Positions 1-64,000 of a stretch of DNA of 64,000 bases are shown one piece after another. Made by a program: the position numbers and the translations under genes. The DNA comes from Psococerastis gibbosa (lineage: Eukaryota; Arthropoda; Insecta; Psocodea; Psocidae), in assembly GCA_963971405.1 (NCBI GenBank), contig OZ020491.1, positions 5,822,855 to 5,886,854 of the forward strand, written 5' to 3'. The notes under the pieces are model-generated. The model worked only from the letters and a program-made list of their open reading frames with translations. It was not told where the DNA came from and ran no database searches. The stretch's first letter is position 1; each line of letters starts with the position of its first letter.

Positions 1-33
1 TATAGTATTGTAGGTCACTTTTTAACCATATTT

Positions 34-67
<34 letters not shown>

Positions 68-573
68 TGCGTATATTTACTAGAAAACCATTACAAACTG
101 GTGCCAAAAAGGGGCGTTGGGATCACCGAACAATTTACAATTTACTTTATTATATTAGTTTTTAGTTTTTAGTTTTTAAATGGTACCTGTGAATAGACTT
201 ATATATAATTCTTAAAGATAGAAGAGTTAATATTTTCATGGTATTATATCTTAGTAAATATTACTAAAAAACCCGACAGGTTTCGACCTTCCGATATTTT
301 TGTGTTTTACTTATTTTTTTTTCCTTGTTGAAAGGAATTAATCTTGTTTAAAATATGTATTCAAAATAATATAAAGTTAAAAAGGACACGATTTTATTTA
401 TTAACTTTTTAACCTTCTCCCCTACTGTAATCAATAGTAAGCAAATTACAACCTCCCCCCCCCCCCCTCGCCACCTTAGCTGACGTTATTTATATGCTTA
501 GAGCAACCCCTTTATTTGGACTGTGTCGATGTTAGCATATTAATTATTGTAACTTAATTTAATGGAAAATAAT
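1..573. other. A+T-rich spacer with microsatellites
   Basis: No gene is visible. It holds a (TAA)n microsatellite at about 35-62 and a C homopolymer at 455-467. The rest is A+T-rich sequence without a recognisable domain. Confidence 0.7.
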
Positions 574-700
574 GACTTCTTCTTCTTCTTCTTCGAATGT
601 CTCTTCCATCGAAGATTGGCGATCTTCATGGCAATTGTAAATACGTAGATACCGTACTTCGAACTTCCCAAGGAAGTCAAGTATGTTGAGTATCAAACGT
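574..700 (-). pseudogene. LINE 3' tail fragment with (GAA)n tail
   Basis: Read on the minus strand, the segment gives the peptide core IAMKIANLRWKRHSKKKKKK, running directly into a (GAA)n tail (seen as TTC repeats at 576-594). The same ending, with MMIANL, recurs at 50.2 kb on the plus strand and at 40.2 and 59.6 kb on the minus strand. A shared short ending next to a simple-repeat tail is typical of 5'-truncated non-LTR retrotransposons. Only the extreme 3' end is present, so the clade cannot be named. Confidence 0.6.
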
Positions 701-2454
701 ACTTAGTCATGATGGCTGTACTAGGGAATTGTAATGCATTGGTTTCCCGTTGCCTTCTACAGCCTTATGCCGTTGACTTATCATTGAGTTCCTCCACCTT
801 CCTCCAACCCCAGGATAAAAGAGTGCCCTATTAGTGGTGACAACCAATGGCCCCGTCAGATTGCCATCCTCGGGCTACTGTGGCATTTTCTAGACAAGCC
901 TGCACCACCACACCCTCCGGCCTCCGATTATGCCGCTGCTTGGTTCGAGACTCCTTATAACGTAATAACTATAACTACGATATAACTATAACTGGTGGTC
1001 TTTTTGCTAACTCCCGATAACAGCATGTGGCTCAGCCTTAGCAAGGGACAATATAACACAATAATATAATATAATAATTAATTATAACTGTGTGCACAAA
1101 CCACAGAATTGAGTTGCCTATTAGCAAAAGCAATCCTCTTCATTTTTTTCAGTTTTGAGATATTCGCGCCATTTTTTTTATTTTTCAATACTCTATCCGA
1201 TGAATCAGATATTGAGACGCAAAAGCAATTCTAATACTGTTAAAATTAGCTTTAAAAACTGTAATGTTATACCTCATGGCGTTGCGGCACAGCAGTTTTT
1301 TGCGGTTTCTGAAAAATCGACCTTGGTGGAGAGGATTGCTTTTGCTAATAGGCAACTCAGATAGCAATGGCAATGTAAACTTTAAACTTATGCGTTTGAA
1401 ATTTAATTATGAAATCTTGGCGTTGCCATAGAAATAAAGTACTTCTATAGATGATGTCAGTTTAGCAATAGAAGCAGGGGGGGGGGCAAACAGTTGGTCT
1501 CATCAAGAAGATTAGTTCGACCCTGCTACCTCCTCATCAGACTCTGACGCGTGCACAAACATTCTAAGAGCAAGGGAATCGGTAATATAATAAAGTAAGG
1601 CAGAGTTGGGGCAGATTGTGTGCCATATGGCGGCGTCAGGTGGCCCAATCCCCCGCACCTGTTTGTACCTGGGCCGACTCGGGAGTCAGGGGGTGCCTGC
1701 ACCCTAACAGAAACTCTTCTTCTCAATTTTGATCCAGCAAGTCGTTCACGAGTCACGACCAATAGATAGTGCCGTCGATTCTCAGTAGAATGATTCCTTC
1801 TGCCCTGCTGAAGCCCTGCTCAGAATGTCGGGGATAGCGTGAAATTAAGGCATCCAGGTCCGTTGGCAGAATCAGTGGGTCTGAGCAAATTGCCACATCC
1901 AAAATTTCTTTTTGGACACTTCCTCACCAAGTATATTTGAATTTTTTTTTTCACATTCAAGAAGTAGGGGCCCTGCCTCCTTAGAAAAATTGGTTGAAGT
2001 TTAGAAACCACGTTGTTTAATTAAGTATTTTTAGCTTGTTTATTCCAACATAGGCAATTTTTTTATTTTTATAAATGTATAAAATGTGAAAAATTGAGAA
2101 TAAAATTGTTCCAAAAATTTTCCTAGGACCCCTCATTTAGAATGGCAATATGGCTGTGGCAACATTACGACATTGTAACATTATTATTTAGTCCACATTG
2201 CCCGGCGCAAAATGTTTTCTGCCTATGTCCGCACCAAACTTAAGCCCACCGCTTAATTAATTTTTTTAAAGCTATAATTGACTTTTGATGTGCCTATGCT
2301 CTCATATTATAATAACACCATAACTTCTAAAGAAACACCTACCCCAACCAAAAAATCCCCAGGTCATTGAGCTGAACGACCCCCATTTCTCCCCGATCCA
2401 CTGAACCCCACTCCTTTCTGAAGGTTTCGAGCCTGTACCTGCTGGTAGAATCGA
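701..2454. other. Unassigned spacer
   Basis: No supportable gene is seen. Short ORFs at 1155-1373 and 1526-2011 have no recognisable domain and carry atypical low-complexity ends. A G run lies at about 1479-1487. About 1590-1740 is relatively G+C-rich but I cannot assign it. Confidence 0.6.
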
Positions 2455-2640
2455 AATAAGAGGATATGGAAAAACTGGGCTTGGCGGGATTCGAATCCGC
2501 GATCTACGCCTAACCGGGGCGTCGTCTTAACCGCTGGACCACAAGCCCCAGCCGGCGATTTTTTCCATATCCTCTAATTTCGGATATATCGAGGAGGTTA
2601 CCTCTTCAACCATAGTTAATTTAATGTCAGTGTTATATTT
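2455..2640. repeat. Repeat with tRNA-like core and flanking inverted arms
   Basis: The arms AGAGGATATGGAAAAA (about 2459) and TTTTTTCCATATCCTCT (about 2559) are inverted and enclose a tRNA-like sequence. The right flank continues into a segment (GAGGAGGTT with nearby TTC-rich sequence) that is also found beside the tRNA-like fragment at 57.1 kb. The recurrence suggests a tRNA-related SINE family instead of a free-standing tRNA gene. Confidence 0.6.
2477..2548 (-). tRNA. tRNA-like sequence, possibly a pseudogene or SINE head
   Basis: On the minus strand the ends GGGCTTG and CAAGCCC form a perfect 7-bp acceptor stem. A D-arm (GTC/GAC closing pairs), a 5-bp anticodon stem (ACGCC/GGCGT) and a T-arm with the B-box GGATTCGAATCC follow, and TTTTT lies just downstream as a possible Pol III terminator. 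The anticodon loop CCGGTTA lacks the usual U33, and the last T-stem pair is A-C. These two defects, and its place inside a repeat, make a functional tRNA unlikely. The nominal anticodon would be GGT. Confidence 0.45.
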
Positions 2641-2879
2641 ACCATATAATACTACAATGATTGGAAAGTTGCTATAATCGGACGAGCCTGAAAAACAGAC
2701 ATAAAGCAGCGGCAGTAAATATGTGCAAGGTAGGTGTTAAGGTTGAAATTATTTAAAATGATTAAGAACAATGCGAAGGGCTAAGGCTAAAACTTAAAAC
2801 TAAAAACCGGAGGTGGCCCAGTGGAGCCCAAAAATATAAGGGCCGTCACCTATTTTCAAGAACAGCCTTGACTAGGCAG

Positions 2880-3570
2880 CAGTGGCGGCTCGTGGTGTAT
2901 CAAAATGGTGGGGCAACGAATTGTAATAAAGTAATAGCATATAATTTACCACTACTTGAATATCAAATAGATTCTTCGGCATTTCGATGTGGCAAACAAG
3001 TCTATCACTCGCTGTTTACATTTTTGTAATATTTGTTTACATTACCCTGCCTGGCCGTTGGGCAGAACCTGACTTCCCTAGTCAAAAATTCTTCTTTGAA
3101 AAATTTTATAATAATCATCAGTCATGACAAAATAGTGAAACTCTTCTCAAAAATAACTCTTATAATTATGATTTTAAAAAAATACCAATATTCAACGATA
3201 TTATTAATACGAAACATTTAAAGTCATTTTTGGGGCGCTGCCCCGCTGCCCATGTATAAATGCATATGGCATGAATTGCATTGCAAGGTCCATAAGAGAA
3301 AAGTTGTGTACACCTTTTCAATGGTGCGAACGATCTTCTTAACTTTTGCCTGACTCGGTTGCCATGGCGACCCGGGGCTAAATTGAAAATTGCCCCAAGT
3401 GGCCCAGAGCACGCACATAGCATAGCCGAATTGTAGCAGTTGCATTTTTCTTCAGAATAGTATATTATTATTTTATTATTATTATTATTATTAAAAGGAA
3501 ATTGCTTTGTTTGCCTGTAAAATTATGGGAGGGCTGTAGCCCCAGTGCCCTTATGGACGAGCCGCCACTG
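2880..3570. mobile_element. hAT-type non-autonomous element (691 bp)
   Basis: Inverted ends CAGTGGCGGCTCGTG and CGAGCCGCCACTG are flanked by an exact 8-bp duplication, CTAGGCAG (2872-2879 and 3571-3578). An 8-bp target duplication with CAGTG ends is the hAT signature. No transposase frame is visible; the interior is A+T-rich with a (TTA)n run near 3470-3493. It must have been moved by a transposase supplied elsewhere. Confidence 0.9.
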
Positions 3571-3578
3571 CTAGGCAG

Positions 3579-4057
3579 CAATAAAAAAAGGATTGCCTTC
3601 CTTTTCCTCCAACCGCCACCTTTTGCCAGAATTTATCAGTTGCACTCGGCTCCCCTCATATAAAGAAAAGAATACAAAAAGGTATTGACGGCAGAGTTGT
3701 AAGGGTTTTTTTTTACCTGAGATTCCATACCTTCCTATATACAACCCTAAAAAAAATGGACAAATGACTTTATGCCTGTCTATTCAAACCCAATGAAAAC
3801 GTAAAAGGGCATATCTGACTCCAGGATCGGCAATTCTTTAATCCCCTTTTCAATGATAACCTTTTTCTATACTATCCTGAACCTGATTGCTCCCTAGATC
3901 TAAACGAAATTTGCAGTTTTTTGGTTCGCCTTCGTCCTCGCCTTCAGAGTTCAGTTGTATTGGTACCGCGGCGGGAATATCCAAATGTGGAACAGTCGTT
4001 CGAAATTATGAGATCTGTTTTGCGCGTGGAAGTGTGGTTCTGTGTGCGATTATTTTT
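3579..4057. other. Unassigned spacer, possible promoter region
   Basis: No repeat is recognised. A TCAGTT initiator-like hexamer at 3951 lies in locally CG-containing sequence upstream of the open stretch ending at 4248. No convincing downstream promoter element follows it. Confidence 0.3.
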
Positions 4058-4248
4058 TTAAAGCTCAGTAGCCTATTTAGTGTTTAGCATTCGTGATTTG
4101 TGCCCTAAGTGTACCTATATAGTATTTTCTAAATTCTATAGATCTTCTTCATGGATTCCTAAGCCACCCACACTTACCCATAATCGGGTGGTTCAAAAAT
4201 TAAATGCCGTTTCGTGTGCTGCCGAGTTTCGCAATACTAGTGCAAAAG
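4058..4248 (+). other. Candidate exon ending in a strong GT splice donor
   Basis: One frame stays open from about 4058 across 4248, encoding a peptide with a CPKC pair near its start and a polar tail ending NTSAKG. At 4248/4249 the sequence AAAAG|GTAAGT is a near-ideal 5' splice site. There is no known domain, and no acceptor or following exon is identified. The open frame is short enough to occur by chance, so this is only a candidate. Confidence 0.2.
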
Positions 4249-4470
4249 GTAAGTTTTAGTAATTAGTATTTAATTTTCAGTCTACCCGTTTACCAAGTGG
4301 GTCTGCTGGTTATTTGCTTTAAGTATTTGTCATTTTAAAATATTTTACATTGACCTGAGTGCTATACTATGTGATTAAAAAACCGATCTTCAAGTGTTTC
4401 GAGACGTGATATTCAAATAGGCTACTAACATAAAGAATTTTTCAATTAGGTTTTGAATGAATGAATTAGT

Positions 4471-5310
4471 TACCGCTGGTCGAAATTTTCGATTCCGAGA
4501 TTTCAATGGATTAACAAGTTTTTAGGTCCCAGGAACCCAAAAAAGTGGTTTTTACGAAATGTCTGTTTGTCTGTCTGTCTGTCGTTCTGTCTGTCTGTTC
4601 ATCGATTTCCGGGCAAACTACTCGGTCGATGATATCATGAAATTTAGCATGTAGGTTCACGTAAATCACACCTCCAGACGTTTTTTTTTATTGTGGGCTA
4701 ACTCAATTTGGGGGGTTTTATTCTCAAAAAACTCCAAATAAACGTCTAAAAAAATTATTTCTCATAAACGGCTCCAACGATTTCTTTTAAATTCACATAT
4801 ATTGTAGTCAATATTAATGTTAACAAAATGCGGGGGGTCGCTTGCCACTTGATAGTTTGCTTCCGGGTGTAAAAAAATAAAAATACATTTTAATGAAAAA
4901 TGAGTAAAAAATAATTTTTCTGCGAAACCTTTCTATCGATGATTTCTACCTTCAGGCATGTTTTAGGTGTTAAATTGAGTAACGAAACCGGACAGGTTGC
5001 TTTCCCAAAAAACTATTTGGCTTTGCACAAAAAATTATTTTTTGAAAAAATGATAGAAAATTCACGCTCAAATGCATTGCGTGCCCTGTCATTATTGCTG
5101 TATGGTAATTAATGTGTTGGTCTGACCTATCAAGACTTTATCTCACCTCCAGTGACGTCAGGTGGGCAACCCCCGCCCACCCCCTCCCCGAGATATCAGA
5201 AATTTTACCACTGGAAAATTATTTACCATGAAATTACTCATATTCTCTGTCTACTAATGTGGATAAATTGGAAAACATGTTCGAGTAAACTCGGACTGGT
5301 TCTTTTAATT
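4471..5310 (-). mobile_element. HINE-like repeat, copy 1
   Basis: This is one of at least nine near-complete copies of an ~850-bp family. The family runs from GAACCGGTCCGAGTTTACTC (5', here at the right) through a variable G/C homopolymer, a (GTCT)n stretch (here about 4562-4596) and TTTCGACC, to a terminal hairpin built on GCTTTCC/GGAAAGC. This copy lacks the terminal hairpin and stops at TACCGCTGGTCG. It has no coding capacity. Confidence 0.9.
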
Positions 5311-6169
5311 TACCGTTATATTATAACCTTAATAAATAATTATGGATCAAAATCAAAAGTTTTAATTAAAAAAATCTATATTTTTCGCGACCGCCAACGC
5401 TACCGCCTACAGCCACCACTGTTCAGGGGAAACAGACTGACAGATTAATTTGATTGCTGATATGTAAATAGTGATATAGTATGCACTTGTAACTTTAGGT
5501 ATTATTTGACTTGTTTTTATTAAGTTTGGTTTTACGCTCCTCTGCGTTTATAATCTCATTGCAATGCAAAGTGCAAAATGTTAATTTGACGCCTTGTTTG
5601 ACTTTGGTCTACGAACGAGTTGGTTACATGGTTCTCAAATTCTGGAGTCTTCTGTTCTTACTTCGTGATTTGATGCTGCGATGACGTTGAGCTTTGGGAG
5701 TGCAATTTCAGCTTTTAAAGAACCAACTTCGACTTCAATAGCAAGCTTGCATACAGAATAAATAAAATAAATAAATAAATATTGACTTTTTGTTCTATTA
5801 CGAAGCCAACCTAGCGGAGTAGAAGTGAACCCGTATATGCTTTCCTATTTAATAATTAGGATAGGCACTGTCATAGTTCATCAGTAAATAATTGTCCTAG
5901 GGTTAACTTTCGGTTGCCTCGAGCTTCCCTAAGCACAGAATTGATCGATAGGACGATTGCGTAGATTAATTAATTAATAAATCCTTCAAACCATACAGGT
6001 TTACAGACAAAAATTTATTTCGGGGGAGGGGGGGGGGGTTCCGGACTGCATGGACAACCTCCCTGGGCACGGCTATGGCAGGGTATATAATATATATTGG
6101 GGATGGGTGATGACTTATCCGTAATTTCTTTAAAAAATTATTATTTTATTATGAACCAAAATTTTATAT
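5311..6169. other. Spacer with small repeat debris
   Basis: No gene is visible. A short tRNA-SINE 3' piece occurs at 5765-5826. At about 6020-6080 a G run followed by CCCTGGGCACGGCTATGG looks like one end of a hAT-like element. The rest is unassigned. Confidence 0.6.
5765..5826 (-). repeat. tRNA-SINE 3' fragment
   Basis: It matches the 3' end of the tRNA-derived SINE seen in full at 7781 and 52062: an ATTTATTT-type tail, then TTGTTCTATTACGAAGCC and CCTAGCGGAG. The tRNA-like head is missing. Confidence 0.75.
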
Positions 6170-6660
6170 GGGAAAGCAACTGGTTACGTTTTATTTCACC
6201 TGAAACATAAGTGAAAAAAGAAAGCATCGGTAGAAAGGTCCCACAGAAAAATTATTTAGACATTTTTCATAAAAATTGATTCCTTTTTATTTTTTTGTCA
6301 CCAGAACTAGACTATCTTTGTTCGCATTAACAAGGCGGGGCTTCCACATACGTCAATCGTCAATGAGAAATATGAAATTGAAGGTTTAGCAGACATTAAA
6401 GACGTACTAAAAATTCTGCTACCACGTCAAAACCATATTTCTCATTGACGATTGACGTATGTGGAGACACCGCCTAACCACTAGAATACGTGTGAGTTAA
6501 AGAGAAATCGTTTGAGAAATAATTTTACTAGTCACTTTTTTGAGGTGGGTATGCTTTTTGTGAACGAACATGCCGAATTTCCTCAAAGTCTAATGGGTAG
6601 TTTGCCCACAAATCGACGAACAGACAAAGCATCAGACCGACAGACAGATAATATTTTTGC
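6170..6660 (+). mobile_element. HINE-like repeat, diverged copy 2, interrupted
   Basis: It is recognisable by the family segments around AGAAAGCATCGGTAGAAAGG, the TTTTTATTTTTTTGTCACC region and GTAGTTTGCCCACAAATCGA followed by GACAGACAG. A 141-bp MITE (6334-6474) is inserted within it. It abuts the next copy tail-to-tail near 6657 and is more diverged than its neighbours. Confidence 0.75.
6334..6474. mobile_element. Short MITE with 41-bp inverted ends
   Basis: The arms GGCGGGGCTTCCACATACG and, reversed, GGCGGTGTCTCCACATACG extend about 41 bp with few mismatches. The right flank is TAA and the left flank CAA, near-matching 3-bp sites. The interior contains GCAGACATT...AAGAC and CTACCACGTCA, shared with the 384-bp MITEs at 9663 and 26490, so it looks like a shortened relative. 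A 3-bp TWA target suggests PIF/Harbinger ancestry. Confidence 0.75.
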
Positions 6661-7522
6661 TTTCCAATTTTTACGTAGTATAAGGAAAGCTTTGTGACGG
6701 TCGAAATTTTCGATTCCGAGATTTCAACGGATATACACGTTTTAAGGTCCCAGAAACCAAAAAAAGTGGTTTTTACGAAATGTCTGTCTGTCTGTTCGTC
6801 GATTTCCGGGCAAACTACTCAGTCAATTTTGATGAAACTTTGCATGCAGGTTTACAAAAATCAAACCTCGGGAGCATTTATTTTTATTTTGGGCTAACTC
6901 AATTTGGGGGGTTTTTATTTTCAAAAAACTTCGAAAAAAAGGTCTAAAAAAAAATTATTTCCCAAAAACGGCTATAACGATTTCTTTCAAATTCACATAT
7001 ATTGCATTCGTTACTAATGTTAACAAAATACGGGGGGTCGCTTGCCTCTTGATATTTTGCTTCTAGGGGTAAAAAAATAAAAATAACTAAATTTTCATGA
7101 AAGATGACTAAAAAATAATTTTTCTGCGAAACCTTCCTATCGATGATTTCTACCTTCAGGTATGTTTTAGGTGTTAAATTGAGTAACGATACCGGACAGG
7201 TTGCTTTCCCAAAAAAGTATTTGGTTTTGTACAAAAAAATGTTTTTTGAAAAAAATGTTTTTTTGAAAAAAATGATAGAAAATTCACGCTCAAATGCATT
7301 GCGTGCCCTGCCAGTATTGCTGTGCAGTGATGTGTTGGTCTGACCTATCTGGAATTTACCTCACCACCAGTGACGTCAGGTGGACACCCCCCCCCCCCCC
7401 GTCCGAGATATCGGAAATTTAACCATAGGAAAATTAATTACCATGAAATTACTCATTTTCTCTATCTACTAATTTTGATAAATTGGAAAGCATGTTCGAG
7501 TAAACTCGGACCGGTTCTTTTA
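6657..7522 (-). mobile_element. HINE-like repeat, near-complete copy 3
   Basis: It starts at the hairpin end (TTTACGTAGTATAAGGAAAGC) and runs through GTCTGTCTGTCTG, the G/C-rich stretch and CACCAGTGACGTCAGG to the CTCGGACCGGTTCTTTT end. A C run lies at about 7387-7400. Short ORFs inside recur in other copies only because the DNA is repeated; they are not conserved genes. Confidence 0.93.
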
Positions 7523-7526
7523 ATTA

Positions 7527-7712
7527 TAACATATTGCGGTCGTTATTAATGTGAACCAAACGCGTTAGGTCGTTTTTCCCATGATATAGTTCAGTTCTGG
7601 GGGCATAAAAATACTATAGAAAAAAGGTTCAACTTTCATGAAAAAGGACTAAAAAAGTAATTTGTCAGATGATTTCTAACATTAGTTATGATTTTTCAAT
7701 TGCCCCCGTTCT
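7527..7712 (-). mobile_element. HINE-like repeat fragment
   Basis: A diverged internal piece: ATATTGCGGTCGTTATTAAT, then GTTCTGGGGGCATAAAAAT and a CATGAAAAAGGACTAAAAAAG segment. All align in order with the middle of the family. Both ends are missing. Confidence 0.7.
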
Positions 7713-7780
7713 TTGGAATAAGGTTAGTCGCAATTCGGAACTTAACATATAGAACTTATAATAATAATAGAATAATTATA

Positions 7781-7982
7781 GAGTAGTGGTAGACTCTGAC
7801 TTTCACCTGAAGGGTTGTTAGTTCGAATCCCACACTGGCTACATTTTCTGGCCATGCTTCGGAGGGCATGTATAGCAGGCGGTCCCGGGCCCTCCTAGTT
7901 GGGTGTAAGATAGGGCTTTATAGCCCTAACTCCGCTAGGTTGGCTTAGTAATGGAACAAAGGTCAATATTTATTTATTTGAT
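7781..7982 (+). repeat. tRNA-derived SINE, full copy
   Basis: The head is tRNA-like: GTAGTGGTAGACTCTGAC, then the B-box GTTCGAATCCCAC. It is followed by a body (GGCCATGCTTCGGAGGGCAT, CGCTAGGTTGGCTTAGTAAT) and an ATTTATTTATTT tail. Internal Pol III promoter boxes in the head would drive transcription; mobilisation needs a partner LINE. Other copies lie at 24176, 27766, 43787 and 52062. Confidence 0.9.
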
Positions 7983-8427
7983 TTTATCTATTACGGTACC
8001 TATACTTATTCTTAAAAAGGGAAAACATGTACTGTGGTTCACTCGTACCTTTGTTTAAAAAGGTGCATCTCAAAATCGTATAGCAGCCTTTCATTAGCTG
8101 ATATTAGCTGATTGGCAATGCCAAAACCTTGTTTTTAATATTCCTTTAAACTTCGATTCTCTTGCAAAAGTTGGCCAGCCCTGACCCTAGCAAAACATCG
8201 GAATGCTGGGGGAAATTATGGAAAAGTCATAATATTGGCTGTGATGCCTATCTAAGTCACGACTCGATTCGTTTTATGCTATCATTAATGTTATATTGGT
8301 TTTCATTGTATTTGCAACCAACAGTTCATTTGTTCCGAGCCCATTTTATAATTAAATATCTATAGGGGACTTTCCCTTCATTTGCTTTTTCACTGACTCG
8401 TTAGTCATCGTACAGTCTTTCAATTTA
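7983..8427. other. Unassigned spacer
   Basis: It is A+T-rich without recognised repeats or gene motifs. A 67-codon ORF at 8162-8365 has no domain and is not supported. Confidence 0.6.
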
Positions 8428-9310
8428 TTGCTTTCTCAATTTATACGTAGTATAAGGAAAGCTTTGTGACGGTCGAAATTTTCGATTCCGAGATTTCAAT
8501 GGATTTACACGTTTCAAGGTCCCAGGAACCCAAAAAAGTGGTTTTTACGAAATGTCTGTCTGTCTGTTCGTCGATTTCCGGGCAAACTACTCGGTCGATT
8601 TTGATGAAATTCGGCATGTAGGTTCACAAAAATCATACCTCGAGACAATTTTTTTTTATTTGGGGCTAACTTAATTTGGGGGACTTTTAATTTCAAAAAA
8701 CTCCAAAAAACGCCTAAAAAAATTATATCCCGAAAACGGCTCCAACGATTTCTTTTAAATTCGCATTTATTGTAGTTGTTAGTAATGTTAACAAAATGCG
8801 GGGGGTCGCTTGCCCCTTGATAATTTGCTTCGGGGGTTAAAAAAATAAAAATATGTAAATTTTAATGACTACAAAATAATTTTTCTGCGAAACCTTTCTA
8901 TCGATGACTTCTACCTTCAGATATGTTTTAGGTGTTAAATTGAGTAACGAAACCGAATAGGTTGCTTTCCCAAAAAATAATTGGCTTTGCAATTATTTTT
9001 TGAAAAAATGTTAGAAAATTCGCGCTCAAATGCATTGCTTGCCCTGCAATTATTGCTGTGTGGTAATTAATGTGTTGGTCTGACCTTTCTTGAATTATCT
9101 CACTTCCAGTGACGTCAGGTGGACAACCCCCACGGAAATTTAACCGCTGGAAAATTATTTACCATGAAATTACTCATATTCTCTATTTACTAATGTGCGT
9201 CAAATGGCCTACCAGCCAAGGACGGGCGTTGGCTAAAGAAGAAGAAGAAGATCTACTAATGTTGCTAAATTTAAAGCATGTTCGAATAAACTCGGACCGG
9301 TTCTTTCTAT
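8428..9310 (-). mobile_element. HINE-like repeat, copy 4, with a tiny LINE insertion
   Basis: The full terminal hairpin is present (TTATACGTAGTATAAGG, then AAAGC), followed by GTCTGTCTGTCTGTTCG and the rest of the family up to CTCGGACCGGTTC. The G/C homopolymer found in other copies is absent here. The element is interrupted at 9197-9250 by a LINE tail. Confidence 0.92.
9197..9250 (+). mobile_element. 54-bp LINE 3' insertion with 12-bp target duplication
   Basis: The insert reads QMAYQPRTGVG then a stop, then (AGA)n. This is the same ending as the LINE fragment at 41.4 kb (QMAYLPRMGVG, stop). It is bracketed by ATTTACTAATGT (9185-9196) and ATCTACTAATGT (9251-9262), 11 of 12 identical. This is a classic, extremely 5'-truncated target-primed insertion. 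Confidence 0.85.
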
Positions 9311-9659
9311 TGGTTATATTTTTTCCATAAAGACATTTTTCTTTTTCACAATGAGTTTATTTTTTCCTGCGTACCTGAGGGGTAGTTAGAGTGTCCCCAC
9401 GAAACCATGTTGTGCTGACAATTGTCCTAAATCAGATAATAATGATTCACTCTGGGCGCAGCTAAGTCTGGAGGTAATACACGTGGGTATCAGTGTACTA
9501 TAGCCTACTGTCATCAATTGTGCGTCATTATTAGCCAATCAGAGCGCTAGTTTCATGTCTTTTAGACTACTGATGGTTAGGCTCACTGAAGTGATAAAAG
9601 ACTTGTAACGGCGACTTAGAGGGCAATTCGCAGTTCCCAGACAAGTACGAGATAACTCC
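9311..9659. other. Unassigned spacer
   Basis: I see no repeat or gene signature here. It is moderately G+C-rich compared with its neighbours. Confidence 0.6.
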
Positions 9660-9662
9660 TAA

Positions 9663-10046
9663 GGTGCCCATTCCACTGACCGGCTAGGGCTATTTCCAAA
9701 AACGGTGACGTGGTAGCAGACATTCAAGACTTAGGTGAAGTTTCCATCGACCTCGCATTGCAGAATTGACGGAAATGTTTATTTTCCTCTATGCCATAGT
9801 TAAAATTGATCAATGATCATACAGTAAAATCACAAACAAACAAACTAAAATTAAAAAATGGCGTCATGGGATATGTTAAGTACAAACATTTTAATAGATT
9901 TCTATAAAAAGAAAAATTCTAATTTCCGTCAATGTCATTTGCATTCTGCAATGCGAGATCGGTGGAAACGCAACCTAAGTCTTGAATGTCTGCTACCACG
10001 TCACTGTTTTTGGAAAGAGCCGTAGCCGGTCAATGGAATGGGCGCC
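9663..10046. mobile_element. 384-bp MITE with long inverted ends, copy 1
   Basis: The left arm GGTGCCCATTCCACTGACCG and the right arm (reversed GGCGCCCATTCCATTGACCG) extend over 100 bp each. The flank is TAA at left and TAT at right. The interior contains ATGATCATACAGTAAAATC. Two further copies (26490, 60697) share arms and interior. The 3-bp TAA target and GG ends fit PIF/Harbinger-type MITEs; there is no transposase. Confidence 0.9.
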
Positions 10047-10118
10047 TATAGAGAAGATAGGAAGAGAGAGCGGCTACACGATGAGATTAGGGTAAGTATT
10101 AGTCTTAATATTACAGTA

Positions 10119-10632
10119 GGGGTCTTCACAGTGCTCGTGTTATCGAGTTATACCTAGTTAAGTGTGTTATATCAAGTTAAGTTAACACACCGATAACCCG
10201 ATAACCAAGCTAACCAGCGTGCTATCTTAAACGCACTTCCAAGTTGGTTAAGTGTGCTATTTAACTTGCGCTGCGATCGATAGCACAGGTTTGACCACCG
10301 CCATCTTTGTTTTTGTTGATTATTTTGAAACACGCGTTTAAAATTTTGTATTATTTAAATTTATTTGTATAATCTACTATCACAAGCAATTGCCGTAAAT
10401 ACTTAAAATTATAATAACCAAAATGAACAAAAAATATAAACAAATGTGGCAGTAGAATAGAGTTCTGCCACTTTCTTTAAAACCGTGCCACGAACGTCTG
10501 ACTACTGCCACGTTGTTTTCCCTGTTAAATGTAGCATAATAACTCATTCCCGAGGTACACTCACGATCTTGTGTTAACTTGGATAGCACATCTAACTCAA
10601 TAACTCGATAACACCAACACTGTGAAGACCCT
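10119..10632. mobile_element. 514-bp TA-flanked MITE
   Basis: The inverted ends GGGGTCTTCACAGTG and CACTGTGAAGACCC are flanked by TA on both sides (10117-10118, 10633-10634). Just inside, GTTATCGAGTTAT is mirrored by ATAACTCGATAAC. A TA duplication suggests the Tc1/mariner group or a relative. The 69-codon ORF inside on the minus strand is not a transposase. Confidence 0.8.
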
Positions 10633-11194
10633 TATTATATTATATTAATTAATCATTAAGTTCATTTAATGTGTCCAATATAGTAAAGTAAAACCATAAC
10701 AAGCGCTGGTGAATTTTAATATTTATTTTATTCACCCATCTGGACCCATAACTTGAAAAAAAAAAATTGTATTGATATTGTTACAGAGGTTTTGATAAAA
10801 TGGTGCAATGGCGGCTGCCAGGTTCAAATCATACCTGACCTGTACTCTAAATTGCGTCAGGTAGGCACGCAGAATAGTGGGTGTAGTGGTCTACCATAAA
10901 ATATGGATCAAGGTTTATCTAGCCATAATGGACCTATTAATTGTGTATCACATGTGAAACTAATCATGAATCACAGCGGCTAAGTTATTCACAATCTGCT
11001 TTCTTTTATTTTTTTTAGCCTATTTCCATGTGGGTGCAGCCTTGATACCGTACTTAATATTGTCTCAGAATCGCCATGTGCGGGTGATGGGTAGAAGGCG
11101 GTGAAATAGATAAACTTAAAATAAATATCGTCTTAAACCCTGATTTTTAAGCAACGAATCAATTAGAACCGAACCACATGGGCCGAATCTATAA
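10633..11194. other. Unassigned spacer with a weak tRNA-like motif
   Basis: At about 10797-10840, GGTGCAATGGCGGC followed by CAGGTTCAAATC resembles the A and B boxes of a tRNA-derived SINE head. No body or second copy is seen. The remainder is featureless. Confidence 0.4.
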
Positions 11195-11690
11195 ACAAGT
11201 GGTCAGACCATGCATGCTGTACGGAGCGAAGGGAAGGAGCGAGATAAGAACAAAAACCATGTAGCGGAGATGAGAATGCTGCAAAATTCTGTGTGGGCTG
11301 CCTGTAACATCGCCACTGAAGTGAAGACAAGGACGGAGAAGAAGACTGCTAGAAGAATCGGCTGGTGGGTGCACTTCTACAAGGAAGCTGGAACATCCCT
11401 ATTTAACAGGAATCCAAAATATGACACTCCCTGTGCATTGACCATGGGAAAGAGCGAGATGAAAACAAAATCCATATAGCGGAGATGCGAATGCTGCAAA
11501 ATTCGTGTGGGCTGCCTGCAACATTGCCGCCGTAGTGAAGACAAGGACGGAGATGAAGACTTCTGACGGCGCTCTGAAAAGGAAGAAAGAAGAATCGGCT
11601 TCTGGAGGCACATCTAGAGGAGAACCGAAATATTCTTATTGAACAGGAATCCAAAACATGGTACTCCCAGTGCATTGCCCAAGGAGAAGA
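11195..11690 (+). pseudogene. LINE C-terminal fragment duplicated in tandem
   Basis: The start reads VVRPCMLYGA, and then VAEMRMLQNSVWAACN, the stretch found between the reverse transcriptase and the C-terminus of many LINE ORF2 proteins (usual form RPVMLYGAECW...VAEMRMLRW). Two direct units of about 215 bp follow each other (11237-11451 and 11452-11690), both containing GCGGAGATG and GAATGCTGCAAAATTC. Frameshifts and stops disable both. Confidence 0.65.
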
Positions 11691-11860
11691 CCGAAAATGA
11701 CACTCCCAAGAAGAATCAAACACGTCCTGAGGACTCTCACCCCAAAACAGAGAAGACACTTTCGATAGAGTTCTCTAGAAACGCTGCTGCTGGACCACCG
11801 ACCCTCCTAGAGGACGAAGGCAAGGTAAAAGTAGAAGTAAGAACATTTTTAAGAAGATGA
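11691..11860 (+). repeat. Repeat shared with 42.8 kb
   Basis: AATGACACTCCCAAGAAGAA, then AATCAAACACGTCCTGAGGA and CTCTAGAAACGCTGCTGC, are closely matched at 42786-42906. The function is unknown; it directly follows the LINE-derived units and may be part of the same dead element. Confidence 0.65.
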
Positions 11861-12333
11861 AAAATGTATCAGAACAATTCTGAGTACCTATTTAACGTTG
11901 TAGAAAGCCTCCACAGGCGTATTTCACCACATACGATATTGAAATATCCGTAAAGCGTGCTGGTATCCCTAATGCTCTGCGCATATTGAACCCAGCTCAC
12001 ATACAGCACACGCCCAACCCATTCGTGGAAGGTTCTCTGAAGCATACAATCGAATAAGTTGCCGCACATTCGATCCAGCACACGGCTACCCCAGTCAGTT
12101 GTGATCCACGGAATCATTTGTGTTTCACGCACAAATTTTGTGGACGTGGGTACAATTCCTTTGGAAGGCCTCCGCTGACATTTCGAAACCTGGGTGAAAA
12201 CTCTGGGTTCACTTTGCGGTACTGGATCCTGGATCCATCCCATGGTCTGGGTAGTGCATGGGTTGGGCGAGTGCTGCGCGTGGGCTCCCATTTGCGCCGG
12301 GACTTAAGCTGGTAGCTCACCGACAGCAAGGCT
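11861..12333 (-). pseudogene. Decayed sequence downstream of RNase H, probable LINE remnant
   Basis: Minus-strand frames of up to 140 codons are open but contain no clear domain. Their position just after an RNase H fragment on the same strand makes a decayed LINE C-terminus likely. Without a recognisable zinc knuckle I keep this tentative. Confidence 0.3.
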
Positions 12334-12560
12334 TCACATTAGTAGGTAAGAAGTATCAGTCAAAACCAGCATTGCAACTACGATAGAGCATATACTGTAA
12401 GTGCTGGAAGACGAGAATGCATACAGGGCAGACCGTGTTGTTGGATTCGGAATCGCATGTATAGCTGCTTGGCTATCTGAACATATCATAACCTTATTCG
12501 TATGAGGGCCTTCGTGTTCCAATCCAATCTCGATAGCCTTCATGATCACAAATATCTCTG
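12334..12560 (-). pseudogene. RNase H domain fragment of a non-LTR retrotransposon
   Basis: The minus-strand peptide includes IEIGLEHEG, then VMICSDSQAAIHAI and PTTRSAL. The SDSQAA motif carries the second-strand catalytic aspartate of the RNase H fold used by RNase H-bearing LINEs. The preceding E helix is present, but the terminal HxxxxGNxxAD motif is lost to frameshift. Homologous domains occur at 49.9 and 53.8 kb. Confidence 0.75.
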
Positions 12561-12607
12561 CCTAGAAGACTGTCGAATGACTCCCCAGCGATATAACTAA
12601 CATTAGG

Positions 12608-12838
12608 TTCCTCAAAATGCGTAAAACCCCCACTATTTCAGTCTTATTTTTCACAATTTTTCTCCCGGGGGTGACCTCCAGGCTCCCTCTGTGCTCGATT
12701 GTATTAATTACGGTACCTATAATATAGAACCCTAATTGCTCTGAAAATGCGTAAAACCCCAATATTTCAGCCCTATTTTAAAAAAAAAAATCGTATTTAA
12801 TTTCAGCCCCCTCCTTGGTCTCATTCATGATCCGCGCC
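12608..12838 (-). mobile_element. hAT-type element fragment
   Basis: It is the reverse complement of the complete element at 38097-38362, sharing CAAAATGCGTAAAACCCC, the GGGTGACCTCCAGGC region and the end GATCCGCGCCTG (to 12838). The other inverted end is missing, so no target duplication can be tested. Confidence 0.8.
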
Positions 12839-13658
12839 TGTATATGGGAATCGCTCAATGCAATCCCAACTCTTTCTACCTTTAGTAGTTGCTACTTTTG
12901 ACTAGTTTTCAAATTGAATAAGATAACAAATTTGTTACTTGCCATTGTGTTCCATTTTTCCATGTCTTCATGTTTCTAATACCTCTGGTCATGCAAAAAT
13001 TTCATAAGGCTTTAAACTTATGCTTATATTGTATAATAAAATGCCCATAAAATTGAGCTCTTAACATGCCACGCCATCATATCTTTTGACAACAGCATCT
13101 TAAACTTTAGCGAACGTACACATATTATCGGAAAGCTAGAAGAGACTCACGTAAAGAAACGAACAGAGCAAGACGAACGCAGAAAAGACAGAGATGGTAA
13201 AGAAAAAGCTATAGTCTAAAATCTCATATGAAACTCCTTTAGAAAACTTTATTGGAAAAACGGGTTTTTATATATATTTTTTGAAACTAAAATTATAATT
13301 CAAAAAGTTTTTCATATCTCTTTTTCCTCGTTTAAGTTGTGAGAAGTATGATGAAAAATTTTCTGTCTTTATTGCTCCTTCTACACATTTCATTCTAAAT
13401 GTTTTCTTCTCGTTAAGAGGGGAATTGGTTTGTTATATATGTTTTCGAGTTGAGGTTTCAGCGAAAAGTTTGCTTGTGAAATTTCCAGTTTGTAAATTTG
13501 AGGTTCTTGTAGTTGAGTGGGATAATGTCGTCTTGTAGTGCGTAATCCTATGAGAAAATTTATATTATTGGGTCTATACTTCAACACGATAAGCCTATGC
13601 TGTGGGTACTCTTCTGTCTGCCGTTCTATGCTAATAAGTATTGATAAATGCTATACAG
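12839..13658. other. Unassigned A+T-rich spacer
   Basis: No gene or repeat is recognised. Short ORFs at 13390-13855 are not supported; the later one runs into a hAT end. Confidence 0.6.
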
Positions 13659-13850
13659 CAGGGGTTCCCAACATTTTTTGTCCGTGGGCCACTAGATTAT
13701 TTTATGATTTTCCGTGGACCACCATAGCTGCGACAGGAAAATCGTCAAATTCTAGAACGATATGTGCCTTTAGCTATAAACAGGAAAAGCCGGGCCCCAA
13801 GTTAAGCGAAACGTTAAGCATAGGTTGCGCCACCTTCATGGGTGGTTTAC
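13659..13850. mobile_element. hAT-type element, one end only
   Basis: It starts CAGGGGTTCCCAACATTTTT and contains CACTAGATTATTTTATGATT and TTTCCGTGGACC. This matches, in inverted orientation, the right end of the complete element at 18539-18847. The opposite end is not found. Confidence 0.75.
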
Positions 13851-13865
13851 GGTGAATGTATGCAT

Positions 13866-14229
13866 TCTTCTTCTTCTTCTTAAGGTTACAATCTTAGCGA
13901 TTGGTTGGCAGCAACTCCCTGCATATCGTCCTCCAGTTTACTCGGTCCTCGATCTTCCTCTTCAGTTCTTGATATGATATTGCTCCTGCGTCTTCTTTTA
14001 CTTGATTCATGAATTCCTTCTTCGGCCGTCCTCTTCGGTTATTTCCCTCTACTGTGCCCTCGATAATAGTGTGTACCAGATTTTCGTGCCTTAGCAAATG
14101 CCCCATCCATTTTGCTCTCCTGATTCGTATCTGAGCTACTAACTGTCTTTCTTCCCCGATAGCGTCTAGCACTCTGTCATCGATGCATTGCTGCCAATAA
14201 AAGCATGCTTTTCCGCGCAATAACTTCAA
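13866..14229 (-). pseudogene. LINE ORF2 C-terminus with (GAA)n tail
   Basis: The minus-strand frame of 111 codons reads RRAKWMGHLLRHENLV, IIEGTVEGNNRRGRPKKEF, and ELKRKIEDRVNWR before a stop. This Lys/Arg-rich WxGHxxRH...EGxxxGxxRRGRP series is the well-known tail of many endonuclease-bearing LINE reverse transcriptases. A short 3' UTR and a (GAA)n tail (13866-13881) follow. The rest of the ORF upstream is missing: a 5'-truncated copy with a well-preserved end. A relative lies at 57.2-57.5 kb. Confidence 0.85.
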
Positions 14230-14269
14230 AACTTAAAACTTCATTTTAATTTCGACGTCGATGGCAAGG

Positions 14270-14395
14270 TAGTAGCGTGATTGTTCTTGTGCGAGTCTCT
14301 ACACGCTATTCCATCAGAGACGTGTCCGAACTCAAGTGGCGACTGAAGAGGTCAAACGGATACAGTCATTATCTCATTAAATTATTTGTATGCGA
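14270..14395 (-). repeat. Inverted copy of 16540-16640
   Basis: CTTGTGCGAGTCTCTACACG, GACGTGTCCGAACTC and GACTGAAGAGGTCAAACGGA are mirrored by GTGTAGAGACTCGCACAAG and ATGTATCCGATTGACCTCTT near 16.6 kb. At 16.6 kb the segment directly precedes LINE C-terminal sequence, so it is probably LINE-derived. Confidence 0.65.
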
Positions 14396-15999
14396 TTAAC
14401 CTTAAAAAAACATTACTTTTGCTTAAAAAGTGGCGGCAGTACCCCCAGCTACTGGGCGACAAAACCAAATCACTGGCGACATAAATGTCGCCCAGTTTGT
14501 ACATTATTTTATGCTCTGCTTCTTACACTTCTTCTACTACTCATTTATCGATTTTTTTTTTTTGGGGGGGGGGGGGGAAATTTGAGGTCTAGTGAGACGT
14601 CCCTGAATACCCCAGAAGCAGAAGACGTCATAGTCACTATATACAGCCATTTTCCCTTGCTCGGTACATTTGGCCAAACATAATATAGGTTTTCCGTCAT
14701 TTAAGTAAACAGAAGATATTTACCTAGAACTTGCACACCCTTCCTCCATGTTTCCACTAAGTCTCCCCCCGCCGCCCCCCCCCCCCATCCCCACTACTCC
14801 GGGTCCTCCCTTCCCAGGGAAATTTCTTGGGGGGAAAGAGGGGGAAACCCCCGCCCGCGATATCTTCATTAAAGTTAATACATCATTTCCATGCAAATAC
14901 TAATTAAAATGGAGGAATGCATATATTAATAATAAATATTACCCCGTTTTCCATTGGTTTTCCTGGGCGGGTAGGAATAATATGAAAGTGGCTGTGGTGG
15001 AACTAGGTCACACTAAAAAAAAAATATTTTTGGTATCTGCAGCGGTAGCATAATTAAAAATGTGAAATTACCTCGGATTTTTTTTTTGCATTGGCGTAAT
15101 TATGGAGGGTCTGGAGTGCATGGCCACCCCCAGGTACTTATCAAGTCCCCCCCCCCCAAGATTTTCGAGGAAGTAAAATAAAATGGAATGAAAAAACTTA
15201 GTAAATAAACGAATAATTAAAAATACGAAAAAAAATCTGCGGTAAGCGAATGTAACTCCTGCTCCTACTCTGCTGCACTCTAGGCAATGTCATAGCTTGA
15301 AATAACCGCAAAATATTTACTAAACAGTTTATGCCAGATTTTCAAAGTTTAGTAAATTGTTTATTTCAAGACCTTTGATATTCCGATATTTTGTTTGAAT
15401 GTTCTCAAACCCCCCTCATGCAAAGAAAATATAGCTGACATAGCTTATTATGCATTGTGTATAAATTGTATAAATACCCAATGCTTAACTTATAAATGAC
15501 GTTAGATAAGGTAATACTCCCTAAACCTTTATTACATTGCATAAGTCTTTTTACGTGATATTATTTTGAGAATAACTGCTCTTTAATATAAGCAACATTC
15601 AATTTTGAAGGATATACAGCCCTTATAGCAGCACAAGAGTGAAACTGGGTAAAACTGTAATAAGGCTGTTGTAGGTAGGGAAATATTATGACGTAGCTAA
15701 TACTATTATGAGAAGAAAACGATGTCAAGAATTTACAATAAAGAAATTCACTCAAGATTTATTTCCATGTTGAGCGAATTTATGCTAAGATGAATACATG
15801 TTGCAATCTCTTTGCTACGGTGAAATAGTTGCTTTTTAAGGCGAAATGGAAAACATATTAAATATATTATATGAGCAAGTTTAGAATGGGGCGACTATTC
15901 GCTTCAATGCTGGCTCTTTTGGAAGATTGCAGTGGTTTTTAGGCTATACGTTGGCTTATTGGGCCCATTGTGTAGTTTTTTTTTTAATATTAGAAACTC
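14396..15999. other. Spacer with hairpin and homopolymer tracts
   Basis: A small hairpin (CTGGGCGACA at about 14453 and TGTCGCCCAG at about 14486) is visible. G or C runs occur at about 14564-14577, 14765-14786 and 15148-15158; the last follows a segment resembling a hAT end (TTGGCGTAATTATGGAGGG). No gene is supportable. Confidence 0.55.
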
Positions 16000-16315
16000 T
16001 ATACCGAAAAAAGGACAAAAGCAAGCATGACTGTAAGAAGACTACAGGGACGGCAATCAAACCACTGGAAGGACAAATTAGAAACTGACCTACGCGAGTT
16101 GGGAGTCGCAATTAACCGAGAAGCATATACGGTTACGGGGGGGGGGGGTGTAGCTGCCCCCTCCCCAATCTGGTAAATCTATTGCAAGCTAATTTATTAC
16201 GCTCTTATTTAATTGATACGACATTTCTTCTATTTTAACCCCCAACTACCCCCTGGATCCGCCCCTGCCGAGAAGACTGCAGAAATGTTATAGAGCAGAC
16301 CAAAGCCCAGCAAAT
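16000..16315 (+). pseudogene. LINE ORF2 C-terminus split by a hAT insertion
   Basis: Upstream of the insertion the frame reads MTVRRLQGRQSNHWKDKLE then TDLRELGVAINRE. After removing the insert at 16124-16267 it resumes as DCRNVIEQTKAQQI and a stop. WxxxIxxDLRELGV...W/CRxxVxxAKAxQxL is a typical LINE C-terminal pattern, also seen at 21.2 and 22.8 kb. The 5' part is absent. Confidence 0.8.
16124..16267. mobile_element. 144-bp hAT-type element inside a LINE fragment
   Basis: It is flanked by an exact 8-bp duplication CCGAGAAG (16116-16123, 16268-16275). The right end is GGATCCGCCCCTG; the left end is degraded (CATATACGG). The interior has a G run, GTAGCTGCCCCCTCC and a TTTATTACGCTC segment shared with the element at 40456-40624. 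Confidence 0.85.
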
Positions 16316-16349
16316 TTGACGAATAAATAAATCGACATTTGTTATTATT

Positions 16350-16499
16350 GCAACTGCAAAGGCAAAGGCAAAGGCCGAGTTACAACCTTCTTAGTCTACG
16401 CAGTGCCACTGGAAGATGTCGACTGCAGCCGTTGACGAAACGTTTGAAAGTTCACTTTCATATCGATCAGCCCGGATTATACTGGGTCTTCATTTGCCA
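16350..16499 (+). mobile_element. Penelope-like terminal element with hammerhead-like core, deleted copy
   Basis: It shares AACTGCAAAGG, GTACAACCTTC-type sequence, CTACGCAG and GTCGAC...GTTGACGAAACGTTT with the fuller copy at 27983-28168. The stem GTCGAC/GTTGAC followed by GAAACGTTT resembles hammerhead ribozyme helix II plus the GAAA core; the CTGANGA box is altered here (CTGGAAGA). A near-perfect 11-bp duplication (TTGTTATTATT / TTGTTATTTTT, 16339 and 16500) brackets it. The left inverted arm is deleted. Confidence 0.6.
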
Positions 16500-16539
16500 T
16501 TGTTATTTTTTTTAAGGTTAATCTCATAAAAATAATTTA

Positions 16540-16640
16540 ATGAATGTATCCGATTGACCTCTTCAGTCATCTCGGTAGTACCAGTGTTGAGTTACGACAC
16601 GTCCCCGATCGCATGGCGTGTAGAGACTCGCACAAGTACA
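16540..16640 (+). repeat. Repeat, inverted partner of 14270-14395
   Basis: It contains AATGAATGTATCCGATTG and GTGTAGAGACTCGCACAAG. The first motif also appears at about 23960. It lies immediately before LINE coding remnants on the same strand and is probably part of that element. Confidence 0.6.
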
Positions 16641-16915
16641 AGTACTAAAAGGGCGTCGAATCCAATGGCTGGGTCATGTACACCGTATGCAAGGGGAGAG
16701 GACGCCGAAGCTTGTTTTCGAAGGCACCTTCAACCACCCTAGGCGGCCCGGTAGGCCAAGGCTCAGATGGAGAGACCAAGTGCTCGAGGATGTGCACGCA
16801 ACCGGCACCCGAGACTAGAAGCGAGCGGCGGAGGATCGTCCGATGTGGCGTGGTGTAGTGGCAGCGGCCGAAAGTCCCCCCGGGCTGGACGCGCCAACCT
16901 AAGTCAAGTTATGTA
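16641..16915 (+). pseudogene. LINE ORF2 C-terminus, frameshifted
   Basis: Across frames the peptide reads RRIQWLGHVHRMQGERTPK, then RRPGRPRLRWRDQVLEDV and KRAAEDRPMWRGVV. The WLGHVxRM...GRPRxRWxDxVxxDL series marks a LINE reverse transcriptase C-terminus. One in-frame stop and at least one frameshift disable it. The sequence is notably G+C-rich for this window, suggesting a more recent arrival than its A+T-rich neighbours. Confidence 0.8.
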
Positions 16916-17059
16916 AGTCACATATTATATACAGTGATATAATGAAGTAGGGGTGGCCCAAAGGATTCCTCCCGTGCTGGGGCCCCCTTAATACTAATAA
17001 GTAAGCTAAAACTGAAACAAAACTAAAACTATTTTAATTAATTTTATGTGGACTCCAAG

Positions 17060-17390
17060 TGTTGTTATTGTTTCTAACGCCTGCTCTCAGCATTTCTGCT
17101 TTAAGCAACCCTGTCAGCCTGGGGGAGTGAGTCTGTTTGTTAACTTGAGGCACCCAAAGGGCAGACTCTATCGCCTCGGGGAAAGGGGAGTTGACTAACA
17201 GGGTGGACCTCCTGATTATAGGGGATTCCGAACCACTTGGGGAACATGGTAAAGTCACACGATTAGATCGGAGGTAACCAGGACTCGACTTATACTGCCT
17301 AAGCGCGTCCCACCAGGTTCCCCTGCCAACGCTGTGCACACTACTAGCATGTTTGAAACATGCTCTGCTCTAATGGAATTAACATGGTAA
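17060..17390 (-). repeat. 5S rRNA-derived SINE, long subtype
   Basis: On the minus strand: GTGCACAGCGTTGGCAGGGG, then TGTGACTTTACCATGTTCCC, GGTTCGGAATCC and the long-subtype body ending near TTAAAGCAGAAATGCTGA. The 5S-like first 30 bases are degraded here. It is the same family as the copies at 20187, 35376, 40434 and 54838. Confidence 0.8.
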
Positions 17391-17429
17391 GGTCGATGAC
17401 TTAGACTCCAAGTAACATCACTAAGTACA

Positions 17430-17968
17430 GTTGGATGAAATTCGGTATTTAGCCATTTACGTTCAAAAAATATTGACCAGGGGCCTTTATTATAATATTT
17501 TGGACATTTGTTATTTCATTTTTGTTGTTTTTTATTCCATAAACGACTAAACCTTTCATTTCTAAAAAAAAAACCCGACGACTTCTTTTAAATTCACCCA
17601 GTATATAGCCCTTATTACTGTTTAAAAAAACACTAGTCTTACCCCCCCCCCCCCTTCCTTAATAGTTTGACTCAAGATGTAAAAAATATTAAAGTCTAAA
17701 TTTTCATGAAAAATTACTAGATAAAAATGTCTTACAGAGGAACCCTTCTATGGATGTTTCTATCTTCAGGTATTTTTTATTTGCCAAATAGGGTAACAAA
17801 ACCAAATAGGTATCCAGGCAAGGTCTGGTTTGTGAAAAAAAAAAAAAAATTAATGTTATTTTGTATAAATGTTTTACCACGGAACTACCAATAATAATCT
17901 TATACGGTACCTGTACTAATTATATAATACGTTAAGTAGGAAAGCTTGTACGAGTTCAATCCAACAGA
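17430..17968 (-). mobile_element. HINE-like repeat, diverged copy
   Basis: Ordered family segments are present: GTTGGATGAAATTCGG, TTCTTTTAAATTCACCC, a C run at about 17641-17655, TTTCATGAAAAATTACTAG, ATCTTCAGGTATTTTTTATT, and a degraded GAAAGCTTGTACGAGTTCA end. The hairpin and GTCT portion are lost. Confidence 0.65.
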
Positions 17969-18538
17969 TTCGTCAGGGCCGGACTCCCCCCCCCCCCCCT
18001 CACAGCCGCACAGTCGCGCATAGAACACCCACTGCGATAAACCATAAAATTTTACAAAAAAAATAAACAAATAAAATGACCAATTGTTTTCTTCCTTCGC
18101 TATCCACTCCACGCATAAATTGCATCCTTCAATGTGTATATAATTGATAATAAATTGGTAACTTTTAATTGGATGTAGATATATACGCAGTATACCTTAT
18201 AGATATTTATGACAGTATATTACGTATAACACAGGCCATACATCAAACGCCCATTTCAGTCTTGTATGGCAGAGTCTCATATGCTTAGCTTAGGATACGC
18301 TGCATTGTTTTTTTTTTTAAAGGTGTTATTTTTATGCGTTAGAGTGTTTCGTATATTGTTTTTCATTTATTTGGGTCAAAATTTCATCTTAATGACGACT
18401 TCCAGTTTTAGCCGCAGCGCTGATGTAACGTGCTTGATTTCTGTCAGACATGTCATTAATTAGAAAAAATATTCCTGTACATTTTGATTCATATCGTTTC
18501 TCCATAGTTTTAGGACCAAAACACAGAACACTATAATC
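17969..18538. other. Unassigned spacer
   Basis: A C run lies near 17987-17999. No gene or known repeat is seen. Confidence 0.55.
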
Positions 18539-18847
18539 CAGGGGTTCCCAAACTGTGGTCCATGGCCCACTGGTGGTCCACAGACACATATCAGTTGGTC
18601 CACGGGCCAAAGAAATAAGAAAATAAAGCAGCTGAGTTATTGCAATCAGAAATAAAATAGTCTTGGCACTGAACTACAAAATCCACCCGAAACCAGTGCT
18701 AAACATTTAATCAAATATTAGCACGTAATCATAGGCACAAGCTACTTAATCTTGGTCTTTGAATTTAACGATTTTCCTATCACAGCCATGGGGGTCCACG
18801 GAAAATCATAAAATAATCTAGTGGACAAAAAAGTTTGGGAACCCCTG
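18539..18847. mobile_element. 309-bp hAT-type element with CAGGGGTTCCC ends
   Basis: The inverted ends CAGGGGTTCCCAAACTGTGG and GTTTGGGAACCCCTG are clear. The flanks CTATAATC (18531-18538) and CTCTAAGC (18848-18855) agree at 6 of 8 positions, compatible with a decayed 8-bp duplication. The interior repeats GTGGTCCA / TGGTCCAC motifs. It is non-autonomous. CAGGGGTTCCC-type ends are common among animal hAT families. Confidence 0.85.
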
Positions 18848-19745
18848 CTCTAAGCAATCACATTTATGTCACTCCATTACCTTGTTTAATAGTCTTCCAA
18901 ACTTTGATATTTTTAACACTTTCTTTCATAAGCTTCGGCTTGAGGGGGCACAACTTGTAATTTTATGTCAAAATCAGCTTACTAGAGGCCTCACACCAAC
19001 TTTTCGCAATCACATATATATATATGAATATAAATATACTATATATATACACATACCCCCCCCCCCCCCCCCAAGTGAAATTCTGCATAATGCGTGGCGT
19101 CAAAGGATCTTCCTTTCCCAGCTTCCTAATTTCAAGAGTGCAGACACACAGCGTCCCTAGGCAAGTGAGCCTAATCGTAAAACCAGGCAGGCCGTGATGT
19201 AAATAAGAAAGCCCCTAAGGAGGGGGGCAAAGGTCAATAACCCTCGTTGGTGACCTTGACCGTGGGAACTCTTCCGGGTCAGATAGCTGTCCCTTGCGTC
19301 CGCAGTTTACACAAACGCCCCCCCCCCCCTCTTCCGTCCCACCCGTCTCCATTGACTTCCACCGCCTCTCGTGACCGGAAAGACGGCACCAATACCGCCC
19401 CCCGTGGAAAAGCTGCGAATTTTCAGGCTTTTCATTTTTCTTTTTTCCATTAAAAACTCTGAATTACAGTGGCATGGCCTGGACTAATTGGAAAGGTAAT
19501 GGTGAATTTGGAAATGGCCAGAGAAAAAAGTACCAAGTTTAGTTTTTCGAGGTAAAATTATTTATAATTTCAGGCTAGTACTATTGTAGGTAAGTTTTTT
19601 CTTCTTCTGAAAACCATGTTTAAAAATACGTGAACATTTTCAGCAAGTTGATATTGATTTTGTCAACCTACACCGGCTACAAGCGATAGTGGACAAGCTG
19701 TGACAAGCTTACCATTGGCTTAACCAAGTACAGATAAAAACACAG
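18848..19745. other. Unassigned spacer
   Basis: TA-rich and C-run tracts occur around 19015-19072 and 19318-19329. ORFs at 18882 and 19247 are low-complexity and unsupported. Confidence 0.55.
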
Positions 19746-20149
19746 CAAGGCCGTAGCCGGAAAGTTTTTACCGGAGGGGTTCTTCTGACGTCACTGGAGG
19801 TAAAGTAGCCTTAATACATTTGAAACTCAATTCTATCTAGTGTACGCTACAAATATTTCAGGAGGGGGCCAGACCCCCTGGCAGTGGCGGCGCTACGGCG
19901 GTGCCCGAGGGGGCCTGGCCCCCCCAACAGTTTCTCCGGCCCCTCTGTGCCCCCCCACTTTTCAGATGTTTTACATGTTGTTAAACTGGAGAATTATTGA
20001 ACCGTATACCTACTCCCAATGAAAAATGTTTCGTTTTTTAATTGCCCCCCCCCCGGATAGAAGTCATGCCCCCCATGGCCCCCCCCGCCTTAAAATTTCT
20101 AGCGCCGCCACTGCCCCCTGGACCCCCCCCCCCTCTGGCTACGGCCTCG
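19746..20149. mobile_element. hAT-type element (CAAGGCCGTAGCC ends) hosting another hAT
   Basis: The ends CAAGGCCGTAGCCGG and CTGGCTACGGCCTCG are inverted. The outer flanks (AAACACAG, ACAGACAT) share only 5 of 8 bases, so the duplication has decayed or the boundary is off. A second element sits inside at 19882-20113. Interior sequence (CTGACGTCACTGGAGGT) matches, reversed, the element at 27549. Confidence 0.8.
19882..20113. mobile_element. 232-bp hAT-type element nested in a hAT element
   Basis: The ends CAGTGGCGGCGCTA and TAGCGCCGCCACTG are perfect inverted repeats. The exact 8-bp duplication CCCCCTGG (19874-19881, 20114-20121) lies in the host element's C-rich part. There is no coding sequence. 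Confidence 0.92.
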
Positions 20150-20186
20150 ACAGACATGAAAACTGCAGGTGCTACGCGGAACCCTA

Positions 20187-20436
20187 GTAGTAGTAGTAGT
20201 AGTATGGTTTGACACAGTCCCAGGCCACGGTGTGGGCCCATAGGACTCCAGTGGACCTCCTGATTATAGTGGATTCCGAACCACTTGGGAAACACAGTAA
20301 AGTCACACGATTAGTTCGGAGGTGACCAGGACAAGTCCTACCATGTTTCCCTACCGGCACTGTGCACACGACCAATTTATCTGCAGCTTTGAACCTGCTC
20401 TGGTCAGCTGGATTCAACTTGGTATGGCGGCCGGCT
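20187..20436 (-). repeat. 5S rRNA-derived SINE, short subtype, with 12-bp target duplication
   Basis: The exact 12-bp duplication CGCGGAACCCTA (20175-20186, 20437-20448) defines both ends. On the minus strand the element begins GCCGGCCGCCATACCAAGTT, close to the start of animal 5S rRNA (known: GCCAACGACCATACC). It continues through a C-box-like GGTAGGGAAACATGG and ends in (TAC)n, visible as AGT repeats at 20187-20205. The 5S-derived head would supply the Pol III promoter. Confidence 0.88.
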
Positions 20437-20845
20437 CGCGGAACCCTAACATTCTGAAAATGTGCAGGCTTTTTTGACTGGTGACTATTTAACAAGTTAT
20501 ATTTTACATTCGAACACATTTATTCTTACATAATATATTTCGGCAAGTATTCTTCTCTTCCTTAATGCTCCTTAATTATTTTTCAAATTCGATAATGGAA
20601 CATTAGATTAATGGATATAGGAAAGCACTAGTAATCCAAAGTTAAGAAGCGCAGCTTTAAAGCAGAATTACTCATTGAATATCTACGGCATATGAGCGCT
20701 AGTGAAGTAAATCCCTTCTGGACTCATTTATTCCCCCCCCCCCTCCCCCCAGACGGTCGCCCCCAATTCACGCTCCAAACGAAAAATCGATTGGTGCTCC
20801 CATTATGGGTTTAACTAGAGTTATACATATGTTATATCCATGTAT

Positions 20846-21057
20846 GCCAACGGCCATACCAAGTTGAGTCCACCTGAGCAGAGCCTTTTAAAAACTGCAG
20901 CAAACTAGGTAGTGTGAACATCGTTGGCAGGGGAACATGGGAGGACTTGATAAAGGGCTAGGCAGTCTAAGTTGCGTTTTGAATTCTCCGTATTAATCGT
21001 GTGATTTTAACTACACTATGTTCCCCAAGCGGTTCGAAATGCAACAAAATCAGGAGG
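20846..21057 (+). repeat. 5S rRNA-derived SINE with best-preserved 5S head
   Basis: It begins GCCAACGGCCATACCAAGTT, which differs from the animal 5S rRNA start GCCAACGACCATACCA by one base over 16. It then follows the family body to ATCAGGAGGT. The tail is truncated. This copy is the main reason for the 5S assignment. Confidence 0.85.
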
Positions 21058-21123
21058 TATTTAGAATAATCAAAGCACGCCTTGAATACTTCCAAAGTTC
21101 CAACGTGACCGTAAGGCGTGACT

Positions 21124-21260
21124 GGTCAAAGCTTCTTCTTCTTCATTTTCTGGCTCTAGAGCCCTTGATGAGCTTTGGCCTGCTCGACAACATTCCTCCA
21201 GTCATCTCTGTTTTCTATAACTCTCCACCATCTACGGACTCCCAACTCGCAAAAGTCAGT
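21124..21260 (-). pseudogene. LINE C-terminus with (GAA)n tail
   Basis: The minus-strand peptide CELGVRRWWRVIENRDDWRN continues VVEQAKAHQGL and a stop, followed by a (GAA)n tail (TTC repeats, 21130-21143). It belongs to the same family as 16000-16315 and 22770-22905, truncated to about 40 codons. Confidence 0.8.
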
Positions 21261-21387
21261 TTGACTGGTCAAATGCAAATTGGCCGAAGATTGGTCGGAG
21301 AAGACACCAGAAATTCGAAACATAAACTTGGCCGGAACGAATATTCTATCGCTCCTATACATAAAATAGAGCTCTAGCTTCAATATT

Positions 21388-22236
21388 ACAAAGAACCCGT
21401 CCGAGTTTACTCGAACATGCTTTCCAATTTATAAAAATTAGTAGATAGAGAAAATGAGTAATTTCATGGTAAATAATTTTCCTATAGTTAAATTTCCGAT
21501 ATCTCGGGGGGGGGGGGGGTGCCAACTGACGTCACTGGAGGTGAGGTAAATTCTAGATAGGTCAGACCAACGCATTACCACACAGCAATACTGGCAGGGC
21601 ACGCAATGCATTTGAGCGTGAATTTTCTATCATTTAAAAAAAAAAAACTTTTTTTGTACAAACCAAATACTTTTCTGGGAAAGCAAGCAACCTGTCCAGT
21701 TTCGTTACTCAATTTAACACCTAAGACATACCTGAAACAAGAAATCACCGATAGAAAGGTTTCATAGAAAAATTATTTTTTAGTCATTTTTCATTAAAAT
21801 TTAGTTATTTTTATTTTTTTACCCCCAGAAGCAAACTATCAAGGGGCAAGCAACCCCCCGCATTTTATCAACATTAATAACAACTACAATATATGTGAAT
21901 TTAAAAGAAATCGTTGCAGGCGTTTTAGGGAAATAATTTTTTTAGACGTTTTTTGGGAGTTTTTTGAGAATAAAACCCCCCAAAATTGAGTTAGCCCAAA
22001 ATAAAAAAGAATTGTTCCGAGGCATGATTTTTATAAACCTACATGCCAAATTTCATTGAAATCCATCCAGTAGTTTGCCAGGAAATCGATGAATAGAGCG
22101 ACAGACAGACATTTCGTAAAAACCACTTTTTTGGGTTCCTGGGACCTCAAAACGTGTAAATCCGTTGAAATCTCGGAATCGAAAATTTCGACCGTCACAA
22201 AGCGTTCCTTATACTACGTATAAATTGGAAAGCAAA
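21388..22236 (+). mobile_element. HINE-like repeat, complete copy 5
   Basis: It runs from AAGAACCCGTCCGAGTTTAC to the terminal hairpin TTATACTACGTATAAATTGG then AAAGC(A)n. The subterminal TGCTTTCCAATTTATA near the 5' end is the inverted match of the hairpin's outer strand. A G run lies at about 21507-21519. The GTCT array is short here (ACAGACAGACA). Confidence 0.95.
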
Positions 22237-22769
22237 AACACCCCTGTTCTCCTTATAAACATCAAACGACAAAGAAAAAACTTCTTTGAGGGAAAATACC
22301 ACAAGAAATCTGAAAGCTCGAGGGGTAAATAGTTGTTCGACCTTGACCCTGATAAAAATAAGGTGAACAAAAAGACTTAGGCCTACTGACCGGGAAGTGA
22401 GGGTTGCGAAGGTTACACGGCGTCCGGGGGTCAGGGGCTAAAAGAGGTTGGGGAAGATGTCGCTCCCACCCCCTCCCCCCTATTACCAACCTTTTTGTAC
22501 ACAACCCCCCCACTCCCTCGCCTCTCATCTCAAGCTGGACGTTTTCCCGCCTTTGCTTAGACATTTATTTGCTCGCCTTTTTCATCGTTCAGGATTGAGT
22601 TACACTTTAATGACCGCAAGCTGTTGTCTTACGTCTTGACAGTAAAAATTAAGCGTGCGTAAGCTGATACAAGTGTCCGAAATAATGGTATAGCAATCGA
22701 TAGTATTGCATATTTGTAACGAGCCGGGCAAGTTGAAAAAAATCAATCACATGTAACCATTAAATCTTC
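22237..22769. other. Unassigned spacer
   Basis: No gene is recognised. Overlapping ORFs at 22262-22639 on both strands are Pro/Ser-rich, contain C/G runs and lack domains. Confidence 0.55.
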
Positions 22770-22905
22770 ATCTTCTTCTTCTTCTGGTTCAACCTATGTA
22801 CAGCCCTTCATGAGCCTGCTTGACAACTGTCCTTCAGCCAACTCGGTTTTGTAAAACGCTCCACCATCTACGGACTCCCAAGTTTCAGGTCAGCCTCCAA
22901 GTCAA
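22770..22905 (-). pseudogene. LINE C-terminus with (GAA)n tail
   Basis: On the minus strand LGVRRWWSVLQNRVG is followed by a stop, then RTVVKQAHEGLYIG and a (GAA)n tail. It is paralogous to 21124-21260 but independently inserted and more damaged. Confidence 0.75.
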
Positions 22906-22929
22906 CCTTTTTATATCATTTTAATTAGA

Positions 22930-23000
22930 ACCATTAAATATTGTACATTCCAAAACTTTCTATGTTCACCCCATAAGAGGCTCACTGGCTAAATTGTACT
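22930..23000 (+). repeat. Stray unit of the 24-25 kb tandem repeat
   Basis: TTCCAAAACTTTCTATGTTC and CCCCATAAGAGGCTC match the end of the last unit at about 25130-25165. The match is short and isolated. Confidence 0.6.
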
Positions 23001-23096
23001 GCTAATGTCAGCTTATAAAACACTTGAGACGATCCGGGAAAAAGGAAACATCAGTGAGGAGATTTTTTTTTAATTTTTCAATTTTAATTTTTTAAA

Positions 23097-23938
23097 AGAA
23101 GAACCGGTCCGAGTTTACTCAAACATGCTTTCCAATTTATCAACATTAGTGGATAGAGGAAATGAGTAACTCCATGGTAAATAATTTTCCAGTGGTTAAA
23201 TTTCCGATGTCTCGGGGGGGGGGGGGGGGGTTGTCCACCTGACGGCATCGGAAGTGAAATAAATTCTAGATAGGTCAGTCAATACATTAATTACCACACA
23301 GCAATAATGGCACGGTACGCAATGCATTTAAACGCGAATTTCCTATCATTTCAAAAAATAATTTTTTGTGAAAAACCAAATAGATTTTTGGGAAAGCAAT
23401 CTGTCCAGTTTCGTTACTCAATTTAACACCTAAAACATGACAGAAGGCAGAAATCATCGATAGAAAGGTTTCACAGAAAAATTATTTTTTAGTCATTTTT
23501 CATTAAAATTAAGTTATTTTTATTTTTTTACCCCCAGAAGCAAACTATCAAGGGGCAAGCGACCCTCCGCATTTTGTCAACATTAATAACGACTACAATA
23601 TATGGGAATTCAAAAGAAATCATTGTAGCCATTTTTGAGAAATAATTTTTTTAGACGTTTTTTTGGAGTTTTTTGAGATTAAAACTCCCCAAATTGAGTA
23701 AGCCCAAAATAAAAAAAATAGTCTCGAGGCATAATTTTTTTAAACCTACATGCAAAATTTCATCAAAATCGATTGAGCAGTTTGCCCGGAAATCAACGAA
23801 CAGACAGACTGACAGACATTTCGCAAAAACCACTTTTTTCGGTTCCTGGGACCTGTAAATCCGTTGAAATCTCGGAATCGAAAATTTCGACCATCACAAA
23901 GCTTTCCTTATACTACGTATAAATTGGAAAGCAAAAAA
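23097..23938 (+). mobile_element. HINE-like repeat, complete copy 6
   Basis: Both ends are intact, with AAGAACCGGTCCGAGTTTAC at 5' and the hairpin TTATACTACGTATAAATTGG/AAAGC followed by seven A at 3'. A G run of about 16 lies at 23214-23230. There is no coding potential. Confidence 0.95.
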
Positions 23939-24119
23939 AGATTAATCGCATGCAAACAATTTAATGAATGTATCCGATTGAACTTTATATTGTATTTCAC
24001 CGAAAATGCATATTTTAGATTTAAACGGGAGAAACTATTTTTGTTGCGTTCTTATATTCAAATTTATAAATTAACTAATTAAAATTATTATACGATATAT
24101 AATATTGTATAATGATAAT

Positions 24120-25190
24120 TACCCTGTGATGCTTAGAACCTTTAAATACCTTCCAAAACTCATTCCAGTCAAGGCATGTAGTGTAGTGGTACAGACTCTG
24201 ACTTTCACCCGAAAGGTTGCTGGTTCGAGTGCTACACTTGCTATACATTTTCTGGGCATGCTTTGGAGGGCATGTAAAGCAGACGGTCCCAGGCCTTCCT
24301 AGAGAGGGCTTTATAGTCCTAACTCCGCTAGGTTGGGTTTGTAATAGAACAAAAAGTCCTTATTTATTTATTTTTTTCCTTATTCTCCCCATAGAATGGT
24401 TATGAAAGCTCAGACATGATCTCAATCCAGCTCTGACAAGCCAGCTATCAAAATTCTTCAGGCGACCCTGGAAAGTTGAAAAAATTGTGCCTGTGATGCT
24501 GAGAACCTTCAACTTTCTGAAATTCTCCGGTGACACCCTAAACTGAGTCACCATCTACTGTGCTCCTCAAAGAAGTCTCTTTATATGCAGCACCAAAAAA
24601 ACAACAAAAAACGTAAAATGGCTCTGAAGTTGTATTGCATTGCTAAATCAGGCTCTAAAAAACCAGCAATCAAAATTCTTCAGGCGACCCTGGAAAGTTG
24701 AAAAAATTGTGCCTGTGATTCTTAGAACCTTCAACTTTCTGAAATTCCCCGGTGACACCCAAAACTGAAACACTATCTACTATGCTCCTCTAAGAACTCT
24801 CTCCATATTCACCATAAAAAGGTAAAAAGGCTCTGAAGTTGTATTGTTAAATACGACTCTGACAGATCAGCTATCAAAATTCTTCAGGAAAGTTGAAAAA
24901 ATCTGTCCCTGTGATGCTTAGAACCTTCAACTTTCTGAAATTCCCCGGTGACACCCAAAACTGAAACACTATCTACTATGCTCCTCTAAGAACTCTCTCC
25001 ATATTCACCATAAAAAGGTAAAAAGGCTCTGAAGTTGTATTGTTAAATCCGGCTCTGACAGATCAGCTATCAAAATTCTTCAGGAAAGTTGAAAAAATCT
25101 GTCCCTGTGATGCTTGGAACCTTCAAATACCTTCCAAAACTTTCTCTATTCACCCCATAAAATGGTTATGCGAGGCTCAGCAGTTGTATT
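24120..25190 (+). repeat. Tandem array of ~200-bp units (about five)
   Basis: ATCAAAATTCTTCAGG recurs at about 24448, 24669, 24871 and 25069, giving spacings near 200-220 bp. Each unit also holds CTTAGAACCTTCAACTTTCT and GGTGACACCC. A first partial unit precedes 24176 and is split from the next by a SINE. The third and fourth units are nearly identical, which suggests recent unequal exchange or conversion. Confidence 0.9.
24176..24372 (+). repeat. tRNA-derived SINE inserted in a tandem unit
   Basis: Head TGTAGTGTAGTGGTACAGAC, B-box GGTTCGAGTGCTAC, body GGGCATGCTTTGGAGGGCAT and CGCTAGGTTGGGTTTGTAAT, tail TTATTTATTTATT. Compared with 7781 it lacks part of the middle (GTTGAGTGTAAG). It separates the motif TTCCAAAACTC from the CCCCATAGAATGGTTATG that normally follows it closely. 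Confidence 0.9.
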
Positions 25191-25750
25191 GTTTTTAATT
25201 GAAGTTTCATTACAAAGCAGCTGAAAGCCGAGAGGGAAAACAGAGAGAAGAGAAGACAAAATGTCTATGAGAGACGGAGATAGACAGAGTTTTCAAAACT
25301 TTTTGTCTCTCCTAAGCATAAATGCCTTTCTAGTTACCCAACTAATTTGGAAGGAAAACCAAATTGAATAATATTCTTCTCTTTGAGAATTCCCCCTTCT
25401 CTCTAAAGCCCCCACCCCTCCCCTTTTAGTTACCCCCCATCTTATTTTATTTCATTTTCTTTAACAAACTTTTATTTCTTTGGTTTTCTTCTTTTTCTTT
25501 CTTTTCCTTCAAATAAAAAAAAGAAGAAACTTGGCACTTAATTTCATTTTGGTGGAACTTTTTCTGTTAAACATTCTGAAACAGTTTCTTTTTAGAGATA
25601 GATTAAATATATGAAGATGTAGGATAACTAGAAAACAATATAAAATTTAGTTAAATGTACCAAATACTAAAAATCCCTTTCGGCTCTGGCCGATCAGGTG
25701 GGAGGAGGTTTCATGCAAGCGCAGACTTCTAAAAGTAAAATTACGCTCTC
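25191..25750. other. Unassigned spacer with pyrimidine-rich tracts
   Basis: T- and C-rich tracts are seen around 25375-25520. AATCCCTTTCGGCTCTGGCC at about 25671 is repeated at about 37820, indicating a small dispersed repeat. No gene is seen. Confidence 0.55.
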
Positions 25751-25754
25751 TATT

Positions 25755-26480
25755 GGCGGCAATTCCACTTCAATATTCCAACAGTATTCCGTCATTTGTG
25801 CATCAAAAATTGAAGAGATGTTTGTTTTAAGGAGACTATTATGTAGATGCTTAACTTATCTATTATAAATTAAGTGGAAGAAATTACAGCTTTTAGAAGT
25901 AAGCTATAGAGGCACCTCGTAGACCAATGCTTATATGTGGAGGACATGATGTGGGACTAGACAGCTGGTGTTCTTTTCATGAGTCTATAGGTATATTGGT
26001 ATTCATGATTCCATGCTCTAGGCTATTTTTAAGTGCTTTATTTATTTATTTATTTATTGACTTATTGCTATTGTGTCTTAGATTTTAGAACGCCTATTGT
26101 TTCATATTATGACTCAATACAGAGATATTCAATTCTATTCTAAGTAAAAAAAAGTAAATTCGTGTCGGGGTGGTACTACCCGTGGTACAGGAGTTTTCAG
26201 GTTGCATCAACAGCCTCCTGTTTAACCTATCGACAGTCAGGGAAGACTGCCGGGACCGCCGGCTTTACATGCCCTCCGAAGCATGATAGTCAGAAGATAA
26301 ATAATTGTACCACTAGAAAATTTTGGCATTCGGGTGGGACTCGAACCAGTCACCTTCTGGATGATAGTCCGAGTCGTTACCTCTACGCCATTCTGACTAC
26401 TATTCTAAGTTATAATATGATAGCTAGAGGCTTATTATTGATGCATAAATGACGGAATATTGACAAGTGGAACAGCCGCC
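25755..26480. mobile_element. 726-bp MITE with GGCGGC ends
   Basis: The inverted ends GGCGGCAATTCCACTTC and, reversed, GGCGGCTGTTCCACTTG are followed by matching CAATATTCC and TCCGTCATTT(A/G)TGCATC on both sides. TATT flanks both ends (25751-25754, 26481-26484). Its ends resemble those of the 36971 element (GGCGAGTATTCCACTGG), so it is a likely relative. It contains a SINE-like piece at 26240-26400. Confidence 0.75.
26240..26400 (-). repeat. tRNA-SINE-related segment
   Basis: Reading on the minus strand, a tRNA-like part (GGACTATCATCCAGAAGG, then GGTTCGAGTCCCAC) is followed by GCTTCGGAGGGCATGTAAAG. Spacing and body differ from the main SINE family, so this is a diverged relative. Confidence 0.6.
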
Positions 26481-26489
26481 TATTGCTAA

Positions 26490-26873
26490 GGCGCCCATTC
26501 TATTGACCGGCTAGGGCTATTTCCAAAAACAGTGACGTGGTAGCAGACATTCAAGACTTAGGTTGCGTTTCCATCGATCTCGCATTGCAGAATGCAAATG
26601 ACATTGACGGAAATTAGAATTTTTATTTTTATAGAAATCTATTAAAATGTTTGTACTTAACATATCCCATGACGCCATTTTTTAATTTTAGTTTGTTTGT
26701 TTGTGATTTTACTGTATGATCATTGATCAATTTTAACTATGGCATAGAGGAAAATAAACATTTCCGTCAATTCTGCAATGCGAGGTCGGTGGAAACTCCA
26801 CCTAAGTCTTGAATATCTGCTACCACGTCACCGTTTTTGGAAATAGCCCTAGCCGGTCAATGGAATGGGCACC
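26490..26873. mobile_element. 384-bp MITE with long inverted ends, copy 2
   Basis: It is flanked by exact TAA duplications (26487-26489, 26874-26876). The ends GGCGCCCATTCTATTGACCG and its mirrored partner (reversed GGTGCCCATTCCATTGACCG) continue for over 100 bp. The interior TTTTACTGTATGATCATTGA is the reverse complement of that in copy 1, so the two copies lie in opposite orientation. Confidence 0.93.
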
Positions 26874-27295
26874 TAAATTCTAAAATCTAAATTCAGATTC
26901 AAATCGTATACTTCAACACAAACAATGCAAATACTAGTATTTCTTCGATCAAATAAATATTGGTTCGAGCTAATGATTGGTTAAAAAAGCAAACCGAAAA
27001 AAGTCCACAAATTTTTGAAATAAAATTGTGTTTTTCGCACCGATGGTTTCGTCTGGCTGCAACCTATCCATTGAATTTATTATCAAATGCTTATTCTAGT
27101 ATAGCCCAGCGTAAAACTGGTTCAAAGAGGCTGAGTTTGAAGCATTTACACGACAATTAGCAACAATTTCCTGAAAAATTTACTGCAATGGCTTTGCCCA
27201 GTTCGCATCTATACAATTCACATTTTTGAGTGTAGTGTAAGGTAATTTATGTCTTTGGAAATTCACAATTATAACAACAGTACAAAATGCTTACC
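26874..27295. other. Unassigned spacer
   Basis: It is A+T-rich. One 66-codon ORF at 26960-27160 has no recognisable domain. Confidence 0.55.
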
Positions 27296-27370
27296 AACTC
27301 CGCCAGGTTGGCTTAGTAATAGAACAAAAAAATTCAATATTTATTTTATTTATATTTTATTTATAATTTA
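27296..27370 (+). repeat. tRNA-SINE 3' fragment
   Basis: AACTCCGCCAGGTTGGCTTA, then TAATAGAACAAAAAAATTCA and an ATTTATTTTATTTAT tail match the 3' end of the SINE family. The tRNA-like head is absent. Confidence 0.8.
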
Positions 27371-27548
27371 TTTATTTATAATACAGTCATTATATTGCTT
27401 TTTGTTGACCAGGCTACTCTAATTCTCTGGACATTATACCCAGAAAAGGGAATCGAGAAAAAAATCTGGATAGAGATTGAACCAGCTATAAAATTAAATA
27501 TGAATCAATCGAAATCAAACTCAAGACGACCAACGTAGACCCCTGGCC

Positions 27549-27715
27549 CACGGCCAGAAGGGGGGGTCCAGACCCCCTGGACCCCCCCCCCCCCGCCTCC
27601 AAAATATTTGCAGCATACACTAGTTTGAATGGAGTTTTAAATGCATTGCGGTTACCTCACCTCCGGTGACGTCAGATTCCCCCCCCCCCCGAAAAAATTT
27701 CTGACTACGACCCTG
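27549..27715. mobile_element. 167-bp hAT-type element
   Basis: It starts CACGGCCAGAAGGGGGGG and ends CTGACTACGACCCTG, with flanking octamers CCCTGGCC (27541-27548) and CCCGGGCC (27716-27723), 7 of 8 identical. The interior is the reverse complement of that in 19746-20149 (CACCTCCGGTGACGTCAG). The C/G runs at 27580-27594 and 27679-27690 are long. Confidence 0.75.
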
Positions 27716-27765
27716 CCCGGGCCTACTCAAAATTCCTTACCGTTCAATTCAACAATTTATCTATT

Positions 27766-27969
27766 AAATATTGACTTTTTTTGTTCTATTACTAAGCGAA
27801 CCTAGCGGAGTTAGGGCTGTAAAGTCCTCTCTTACACTCAACTAGGAAGACCCGGGACCACCTGCTTTACATGCCCTCCGAACTATGGCCAGAGAATGTA
27901 GAAAATGTGGGACTCAAACCAACATCCTTTCGGGTGAAAGTCGGAGTCCGAACCACTACTCTGCTAAAT
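27766..27969 (-). repeat. tRNA-derived SINE, near-complete
   Basis: From the tail side: TATTGACTTTTTTTGTTCTA, CTAGCGGAGTTAGGGCTG, CTTTACATGCCCTCCGAACT, then the tRNA-like head with GGGACTCAAACCAACATCC and GTCCGAACCACTACTCTGC. Its head end abuts the target duplication of the next element. Confidence 0.88.
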
Positions 27970-27982
27970 TTATTAGCTAAAT

Positions 27983-28168
27983 GTAACTGCAAAGGCTTTC
28001 ACGGCTGGAGTCAAATGAAGAACCAGTAGAATCCGAGCCACCGAGGTACAACCTTCGAAGTCTACGCAGCGCCACTGAAGATGTCGACCGCAGATGTTGA
28101 CGAAACGTTTAGAAGTTCACTTTCAATCCGACCACGGCCCATCAGCCCGGATTCTACTGGTTCTTCAT
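27983..28168 (+). mobile_element. Penelope-like terminal element with hammerhead-like core
   Basis: A 186-bp insert is bounded by the exact 13-bp duplication TTATTAGCTAAAT (27970-27982, 28169-28181). Perfect 18-bp inverted arms GAAGAACCAGTAGAATCC / GGATTCTACTGGTTCTTC (28017-28034, 28149-28166) enclose CTGAAGA (28075-28081), the hairpin GTCGAC/GTTGAC and GAAACGTTT (28102-28110). CTGANGA, helix II and GAAA with an ACGT palindrome follow the hammerhead layout known in Penelope-like elements. One extra U lies between CTGAAGA and the helix. No reverse transcriptase is attached. Confidence 0.65.
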
Positions 28169-28181
28169 TTATTAGCTAAAT

Positions 28182-28471
28182 ATTTAAAAGGAAATTCCCA
28201 CAGACGCAATAGCCCCAACGAGGTTATGCCATTATAATACCAAGCATAGCTAATCTGGTACAACCTAAATACCTTTAGGTAGCCTATCATATCAATTGTG
28301 TTATAAAATAATCGAATTTTCTTCGGTAGATATCCCATTGTATTAGACACGACCTGTCTAACTATACAGGTAATTAGGCTATCGTACACGAATGTAATAC
28401 CTGTACAACTGGTTCAGGTCATAGGAACCTTGCGTTTGGAATACGTACGGTACAGTAGAAGTCCAAATATA
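28182..28471. other. Unassigned spacer
   Basis: It is A+T-rich with no recognised element. The ORF at 28165-28389 begins inside the Penelope-like duplication and is not supported. Confidence 0.55.
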
Positions 28472-28479
28472 CCTGTAGC

Positions 28480-28708
28480 CAGTGGCGTAACAGTAGGGTA
28501 GCAAGCTACACAAGGCGTAAGGAAGGGGGTCCCCGCTGAAAGGAAAAAAAATGTAATTTTTGGGGGATTTTCAGAATAAATAAATAAAAATAAAACTAAT
28601 TTAAGAAAAGAAAATGCAATTTTATAAGCAAAAACTAAGTTAAGTACGTGATTGCACAAAATTGTGCTCTGTTTTGCGTAAGGGCCCCCAAAATTGGTTG
28701 CGCCACTG
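28480..28708. mobile_element. 229-bp hAT-type element
   Basis: The ends CAGTGGCGTAAC and GTTGCGCCACTG are inverted, and the exact 8-bp duplication CCTGTAGC flanks them (28472-28479, 28709-28716). It is non-coding. Confidence 0.92.
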
Positions 28709-28716
28709 CCTGTAGC

Positions 28717-29905
28717 TATATATGGTATATTTATATCATATAGTAAATTAAATGACTCAGAGCTCATATTTTCTCCATTTGGTATTCTAATTTGAGTTAC
28801 ACCACTGCCATTGCATTTGGCTAGCTCAGTGCTGGATAAGCGACGCTAGGCTTTCCTTAATAGAATGGGCGTGCAGCCGTCTGGTCCTATGAGCCTATGT
28901 CGGCTATGAGCCTATAAACTATTAAATAAATAAATAAAATAAAAAAATAAAATATTACCATTTAATTTAAAATACAAAGACCTAAAAGCCCAATAAAATG
29001 CAAATCTTACTCAGAAAATTTTAGTATAATATATAATATAAATTCTTTCGAGAAAAATTTCCTTTACTACATGAAATCTCAACTAAGGCTGTAAGATAGA
29101 TATTTTTGAGTTATTTGACGTTCTGCAATAAACATCTAGTGCGGTTGCTCTCAAATGTTACGGACAAATTACTTTTACCCTATCACAAAAAAAAAAATGC
29201 TATAAGTTTCTGGCACATAGTCGGAATAAAAAGGTAGCGCAGGCTAAAGTTAATAACAGGCTAAATTCTCGACGTAAAGCTCCGTAAATCTGTAATTAAT
29301 TTTTAATTAAAAGTTACTCGCTGGGCTAATGTTAGCGTGTAAGCGAACTAATTGATCCATTGCATTTTTACTACACCTTGTCATTTAATATGGGTAGCCA
29401 TTGAAATGTAATTATGAACCGCGAATACATGCAAAATGTACACGTAATGGGGAATTTTTCCTAGCGGACGTCATTTGCTTAGGTGACTGGGCTTGGTTGC
29501 TGCTCGCTACGGGAGTCGAATTTTAAGTAGATCCTTGCTTCCATTGCTAGTGCCATAAACCGTAGCTAATTTTCAATTCAGAGGAGCGAATGAGCCTCGC
29601 GTCTAATAATAATAATAATATTAAAAAAAACATTTTTTTTAATTCCTTCATCCGTTCCTCCATGGATTAAGGGCATATATTCAACAGAAACTAAAAGGCA
29701 TATAAAATTTAATAGAGTAGGTACCAAAAACCCCCTGAAGGGTTTGTCTGCGCTAGTTTGACTACAAGATGTCCCCTCAGAAAGAAAAAGAAATGATTTT
29801 CAAATATTAAATATAAACCCTAAGTTATCCTTTACTACAAGACATTTACTGAAGAGACTAATAATCATATTAAAAATAATAATAATAATAATAAATATTG
29901 AAATA
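28717..29905. other. Unassigned spacer
   Basis: No gene or clear repeat is seen over about 1.2 kb. (AAT)n microsatellites occur at 29607-29621 and at 29874-29894. The sequence around 29280-29580 is less A+T-rich and could be single-copy. Confidence 0.5.
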
Positions 29906-30797
29906 CAAAAGAACCGGTCCGAGTTCACTCGAACATGCTTTCCAATTTATCAAAATTATTAGATAGAGAAAATTAGTAATTTTATGGCAAATATTTTTCC
30001 TATGGTTAAGTTTCCGATATCTCGGGGGGGGGGGGGGGGCGGTTGTCCACCTGACGTCACTGGAAGTGAGGTAAATTCTCGATAGGTCAAACAAACACAT
30101 TAATTACCACACAGCAATAATGGCAGGGCATGCAATGCATTTGAGCGCGAATTTTCTATCATTTTTTTCAAAAAATAATTTTTTGGGCAAAACCAAATAT
30201 TTTTTTGGGAAAGCAACCTATCCGGTTTCGTTACTCAATTTAACACCTAAAACATGCTTGAAGGTAGAAATCATCGATAGAAAGGTTTCGCATTTTTTAG
30301 TCATTTTTTCATTAAAATTTAGTTATTTTTATTTTTTTACCCCCAGAAGCAAACTATCAAGGGGCAAGCGACCCCCCGCATTTTGTCAACATTAATAACG
30401 ACTACAATCTACGAGAATTTAAAAGAAATCGTTGTAGCCGTTTTTGAGAAATAATTTTTTTAGACGTTTTTTTGGAGTTTTTTGAAAATAAAACCCCCCC
30501 AAATTGAGTTAGCCCAAAAAACGAAAAAATGGTCCCGAGGTATGATTTTTTTGAACCTACATGCCAAATTTCACTCAAATCCACTGAGTAGTTTGCCCGG
30601 AAATCGACGAACAGACAGACCGACCGACAGACCGACCGACAGACAGACATTTTGTAAAAACCACTTTTTTGGGTTCCTGGGACCTCAAAACGTTTAAATC
30701 CGTTGAAATCTCGGAATCGAAAATTTCGACCATCACAAAGCTTTCCTTATACTACGTATAAATTGGAAAGCAATACGTATAAATTGGAAAGCAAAAA
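29906..30797 (+). mobile_element. HINE-like repeat, complete copy 7 with doubled 3' end
   Basis: The 5' end AAAGAACCGGTCCGAG, a G run at 30025-30040 and an expanded GACAGACAGACCGACC array (about 30611-30650) are present. The terminal hairpin TTATACTACGTATAAATTGG/AAAGC is followed by a second partial copy (ATACGTATAAATTGGAAAGC) before the A run. The doubled terminus is unique among the copies here. Confidence 0.95.
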
Positions 30798-30884
30798 GTA
30801 GATACAGCGAGATTCTCTTCTACACCTAACTGTATATCAACGATAGTTTAATTGAAATATTTGTCGTACATAGTAGACTACATC

Positions 30885-31918
30885 CAAGGCCGTGCCCAGG
30901 GTTTTGTTTCGGAGGGGGTCAAAATTTTATGAAGTTACACTTCTTTAGCCGCGTTATGAAAAAATTATGAGTGAATTTGGAAGATGCGCGCGCATCTGTA
31001 ACACGAAAAAGTTCACCCATAGTTGCCAGATCGCATTAATGGTTCCCCTCTAATGGAGCTGCCAACAAAATAGAAATAAAACCTCGATATTAGTTGTTGG
31101 TACACTGGTCACCTCTGATCACTGTTTTCTAGACAGGTATTGTCATCCGCCATTTTGTATCCGTGTTTTAGTTCTTTTCAATCTTTTACTTTACTTTACG
31201 GTGCCTCTTTATTTTGTATAGTTTGTATTGTTTGTATTATTTATATTGTACGCAACGATTTCTATGTATTCTTCGAATACCTTTGAAATAAACAGTATCT
31301 TATCTTATCTTAATTTCTTACAATTCTTACCATATAGAAATTATAGGATACAAAATGGCGCATGACAATACTCGGGAATATAGTGCCTTACTGTTTTCAT
31401 ATTTATAATATTTATCAACATGTTTCTAGTTTTTATGTGCTAATAAATTATATTCAGTAGTGATTTAAATTGAATATTTTGATTGATATTATTTACTATT
31501 CGTGAATATTAGTGAATAAAATTGTGCTAATATACTTTTTCAAGTGCTCCAATATAATTAACTATTTCATGATATAAATTAAAATATATTTATTTAATAT
31601 GATTAACACAAAATATTATTAATGTTAAATATTTATAATTGGTTATTTAATATTTAAAAAATTTTCTTATTTTATTGTACAGTAATTAATTATTTGCGTG
31701 CAATTAAAAACTATTTTTTCGTTATACCATGGAAGTACGCTCACGCGCGTAAATAGTTACACACACCCACTTTTTTTAACGTACCGTATTTTATTAATGA
31801 AAGTCCATTTGGAAAATAAAGACAATTTTCCTTCTTTCTTTCTTTATATTCAGTGTACAGCCCTTCTATTTCGGAGGGGGTCAGGACCTCTTGGACCATC
31901 CCCCTGGACTCGGCCTTG
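30885..31918. mobile_element. 1034-bp hAT-type element
   Basis: The ends CAAGGCCGTGCCCAGGG and CCCTGGACTCGGCCTTG are inverted. The octamers ACTACATC (30877-30884) and ACTACATT (31919-31926) differ by one base. Both end regions contain TTTCGGAGGGGGTCA, here in direct orientation. The interior is A+T-rich with no transposase frame, so it is non-autonomous or hosts other inserts. Confidence 0.88.
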
Positions 31919-31926
31919 ACTACATT

Positions 31927-32590
31927 CTAACATTGAGCATCAAGAAACGCACTATTTTGCGCCAATATTTTCAAAATTTTCCCCCACCGTTTCCTGTTTG
32001 TATTTATATGAATTTCCGTCTGTACAATCTAAATACAACTGCTTTCAAAATGCTTAAGCCCCACTGTTTAATAGGTTCTTTATAAGAGAGGACTCGCCTG
32101 TTACATTCATTGCCTCAATAGTAAGCTTGTCTCAGCTGAAATAAATAGATATATTTCCGTTACATTGTACAATACAAATACAAGAAAGTATAAAATAAAA
32201 TCGTTTGTAGCTTGTGTAGGTTGACATTGAAGACGTATACCAGTTTGCCAATGACCAAAACTGCATACGGAAACAATATAAATAATGTAAATGTAAATAT
32301 AAATAATATAAATAATAATAATAATTATTCTCTATTAACGTTTAAATTTTTATTTATTTATTTATTTATTTATTACTTGTACTAATTTTCACTTGTGCTA
32401 ATTTTTCACTTGTACTTTTACCCCTCCTCCATTTCTTTTTTAATATTGTAAATGTTGTTTTGATTTGATTTAATAATAAATTTGATTTGAAAATGTCCGC
32501 AATCCATGGGGTCGTTGGTCAAGGGACCATTGGGCCACTTAAAGTAGGCCTAGGTTCGTAAATGGTTCATCAGGACATTGTTAATAAAAT
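31927..32590. other. Unassigned spacer
   Basis: No gene is seen. Simple (TAAA)/(ATTT) tracts lie at about 32345-32372. Low-complexity (AATAT) runs lie near 32275-32325. Confidence 0.55.
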
Positions 32591-32596
32591 TTATAA

Positions 32597-32740
32597 TAGA
32601 GATGGGGGTGTTTGCACCCGCCAAAATATTTTTTTTTGAATTTCAGGTCTCCCTGTCACGACTTTTCAATGACTCATCATAAGAGACGTGAAATTCAAAA
32701 ATATTTTTTTGGCGGGAAGCGAACGTCCCATTTCCCCTAT
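32597..32740. mobile_element. ~144-bp foldback element
   Basis: CCCGCCAAAATATTTTTTTT then TGAATTTCAGGTCTC is mirrored by GAGACGTGAAATTCAAAAAT and ATTTTTTTGGCGGG. The outer parts (GATGGGGGTGTTTGC and GCGAACGTCCCATTTCCCC) pair less well. It is probably a small MITE; target duplications are unclear. Confidence 0.65.
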
Positions 32741-33420
32741 ATCTAGAATTATACGTTGCAGTCAGCTGCGTCAAAACTCTTTTGTCGGCTACTTTACTTT
32801 CAATCTCATGCTTAACTTATAGCTCTTAAAGTTGCAACCTACTCAATCTATTGTGATTTATACCTATCAGAAACGTAATATTAAAACTTGTTGACTACGA
32901 AAACAAGTCAATCTTTAGATCATTTTAGATTCCACAGGTTTTTTTAAGGCACGACGAATCAGGAATGCCAACACTATAAAAATCTGCTACAAAAACATAC
33001 AACAATGGAGTTTTTATCCGTTTGCCTGAAATTCATGCGTCTGGCTTGCCATTAGTGTCTCACCTTCTTGCCGAAGATGGGCATTAGGCTGGGAATCAGC
33101 CAATGTATGATAATACGTTGGGATGTTGTATGAAAATGAATGGCCACAAAACGGGTGCGAAATAGTGATTTATTTAACTTTTCTTCATTGACGGCAATAG
33201 AAGAATAATAATAATGTGTCAATGATGAGGCGTGAGCGCGGTCCAATCCAATGAAGCGTTCCAAACATCGCGGCTCCACGATCCAATGCATGATAATATG
33301 TAGGGATGCTCACAATGAATAATTAGTGTGGAGCCCATTATCAGGGGAAGGTGCATCCCATTCTCATGGCTAGGGAAAACGTGAAGTTCAAGTAGAAGTT
33401 TTTTCTAACTAGTATACTGT
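32741..33420. other. Spacer with an internal direct repeat
   Basis: CCAATGTATGATAATACGTT (33101) and CCAATGCATGATAATATGTA (33283), each followed by GGGATG, form a 26-bp direct repeat about 182 bp apart. No gene is recognised. Confidence 0.5.
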
Positions 33421-33700
33421 GGTGATGGCCGTGGTCGAGTGGTTAAAGAGTTTGCGTTTCTTTTTGTTCCTCTTTCCCATTGGTGCCGCGTGCGCAGCGG
33501 GGGGGGGGTCACTCCGGACCCGTTTCCTGAAATCGCCCTGGGCGAGACCCATGGTCGAGGTGTTAGGGAAGGAATAAAGAAAGAAAATTGCCTTTATTTT
33601 TCATATGGGCGACTTTTGGGCCTTTTTGCTTGCATTTCAATCGGGAGAACGGTAGTTTGAATCCTCAAAGGGATCGGATTTACTCAATAATTCAGAGTAG
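33421..33700 (+). repeat. Probable tRNA-related SINE-like segment
   Basis: GGCCGTGGTCGAGTGGTTAA resembles the D-arm/A-box of a Ser- or Leu-type tRNA. GGTAGTTTGAATCCTC near 33651 resembles a B-box. Between them GAAAGAAAATTGCCTTTATT is repeated at about 49370 (GAAAGAAAATTGTCTTTATT) with GGGCCTTT. The spacing is too long for one tRNA, so composite structure or insertion is likely. Confidence 0.4.
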
Positions 33701-33985
33701 AGCAATGAGTCAAGCTTACCATTGACGTAATGAAACAATTGAAAGCATGAATAAGTAGACTACGGATACGAGTACAGCCGGATGTAATTTAAAGAAGGAA
33801 TATATATATATATATATATATATATAGTATATACTATACGTACTATATATGCCAGAGTTATAAGAATTCTGACCCAGGTTCGCCCAGCCCTAATAGGTAC
33901 CTTCAGTAGGTAGGGGAAAAACGCGACTGACGTACATGATGCTGACCTTAGGCGTAGACCATCATTGGGGTGTCGGGTCACGATT
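33701..33985. other. Short spacer with (TA)n
   Basis: A (TA)n microsatellite occupies 33800-33826. Nothing else is recognised. Confidence 0.6.
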
Positions 33986-34820
33986 AAAAGAACCGGTCCG
34001 AGTTTACTCGAACATGCTTTCCAATTTATCAAAATTAGTAGATAGAAAAAATGAGTAATTTCATGGTAAATGATTATCCTATGGTTAAATTTCCGATATC
34101 TCGGGGGTGGGGGGGGGGGGGGTGTCCACCTGACGTCACTCGTCACTGGTGGTGAGGTAAATTCTAGATAGGTCAGACCAACACATCACCACACAGCAAT
34201 ACTGGCTGGGCACGCAATGCATTTGAGCGTGAATTTTCTATCATTTAAAAAAAAACATTTTTTGAACAAAACCAAATACTTTTTTGGGAAAGCAAACTGT
34301 CCGGTTTCGTTACTCAATTTAACACCTAAAACATACCTGAAGGTAGAAATCATCGATAGGAAGGTGTCGCAGAAAAATTATTTTTTAGTCATTTTTCATT
34401 AAAATTTAGTCATTTTTATTTTTTTACCCCCAGAAGCAAACTATCAAGGGGCAAGCGACCCCCCGCATTTTATCAACATTAACAACAACTACAATATATG
34501 TGAATTTAAAAGAAATGGTTGGATTTTTTTAGACATTTTTTTGAAGTTTTTTGAAAATAAAACCCCCCCAAATTGAGTTAGCCCAAAATAAAAAAAAATA
34601 GTCCCGAGGTATAATTTTTGTGAACCTACATGCCGAATTTCATCAAAATGGACCGAGTAGTTTGCCCGGAAATCGACGCACAGACAGACAGACATTTCGT
34701 AAAAACCACTTTTTTGGGTTCCTGGGACCTTAAAACATATAAATCCGTTGAAATCTCGGAATCGAAAATTTCGACCGTCACAAAGCTTTCCTTTTACTAC
34801 GTATAAATTGGAAAGCAAAA
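33986..34820 (+). mobile_element. HINE-like repeat, complete copy 8
   Basis: The 5' end AAAGAACCGGTCCGAG, G run at about 34103-34122, short GACAGACAGAC array and the 3' hairpin TACGTATAAATTGGAAAGC followed by 11 A are all present. A small deletion lies near 34520 relative to other copies (GTTGGAGCCGTTTTTGAG missing). Confidence 0.95.
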
Positions 34821-35375
34821 AAAAAAATCAAGTATGGAGTATCAATTCTAATTTGTGATTCATAATTGAAATAATCACAAGGGTCATTTCTATTGTAACC
34901 ATTGCCACAGATTTAATTTCATTAAATATGAAAGATTCAAATTTTACAGTTCAGTGATTTCCAGCAAAAAGGATCAACTCTATCGATTACTTTTAATATC
35001 CCGGTTAGCCTATTTTAAATTAAATTATTTAATATGTATTACTGACGTTCTAAATATTAAATCATCCAATTAGAGTGTTGTGCATTTGCCGAGTTATTGT
35101 TGAATGAATTAGAAAATACGAGGTTTAACCATATAATTTTTAATTAATTAATTTATTCACCAATATTTCGAATTTCAAACTTTTAATTTGAATGAATGAA
35201 ATTTCAATATTGTTCATGTAGAGTACAAAAATGAAATATCAGAACCAATGTAAGCATTTTTTTGTGGATTTTAATACGTGATATTTGCCTTTTTCTAACT
35301 CAGATTGACTACATTTATTGAATTTGATTTGTACAAAAAACTAGGAAGGAGTTAAAGGACTGTGGCCAATTGGTA
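34821..35375. other. Unassigned A+T-rich spacer
   Basis: I see no gene, known repeat or long ORF. Confidence 0.6.
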
Positions 35376-35760
35376 ATATTGAAGGCCAAATGTTATACTG
35401 TATATCGAAAGTTGAATCCACATGTAAAGAGCCTATTCAAAACTACAGTTAACTTGGTAGTGTGCTCAGCGATGGCAAAGGAGCATGGTGGGACATGATA
35501 ACGCGCAAAGGCAGTCTAAGTGCGTGTCGGGTCCTGGCCACCTTAATTGTGTGGCTTTACTATGCTCCCCAAGTGGTTCGGAATCCACTATAATCAGGAA
35601 GTCTACCCTGCCAGTCAACTCCCCTTCTCTCTAAGGTGAAGGAGTCTGCCCTTAGGGTGCCTCAAGTTATTAAACTGACTCACTCCTCCCGCCAGGCTGA
35701 CAGAGTTGCTTAAAAGCAGAAATGCTGAAAGCAGGTGTTGAAAAAAAAACACATCCAAAC
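35376..35760 (+). repeat. 5S rRNA-derived SINE, long subtype
   Basis: The degraded head is followed by CTTGGTAGTGTGCTCAGCGA, TGTGGCTTTACTATGCTCCC, GTGGTTCGGAATCCAC and ATAATCAGG. The long-subtype body follows (CCTGCCAGTCAACTCCCC, GAAGGAGTCTGCCCTTAGGG, GCTTAAAAGCAGAAATGCTG). Confidence 0.85.
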
Positions 35761-35830
35761 AAAACTGCTAATGTTATGGATATACATAGACATTTCCTCT
35801 GTTTTGGGCAAAAATTATGTATTGGGGTTC

Positions 35831-36496
35831 CAGGGACGGATCCAGCCCATTTTTAAAGTCTAGGGTTGCCAGGTGTCCGGTTATTCACCGGACAATCCAG
35901 TTTTTCGTACCTCTGTCCGGTGAAAAAATAAATGCTTGACCGGACAATGCTTTGTCGCTTTTTTGCTCGAGTGTGCAAAAAAACTTTTTCTGTTGGATAA
36001 AACGAAATATTTATTAAAATGACAGTTTCAGAAATTAAAAATGTCTATAGGCTACTGTCATTTTACATTTTTATTTAAGTTACTTGCTAGCTTTAATGGT
36101 AGAAAGTTAAGACTAAATAAAATGACGTTACTTTTTGACAAATTTAAATTAGGTAGAATGGCCCATTGACTCCCTGTCTGGTTTTTATGTTTTGTAAATC
36201 TGGCAACCCTATTTTAAACATATATAATCATAACAGAATAGAAAACAATCAAAACATGAATATTATAACATCTTCCCTTTCAAGATTGCAAAAGGGAAAA
36301 GATAATTATTTACAAATTTAATTTGTCCGGCTTACGGACAACTCGGCCTCTTCTTGTTGCCTGTATTTGTGGGTCAAAATAAAACAAACATATGTATGTT
36401 ATGATGAAATTAGAGGGTAATAAATTAACTTACAATAGATGTACTAAATTTGGGGGGGGGCAGCAGCTACCCCCCTGCTCCCTGTATCCGTCCATG
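35831..36496. mobile_element. 666-bp hAT-type element hosting a second insert
   Basis: The ends CAGGGACGGATCCAGCC and CTGTATCCGTCCATG are inverted. The octamers TGGGGTTC (35823-35830) and TGGGGTAC (36497-36504) differ by one base. The right part GGGGGGGGCAGCAGCTACCC is like the element at 40456. An inner element lies at about 35863-36211. Confidence 0.85.
35863..36211. mobile_element. Nested element with GGGTTGCCAG ends
   Basis: The inverted ends CTAGGGTTGCCAG and CTGGCAACCCTA are clear. Flanks TTTAAAGT and TTTAAACA agree at 6 of 8. The subterminal CCGGTTATTCACCGG and GGACAATCC...GTCCGGTG are reminiscent of hAT elements with CAGGGTTGCC ends. It is non-coding. Confidence 0.7.
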
Positions 36497-36504
36497 TGGG
36501 GTAC

Positions 36505-36967
36505 CCCGATTTGCACTCAACAATTAATATTGTAGCAATTAAAAAACGCCCACTGCCTCAAATTCCATGCGTTGCAAATTGACTTTCCTTAAAGGACTCA
36601 TTACTCCATCCAGATGGGATTACAATAAATAAGACACATAGAAAGTAATGCACTGTCGATCAGAATGACCAGCTCCACCCACGCCGCACTTTAACAAAAC
36701 ATGTTTTAACCTATGCATAAAGATAGCAAAGCAGACCTTTTTAAAACGTGACCTGTCACGTTGCTAATTATTGAACGCAGTAATGAAAAGTGAAAATAAT
36801 CCAAACCTAGCCGGAATTGGTCTAGATATATGAGTCTACCTTGTTGTGCAATACATTTTAATACAAGATTAATAGTTGCCTACTGTAACAGGCCCCGACC
36901 TTGGGATTTCGCCGCCCTGGGCAACTAGCCTTCCAGCGCCCCCTACCCCGGTAAAAGAAATTGTTTG
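36505..36967. other. Unassigned spacer
   Basis: GCGCCCCCTACCCC and CGCCGCCCTGGGCAAC near 36910-36950 look like the end of another short element without a partner. No gene is seen. Confidence 0.5.
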
Positions 36968-36970
36968 TAA

Positions 36971-37619
36971 GGCGAGTATTCCACTGGTCAATTTTATTTC
37001 ATATTGGATTCTGTCATTGACGGAAAATCACCAATGTTGCATTATTTATTTTTACACCCCATTCCACTGGTCTTCAATAATAATTATTTCGTAATCAATT
37101 ATTGATCATTTTTGTTTTCAATTTTTTTTCAAATTTGTAAGTTTGCCCGCCGTCTTTCTTTTAATTTTATAATCTACAAGAAATTTTATGATTTAAATTA
37201 CGAAATAATTCGTTCGTTCTCAAGAAATTAATTTAAATTATTTATCATCTCTAGACGACGCCATTGTTTAATTTTAGTTTGTTATTGTTTGCAACGCGTG
37301 ATTTTACCCTATGATCATTGATCAATTTTAACATGAGGAAATTTTTTTTTTTTTTTTTTTTTTTTGGCGCAATGCCGTTTAGGCCACACACGCTCAGGTA
37401 TATTGAAAAATTAAATGGTTAGGTACGGTAGGTTAGGTTCGTTAATGTGATAATATAATAATAATAGCATAATATAATAATGGGTGTTATAGGAGGTTGA
37501 TGAGATTAGTAGTAGTCAAAAATGAGAGGAAATGAGGAAATTAAAATGGAGAATGTCATAGAGTAAAACAAAAATCTCAAATCGAATTTGAAGTAAAATT
37601 GACCAGTGGAATACCCGCC
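36971..37619. mobile_element. 649-bp MITE related to the 384-bp family
   Basis: The ends GGCGAGTATTCCACTGGTCA and, reversed, GGCGGGTATTCCACTGGTCA match 25 of 26 bases over the full arm. The flanks are TAA (36968-36970) and TTA (37620-37622). The interior TTTTACCCTATGATCATTGA parallels the core of the 9663/26490/60697 MITEs. It also contains a T run at 37337-37365 and a possible inner insertion. Confidence 0.85.
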
Positions 37620-37622
37620 TTA

Positions 37623-38088
37623 AGTATACGGCGTAAGCTCTCAAAGTATACTTTAATTAACTTGGAAAAACACCAATGCTACTAAATAGACCCTAAAGAC
37701 AGATCAGGATTAACTCAAATGTATTTTCTTAGCCTTTCGTTCGGAAAATTTTCAGAAGTCTCAAGAGATTAAATTTGATGTAGGCTATGTCTAAGACCAT
37801 CTCAAATCTTTTATTTAAAATCCCTTTCGGCTCTGGCCGATTAGGTGTACAAACGCAGACCCCACTTTTCCTCTATGCTATGTACCTATGTAATAAAAAA
37901 TAAAAAATACTTCATATTTTTTCCGACCACAACATCAACACACTCTTTCGAACTTATGAACTTTTACTTATCAAATTATTTTCACTTTGACTTGATGCCA
38001 TCTTGAAATCGTTGGTTTGTCATAAAAAGTGTTGATTACTTTTATCGCAGAAAATAATAGGGGCTTTCAGTTAGATTTTATTTCATTC
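37623..38088. other. Unassigned spacer
   Basis: It contains the small dispersed repeat AATCCCTTTCGGCTCTGGCC (about 37820) also found at 25671. No gene is seen. Confidence 0.55.
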
Positions 38089-38096
38089 CTCTGAGA

Positions 38097-38362
38097 CAGG
38101 CGCGGATCTAGAATGGGACCAAGGACGGGGCTAAGATTAAATTTTGATTTTTTTTTGAAAAATAGGGCTGAAATATTGTGGTTTTACGCATTTTCAGAGC
38201 AATAAGGGTTCTATATTATAGGTAATTAATACAATCGAGCACAAGGGGGGCCTGGGGGTCTCCCCCTGGAGAAAATTTGTGAAAAATAGGACTGAAATAG
38301 TGGGGTTTTACGCATTTTGAGGACCCCATAGCCCCCCCCCCTTCCCCGTAGATCCGCGCCTG
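38097..38362. mobile_element. 266-bp hAT-type element
   Basis: The ends CAGGCGCGGATC and GATCCGCGCCTG are perfect inverted repeats. The exact 8-bp duplication CTCTGAGA flanks them (38089-38096, 38363-38370). Inside, TGTGGTTTTACGCATTTTCA and GTGGGGTTTTACGCATTTTG are internal direct repeats. It is the complete version of the fragment at 12608-12838. Confidence 0.95.
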
Positions 38363-38370
38363 CTCTGAGA

Positions 38371-40039
38371 CCAATATTAACTGAGGTATGAATTATATAG
38401 TATGTAAGGTTCTAATCGGCCGCCACCTTGGAACAAAACGACGAATCTTGCTGGTTAACGAACTGAATCAAGACATTTGTATGATCAATTTTTGTGCCAA
38501 GTTTCATCAAGATCGGATAATATTTCCGGAAGTTAATAATGAGAGAAAGAAAGAAATTTTTCTTTATTTTCTATATGGCCGAATTTAGAGTGTTTCCTAA
38601 AATCAGTTTGCATACAGACATACATAATTTATGCTATATATATAACTTTTTGAACGGGCTCAACGGGGGGTGGTTTTAGACTCAGGGGGTCATGAAATGA
38701 AAAGTTGTGAAAAATTTTTCCGGAAGTCGAACATGGGTCGCCGTCTTAATAGGTAGATGAATCTCCCTAACACACCCCTTTCATGGATTCAAGACTTTAA
38801 CTCTGAGCACAACAAAACAGATGCCACGTCCATTATTGAAAAAAAAATTAGGGTTAAATATAAAAATCGTTATAGTCGAAAGCCTGGAAAGTGGAGATTT
38901 GACAAGAAAAAGCTAGTATTATTCTATATCCAATCTCATTTTCTATCTGCTTTATTCACCCCCCCCCCCCAACCATTTTGTCCCCTTTCCCCATTCGCCA
39001 TTTCCCCCATAGCTCCCCCCGCCCCCGTCTCCCTACCCCTACCCAATCCAAATTCTCATCATCCTCATTAAATTGTTTTGCAAAACGTTCTCCTCTCTAT
39101 ACGTCCGTGGTTTCCTCAGACTAGAAAGAGGGTTTATGGTGGAGAAGGGGGGGCCAGGTAGGGGCTAGAATTAAGAACTATTTTAGATTTTAGTATTGAG
39201 GTAGCCTCAATCATATTAGGTATTGTTTTATATAGTTTTGGCCAAGGGTTAGAATGTTAGATAGATTTAATTTGTTGGGCATGCGGGACTTGGACCCTTT
39301 TTCAATGATACTTGGGTTAATTAATGCAATATCGAATATTCCTAAATTTTCATCAGTGGGGGAAGTGAAAGCTATTTTAGATTTTAGTATAGAAGCAGCT
39401 TAGCAGCCTCTTTTATGTGGGTAAGAAATCGTCAAAGGGATAGTCAAGACTCATTAATTTTGGCTAATAAGGGTAATTCTAATCAAATTTTGATTATCAA
39501 ATCACATCAGTTCCAGTTCTCACTTTTCGGTGCTCTGCTCGTTTTATTATACCCATCGCACTTACTTACTTACGTCAGGACGACATTTGGAACAATTTGT
39601 TTATTTTAAAAAAATTGCGTAATAGCCCGGACAATATGATCATGAAAACAGTGACCAAATAACAAAAATTCCCGGAAAGCCAAATTTTGGTACAGACCTT
39701 GGGTTTACCAATATACGACGTGCGATAAATAAAATGTCAAAAGTCCCCATTGATCTCATGTGTGCTAAAAAAGTTATTCGGGGTCAAAGGTCAAAATTAC
39801 AGTTATTTTCTCGAAAACGGTAAGTTCTATCAAAAACTTTTTTGAACCAAAATTGTAGATCTTTAAATTCTCTATAAAGTAAGTGGAATACGGACTTTTT
39901 TCGATTTTTATAGGTGAAATGTCATCCTACCGTGGTCGGCTAGTACAAATTATTTTTCATTTATCCTATATTTACATTAATACAGTGTATTCCGTAAATA
40001 CAGTTTATATAGCCCTCTCAATTTCAATCATGCGCTTTA
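38371..40039. other. Unassigned spacer with weak repeat similarity
   Basis: About 38493-38760 contains AAGTTTCATCAAGATCGG and a GAAAGAAAGAAATTTTTCTT segment like 33.6 and 49.4 kb. C runs lie near 38331-38341 and 38959-38970. ORFs at 38757, 39415 and 39883 have no recognisable domain. About 39740-39870 (TCGAAAACGG, TTGAACCAAAATTG) resembles dispersed repeat sequence. Confidence 0.5.
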
Positions 40040-40315
40040 TCAATTCTTTTGGCGGCTGCCGCTATTTCAGCATATCGTCATCAGGACTTCTGCCTCCTGT
40101 TCTGGTCTACGTTGGATCAACAGCAGCACAACTCTTCTTATTTAAATATCTCTTCTATCGAAGATTGGCGATCATCATGGCAATTTAGACCTTGGTGGCT
40201 GTTGCTATCAGAAGGGAAGTCGTGTCCTTGCCAAACCACTGCCTCAGGTGTTTCAGTCAGGACAACATATATAGGTGCACAAATATGTGTGTATGTAGTA
40301 CCTTTTGCTCTATAG
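40040..40315 (-). pseudogene. LINE 3' end fragment
   Basis: On the minus strand the peptide LKHLRQWFGKDTTSLLIATA is followed by KVxIAMMIANLR and a stop. This is the family seen at 50.1 kb (STTTLFRAAVCQGQVAMMIA). The DNA match around GAAGATTGGCGATCATCATG ties it to 590 and 59640. It lacks a clear simple-repeat tail. Confidence 0.65.
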
Positions 40316-40433
40316 GAGCTTTGAACTGTAAATTTTTATTTGTAAAATTTATGCGCCAGTTCGCGAAACTTTTTGTTCGTTATATTTAATTATAGGTTTA
40401 GGCTATAATATGTGATTACGCCGTTCGAAATTG

Positions 40434-40920
40434 CAGAAGACATGGTAGTGTGCACCAAGGACGGATACAGAGGGGGGTAGCTCCTCCCCCCCCCCCCAAA
40501 TTTGGCAAATCTATTGTAAATTAATTTATTACGCTCTAATTTCATCGATCCTACATATATTTTTCCTATTTTGACCCACAACTACAAAAAAAAAAAAAAA
40601 AAAAAAAGGCTGGATCCGTCCCTGGTGTGCACAGCGTTGGCAGGGGAACATGGCTGGATATGATTATAAGACTACCAGTCAGTCGAAGTGCGTGTCGATT
40701 CCTGGTCGCCTCTGAATTAATAGTGTGACTTACTACAAGTAGTTCAGACTCTACTATAATCAGGAGGTCCACCCTGTAAATCAATTCTCCTTCTCCCTGA
40801 GGGGAAGGAGTCTGCCGTAAGAGTGTCTGAAGTTAATAAACAGACTTACTCGCCCCGCCTGGCAGATGAGGTTGCTAAAAAGAAGAAACGCTGAATGCAG
40901 GCGTTGGAAATCAAACAAAC
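40434..40920 (+). repeat. 5S rRNA-derived SINE, long subtype, split by a hAT element
   Basis: The left part (CATGGTAGTGTGCAC) and right part (GTGTGCACAGCGTTGGCAGG onward) rejoin across the insertion at 40456-40624. The body continues CCACTATAATC-type sequence, GGAAGGAGTCTGCCGTAAGA and GCAGGCGTTGG. No 3' target duplication is seen. Confidence 0.85.
40456..40624. mobile_element. 169-bp hAT-type element inside a SINE
   Basis: The ends CAAGGACGGATAC and GGATCCGTCCCTG are inverted. The exact 8-bp duplication GTGTGCAC comes from the SINE (40448-40455, 40625-40632). It has a C run at about 40486-40497 and an A run at 40586-40607. Related elements lie at 16124 and 35831. Confidence 0.93.
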
Positions 40921-41109
40921 ATAATTTGTGATAATTATATTTGTTAGGCTGGGTGATCTAGTAGCCTACGTCTATGTGGGGAGGGGCGACTCTTTGGAAG
41001 TGCAAAACTTGGATCATGAGCCCAGGTACGACGTACGAGCCCCAAACTTGCTTCATTTCCTGGCCATGCCTCAGGAATCAAGAGGCATGTAAAGCGGGGT
41101 CACTCTGGT

Positions 41110-41425
41110 TGAATGAATGCGATTTGCGACGGCAAATAAAATTTTAACATTAAAATTCCAAACTTAATACCACAGAAGTGACGAGACTCGCGTTCAAATC
41201 CAACTTTAGTCGAAACGACTATCTCCCTTTCCACCTGGGTCCTTGCTTCGGACAACTGCCCCCTGTGCAACGAAGGCGAAATGAATGCAGGGCATCTACC
41301 CGAGTGACCAGCCCTGGTAGTTGACGAGGAAGACCAAACCGACGACATCTTCCGGGAGACGGCAAGGAGATACTGGTCAGCACGTCACCAAATGGCTTAC
41401 CTGCCAAGGATGGGCGTTGGCTAGT
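41110..41425 (+). pseudogene. LINE ORF2 C-terminal zinc knuckle and 3' end
   Basis: One frame reads TTISLSTWVLASDNCPLCNE, GEMNAGHLPE, a stop, then PALVVDEEDQTDDIFRETAR and QMAYLPRMGVG before the normal stop. CPLC...H...C is the CCHC knuckle common at LINE ORF2 C-termini; the stop replaces its last cysteine. The last 12 residues recur in the 54-bp insertion at 9197, showing the family was active there. Confidence 0.82.
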
Positions 41426-42780
41426 AAGTAGGAAGTAGAGTTCAGTTCAGTAAACTGACCTGAAAAGACAGAGTCCCAGGTTCAGTTCTCAACTTAGTGC
41501 AATATTTTCTTACGTACTTCAATTTTATGATCTACATTGTACCTCCTCAAAACTAAAAAAAAAAACTGGGATTATCAAATTTTAAAATATTTCTTGCATC
41601 AAAAATACCTCTTTTTCTCGTGTGGTTTGCCTTTTACAAAAAAAAAGGCTCACTACCCTTAAACATGGCCCCCTTTTTTAATCTCTCATGCATATTTTCA
41701 TTCTAAATCTTTTTTTTATTTGACTTTTATGTTTTACTTTATCTTTGAGATTAAGTAAAGTGAAATGAGCTTAGTTTTTCTTCCATCTCTTTTCAGAGGA
41801 GAAAAGTTTTTATATCCATTTTATATTAGGTTCACATTTCTCGTGTATTCGTCTCCCCCCCCCCCCCCCCCCGACCCCCCACCCCCCTTATGCTTTGTGG
41901 CTGGTGGTAGTGGTGAATTTTTTTCTACACTTTTCTTCCCAGTTCTTTGTTCCGTCTTTATACTTTTTTTTTTATAAAATCCTACGAGGCTTCCTCAAGG
42001 GGTTTCTATTGATTTTTCTTCTTTTTTTCCTTCTCGTATCAATTAATTAGCTGTCGCATGTTTAACTTGGCGTTAACTTGAATTTTTAACTCTTTTATCC
42101 TATTGTTTTCGATCTGCCTGTCGTAACTTGTGGGTTAATTAGAGCTTTTGAATTTTGAATACGTTTGGGGGTGGGTTTAAGGTTGACTGGTTTCGTATGA
42201 TGCTGTATGCAATTAAAAAGGGATTGGCAGTGCCTGAGTTAATTTGTATTCCAATTTTAATTTCATATGCTAGTTGAATTTATTTTTCCTAATTATTTCG
42301 TTAAGCATTGTTTTGATTTAACGCACTTGATTTACTTCAGTGAGTACAATACCCTACATCTTAGCAATACTTTAACGTCTTTGACGACAAACTACTTCTC
42401 TGGGTGAGGAATGTTTTGCATGCAATGTAGGGTTTAAAACGTGGACATTAGAATACAAGGAGCCTTTAATGTAGGTACATTGAATTGTTGGTGTGCAGTC
42501 AGCCTTTTATTAAAACGATAAGAAATAAGTTGACTTTAAATTAAGAACTGTGGCAAATCTATGAGAGAGGGCACACGGTGGTTTCCCCCGGCGGGGGGGG
42601 GGGGGGGGGAATTGGAAAATGAGTACGTTTTTTGGTATTGAACATGAATTTTTTCAACTCCTCTCCCTTCAATGACTTCTCATTTTCTGCAGGTCCCGCA
42701 CCTAAAATTACAAATACGCCACATCACTTTAGAACTTTTTCCCTTTCAAAAATTCATCTCTCACAGAATAGTGAATGAGT
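41426..42780. other. Unassigned spacer
   Basis: T-rich tracts occur, with a long C run at about 41856-41887 and a G run at about 42591-42609. No gene or clear repeat is recognised. Confidence 0.55.
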
Positions 42781-43100
42781 GTTTTCCCAAAGATGGGAAG
42801 AGGAAAGATGACACTCCCTAGAAAAATCAAACCCGACCTGAGGACTCTCGCCCTAAATAGGTAAGACCCTCTTAACAGAGTTGTCTGGAATTGCCGCTGC
42901 CGTACTGTCTACCCCAAGGGCGGATTTTGCCTCCAATTTAGGGGGGGGGGGTCATCGGGCAGACTCAGTGGATTTAACACTAAAAAACATTATTATTTTT
43001 AATTCCCACTATAAACCCATTTTTATCTAGTGTGAGTTTTTTTTTGGGGGGGGGGGCAGACCCCCTGATCCGCCCTTGGTCTACCCTTCTTATAGACAAA
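42781..43100 (+). repeat. Repeat shared with 11.7 kb, split by a hAT element
   Basis: AAGATGACACTCCCTAGAAA, AATCAAACCCGACCTGAGGA and GTTGTCTGGAATTGCCGCTG match 11691-11830. The segment is interrupted by the element at 42915-43078 and resumes with TTCTTATAGACAAAG. Confidence 0.7.
42915..43078. mobile_element. 164-bp hAT-type element
   Basis: The ends CAAGGGCGGATTTTG and GATCCGCCCTTG are inverted. The exact 8-bp duplication GTCTACCC flanks them (42907-42914, 43079-43086). Two G runs lie inside. Confidence 0.93.
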
Positions 43101-43786
43101 GTCGACATAAATGAAAAGTAAGTCCAATTTTTTCCCAAAATATGTTGGGGACTACACCAGTGCCTGTGTTAATTAAAAATTTGGCTTATAACTAATCAAA
43201 AGATTAAATTAAGTCTGCCTCCTTCAAAAATATCTCATAAAAACTTATCCTCACCCGTAAAACGCCATACTTTAGATCTTTTAAATTCATAAAATAAACG
43301 CGCGGGGGTTAGTTTTAAATTTATCCATAAGTCAAGAAAAGTAAGTGTTAGAAGCAGTTACAGGGGATGAAAATTGTACTAGAAGCCGGGGCAAGTTGGC
43401 ATTTAAAGTCCCAATTCTATTTAATTAGATGAAGCAATTCTTTGTTGGAATTAATGGCTTATTAGGGAGGCAAGTACATCGAAATGTCTTGCTGCTATTA
43501 TGATTTTTAATTAAAAACTTTATTATTTTACGGGAAAATGACTTTATTACAGCCCAAAGTGATTTTCTTCTTTCGCATTTTCCGCATTAAACCCCGCGCT
43601 CTAGTTTTTGAAATTTGAAAAAGAAGGGTAATTTCTCAATTATGACAATAATTTATTATTGTTGCTTCTTATAACATTTTATGCTTTATTAAGCGATTTA
43701 TTATTCTGCTACCCGCTGACCTGGTGATACATTTTCTTTTAATTGCGCAAATGTGCTGATAGGTAGCCTATAAAATAATAATAATG
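43101..43786. other. Unassigned spacer
   Basis: It is A+T-rich; no gene, repeat or long ORF is recognised. Confidence 0.6.
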
Positions 43787-43893
43787 ATTTTTTGTTCGAT
43801 TACTAAGCCAACCTAGCGCTATGGCTAGGTTATGAAGCCCTCTCTTACACTCAACTAGGAAGGCCCGGGGCCGCCTGCTTTACATGCTCATGC
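43787..43893 (-). repeat. tRNA-SINE 3' half
   Basis: GTTCGATTACTAAGCCAACC, CTCTTACACTCAACTAGGAA and CCGCCTGCTTTACATGC match the family. The tRNA-like head is missing. A short insertion replaces GGAGTTAGGG. Confidence 0.82.
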
Positions 43894-44713
43894 ACTCTAC
43901 ATGTCACTAGTGACGTAATATTGGTTGAAATGGCCAGAAGTAGTAGAAAGCTTATTTTCATACTATAACTTTCATACTATTGCATAACATTTTTATTGGT
44001 GATAAAAGTTTATTTTTATATTACGTCTTTTTAATTCCTTTCCAGCAATCCTGGGACAAGGTAACGTAACATCAATTAGATGTATATGGGCAATTCGTGT
44101 TGCCCGTGGTACTGGACAAACTGTTGTATATTGACGCGTTGCATGAACCCCCCCCCCCCAATAAAAAAAACGTTCCAGCTACGTACGACAGTGACGCCCG
44201 TTATAATGGCTCCAGGATTTCTTTTAAATTCTCATATATTGTAGTTGTTATTAATGCAAACAAAACCCAATAGGCCGTTTGTCCTTTGATAGGTTACTTC
44301 TGGGGGCTGAAAAATAAGAATGACTCAATTTTCATGAAAAATTACTGCAAATTTTTTTTTTCTGTGGACGTTTCTTACTTCAGGTATGTTTCAGATGTTG
44401 AACGGAATAACAAAACCGAACAGCTTGCTTTTAGTCCAGGAGATATGTATTGCATTGAGATCGGCTGTTTCTCAGTTACTATTAAGGGTAGGAAAAAGCT
44501 TATGCATGCTTTATTGTAGCAAATTTTATGTTCTACAACTTTGAATTATACTTTTTGGTCCAAACCCGCTTAGCTTAGAAGCTATGAGCGAAAATCTGAT
44601 ACAAGTCGGAAAATTTTGAGGTTTTCCCCCCCACAGCACAGGGTCCTCGAATTGGATAACTTGGCAGAATCATCCCACAGCATCCCCGAGGAAACTGTAA
44701 AAGTTAACTTAAC

Positions 44714-44800
44714 CGATTTCGGACAGGTCAGGGAAGGTGTGCGTACCTGATGCACAGGAGAGAGGCTGTGCGACTGTGGGGTCACCAAAAGATCCGAGAA
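44714..44800 (+). repeat. Repeat shared with 47.7 kb
   Basis: GTACCTGATGCACAGGAGAG, then GACTGTGGGGTCACCAAAAG and ATCCGA, recur at 47702-47790. CCGATTTCGGACAGGTCAGG at 44717 also recurs at 47133. The family is unknown. Confidence 0.7.
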
Positions 44801-44807
44801 ACGGTTT

Positions 44808-44850
44808 GAGGGGCCAGGCCCCCTCGGTCACCCCCGTAGCACCGCCACTG
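44808..44850. mobile_element. hAT-type element, right end only
   Basis: The sequence ending ACCCCCGTAGCACCGCCACTG, with a GGGGCCAGGCCCCCTC stretch, is like the right end of the element at 19882. The left partner is not identified. Confidence 0.5.
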
Positions 44851-45062
44851 AGGTAGCATAGCATGCTACTATTACTGTGTTGAATCGAATTATATTGGTC
44901 TGTCCGTTCTGAACTATGGAATCGTCCCATTGATCAATTCAGTGCTTTGGGATAGGGATAATCGAAATTTAACCCTAGGACAATTATTTACCAAGCATTT
45001 GTTACAGTACCTATCCTAATTGATAAATTGGGAAACATGAACGGGTTCACTCATAACGGTTC

Positions 45063-45484
45063 TTTTGACTGTGTGTGTACAGTATGTTGAAAATGTACAG
45101 TACGAATGCAATACCCCTGACATGACGAGGTGGAATAGAAACTCAGGCAGGGGGAATATTGGCGGAAAGTTTGATTTGGCATAAGCTAAACATAGCCTTT
45201 GCGACCATGACGCAATATCAAACAAGACAAAATCTAATTACCATAGGAACATCAAAGCAACTTTATATATTCCCTCCCAAAATGAAATCTTCTTATTAAC
45301 TTGCTTTCTCTTCAGGTAAAGAGCAATAGAGGAAGTGCGACCATTTCTAATTTATATATTTAATACTATCGATTCTTCAAGAACGTGCTAACTTGATTCC
45401 GAATGGAAGGTGTCACTTCTTTGTTCCTTCTGGAGCCATTTTGAAGTAGTCTACCATCGATGTATTGTACGTGTCACCTTCGCC
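45063..45484. other. Unassigned spacer
   Basis: No gene or recognised repeat. Confidence 0.6.
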
Positions 45485-47040
45485 GGTTGAGGTCCCAGGA
45501 ACCCAAAAAAGTGCAGCCTGTCTTTTCCTGCTGTAACCATACCATTGGTCATGGCTTCATGGACACGGCAAAATCAAACCACATGAGAATTTTTCTCTGA
45601 ATTAGGTATCCCAATTATGGCTAAATTCATAAGCCCGTATTCTCTAACATGATGCTTTACAGGGGCTATGAAATCCTGTCCCACTGCAGCAATGGAGATA
45701 GTACTGGACTTCCCACCCCTCCATGTTTCAGTGGAAACTTCAGCCGAAATGGCATTATTAGGAGCGGGTTAAAATGGAGTGGAAGGGCAGTTAAGAGAGA
45801 CTCAGCCTCTCTGACTACGTCTGACCACTGCCTGGATATGCCAAGCGATAGAATCCATCCAAAATACTGTTTTAGGAGGGAATTCGAAACTATATTAGGG
45901 ACAAAGAAAGAATACTGCGAATCAGCAGGAATTCTCAATAGTCACACAATCAAGTGGTTTACTGATGGCTCTAAGCTGGGACATACAAAACCAAGAACAG
46001 GCCTTGGCGTCTTTGGTCCTGGGGTTAAATATCTGAAGTCTCTTGGGGATACAACTACAGTCTTGCAGATTCTGCAATGAAGGAGTGGAGGACCTCAAGC
46101 CCATTCTCCTTCATTGCGATACAATCGCACGAAGAAAAGCAGCATGCTCGGGAAGCTTGCAGTTACATGTAAAAGACCTACAACTTCTAAATCCCCTCAA
46201 GATCCTGGTTCTCCTGAGGGAGATAGTTCTCGAGGAAGAGATGTAGAAGTGGTGTAGATACTTTGTTGTAGGGGCACAATAGGCCAAATAGGTTTAAGTG
46301 CACACAGGTAACACCTGTACCCCAATTTAAAAAAAAAAGAAAAAAAAAGTGGTTATTACGAAATGTCTGTCTGTCTGTCCGTCGCTCTGTCTGTCTATCC
46401 ATCGATTTCTGGGCAAACTAATTGGTCGGTTTCGATGAAATTTTGCATGTAGGCTCACAAAACCATACATTTTCTGCTAACTGAATTGGGGTTTTATTCT
46501 CAAAAAACTCCAAAAAAACGTCAAAAAAAATTATTTCTCAAAAACATACCAACGATTTCTTTTAAATTCACATACTGTATATTGTAGTCGTTATTAATGT
46601 TGACAAAATGCTGGGGGTCGCTTGCCCCTTGATAGTTTGATTCTGGGGGTAAAAAATAAAAATAACTACATTTTAATGAAAAATTACTAAAAAACAATTT
46701 TTCTGGGAAACCTTTCTATCGATGATTTCTACCTTCAGGCATGTTTTAGGTGTTAAATTGAGTAACGAAACCAGACAGGTTGCTTTTGAAAAAAACTGTT
46801 TGGGATTGTGCAAAAAAGTATATTTTGAAAAACTGAAAGCATATTCATTGCTGTGTGGTAATGTGTTGGTCCGTATCTAGAGTTTACCTCACCTCCAGTA
46901 ACGTCAGGTAGCCGACCCCTCCCCCCGTGATATCCGAAATTTAATCATAGGAAAATTATTTAACATGAAACTAATCATTTTCTCTCTCTACTAATTGATA
47001 AATTTTAAAGCATGTTCGAGTAAACTCGGACCGGTTCTTT
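45485..47040 (-). mobile_element. HINE-like repeat, copy 9, split by a LINE
   Basis: The left piece GAGGTCCCAGGAACCC then AAAAAAGTG (to 45513) and the right piece (GTGGTTATTACGAAATGTCT onward, from about 46340) rejoin exactly as in uninterrupted copies. The right piece runs to CTCGGACCGGTTC. The hairpin end is missing at the left. The GTCT array lies at 46363-46398. Confidence 0.92.
45514..46348 (+). pseudogene. 5'-truncated LINE inserted in a HINE-like repeat
   Basis: The frame at 45685 gives LDFPPLHVSVETSAEMALL, a segment typical of RNase H-bearing LINEs. WFTDGSK follows at about 45955 (first RNase H aspartate). A large internal deletion joins the domain start to the C-terminal CRFCNEGVEDLKPILLHC zinc knuckle (about 46051) and LLREIVLEEEM before a stop. 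A 3' UTR and an A-rich tail (46330-46348) follow. The repeat AAAAAAGTG at both junctions is a plausible target duplication. Several frameshifts disable it. Confidence 0.85.
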
Positions 47041-47600
47041 ATTAAATTATTAAATTAATAAAATGAAGACAACCATTACAGGGCAAGTCCTATCTCTACC
47101 CTCTAGTGTCTCCTGGTTATGGTCTATTCTAAACCGATTTCGGACAGGTCAGGGAACTCATTGTTAAAATTAATATAAAGAAAATATATTGTCATATATC
47201 TTTATTTGAATTTTACCGCCTAAACTGTATTGCCACTTGTTTTTTTATAGTCTGTGGTATTTTTGTTTGATCTAGATTCTGAATGATTAAATATGGAGAT
47301 TTGTGTTTATGTATGTTCAGAATATTAAAAATTGTATTATAAGAGTAATTACTAAAAGGAAAGGAATTGTGAAGTGGGAAACAATAAACTTAATATGTTG
47401 TTTCTTTGTTTGCAGGTATGTGTTTAGATAATAGGTTGTTTATTAGTGTTAATTGTTTATAACTATTGTGTTATCAATAAAACTCTTTGTTTGCAGAGCA
47501 ACACATATTGATGTCTTTTATTTCACAAGTTCAGGACTATATAAGCTTATATTAATAACTTTGTATAGTTTTAATAATAAAATAATAAAATTAAATTACA
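47041..47600. other. Unassigned spacer
   Basis: CTTTGTTTGCAG occurs twice (47404, 47486) with preceding pyrimidines and resembles 3' splice acceptors, but no open exon follows either. CCGATTTCGGACAGGTCAGG at 47133 is shared with 44717. Confidence 0.4.
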
Positions 47601-47608
47601 ACATACAC

Positions 47609-47637
47609 AACCGGTTTCGGCTCACGCCATCGTCAAG
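47609..47637 (-). ncRNA. Hammerhead-like motif, variant
   Basis: On the minus strand CTTGACGATGGC is followed by GTGA, GCC and GAAACCGGTT. The hairpin GGC-GTGA-GCC directly before GAAAC, with an ACCGGT palindrome after, follows the layout of compact hammerheads in Penelope-like elements. The CTGANGA box is imperfect (TTGACGA), so catalysis is doubtful. Confidence 0.4.
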
Positions 47638-47701
47638 TGCGATTGAAAACAGATAAAAAAAGGTATGCAAGCTAAAACAAAACAAAACTCATTGTCAGGA
47701 T

Positions 47702-47790
47702 AACAGGTCAGGGGAGGTGTGAGTACCTGATGCACAGGAGAGAGGCGTGTAACTGTGGGGTCGCCAAAAGATCCGATGAAAACACGAAAA
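47702..47790 (+). repeat. Repeat shared with 44.7 kb
   Basis: GTACCTGATGCACAGGAGAG and AACTGTGGGGTCGCCAAAAG parallel 44714-44800. It has no coding sense. Confidence 0.7.
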
Positions 47791-47850
47791 TTTCAAGTAA
47801 AAAATAATAATTAACGGTAGATTTAGTGCAGTGTTAACTTTATTAAGAGA

Positions 47851-48260
47851 ACATGCTACGTAGAAAATTGGCAACCCAAAATTTGTTGTATTTATTGACT
47901 TTTTAATGAATTAACAAAGCAAGTAATTAAAGATTCGGCCCATGCAAGTTGTAGAAGACTACTTCATGCATCATATAAAAGGAAATATTAAATTTTTGGT
48001 ACCTGAGTTCTTTCATAAAAAACCAGTGGGAACTAAAATTTCGCGTATTCTGAGATTTTTTGGAAAACTACAAAACCGAAGAGTAAAAATACCCGATTAT
48101 TTGCATATATATTTATTGTATATATGCACGAAGTAGTCTTCTGCAACTTAAGTAAGCCAAATTTTTAATAACGGAACTTGCTGAGTTAATGAAATAAAAA
48201 ATGAAAAGTAAATTTCCCTATTTAATTTTGGGGTGCCAATTTTTAACGTAGCATATCATC
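47851..48260. mobile_element. ~410-bp foldback element
   Basis: The arms of about 130-140 bp are inverted: ATGCTACGTAGAAAATTGGC at left pairs with the sequence before GCATATCATC at right. The inner parts GTTGTAGAAGACTACTTCAT / GAAGTAGTCTTCTGCAAC match best. TTAAGAGA (47843-47850) and TTAAGAGC (48261-48268) flank the ends, a probable 7-8-bp duplication. No coding sequence is present. Confidence 0.8.
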
Positions 48261-48277
48261 TTAAGAGCATCCAGTGA

Positions 48278-48436
48278 CAAGGCCGTAGCCAGGATTTTTT
48301 TAAGGGGATGGGGTTGTTGTGTGTATTAGAACGGGTTAGATTTTAACCACGATGCATGAGGTTATTTTTTTTTCAAATCTATCTGGCGACGGGGGGTTTG
48401 AACCCCCCTAACCCCCCCCCCCTGGATACGGCCTTG
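48278..48436. mobile_element. 159-bp hAT-type element
   Basis: The ends CAAGGCCGTAGCCAGG and CCTGGATACGGCCTTG are inverted. The exact 8-bp duplication TCCAGTGA flanks them (48270-48277, 48437-48444). It is the cleanest representative of the CAAGGCCG family here. Confidence 0.95.
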
Positions 48437-48444
48437 TCCAGTGA

Positions 48445-49060
48445 TATGGCACACCCTTAACCAAGATGTTTATGCCAATTATGCCTGAGCATTAAGGTTT
48501 AGGCTCATGTTTAGCATAGGCCTATCATATTAAAGGCATCAAAAAGGGGTATCAAATAATTCCAAGATAACATCTGAAACCCCCCTTTCCAGCCCCCAAA
48601 AAATGTTTTAATTTACCGAAAAAAAAAGTTTGACCACGTCTTTATTAGCAAATTTGAAAATTCCTCACAATAAATGATATAAATAGGGTATCCGGGTGGT
48701 TTGAAACATCTTGTATACACTGACAAAAGGATTTTTACAATGTTTTGCCCTACAAGGCAAATGAAGCAATTAGAATGGGTAAACATCGGGGTACATTTGA
48801 GGTTCATTACGGAAAACTATATACTTGAGCGTTACTGCTGGCTGAAGAGTTGGTAAAGCTAACTTGGAGTTTGAGAGAAAGGAGAATTAAAGCCAGTGAA
48901 ATGAGGGGTGGGGAGGTCTTAATTCCAAACTGCCATGTTTACCAACCATGTTTATGTAAACAATTTGCCTCTGCGGTATATGCCAATGCTGCTCCCGTTT
49001 TCTACGCCGCTTACAACCACGGGGGTAACTCGCCTTTAAAATCGGACACGCGTTTTTTCC
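48445..49060. other. Unassigned spacer
   Basis: An ORF of 73 codons at 48850-49071 (relatively G+C-rich, with Cys and Tyr) runs into the palindrome at 49061. No domain is recognised and I do not call it. Confidence 0.45.
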
Positions 49061-49183
49061 CTCATTGTTAAAAATTAACTAAGTAAAGTTTTACGTAATA
49101 AATAAAAAAATATACATATACATACAATGTATATTTTTTAATTTATTACGCAAAACTTTACGAAGTTAATTTTTAACAATGAG
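49061..49183. repeat. Long near-perfect palindrome (123 bp)
   Basis: Starting CTCATTGTTAAAAATTAACT and ending with its reverse complement AGTTAATTTTTAACAATGAG, allowing for an offset of a few bases. The arms continue through TAAAGTTTTACG / GCAAAACTTTA and ATATACAT / ATGTATAT around a loop of about 10 bases. It would extrude as a hairpin of over 50 bp. It is probably a small foldback transposon; flanking duplications are not evident. Confidence 0.85.
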
Positions 49184-49512
49184 TGACAGCAAGTTTTACA
49201 AAGTTACTAAGGAGACTATTATGTTTACGCGTTTTTTGTGCAAATCCGAATATCTCATGAGCCATAAATGAGAATGGAAGAAGTAGTGGAAATTCACCTC
49301 CCTATTTTGAAACATTTACAATTGTATTATTATTATTAAAAAAATATTATTAGAAGGATAGAAAGAAAGAAAATTGTCTTTATTTTCCACATGAGCGAAT
49401 TTTGGGCCTTTCGGCCCACTCTTACACATTAACCATTATTATTATTCCTTAAAGAGTTGATCTGACATACGAGGTAGGTCTTGAGACCTTTTGAACATCA
49501 TAATTATTTGGA
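49184..49512. other. Spacer with a repeat shared at 33.6 kb
   Basis: GAAAGAAAATTGTCTTTATT and CGAATTTTGGGCC at 49368-49410 are shared with 33570. (ATT) tracts lie around 49326-49350. Confidence 0.55.
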
Positions 49513-50114
49513 TCACAACAGTGTATACCAATCATTAATACTATAGCCATTGTCAATTAATAAACTGTGTAAAAATATCAGCTTAACCTTGTTAGTAAAG
49601 CCAGTCATGTCATTCAATGACAAGTCAATCAGATCGACCCAGTCGGTATAGGCAGCCCCTCGCCCACCACAATGCTGGACAGTGTTCCGCGGTTTCCTCG
49701 GACTCATTGCGGTGCCGTTAGACGGTAGGACCTCCATGACCCAGTTTGACCACATGGGTTCTGAATAGACTGTGTAACCAGGACTACGGTCGTTCGAGCC
49801 GTCTCTCTACTGACATTAATCCCATCCTTTCTTACGGGATACATGAATGATGTCGATACATGCAATTTGGGCGTTAACAGCCATATAATTTCAAGTTCTC
49901 CTTATAAGCTGTTGACAAGAGTTCTCTTCAAAGCCACCTGTCCGAAAGGGAGAATAGGTTCGGGCTCTATTGAGCTATCCGTAGAGTCTTTTCTAGCTAT
50001 CTCGTCAGCCTGCTTGTTGCCGTTGATTCCAGCGTGCTCTGGAACCCACAGAATCTCCACAGAAAAGCGCCGTTCTTCTAGTTTCAGTCCAGCGCTTTTA
50101 CAGTCAGCGATCAA
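49513..50114 (-). pseudogene. LINE RNase H and C-terminal remnant
   Basis: On the minus strand MIADCKSAGLKLEERRFSVE continues ILWVPEHAGINGNKQADEIA and RKDSTDSSIEPEPILPFGQV. VPEHAGINGNKQADE is the H...GNxxAD end motif of RNase H. Downstream, LSSIVVG- and DWVDLIDLSLNDM-like peptides appear in shifted frames, consistent with the LINE C-terminus. Multiple frameshifts make it dead. Confidence 0.8.
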
Positions 50115-50253
50115 GCTGTTTCAAACAGCATTATGTAGCCGGAATAGCAAGAGCACGACTACCCTATTCCGAGCAGCAGTCTGCCAGGGCCAAGTTGCCA
50201 TGATGATCGCCAATCTTTGCAAGAAGAGGCATATAAAGAAACAGTCCACCTAA
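50115..50253 (+). pseudogene. LINE 3' end, opposite strand
   Basis: The frame reads NSKSTTTLFRAAVCQGQVAM then MIANLCKKRHIKKQST and a stop. It is the plus-strand counterpart of the minus-strand tails at 590, 40.2 and 59.6 kb. It abuts the oppositely oriented RNase H fragment, so one inserted into or beside the other. Confidence 0.7.
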
Positions 50254-50498
50254 TAGGTATCTTTTTTTAGTAGGTAAGCAAAAAGCACGAGTGCCTAACG
50301 TGCTACTGATAGCTGAAAATGTGCTGTAGAAGGTGGATCCTCTAGCTATCCTCTAGCCTGAACGTTCGTTACTTAGTCATGCCTGGATGTAATCCGCCCT
50401 TAGTAAAACATTTGATAGGTAGTGTTAGCGTGCGAGGAGGGCACAGTGCGTTTAGAGCACAGATAGCCATAGCCCCAGGGTTTATTTCCAACGCACCC
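50254..50498. other. Short unassigned spacer
   Basis: No feature is recognised. Confidence 0.5.
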
Positions 50499-50501
50499 TT
50501 A

Positions 50502-51094
50502 AGCGGCGTCCACACTGTGCCGCCGTTGGCCGTTGGCATTGCCAACGCGGCTAAGCCAATACAATGTGGACGTGGCCGTTGGCATGTGCCACTGAGCCAA
50601 CGGTTTGCCGCAGAAAATCTCTAAAATGTCGGTCTACATCAAAGGAAGCGGATAGTGTGGACGTGCAAACCGCTCCTCGTGGTACGCAGGCATATCATCT
50701 TAGTAAATCCACCTCGTCTGAAATTTTGCGGCTGAATGCCAACGCTCGGTGTGGACGGGAGAGTAGTAGTAGTGTTCGTCGGGTTAATAACGACTTAGGC
50801 CTCATATTTGGGCCCATAGAGCGACCCCGACTTGACTGTCCTACGCCAGCCCATAGGACAGTGGACCTCCTGATTATAGTGGATTCCGAACCACTTGGGA
50901 AACACAGTGAAGTCACACGATTAGTTCGGAGGTGACCAGGACAAGTCCTACCTTGTTTCCCTACCGGCACTGTGCACACGACCAAGTTGTCTGCAGCTTT
51001 GAACCTGGGCGGGAGGCCAACAATCAGATTTGCCACGTTGGCTTTACTGAGTTGGCATTGACAACAGCCAACGCGGCATAGTGTGGACGCCGCA
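50502..51094. mobile_element. 593-bp MITE with GCGGCGTCCACAC ends, hosting a SINE
   Basis: The ends AGCGGCGTCCACACTGTGCC and, reversed, TGCGGCGTCCACACTATGCC are flanked by TTA on both sides (50499-50501, 51095-51097). The interior repeats CCGTTGGC and GCCAACGC motifs. TTA plus these ends suggest PIF/Harbinger. A 5S-type SINE is nested at 50762-51007. Confidence 0.87.
50762..51007 (-). repeat. 5S rRNA-derived SINE, short subtype, nested in a MITE
   Basis: It has the same short-subtype body as 20187: TGGACCTCCTGATTATAGTG, GATTCCGAACCACTTGGG and CGGCACTGTGCACACGACCA in plus orientation, with the (ACT)n tail at 50762-50773. The flanks GACGGGAG (50754-50761) and GGCGGGAG (51008-51015) agree at 7 of 8 bases and look like a target duplication. 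The 5S-like first 40 bases are truncated. Confidence 0.85.
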
Positions 51095-51097
51095 TTA

Positions 51098-52061
51098 GGC
51101 ACCAATCAAACCCGATTTATATTTACTTTAAGCCTTTATGCATAAAAATCATCCATTAAAATCCAGGCAGCAGAGAAAATAACCACTCGCATACACATAC
51201 GAATATATACGAACCAAATATATACGATAGAAGGAAATGAACAAAATTGAAAAATATGATTGTAGATCATAAAAACAACTTTTTAAAATGGTAATAGTGA
51301 CAGTCAGTGTTTAACTTATGAAAATAAAAACATTCAATTTTCAATGAAAAAAACTAAAGTTTGATAAGGGTGATTTACAGAGTACCCCGGGGATATCGAT
51401 TCACGAGCCCCCTACCCACCCCCCCCCCCTTTCCCTGGGTACCCCGGCCCCCTCCTTTGAGATCCCCACACCCTCTCTTCATTTGGCATGTATTCCTCTC
51501 CTGTATGAACGCGAATTCTGGAGAAATTAAATCTTTTATGGGCTATTATAAAATTTGAGGTTCTGGCGTTATAGGAGCTTTCTTATAAGTGGACTGCTGC
51601 CAGCGCATTGTGAAGTTGGTTGAGTACTGGAGGGATGAACCGGAAGTTCAAAGTTCGCGACTTGACAGTCGAGGAAATTTTTTGCGCCCACCCCTAATTG
51701 GTGCCACATTTTCATCCAACCCTATCAAGCCCTATTGGGGTAAAGAACAAGAGCCCTAGACGTGGCCGGCCCCAACTGTAGCCCAAGTTTTAATATATAA
51801 AATTATTATTAAATAAATTTATGTTTTGAGCCTATAATTTCAAAAAATTCCAAAGTAGCTAAAATGAATATTCCACCTCTGGTAACAGCCCCTTTATTTA
51901 TTGACGATTTACCACAGCATAAAGGTAGTGTTTGGTAAGTCAACAAAGTTTTTACTGGTATCGGACCCTCAAATTTGGGGGGGGGGGGATTTTTTAAACA
52001 TGTCCTGACTACCACTGCTTCTACCAATCAGTTGTGTTAACAGTTTTTAAATAAGAGCTTT
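51098..52061. other. Unassigned spacer
   Basis: C runs lie at about 51420-51429 and a G run at 51976-51988. About 51590-51800 is G+C-richer and ends in a TTATTATTAAATAA tract, possibly another retroelement tail. No domain is visible. Confidence 0.45.
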
Positions 52062-52246
52062 TTATTGTTTCTATTACTAAGCCAATCTAGCGGAGCTATA
52101 AAGCCCTCTCTTACACTCAACTAGAATGACCCGGGACCGCCTGCTTTACATGCCCTCCGAAGCATGGCCAGAAAATGTAGCTAGTGTGGGACTCGAACCA
52201 ACAACCTTTCGGGTGAATGTCAGAGTCCGTACCACTACGCTACATG
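52062..52246 (-). repeat. tRNA-derived SINE, near-complete
   Basis: TTCTATTACTAAGCCAATCT, CTCTTACACTCAACTAGAAT, TTTACATGCCCTCCGAAGCA, then the tRNA-like head with GGGACTCGAACCAACAACC and GTCCGTACCACTACGCTAC. This copy has the best-preserved tRNA-like head. Confidence 0.9.
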
Positions 52247-52334
52247 TTTTGATCTGGTTTCGAATTTTGTCTAGCCCGATCCTGACCTGACCTGAACAGT
52301 GTAGAACAATTTAAAGAGTATCTTCTCTCCTTAC

Positions 52335-52684
52335 TTATATACTCCATGGCCTTAGAGCCCTTGGTCTGCCTTTCCAGCCTTCGCGGTCTGCGCTTTCCTT
52401 TCGACGCCAAGGGTCGCCAGATCTACCTCGACTTCGTCCAGTCATCGCAACCGTGGTCATTCCACTAGTCTTCTCCCTTGGGGCACCTTGTGTAAGGCTG
52501 CTCTTGTCGCATTTTCTGGCATTCGTTCCACGTGCCCCAGCCACCTAAAGCGGGCTCTCTTGATTTCGGCTACTATCGTAGGTTCTTGGCTTATCGCGTG
52601 GAGCTCATAATTTCTACAGATACGCCACTCTCTTCTCCTTACATGAATAAATGAGTCGCTGAAATCAAAAGCACCATGAGTCAT
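52335..52684 (-). pseudogene. LINE ORF2 C-terminus
   Basis: The minus-strand frame HVRRREWRICRNYELHAISQ continues EIKRARFRWLGHVERMPENA and TRAALHKVPQGRR. After a frameshift the sequence resumes with RSRGRSGDPWRRKESADREG. RRFRWLGHVERMPE...GRRxxGRP is a standard LINE tail. It is G+C-rich compared with its flanks, as at 16.7 kb. Confidence 0.83.
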
Positions 52685-53504
52685 TTTTCAGGAACGGTGA
52701 AAAACTGTTGTTCTCACACGTGAATGTCTAGCGTTATGGTTTGATCCTTAACACTTTCATTTTGATATTGTGTTTTATTAACCTACCAAAGAAATAGTTC
52801 TAACTATGCATACATTTCCCGATGTTGAGAAAAAAAAGAATGGAGAACTACTTTTGATTCTAAGAAGTGGGAAGAACTGGTTTTATTTGTAAAATGACAA
52901 AACCTTGATTATGAATGGCGGAAACATAGTCCGACTATTTTTGAATATAAGGGGCAATATTGAAGCCAATTTTATTTGGGAAAAGACGGGGTTTGATTCC
53001 AACCAAAATTCAGATAGATGCATAACTATGGTTGGCCGCAGCCAATCAAAGAAATGGCGCCAAAAACTAAAAAATTGAAAATTTTGGAGAGAACAGCTTT
53101 TGATTTCAGGCGACTCAAATTATAAGTAGGCCCACAGTAGGTAAAAAAAATAGAGATTACAGGTATTCGAACGCTCACCATAACCATAAGGGCGATAATT
53201 CTAAACCTAAATATAGCATTCCTCATAGAAAAAATCTTTGATAACTCCTTCCCACCGCCCCCTCCCCCCTGGAACATGCGTCTCTTCGTATTTCCAGTAC
53301 AAAACATTCAATTTCAACTTTCGGTTACTACGAAATGGATTTTTTTCTCCAGTTTCGGCTGCTTTATCGTCGCATCGAACCGTTCACCTCCTGCCTTAGG
53401 ACCCTTACTTTCCCTCTTAACCCATATTGCCCGCCTTAAGTGTGAATCGGTTGTTGTTACCCTTTATAGGTGAGTAGGTTCTATTGGTTTTGTACGCCTA
53501 TAGC
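52685..53504. other. Unassigned spacer
   Basis: No gene or known repeat. An ORF at 53026-53307 (minus) is A+T-derived and unsupported. Confidence 0.55.
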
Positions 53505-53512
53505 CTTTTAGG

Positions 53513-54626
53513 GTGAGAAGACATTGTCCAGTTCATAAAAGCGCAACGCATAAAGATGACAGGGGCATATCGGAAGACACGCTTTTAATGCCGTCAGACC
53601 GAATGACACCCCTGCTCTCATTCAGCAAACCATTTAACACTAGAATTCCAGCTAGAGAAGAATGGAATGCTGAAGAACATCAAACAGGGGACAATGACCT
53701 AGTCTGGTATACAGATGGGTCGAAAATGGAAAATGGGGCTGGAGGAGGAGTCTATGGGGAAACTGTAGACAAATCCATAGTCCTCAGCCTCGGCAAATAT
53801 GCTACAGTCTTTCAGGCTGAGGTAGGGGCCATTATAAAATGCCTAGAGGAGTGTATGGAAATGGAATGCAAGGGCAAAACCATTATTATCTATACAGACT
53901 CGCAGGCAGCGATTAAGGCTGTGGGGGCTATAAAGATCACATCAAAAATGGTGTGGCACTGCACCAACCTCCTAATAAAGGTGTGTCGGGAAAACTCAGT
54001 CTCGCTGATTTGGGTCCCGGCGCACTCGAACTTTGATGGGAATAAAAGAGCCGACGAGCTGGCTCGAAAAGGTGCAGAAACGCCATTCATTGGTGCAGAA
54101 CCTAAGTACGGGATGGCTTATTGCCAGGTCCGTACTTCTGTACAAAAATGGGTGCAGAAAAAAACTGCAGAGGAATGGAAGAAAGTCCCGGAAAGCAGAT
54201 TTGCTAAGAAGGTTATTCCGGGTCCTAGTAAAAAGCTCACCGATCAGCTTCTCTCTTTAAGTAGAGAGCAAGCTAGAAGGGTGGTTGGCACGCTTACGGG
54301 CCACGGCCACTTCAACAAACACATGCATAGGGTTGGCGTGAAAAACGACAGTAGATGCAGACTGTGAGAAGTTGAAGAAGAAACAGCTGAACACATTCTC
54401 TTTGAATGTGAAGCGCTGGGACAAACTCGATATCAAGCTCTTGGCCACCCTAGGTCTGAAGAGGAAACCATCCGATCTAACCCCATCACAAAAACACTAG
54501 AATTCATCAAAAAGACTGGTGTTATAAGATGGGCGTAGACGGCAAACGTGGAAGCAAAAGACCTTCTAGGTCGACGCTTATAGGAACTCAAACGAGTAGA
54601 CCCCACGAAGGAAAAAAAAAAAAAAA
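53513..54626 (+). pseudogene. LINE with intact RNase H domain, zinc knuckle broken by a stop, A tail
   Basis: A 284-codon frame carries a full RNase H domain: VWYTDGSKMENGAGGG (first Asp), YATVFQAEVGAI (Glu), IIIYTDSQAAIKAV (Asp) and VPAHSNFDGNKRADELA (His/Asp end motif). All acidic catalytic positions are present. It continues through LTDQLLSLSREQARRVVGTL and HMHRVGVKNDSRCRL, where TGA at 54365 interrupts the zinc knuckle. Beyond it the frame continues EEETAEHILFECEAL to a natural stop after GVIRWA. A 3' UTR and an A run (54606-54620) follow. Endonuclease and reverse transcriptase are missing by 5' truncation. Confidence 0.9.
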
Positions 54627-54654
54627 GAGATGACAGTGACACGTCATAATAATG

Positions 54655-54815
54655 TCAGACGACGGCATACCGAAAAAGATGCAAACGGCAAACATGGCAG
54701 GAAGACGACTGGCCGGACGTCCTCAAAAAGGCTGGAAGGATTGGAAGGATGTTACTTGCTCGACTAAACGTAGGTAGAGAAGATTTTGGCCAAATATCAA
54801 AAGCGAAAATAAATA
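54655..54815 (+). pseudogene. LINE C-terminal fragment
   Basis: One frame reads GRRLAGRPQKGWKDWKDVTC then a stop and RRFWPNI. The GRPxKxWxDxxxD motif fits a LINE C-terminus. It is a separate, short fragment just past the A tail of the previous LINE. Confidence 0.55.
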
Positions 54816-54837
54816 GTGCTAACCATGGGACCAACTC

Positions 54838-55190
54838 ATTGCAAATAAAAGTTGAATACACCACAACAGAACATATTCAAAGCTGCATTCAACTTGGTAG
54901 CGTGCTCAGCGCAGCGTTGGTGGGGGACCATGGTGGGACATAAAAACGCGTTGAGATTACCAATCAGTCGAAGTGTGTGTCGAGTCCTGTCACCTCCAAA
55001 TTAATTGTGTGACTATTTTCCACAAGTGGTTCGGAATCCACTATAATCAGGAGGTTCACCCTGTCAGTCAACTCTCGTTCTCCCTGAGGTGAAGGTGTCT
55101 GCCGATAGGGTGCCTCAAGCCAATAAACAGACTCACTCCCCCCCCCCCCCCCCCCCGCCTGACAGAATTGTTGTGTTGAAAAACTAACAA
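54838..55190 (+). repeat. 5S rRNA-derived SINE, long subtype
   Basis: CATTCAACTTGGTAGCGTGC, GCGTTGGTGGGGGACCATGG, TCCAAATTAATTGTGTGACT and CACAAGTGGTTCGGAATCCA, then the long-subtype body (GTCAACTCTCGTTCTCCCTG, AATAAACAGACTCACTCC). It carries an unusually long C run (55137-55156). Confidence 0.87.
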
Positions 55191-56094
55191 GCACAATGTG
55201 TGATTATTATGTTTGTTAGGCTTGCTGGATGATTTAGTACATCTGTGTGGGAAGACTTGAATATCAGGGCAGAAATTTTCAATTCGTTGCAAGATCTCTG
55301 TATAGATCCTAATAATAGTTGAGTTCATTATGATATGCAACAATAAGAAAAACCTTCTAAACTTACTTTCCACGTAGATTTCATCAAATTTCAATCTATA
55401 AAAAAAAAAATGGCCAAAAAAGCAAAACTACGTCACAGTCACAGCAGCATTGGTTTCGAAAATTGCAAACATTACTAACTTTTATTATATACAGTACCTA
55501 TATTGTACATTATACACGTATACGAGTATCTGTATAAAGCTTGCACGCATTATAAAATTAAAACTCTGGAAGTTTAAACTTTATCATCATAATAACCAAA
55601 TTTTCAAATATATTCAGAAAATATCCAGCAATAAGGAAATATTACCAAAAAGGTCACATTTTTTGTATCGCAACGAAACGTTGCTCTAGAATCATACGAT
55701 GAACTGGTTTCGAAAATGAAATTTAAGATTTCAAATTGCATGTATGTTTGAGAACACGAAGGGCATATGAAAGCCACATTCAATTGATCATTTAGACCCT
55801 TATAAACTTGCAAACTGCTTCATAAATATTTTTGGATTTATATATTTTACTTTGATAAGGCCCGAGAAAATATTCTATTGATTGAGGAAATTTGTATGTT
55901 AGCCTTGTACAGATTCTTTCATCAAATTTTCATTTTTTCCATTTGAATTATGCATATGTCGGCCAGGTAAAAAAATACATTGCCATTCTCGTCTAGAAGC
56001 CACTTTTTCAATGATTCAATTCCAGTTTTTTGGTGTACTTAAAAAAAAAATAATGAAACGTATAGGGTTTTTGTGTTGTAAAGAGAGGGAGGAT
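55191..56094. other. Unassigned A+T-rich spacer
   Basis: No gene, repeat or structural RNA is recognised. The ORFs present are A+T-driven. Confidence 0.55.
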
Positions 56095-56099
56095 GCGAA

Positions 56100-56980
56100 A
56101 GCGATATAAAATTGTAATATCAGGATAGGACAAATTCAGAGAAATGGCCGAAATGTAAGTATACCCTGCATGATAATTATATAGCGCAAAGTAAAAGGAT
56201 TGTGAAGAGAAAAGTGGAGTAACTCCTCCACGTGGCGGAGAATCAGGATAGGACCAATACAGAGAAATTACAGGAGTGTTAGTAGACGCTGCATGATCTA
56301 TAGTGCAGAGTGAAAAGGTTGTGAAGAAAAAAGAGGAGCAACTCCTCCATGTGGCGAAGAATCAGGATAGGACTAATACAGAGAAATGACAGGAATGTTA
56401 GTAGACGCTGCATGATCTATAGTACAGAGTGAAAGGGTTATGAAGCGAAAAGAGGAGCAACTCCTCCATGTAGTGGAGAATCAGGATAGGACAAATTCAG
56501 AGAAATGACAGGAATGTTAGTAGACCCTGCATGATCTATGGCGCAGAGTGCTGGGCTCTGTAGAAAAAGAGGAGCAACTCCTCTATGTGGTGGAGAATCA
56601 GGATAGGACAAATTCTGAGTAATGACAGGAATGTTATTAAACGCTGCATGATCTATGGTGCAGAGTGCTGGGCTGCGAAGAAGAAGAGGAGCAACTCCAC
56701 CATGTGGCGGAGAATCAGGATAGGCAAAACTCAGAGAAATGGCAGAACGGTAAGTAGACCCTGCATGACCTATAGCGCAGAGTGCTGGGCTGTGAAGAAA
56801 AACCATTTGAGCAACTCCTTCATGGGGCGGGGATGATGATGTTACGCTGGGCAGCTGAAGTAGCCCTGGTAGACAGGCGAAGATATGACCAGGTCAGAGC
56901 TGAATTGAAAACTGCCGACATCACTCGCAAGGTGAGTCATCTTCAGAAAAGGATTGAAGAGTCGGGAAAGGGTTGAAGAG
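56100..56980 (+). repeat. Tandem array of ~119-bp units derived from a LINE coding segment
   Basis: ATCAGGATAGG recurs at 56119, 56242, 56361, 56480, 56597 and 56714, spaced 117-123 bp. Each unit holds AATGACAGGAATG-like, CTGCATGATCTATAG and GAGGAGCAACTCCTCCATG segments. In one frame units read RPCMIYGAECWAVKK, the LINE ORF2 stretch between reverse transcriptase and C-terminus. The last unit continues into MLRWAAEVALVDRRRYDQVR, AELKTADITRKV and QKRIEES, so the array arose by multiplication of one part of a LINE. Confidence 0.9.
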
Positions 56981-57052
56981 TATAAGGGAAGTATAAGAAT
57001 AAGAGATGGGTGGGTATTAGGGTTGAAGAGAGTAACCAGGGGAGAGTTTGAG

Positions 57053-57113
57053 TAACCTGCAAGGCATAGATCGTGGGTTCGAATCCCACCGACTCTAGAA
57101 TTTTTTAGATCTT
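57053..57113 (+). repeat. tRNA-like SINE fragment
   Basis: ATAGATCGTGGGTTCGAATC then CCACCGACTC supplies a T-arm and B-box. The following ATTTTTTAGATC and CGAGGAGGTTGC parallel the flank of the tRNA-like element at 2.5 kb. The 5' half of the tRNA-like part is missing. Confidence 0.55.
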
Positions 57114-57159
57114 TTCATATCGGTTACAACGAGGAGGTTGCTTCTTGAACATAAGATTT

Positions 57160-57480
57160 TTTTTTCTGTTCATCAAGTCGCAGCCGGTTGGCTTTTTGTC
57201 CATAACATGTGGCATCGATGCCTCCACTCCCCTCGATTATGGCATGCCCCCTTCAGCTCTATGTACATCCTCCATCACTTGCTGCAGATATTCTTTTGTC
57301 GGGCCTTCTATATGGTTCCTTCAATGATGCAGCTGAAGAAGTTCTCGTGTCGTAGCTAATGTCCGATCCAGCGAGCTCTTCTTGTAAGTTACATATGAAT
57401 GCAACAAGGGTTTAGCTTTTTCTCTTATTCCGGTTAGAACCTCCTCATCGAAAACCTTGGTTAGCCAAGGTATTCGTAAC
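57160..57480 (-). pseudogene. LINE ORF2 C-terminal remnant
   Basis: The minus-strand peptide RRMLRIPWLTKVFDEEVLTG continues IREKAKPLLHSYVT; with frameshifts LRHENFFSCIIEGTIEG and EYLQQVMED follow. RMLRIPW...VxxEEVL...RHENxxxxIIEGxxEG matches the ending seen at 13.9-14.2 kb. Several frameshifts and stops are present. Confidence 0.78.
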
Positions 57481-57552
57481 ATGCGACGATAATCATAGTG
57501 AGATTCTCCAAAGTGACTTCGTGGAACTTCATCATACTTAAAATTTTTGTAT

Positions 57553-57667
57553 GAATAAGACCCAACTGATCCACAATAAAATATATTAACAGTGACCAAA
57601 AGGCTGATGATCGTATCTTACCGAAACCGGTTAATAAATTTTATTGTGGCTCAGTTGCGTCTAATTC
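57553..57667 (+). ncRNA. Hammerhead-like core inside 38-bp inverted arms
   Basis: The arms 57553-57590 (ending CCACAATAAAATATATTAAC) and 57630-57667 (starting GTTAATAAATTTTATTGTGG) pair with few mismatches. The 39-nt centre contains CTGATGA (57604-57610) and CCGAAACCGG (57621-57630). CTGATGA plus GAAAC with an ACCGGT palindrome are the conserved hammerhead boxes, arranged as in Penelope-like elements. The predicted helix II (TCGTATCTTAC) is weak, so self-cleavage is uncertain. Confidence 0.55.
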
Positions 57668-58336
57668 TTTCAACAATTCTAATTGCGACGAGAACACCAC
57701 ATCTCAAAAATTTGAAATCTACCTAATTGCTATCTTGGCCTCTGAAAATTTTGAAGTGACGCCACTGTTTACAACATAGTGATGTAGGCTACACAATTAC
57801 AAAATGTGTGAATTTGAAACCCACGCCAGTCTTTTCCTTTAAATAGGTACGGTATTTCAAACGAAAATGTATGTAGCCTATGTATTTAAAGCTGTAACGC
57901 TGAAAAGCAGCTGTATTTTCCATCAATACAAACTTGCCCATTCGTACATATTACCCCCTTGAGAAGACGCTGCGAACTGATGTAAATATACAATGTGCCT
58001 GGAATACATTATTTGTTGGTTCGAACGAAGCAGAAAGAAGAAAAAAGAATAATACAATAAATTTCCCAATATGGATATTCCTAATGTCACTTTACACCCT
58101 ATCCAACGTTTGCGTTCGCAGAATACAATATCAATTTCCATGTCGCAACATATCCAATGATTTTTGAAAGAAAAAAAAAACTCATTTTATGTCGCTACAA
58201 TGCACCAACAGTCAAACAATCAACGATAATAAAATAAAATAGATGTCGCTTCCCCATGTGTGTGGAGTGCGGGTAGTGGTGAAACGCCTGGGCAAATGAC
58301 AAAGAAAGCGTATTCAGGTTATAGGGTACCAACATT
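57668..58336. other. Unassigned spacer
   Basis: No gene or recognised repeat. ORFs at 57923-58167 overlap on both strands and lack domains. Confidence 0.55.
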
Positions 58337-58337
58337 A

Positions 58338-59213
58338 AAGAACCGGTCCGAGTTTACTCGAACTTGCTTTCCAATTTATCAAAATTAGTAGATAGAGAAA
58401 ATGAGTAATTGCATGGAAAATAATTTTCCTATTGTTAAATTTCGAGCATCTCGGGTAGGGGGGGGGGGGGTGTCCACCTGACTACACTCGAGGTGAGGTA
58501 AATTATAGATAGGTCAGACCAACAAATTACCACACAGCAATAATGGCAGGGCGCGCAATGCATTTGAGCGCGAATTTTCTATCATTTTTTCAAAAAATAA
58601 TTTTTTGTGCAAAACTTAATAGTTTTTTGGGCAAGCAACATGCCCAGTTTCGTTACTAAATTTAACACCTAAAACATACCTGAAGGTAGAAATCATCAAC
58701 AGAAAGGTTTCGCAGAAAAATTATTTTTTAGTCATTTTTCATTAAAATTTAGTTATTTTTATTTTTTTACCCCCAGAAGCAAAGTATCAAGGGGCAAGCG
58801 ACCCCCCTCATTTTGTCAACATTAATAACGACTACAATACATGTGAATTTAAAAGAAATCGTTGGAGCCGTTTTTGAGAAATAATTTTTTTAGACGTTTT
58901 TTCAGAGTATTTTAAAAATAAACCCCCCCCCCCCCAAATTGAGTTAGCCCAAAATAAAAAAAATGGTCCTGAGGTATAATTTGTATAAACCAACATGCCG
59001 AATTTCATCAAAATCGACCTAGTAGTTTGCCCGGAAATCGACGCACAGACAGACAGACAGACAGACAGACAGAGCGACAGACAGACATTTCGTATAAACC
59101 ACTTTTTCGGGTTCCTGGGACCTCAAAACGTGTAAATCCGTTGAAATCTCGGAATCGAAAATTTCGACCATCGACCACAAAGCTTTATACTACGTATAAA
59201 TTGGAAAGCAAAA
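58338..59213 (+). mobile_element. HINE-like repeat, complete copy 10, longest GACA array
   Basis: The 5' end AAAGAACCGGTCCGAGTTTA and 3' hairpin TACGTATAAATTGGAAAGC followed by A are intact. The tetranucleotide array at 59044-59089 is the longest in the window (about 10 GACA units with one interruption). A G run lies at 58459-58471 and a C run at 58923-58936. Confidence 0.95.
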
Positions 59214-59608
59214 ATAACTGATATAGCGACAGATGAAAAAAAATGAACAGACAGGATTGACAACACAACTTCGGTGCAGTGAGTTCTGCGCACTTGACTT
59301 GCAATCTAAATAGATTGAATTTAACTGTACTGGGCTGATAGTGACAACCATCACCTTACACTAGGAAACTACAGTGGATTCCTTGATAGACTGAGCTGTA
59401 GAAGCCCACCTCCCCACCACCCGCCTACCAACATTCCACTACGAAATAAATATAAAAAAATATTTGCATACCTACTCTTAGGGGTACATTACCTTCATAG
59501 GAAGGTGAAATGCGGCTGTCGGGAATGTTGCTGACCACAGGGGCGTCTTTTCAGTATTTTTCAGTCGGGGGCAAAATGGTAATAGGGTATATTTTTAAGT
59601 TGTAAATA
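59214..59608. other. Unassigned spacer
   Basis: ACAGGGGCGTCTTTTCAG near 59535 resembles an element end without a partner. No gene is seen. Confidence 0.5.
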
Positions 59609-59720
59609 TGTCTTCTTCTTCTTCGCCTTTTTGAATGCCTCTTTTATCGAAAATTGGCGATCATCATGACTATTTAGACCTTGGAGACTCTGAAAAGGGA
59701 AGGCTTTTCTTCTTCAACCG
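59609..59720 (-). pseudogene. LINE 3' tail fragment
   Basis: (TTC)n at 59611-59624 (a minus-strand GAA tail) precedes GAATGCCTCTTTTATCGAAA and TTGGCGATCATCATGAC. These match 590-640 and 40160-40200. Confidence 0.65.
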
Positions 59721-60690
59721 GGATCCTTCTGTCTATCTTCTATCGATCTACCCCTTGTATTATTACAAGCAGAAGACGCTAGTTTTCGTTCTTCATCACA
59801 TCATGGCCGAAGTATGTTAGTGTCCGTTTCTTGATCGTCAGCAGTCATAAATCATAACACCTTGAATTTGCTGAGAATTTGTAGGCTTCAAAACACGTCA
59901 TTATGAAGATAAGAAGTGGTGTATCCGGTGCTAGGTAGCTAGCCCGAAATTCGGGGGGGGGGGGGAGATTGGAAAGCCGACCCCCCCCCCCCCCTCCCCA
60001 TCTAAAGTAGCGAGCAAATACGTGGTTGTACATCGTTTCAGTAATGTGAAGTGGACGGAAAGGCAATAATTTTTTTCACTAATAAAATTAGTGTATTTAA
60101 TTTCATTATTCCTTATAAATAATTAGATTACTCGTGACTTCGTGGTATTTCATTTTAATAAACAAGAAATAACAAAAAAAGTTTCAGAAAAACATGTTAT
60201 AACAACCCGAATTAGTAAAACCCAAATAATCGTTAAGAAATTAACTTTGTTTAAGAAACCCACTTGTGTTAGTATAAAACCCTGAGCGCTTTCGGCAAGA
60301 ACTGCCATCTACAGAGGGAAACCCACTAGCACAGTTACACCTTATCTGCGATGTGAGACTCTCTATGTTTTTGTTATTTTTTGTTTATCATTATTCCTTA
60401 TTTCAATTATTATTATTTTTTTTTAATTTGATCTACTTCAACTGAGACACGAAAGTGAACCTGCGTTTAGCGTTCAAATCCTGCGGGGGGGGGGGGTCTA
60501 TAGGTTCCCCCGGTGGGTTTGGCTTAGCAGTTAGCCCTTCCAGAGTCCCAGCCCCTATGTAGCTACGCCTATGGTCTGTCCTCTTAGAAACTTATCTCCC
60601 AGGGAGCCTTTCGACGCCCCTGTTGGCCCGGCCCTAATAAATTGCCACCTCAGATGGCCGCCTCGCTGCCTCATAAGTCCGAAAAGCCCT
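59721..60690. other. Unassigned spacer with G/C runs
   Basis: G and C runs lie at 59954-59966 and 59982-59993, which form a potential stem, and at 60485-60496. CCTATGTAGCTACGCC near 60555 looks like a lone hAT-type end. No gene is seen. Confidence 0.5.
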
Positions 60691-60696
60691 GCCTAA

Positions 60697-61090
60697 GGCC
60701 CCCATTCCACCGACCGGCTAGGGCTAAATACAAAAACGGTGACGTGGTAGCAGACATTCAAGACTTAGGTGGGGTTTCCACCGATCCACCCATTGCAGAA
60801 TTGACGGAAATGTTTATTTTCCTCTATGCCATAGTTTAAATTGAGCAATGATCATACAGTAAAATCACAAACAAACAAACTAAAATTAAGAAATGGCGTC
60901 ATGGGATATGTTAAGTACAAACAATTAATAGATTTCTATAAAAAGAAAAGTTCTAATTTCCGACAATGTCACTTGCATTCTGCAATGCGAGGTCGGTGGA
61001 AACGCCACCTCAAGTCTTGAATGTCTGCTTACTCTGCTACCACGTCACCGTTTTTGTAAATAGCCCTAGCCGGTCGGTGGAATGGGCGCC
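60697..61090. mobile_element. 394-bp MITE with long inverted ends, copy 3
   Basis: The ends GGCCCCCATTCCACCGACCG and, reversed, GGCGCCCATTCCACCGACCG are flanked by TAA (60694-60696) and TAC. It has the same orientation as copy 1 (interior ATGATCATACAGTAAAATC). An ~8-bp duplication (TACTCTGC) near 61028 is private to this copy. Confidence 0.92.
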
Positions 61091-61720
61091 TACCGCCAGC
61101 ACCTACCTAGTTTAAGGAAAAGACGCACCCTTGACGTTGAAGGCTGCTCGTAATCTTTTCAATTTAACAAAATCAATAAATTAGCAAGGGGGAGTAAAAC
61201 AACGTGGTTAATAAGTCAGTTAAAATCAACTTTAAAATGTCAAAATTCCAATAATTTACACATACCCTCGAGCACACAGATCAGCTAATTTAAAGAAGGT
61301 TCGGGTCTCAGAGAAATTTGTATAATTTTAATATTTTCATTACCAATGCATATATGCTCATAAATTATTATTTTAAAATGGACTCACGCTATATGATTGT
61401 TATGATTAAATATTGATTTATTTAAAAAGTATCGCGTTCCACAGCTACACTTTAAAAAGAACCTGAGATATGTACAAAATAAGCTGTAGCTATAATCATT
61501 TTATGATAAATTTTTACTAATTTTAAATAGACAGGAATGTATGTTAAAATTGCTGCAATAGAGGTTTCTTCATATGGAAAAATTCAGAACTGATGGGAAC
61601 GTTAAGAAGTTGTCGGAGGTAATAGGTTTTTGAATGTATAAATCAGTTTTTTATGATGTTAATTGGTATAAGGACTATGAACGGGTTGGAGGCTAGAAAG
61701 GGTTAACTCCAAGTTGAGAT
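61091..61720. other. Unassigned spacer
   Basis: A+T-rich with no repeat similar to others in the window; possibly single-copy. Confidence 0.5.
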
Positions 61721-62011
61721 GCTGAGTTGGAGCAGGGTACACCTATTTACTTTTCTGGAGTTTGTGAATCCGTGCGGACGTTCGGGCCTTCGCGTATAAA
61801 CTAACGGTTTTTTCGACGCGTTCGCTTGTTCGGTTTCCAAAAAAATGACGAACCTATTCGGTATTACTATGGCAGTGAGGTGAATTTTGTGAAATTACGG
61901 TGTTATTTTTTTTTATTATTTGGTGGGTGCAGTTCTGGTGAAGGCGGGAAATTTGAAAATTTCACAACTTTGTGAACAAATTTCCGGACAGTTTTTGCTG
62001 GGAATAAGAAC
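61721..62011 (+). promoter_or_regulatory. Possible 5' UTR or promoter of the candidate exon
   Basis: This stretch is locally enriched in CG dinucleotides (CGTGCGGACGTTCGGGCC, TTTTTCGACGCGTTCGC), unlike the surrounding DNA, and shares no repeat found elsewhere here. It ends in GAATAAGAACATGG, a favourable start context. No core promoter motif can be fixed. Confidence 0.25.
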
Positions 62012-62080
62012 ATGGAGGCTACTTATAATATAGGATCGGATGTCGATGTTTGCCGCATGTTTGACCAGTATTTATACAAG
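62012..62080 (+). CDS. Candidate first coding exon of an unknown host gene
   Basis: ATG at 62012 in a good context (AGAACATGG) opens 23 codons, MEATYNIGSDVDVCRMFDQY then LYK. The sequence at 62078-62086 is AAG|GCAAGT, the consensus of GC-AG splice donors. Read through, the frame stops at about 62153. The region is free of repeats. The peptide is not recognised and no second exon is visible in the remaining 1.9 kb. The alternative is a chance short ORF. Confidence 0.3.
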
Positions 62081-62086
62081 GCAAGT

Positions 62087-62562
62087 TCCCTACTAATTTT
62101 TATTGCCGATATAGGTATAGATATTATGTGTCATTGTCAGACAGTACTGTAGGTACTTACTGCAGCACTGCATAAGTACCAGGTACCGACTTTTTTGAAT
62201 TTCCCGTATATATATATAGCCTATTCGTACGACCGACGTATTGTAACTGAGTGCTGTATAATTACGCAGGTACTGTGGTTTACCAAGAGTAGAGTTGTAG
62301 GTAGCCTATGTATTCTGCGTTAGATCTATAGGAAATAACAGACAGGTATTCGTAACCTGGTGGGTCATATAGCCTATAGGTAATGTAGCTGTTACTGTAG
62401 ACTGTGCCAATAACAGCATCAGTTTAATTTTAGGTACCATAGGCCTATCAGACCAAACATCGGCTATATGTCCTGAAATGCGATGAGGTTACAATATAAT
62501 AAGTTGTAGACATATACTCACGTTTGGCGGTCACATATTATATATATATATATATATATATT
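62087..62562. other. Possible intron or intergenic sequence
   Basis: It is rich in AGCCTA/TAGGCC-type words (for example ATAGGCCTATCAG), with a (TA)n microsatellite at 62536-62562. No gene is seen. Confidence 0.45.
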
Positions 62563-62970
62563 TAAATGGACCATAAAGATTTTATTTGGGACGGGTTGAT
62601 GGGAAGTGTTGTTCCTATTGTAGAAATTACCTAGACAATAGAAAATATCAAATAGGTACCTTCGAGGGTCCTATAGGCATTAATTACTTCAATCGTGAGG
62701 TATATACTGTATGTTTGGAGCTCGTATTTGGATGCCCCCCCCCCCCTACAAATTTACAAAATTTAAATGGATCATAAAGATTTTATTTGGAACGGTTTGA
62801 TCATGCGATCAGGCAATGGGGGAGGGGGGGGGGGGAGTGTCGTTCCTATTGTAGATATCAGAACCATTAAAAATATCCGATAAGTGTTCATACCTGCACC
62901 GTGAGTCTTATAGACATTGGCTGCGGCTTTTCTTCACGTAGACCAAATTTCGGATGGAAGGTATATACTG
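62563..62970 (+). repeat. Diverged tandem duplication of ~200 bp
   Basis: The first unit starts TTTAAATGGACCATAAAGAT at 62561. The second starts TTTAAATGGATCATAAAGAT at 62762. Both then share TTTTATTTGG, GTTCCTATTGTAGA and GTATATACTGT in order. Each has a private homopolymer run (C at 62736-62747; G at 62819-62836). Confidence 0.8.
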
Positions 62971-63308
62971 TCTATATACTGTACAATTTGCGCTCTTTTT
63001 GCCTGTTAAAATTGGCCATTGGATTTAATTTGAGCAGGACCGTACCTAGCTATTTTTTTGGGAAAAATAATGAAGACTATAGAATCTAGTCGAAACGTTC
63101 AAATATGAGCAATTTTTTGGCTATTCCGTTTAAGAGGGGGGGATAAGTATGAACTTTTAACCTTACCTTTATAGGTAAGCCGGACCGAACCCCCCGGAAT
63201 GGGAAAATGTAAGACGAATTTCAACAATGTGATTTGTATAAGTTGCATAAGTTGTAATATATAATTTGTCAGATCAATATCTCCTTCGGGTCAACATCAG
63301 TGGGTGTG
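62971..63308. other. Unassigned, may include LTR-element interior
   Basis: The first tens of bases next to the primer-binding site would be the start of the element interior on the minus strand. No gag-like frame is recognisable. Confidence 0.35.
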
Positions 63309-63325
63309 TCCCACTTCTGACACCA
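63309..63325 (-). other. Primer-binding site complementary to tRNA-Leu
   Basis: On the minus strand TGGTGTCAGAAGTGGGA is complementary to the 3' end of insect-type tRNA-Leu (…TCCCACTTCTGACA plus CCA). All 17 positions match that known tRNA end including CCA. It lies three bases after the LTR end, as expected for reverse-transcription priming. Confidence 0.8.
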
Positions 63326-63328
63326 ATA

Positions 63329-63642
63329 TGTCTTCTGTAGGTTAAGTTCTCGTTGTAAGTGGTTCGTAGAATCCAACGTCGTCACGGTCCTCTGTCTGTG
63401 GCAAGAAGTTGGTAGCTTGAGGCGATCTGGTCCTTCCCGAAATTTTTTTACATAAACGCTTCTGTGAGCCTACTACGCCGGTTAATATCAACATAATCTG
63501 GAGGCTAAAAATGTAAACAAAACAATTTTGAATTGCGCTTTTCATTCTAAAATTATTTGTCAACATTTTTAATCCTAGGTAAAGATTAAAAATAATCGCC
63601 ATATTTAGTCCCGCAGCCGCAGAAGTAGGCGACTCTCCTACA
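63329..63642 (-). mobile_element. LTR of an LTR retrotransposon (314 bp)
   Basis: On the minus strand it starts TGTAGGAGAGTCGCC and ends AACCTACAGAAGACA, giving the usual TGT...ACA termini, and is followed directly by a tRNA-Leu primer-binding site. It contains GGCTGCGGGACTAAATATGG near its start. The second LTR and the coding region are not in view, so this is a 5' LTR of a deleted or truncated copy. The overlapping 112-codon frame is not a gene. A Ty3/gypsy-type origin is likely but unproven. Confidence 0.75.
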
Positions 63643-64000
63643 GCATCGGTGGGGCACAGAAGCATGGGATTCACTATCAATTTCTTAATAGGCTAAGAAA
63701 ACTGAAAAGGCATATGTACAATAAGGGCTCGGCTCCCCTATTTTTGACATGATAGGCCTACTGTAATAAAGTAATACAGTAGTATGTAGTCCATGGCCCA
63801 AAGACTACTTACAGATATTCTATTTAAAGGAGTTTTAGGGTCGTAAAACTTACCAATTACATTATTTTGTGTAGCCGTTCTTAGGAATATTCTTTATCTT
63901 TTCTAAGTTTTGGAAAACAACATGGTGTAAGTCATAAGAGCTAATTAGGCTAATTAAATTCTCAAATTACGCAGTGGCTATTTTGCCATAATCGATATTT
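63643..64000. other. Unassigned spacer
   Basis: No gene or recognised repeat to the end of the window. Confidence 0.55.

Follow-up and report, generated by a model that had tools for sequence, protein, structure and literature searches.

An abundant, very probably HINE-type repeat family of DINE-1 layout and its T-run targets in the genome of Psococerastis gibbosa

The window analysed here, a stretch of 64,000 nucleotides of contig OZ020491.1 (assembly GCA_963971405.1), contains nine long copies of a dispersed repeat of approximately 850 bp, both ends being present in seven of them, together with a number of fragments. These sequences make up 8,592 bp, or 13.4% of the window, in agreement with an earlier note on this DNA, which had counted at least nine long copies, plus fragments, over more than a tenth of the stretch. 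The family matches, both in the window and around the Rep loci considered below, were found by BLAST, and the window copies are as follows:

21391-22235, minus strand: full copy, with the true 5' end (TTGC) at 22235 and the 3' end (TTCTT) at 21391
23099-23934, minus strand: full copy
29909-30794, minus strand: full copy (29909-30773), with a second copy of its 5'-terminal 21 nt at 30774-30794
33988-34818, minus strand: full copy
58338-59211, minus strand: full copy with a long GTCT array
6657-7519, plus strand: full copy
8428-9305, plus strand: copy with both ends kept and an interruption of 54 bp at 9197-9250
4477-5304, plus strand: copy truncated by 41 nt at the 5' end
46343-47039, plus strand: older copy, 80% to the consensus, without 103 nt of the 5' end
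44964-45064, plus strand: diverged copy (72.6%), a 3'-end fragment
45487-45513, plus strand: exact internal piece of 27 bp
44205-44431, plus strand: internal fragment
17541-17811, plus strand: old internal fragment (69%)
7515-7666, plus strand: internal fragment adjoining the 6657-7519 copy
6124-6642, minus strand: three same-strand fragments (6124-6316, 6475-6542 and 6548-6642), perhaps one old copy

In the whole genome, exact matches numbered 7,578 for the 5' end and 7,013 for the 3' end, while the reversed-pattern controls for both ends returned none. The family is mobile DNA without genes, dispersed in several thousand copies. The tandem duplication of the first 21 nt was also considered as a recurrent signature, and its only exact match in the genome was the window copy itself. 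The genome measures approximately 409 Mb, and TTAGG repeats are found near an end of one of its contigs.

The anatomy of the element was measured on a consensus of 17 full copies. After an initial TT, a subterminal inverted repeat (subTIR) of 14 bp, GCTTTCCAATTTAT, begins at consensus position 3, 2 nt inside the 5' end, and this motif, with up to two mismatches, occurs 17 times in the window, whereas 100 shuffles averaged 1.67 occurrences and never exceeded 5. An inverted arm complementary to the 5' subTIR, GTATAAGGAAAGC, lies at position 22, and the hairpin formed by the two has a predicted stability of -8.1 kcal/mol as DNA (z -5.15; none of 200 shuffles equally stable). The left module also contains a GTCT array at consensus positions 126-141, and the body carries a C-run whose longest stretch varies from 5 to 25 nt across the 17 copies. 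At the other end, the 5' repeat recurs in inverted form as the 3' subTIR, ATAAATTGGAAAGC, at positions 809-822, ending 28 nt from the 3' end. This is followed by a hairpin with a 7-bp stem (GTTCGAG-TAAA-CTCGGAC), 8 nt from the end, and by the terminus CGGTTCTT, which closes with GGTTCTT. The 3' hairpin has a predicted stability of -3.1 kcal/mol, which 47 of 200 shuffles equal or surpass, so it does not stand out from shuffled sequence; an inverted match of at least 12 nt between the first 20 and the last 60 nt was found in none of 20,000 simple shuffles.

The longest stop-free frame has 109 codons, and coding capacity is not evident. Given that the element has no ORF, its orientation rests on its layout, which, by analogy with known elements, supports a true direction opposite to that drawn in the earlier note. 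The repeat that the note had placed near both ends does lie 28 nt inside one end (21391 to 21419 in the first copy listed), its inverted counterpart being 2 nt from the other, with the 5' and 3' labels needing to be exchanged. The terminal hairpin it described is real, although what was called a 3' structure is the 5' subTIR with its inverted partner, and the true 3' hairpin sits at the end that had been labelled 5'. The remaining structural observations held: ordinary terminal inverted repeats are lacking, as one of the two repeats lies 28 nt inside its end; internal GTCT/GACA arrays occur at four places in the window (4560-4598, 30611-30649, 46366-46404 and 59045-59087); and the homopolymer, for which 0-20 nt had been given, is the C-run described above.

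The nature of the target was examined through three insertions (L006, L036 and L048) for which paralogous empty sites exist. The insertion point of L006 is spanned at 19 other loci and that of L036 at 21, three of which were read in each case, whereas that of L048 is spanned at two loci, both of which were read. The reconstructed empty site consists of the two flanks joined by a TT or a T-run, so that the element entered T-runs with, at most, a duplication of TT. In L006 and L036, the filled allele is two T longer than the empty one, while the empty sites of L048 lie within a long T-run and have diverged (for the one at L047, 80.7% over 207 columns). Another paralogue of this site (L047 4773-4974) had a junction too diverged for use, and a further case, A_C3, was set aside because a second copy of the family adjoins it, making the comparison unusable.

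Throughout the genome, the base preceding TTGC is A at 3,639 of the exact 5' ends, C or G at 621 and, taking the remainder of the 7,578 by subtraction, T at 3,318, which means that A or T precedes 91.8% of them. The base following GGTTCTT is T in 5,552 cases, or 79% of the exact 3' ends, and another base in 1,461. None of the 17 full copies is bounded by an abutting repeat of 7-25 bp, and their abutting direct repeats measure 2-6 nt (mean 3.8) vs a mean of 3.6 and a maximum of 8 in 272 mispaired flanks; the exception is one copy (L004), which lies between direct repeats of 96 bp with 90.6% identity. The targets are W-TT or T-runs, and there is no longer duplication at the sites compared. A check proposed in the earlier note, for entry at TT without consistent duplications of 7-20 bp, came out in favour of a Helentron. 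The A/T tract that the note saw after the hairpin is present and, wherever a filled site was compared with an empty one (three cases), is a pre-existing T-run of the host plus TT.

These data also bear on the alternative raised in the earlier note, an A-tailed retroposon (the tail of a SINE or LINE) taken in the orientation first drawn. An A-rich stretch past the supposed 3' end and a microsatellite inside the element would suit a retroposon, but the run predates the insertion at all three empty sites, and the window copies have no tRNA or Rfam match. Given the lack of abutting 7-25 bp repeats in all 17 copies and the similar frequencies of the two ends, which leave no sign of one-sided truncation, this alternative is rejected, its probability being practically nil.

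On the other hand, the two extra T of the filled L006 and L036 alleles may be read as a TT duplication, as would be expected of a MITE whose parent is a cut-and-paste DNA transposon bearing subterminal inverted repeats. A duplicated TT is indistinguishable from a TT carried by the element, and the same ambiguity is described for DINE-1 in the portion of PMC2374699 consulted. A MITE is nevertheless very unlikely, as the inverted repeats are asymmetric (2 vs 28 nt from their respective ends) rather than at both termini, and an extra inverted arm at one end with a hairpin at the other is the layout published for HINEs.

The family is, with high confidence, a non-autonomous element of the Helentron class, a HINE of DINE-1 layout, given its anatomy and the three insertions with paralogous empty T-run sites. 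The earlier note's assignment to Helentrons and HINEs agrees with both lines of evidence, and it is the orientation that had to be reversed. As far as the consulted parts of PMC4067079, PMC2374699 and PMC7492417 go, the layout measured here matches that of HINEs: a subTIR of 14 bp (published 11-15) located 2 nt from the 5' end (published 2-4), an adjacent complementary inverted repeat of the type seen in DINE-1 and Cg_HINE, a left-module microsatellite without coding capacity, a short palindrome downstream of the 3' subTIR, and a TT or T-rich target without longer duplication, L004 excepted. The 28 nt between the 3' subTIR and the end fall outside the 38-60 nt given for mite families, a range that describes seven such families, is not stated as a rule for HINEs in general and is not used here against membership.

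Among the relatives described in those portions of the literature, DINE-1/INE-1 of Drosophila (PMC2374699, PMC4067079) shares a 5' subTIR of 13-14 bp with an adjacent partial inverted repeat, a GTCY microsatellite in the left block, the lack of a significant ORF, a 3' hairpin a few nt past the 3' subTIR, a WTT target and, according to PMC4067079, a variable number of T at the ends. It differs in the subTIR sequence (ATACCCGTTACTC and others in Drosophila) and in a central tandem repeat that is not evident here. A conserved core of approximately 90 bp is a further published trait of DINE-1. HINE-Mo and HINE-Cq, from mite and mosquito (PMC4067079), resemble the present family in a subTIR located 2-4 nt inside the 5' end, in a palindrome that lies 8-35 nt before the 3' end and in an unmodified T-rich target, and differ in the mite 3' subTIR spacing noted above and in that several of their families have Helentron partners, whereas none was found here. 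Cg_HINE of the Pacific oyster (PMC7492417) has a left flank of 5' subTIR, complementary inverted repeat and a microsatellite mostly of 4 nt, and a right flank of 3' subTIR and palindrome. A partner could be linked neither to the oyster family nor to the present one. The oyster elements differ in having satellite-like central arrays.

A search of the genome with the PF14214 profile gave 20 matches, and approximately 20 kb around ten Rep loci was read for the family ends. The autonomous Rep-helicase partner with both termini that the earlier note proposed to look for was not encountered in the Rep loci read. In a motif-2 scan of these 20 loci, some of them overlapping, 16 yielded a legible motif and L017, L024, L027 and L028 did not; every readable locus except L020 has RGLPH or RGMVH rather than the S residue of Helentrons. 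By this motif, the Rep genes in which it is readable are classed as Helitron type, with the exception of one single-copy Helentron-type Rep ORF. A 62-bp match to the family end downstream of two Rep genes on C21 was considered as the end of those genes, and looks like a deletion derivative of approximately 105 bp with both family ends. Of 93 exact 5' ends in 4.74 Mb sampled from C1, 10 have their closest exact 3' end on the same strand at a distance of 2-20 kb, and, given the density of neighbouring copies, these pairs do not point to long members.

The genome does have open Rep-helicase frames of 1441-1671 codons, and in the ORFs of groups A, B and C, judged by eye, the final helicase motif is followed by no more than approximately 35 residues. 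The existence of such frames, and the A that precedes TTGC in 48% of exact 5' ends, which may be read as insertion between A and T, would favour a non-autonomous member of the canonical-type Helitrons of this genome (groups A, B, C and D). However, the ends of the family, TTGCTTTCC and GGTTCTT, are not the TC and CTRR of canonical Helitrons, T and not A precedes TTGC in 44% of exact 5' ends, and the 3' end of group C (GGAGACACTTG followed by TT, by eye in three copies) has no evident likeness to it. This origin is exceedingly improbable.

The Helentron-type Rep ORF (G000:C15:2836273-2839677, minus strand) encodes Helitron_like_N and DUF6570 within 1,135 codons, and no recognisable helicase domain; no frame of at least 80 codons was found in the 3.6 kb downstream of it, and decayed pieces are present at two places on C20. 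The two copies of the family beside the C15 ORF were considered as parts of a composite, but one of them, L048, has an empty site of its own and was inserted separately. It is highly improbable that this Rep-only ORF, perhaps together with a helicase of the host or of a Helitron, still serves the family in trans; if it did, the Rep and helicase functions, fused in known Helentrons, would be split.

Following published work on Helentrons and HINEs, the HINE would have been mobilised by a Rep/helicase/endonuclease made elsewhere, which would nick the T-run at the 5' end and displace a single strand as far as the 3' hairpin, acting as a terminator, after which the displaced strand would be joined to a nicked T-rich target. 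The source of this enzyme may now be lost or decayed, and the family would therefore probably be an orphan, a new family within a known kind of element.

The kind of element is ordinary, a known rolling-circle type, to which this very probable assignment adds a very abundant HINE family, with paralogous empty sites that fix its ends and target. The case also illustrates how easily a HINE may be drawn back to front where no ORF gives the direction, and, for the purposes of annotation, sequences of this class should be filed as rolling-circle elements, and not as A-tailed SINEs.

The window (G000:C19:5822855-5886854, in a 409-Mb assembly of 68 contigs) devotes 8,592 of its 64,000 bp to one non-coding repeat, found as nine long copies and several fragments, and the dispersed family of about 850 bp described in the earlier note is therefore real. 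The repeated 14-mer on which that description relied occurs 17 times in the window at up to 2 mismatches, against 1.67 expected, and the analysis also recovered the GTCT array, the homopolymer and the hairpin at the terminus. The consensus of this HINE family, built from 17 full copies (seven from the window and ten from loci fetched from the genome), has 850 bp, and the copies diverge from it by 3.1-13.0%, the low values being biased because seven of the copies (L002-L008) were those that matched a single window copy best. Its longest stop-free frame has 109 codons, and no Rfam family or tRNA was matched inside the HINE copies of the window; the sole such match in the window as a whole is a tRNA-Thr at 2476-2548.

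By end alignment of the window copies and loci, one terminus begins TTGCTTTCC and the other finishes GGTTCTT. In the consensus, the 14-bp repeat starts 2 nt in from the TTGC end, a complementary arm lies directly inside it and the GTCT array follows at 126-141. Towards the GGTTCTT end, the inverted copy of the repeat stops 28 nt short of the terminus, and a hairpin (7-bp stem) is found 8 nt in. Published HINEs (PMC4067079, PMC2374699 and PMC7492417) have the subterminal inverted repeat 2-4 nt from the 5' end, the palindrome beyond its 3' copy and the microsatellite in the left module, and DINE-1 has an inverted repeat nested beside the 5' copy. The family agrees with this layout only when the 5' and 3' labels first given to it are reversed. 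This orientation is a layout match and does not prove which way transfer runs, since the naming of the ends is arbitrary in the absence of an ORF, as stated in PMC2374699.

Two irregularities of the 5' terminus were also observed. At window 30753-30794 its first 21 nt are tandemly duplicated, with the break in the hairpin loop, an arrangement whose exact match is unique genome-wide; and the nine bases of TTGCTTTCC recur identically at consensus position 546, in mid-element, perhaps as the trace of an earlier join, perhaps by chance.

Exact matches to the ends number 7,578 (5') and 7,013 (3') in the genome, with none for the controls, and this similar frequency disfavours one-sided truncation. 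The true copy number must be higher, because many known copies depart from the exact end patterns. Among the matches listed for the first 4.74 Mb of C1, the nearest same-strand exact 3' end lay 300-700 bp from the 5' end in 2 of 93 cases, 700-1000 bp in 33, 1-2 kb in 7, 2-20 kb in 10 and beyond 20 kb in 41. The matches listed also include same-strand pairs of 3' ends spaced by 324-325 bp (G000:C1 3002194/3002519, 3285941/3286265 and 3379207/3379531); in L057, the sole pair read (3' side), one copy looks to end in the T-run of another, and such pairs would reflect either preference for one site or the spread of a composite. TTAGG arrays occur within the final 16 kb of C1 (among the first 100 places listed), a repeat that forms the telomeres of many arthropods.

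The target was read by comparing the joined flanks of the 17 full copies with the fetched sequence and the genome. Three insertions sit in other repeats with readable uninterrupted copies, and no empty site was found for the other 14 among the 40 best-scoring candidates.

Empty and filled alleles at the three insertions (slashes mark the junctions)
L006: empty TATATYA-TTTTT-ACTG; filled TATATCA/TTGC...GGTTCTT/TTTACTG
L036: empty TATATTTTA-TTTT-ATTTGACC; filled TATATCTTA/TTGC...GGTTCTT/TTATTTGACC
L048: empty site inside a run of about ten T

At L006 and L036, for which 19 and 21 genome loci span the insertion point (three read for each), the flanks plus TT equal the empty site in length around the junction, single substitutions aside. 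The element therefore enters a T-run following A or T, with TT added or duplicated at most, and these three sites agree with insertion at TT with no longer duplication. The A-tailed retroposon put forward as the alternative, with consistent duplications of 7-20 bp, is contradicted by the direct repeats abutting the junctions of the 17 full copies, the longest at each junction being 2-6 nt (3.8 on average); 272 mispaired flanks gave an average of 3.6 and at most 8. Counted against a target site free of longer duplication is the L004 copy, the only full copy with such repeats in its 100-bp flanks (absent at the 16 others), where direct repeats of 96 bp (L004 1409-1504 and 2366-2461) share 90.6% identity; they may go back to an earlier tandem repeat or have arisen by local duplication when the element inserted.

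In all 24 aligned rows, A or T precedes the 5' end. Three of the rows share one position in three copies of a single large Helitron, two share another in both copies of a duplicated region (these two rows begin with AT instead of TT), and one, window 30773, falls within the 21-bp duplication of that copy; T follows the 3' end in 20 of 24. Genome-wide, the base ahead of the exact 5' ends is A in 3,639 cases and C or G in 621, the other 3,318 being assigned to T by subtraction; T follows 5,552 of the exact 3' ends. This preference resembles the WTT reported for DINE-1 in D. yakuba (PMC2374699).

The genome has 20 PF14214 and 15 PF05970 matches, and the autonomous partner proposed as a check was not found in the loci read among them; six PIF1 matches, on C12, C13, C15 and C19, fall outside groups A-D of canonical-type Helitrons and outside that reading. 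Rep motif 2 is RGMVHAH in group A (L009, L010) and RGLPHAH in groups B, C and D; Helentrons have S ahead of P, according to PMC4067079. The open frames of groups A, B and C (1441-1671 codons) stop shortly past the helicase, which leaves no room for a fused endonuclease, and the 3' end of group C, mapped from three copies, bears no likeness to that of the family. Three canonical-type Helitrons with 1671-codon ORFs (L013-L015 and L037-L042, on C1, C14 and C15) are about 99% or more identical over some 14 kb, adjoin arrays of roughly 1-kb satellite repeats, and have right ends reading ...GGAGACACTTG then TT.

The only open Rep of Helentron type is a single-copy, stop-free frame of 1,135 codons on C15 (G000:C15:2836273-2839677, L047/L048), with the motif CGSPHAH, Helitron_like_N and DUF6570, the other matches to it being decayed remnants at two C20 sites. 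Its HxH and YxxxYxxK motifs look intact by eye; it lacks a helicase, and no frame of at least 80 codons occurs across the 3.6 kb downstream. A composite of this frame with its flanking HINEs was rejected, because both are full copies and one has a separate empty site of its own. We conclude that the partner was lost, decayed or missed; the oyster HINEs likewise could not be linked to a Helentron (PMC7492417).

Two tandem repeats of other kinds were seen in the window: one of 119 bp in six copies at 56119-56830, a frame of which looks by eye like a piece of the C-terminal region of a LINE reverse transcriptase, and one of 196 bp in 2.2 copies (97%) at 24692-25126, with a weaker third copy from 24479.

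No published description of the family was found in literature searched by topic, not by sequence. Its ends, layout, target and abundance are documented directly by these copies and loci. Following the published model, a Rep would nick the T-run at the 5' end of the element, strand transfer would run as far as the 3' hairpin, and the transferred strand would then be joined into a nicked, T-rich target.
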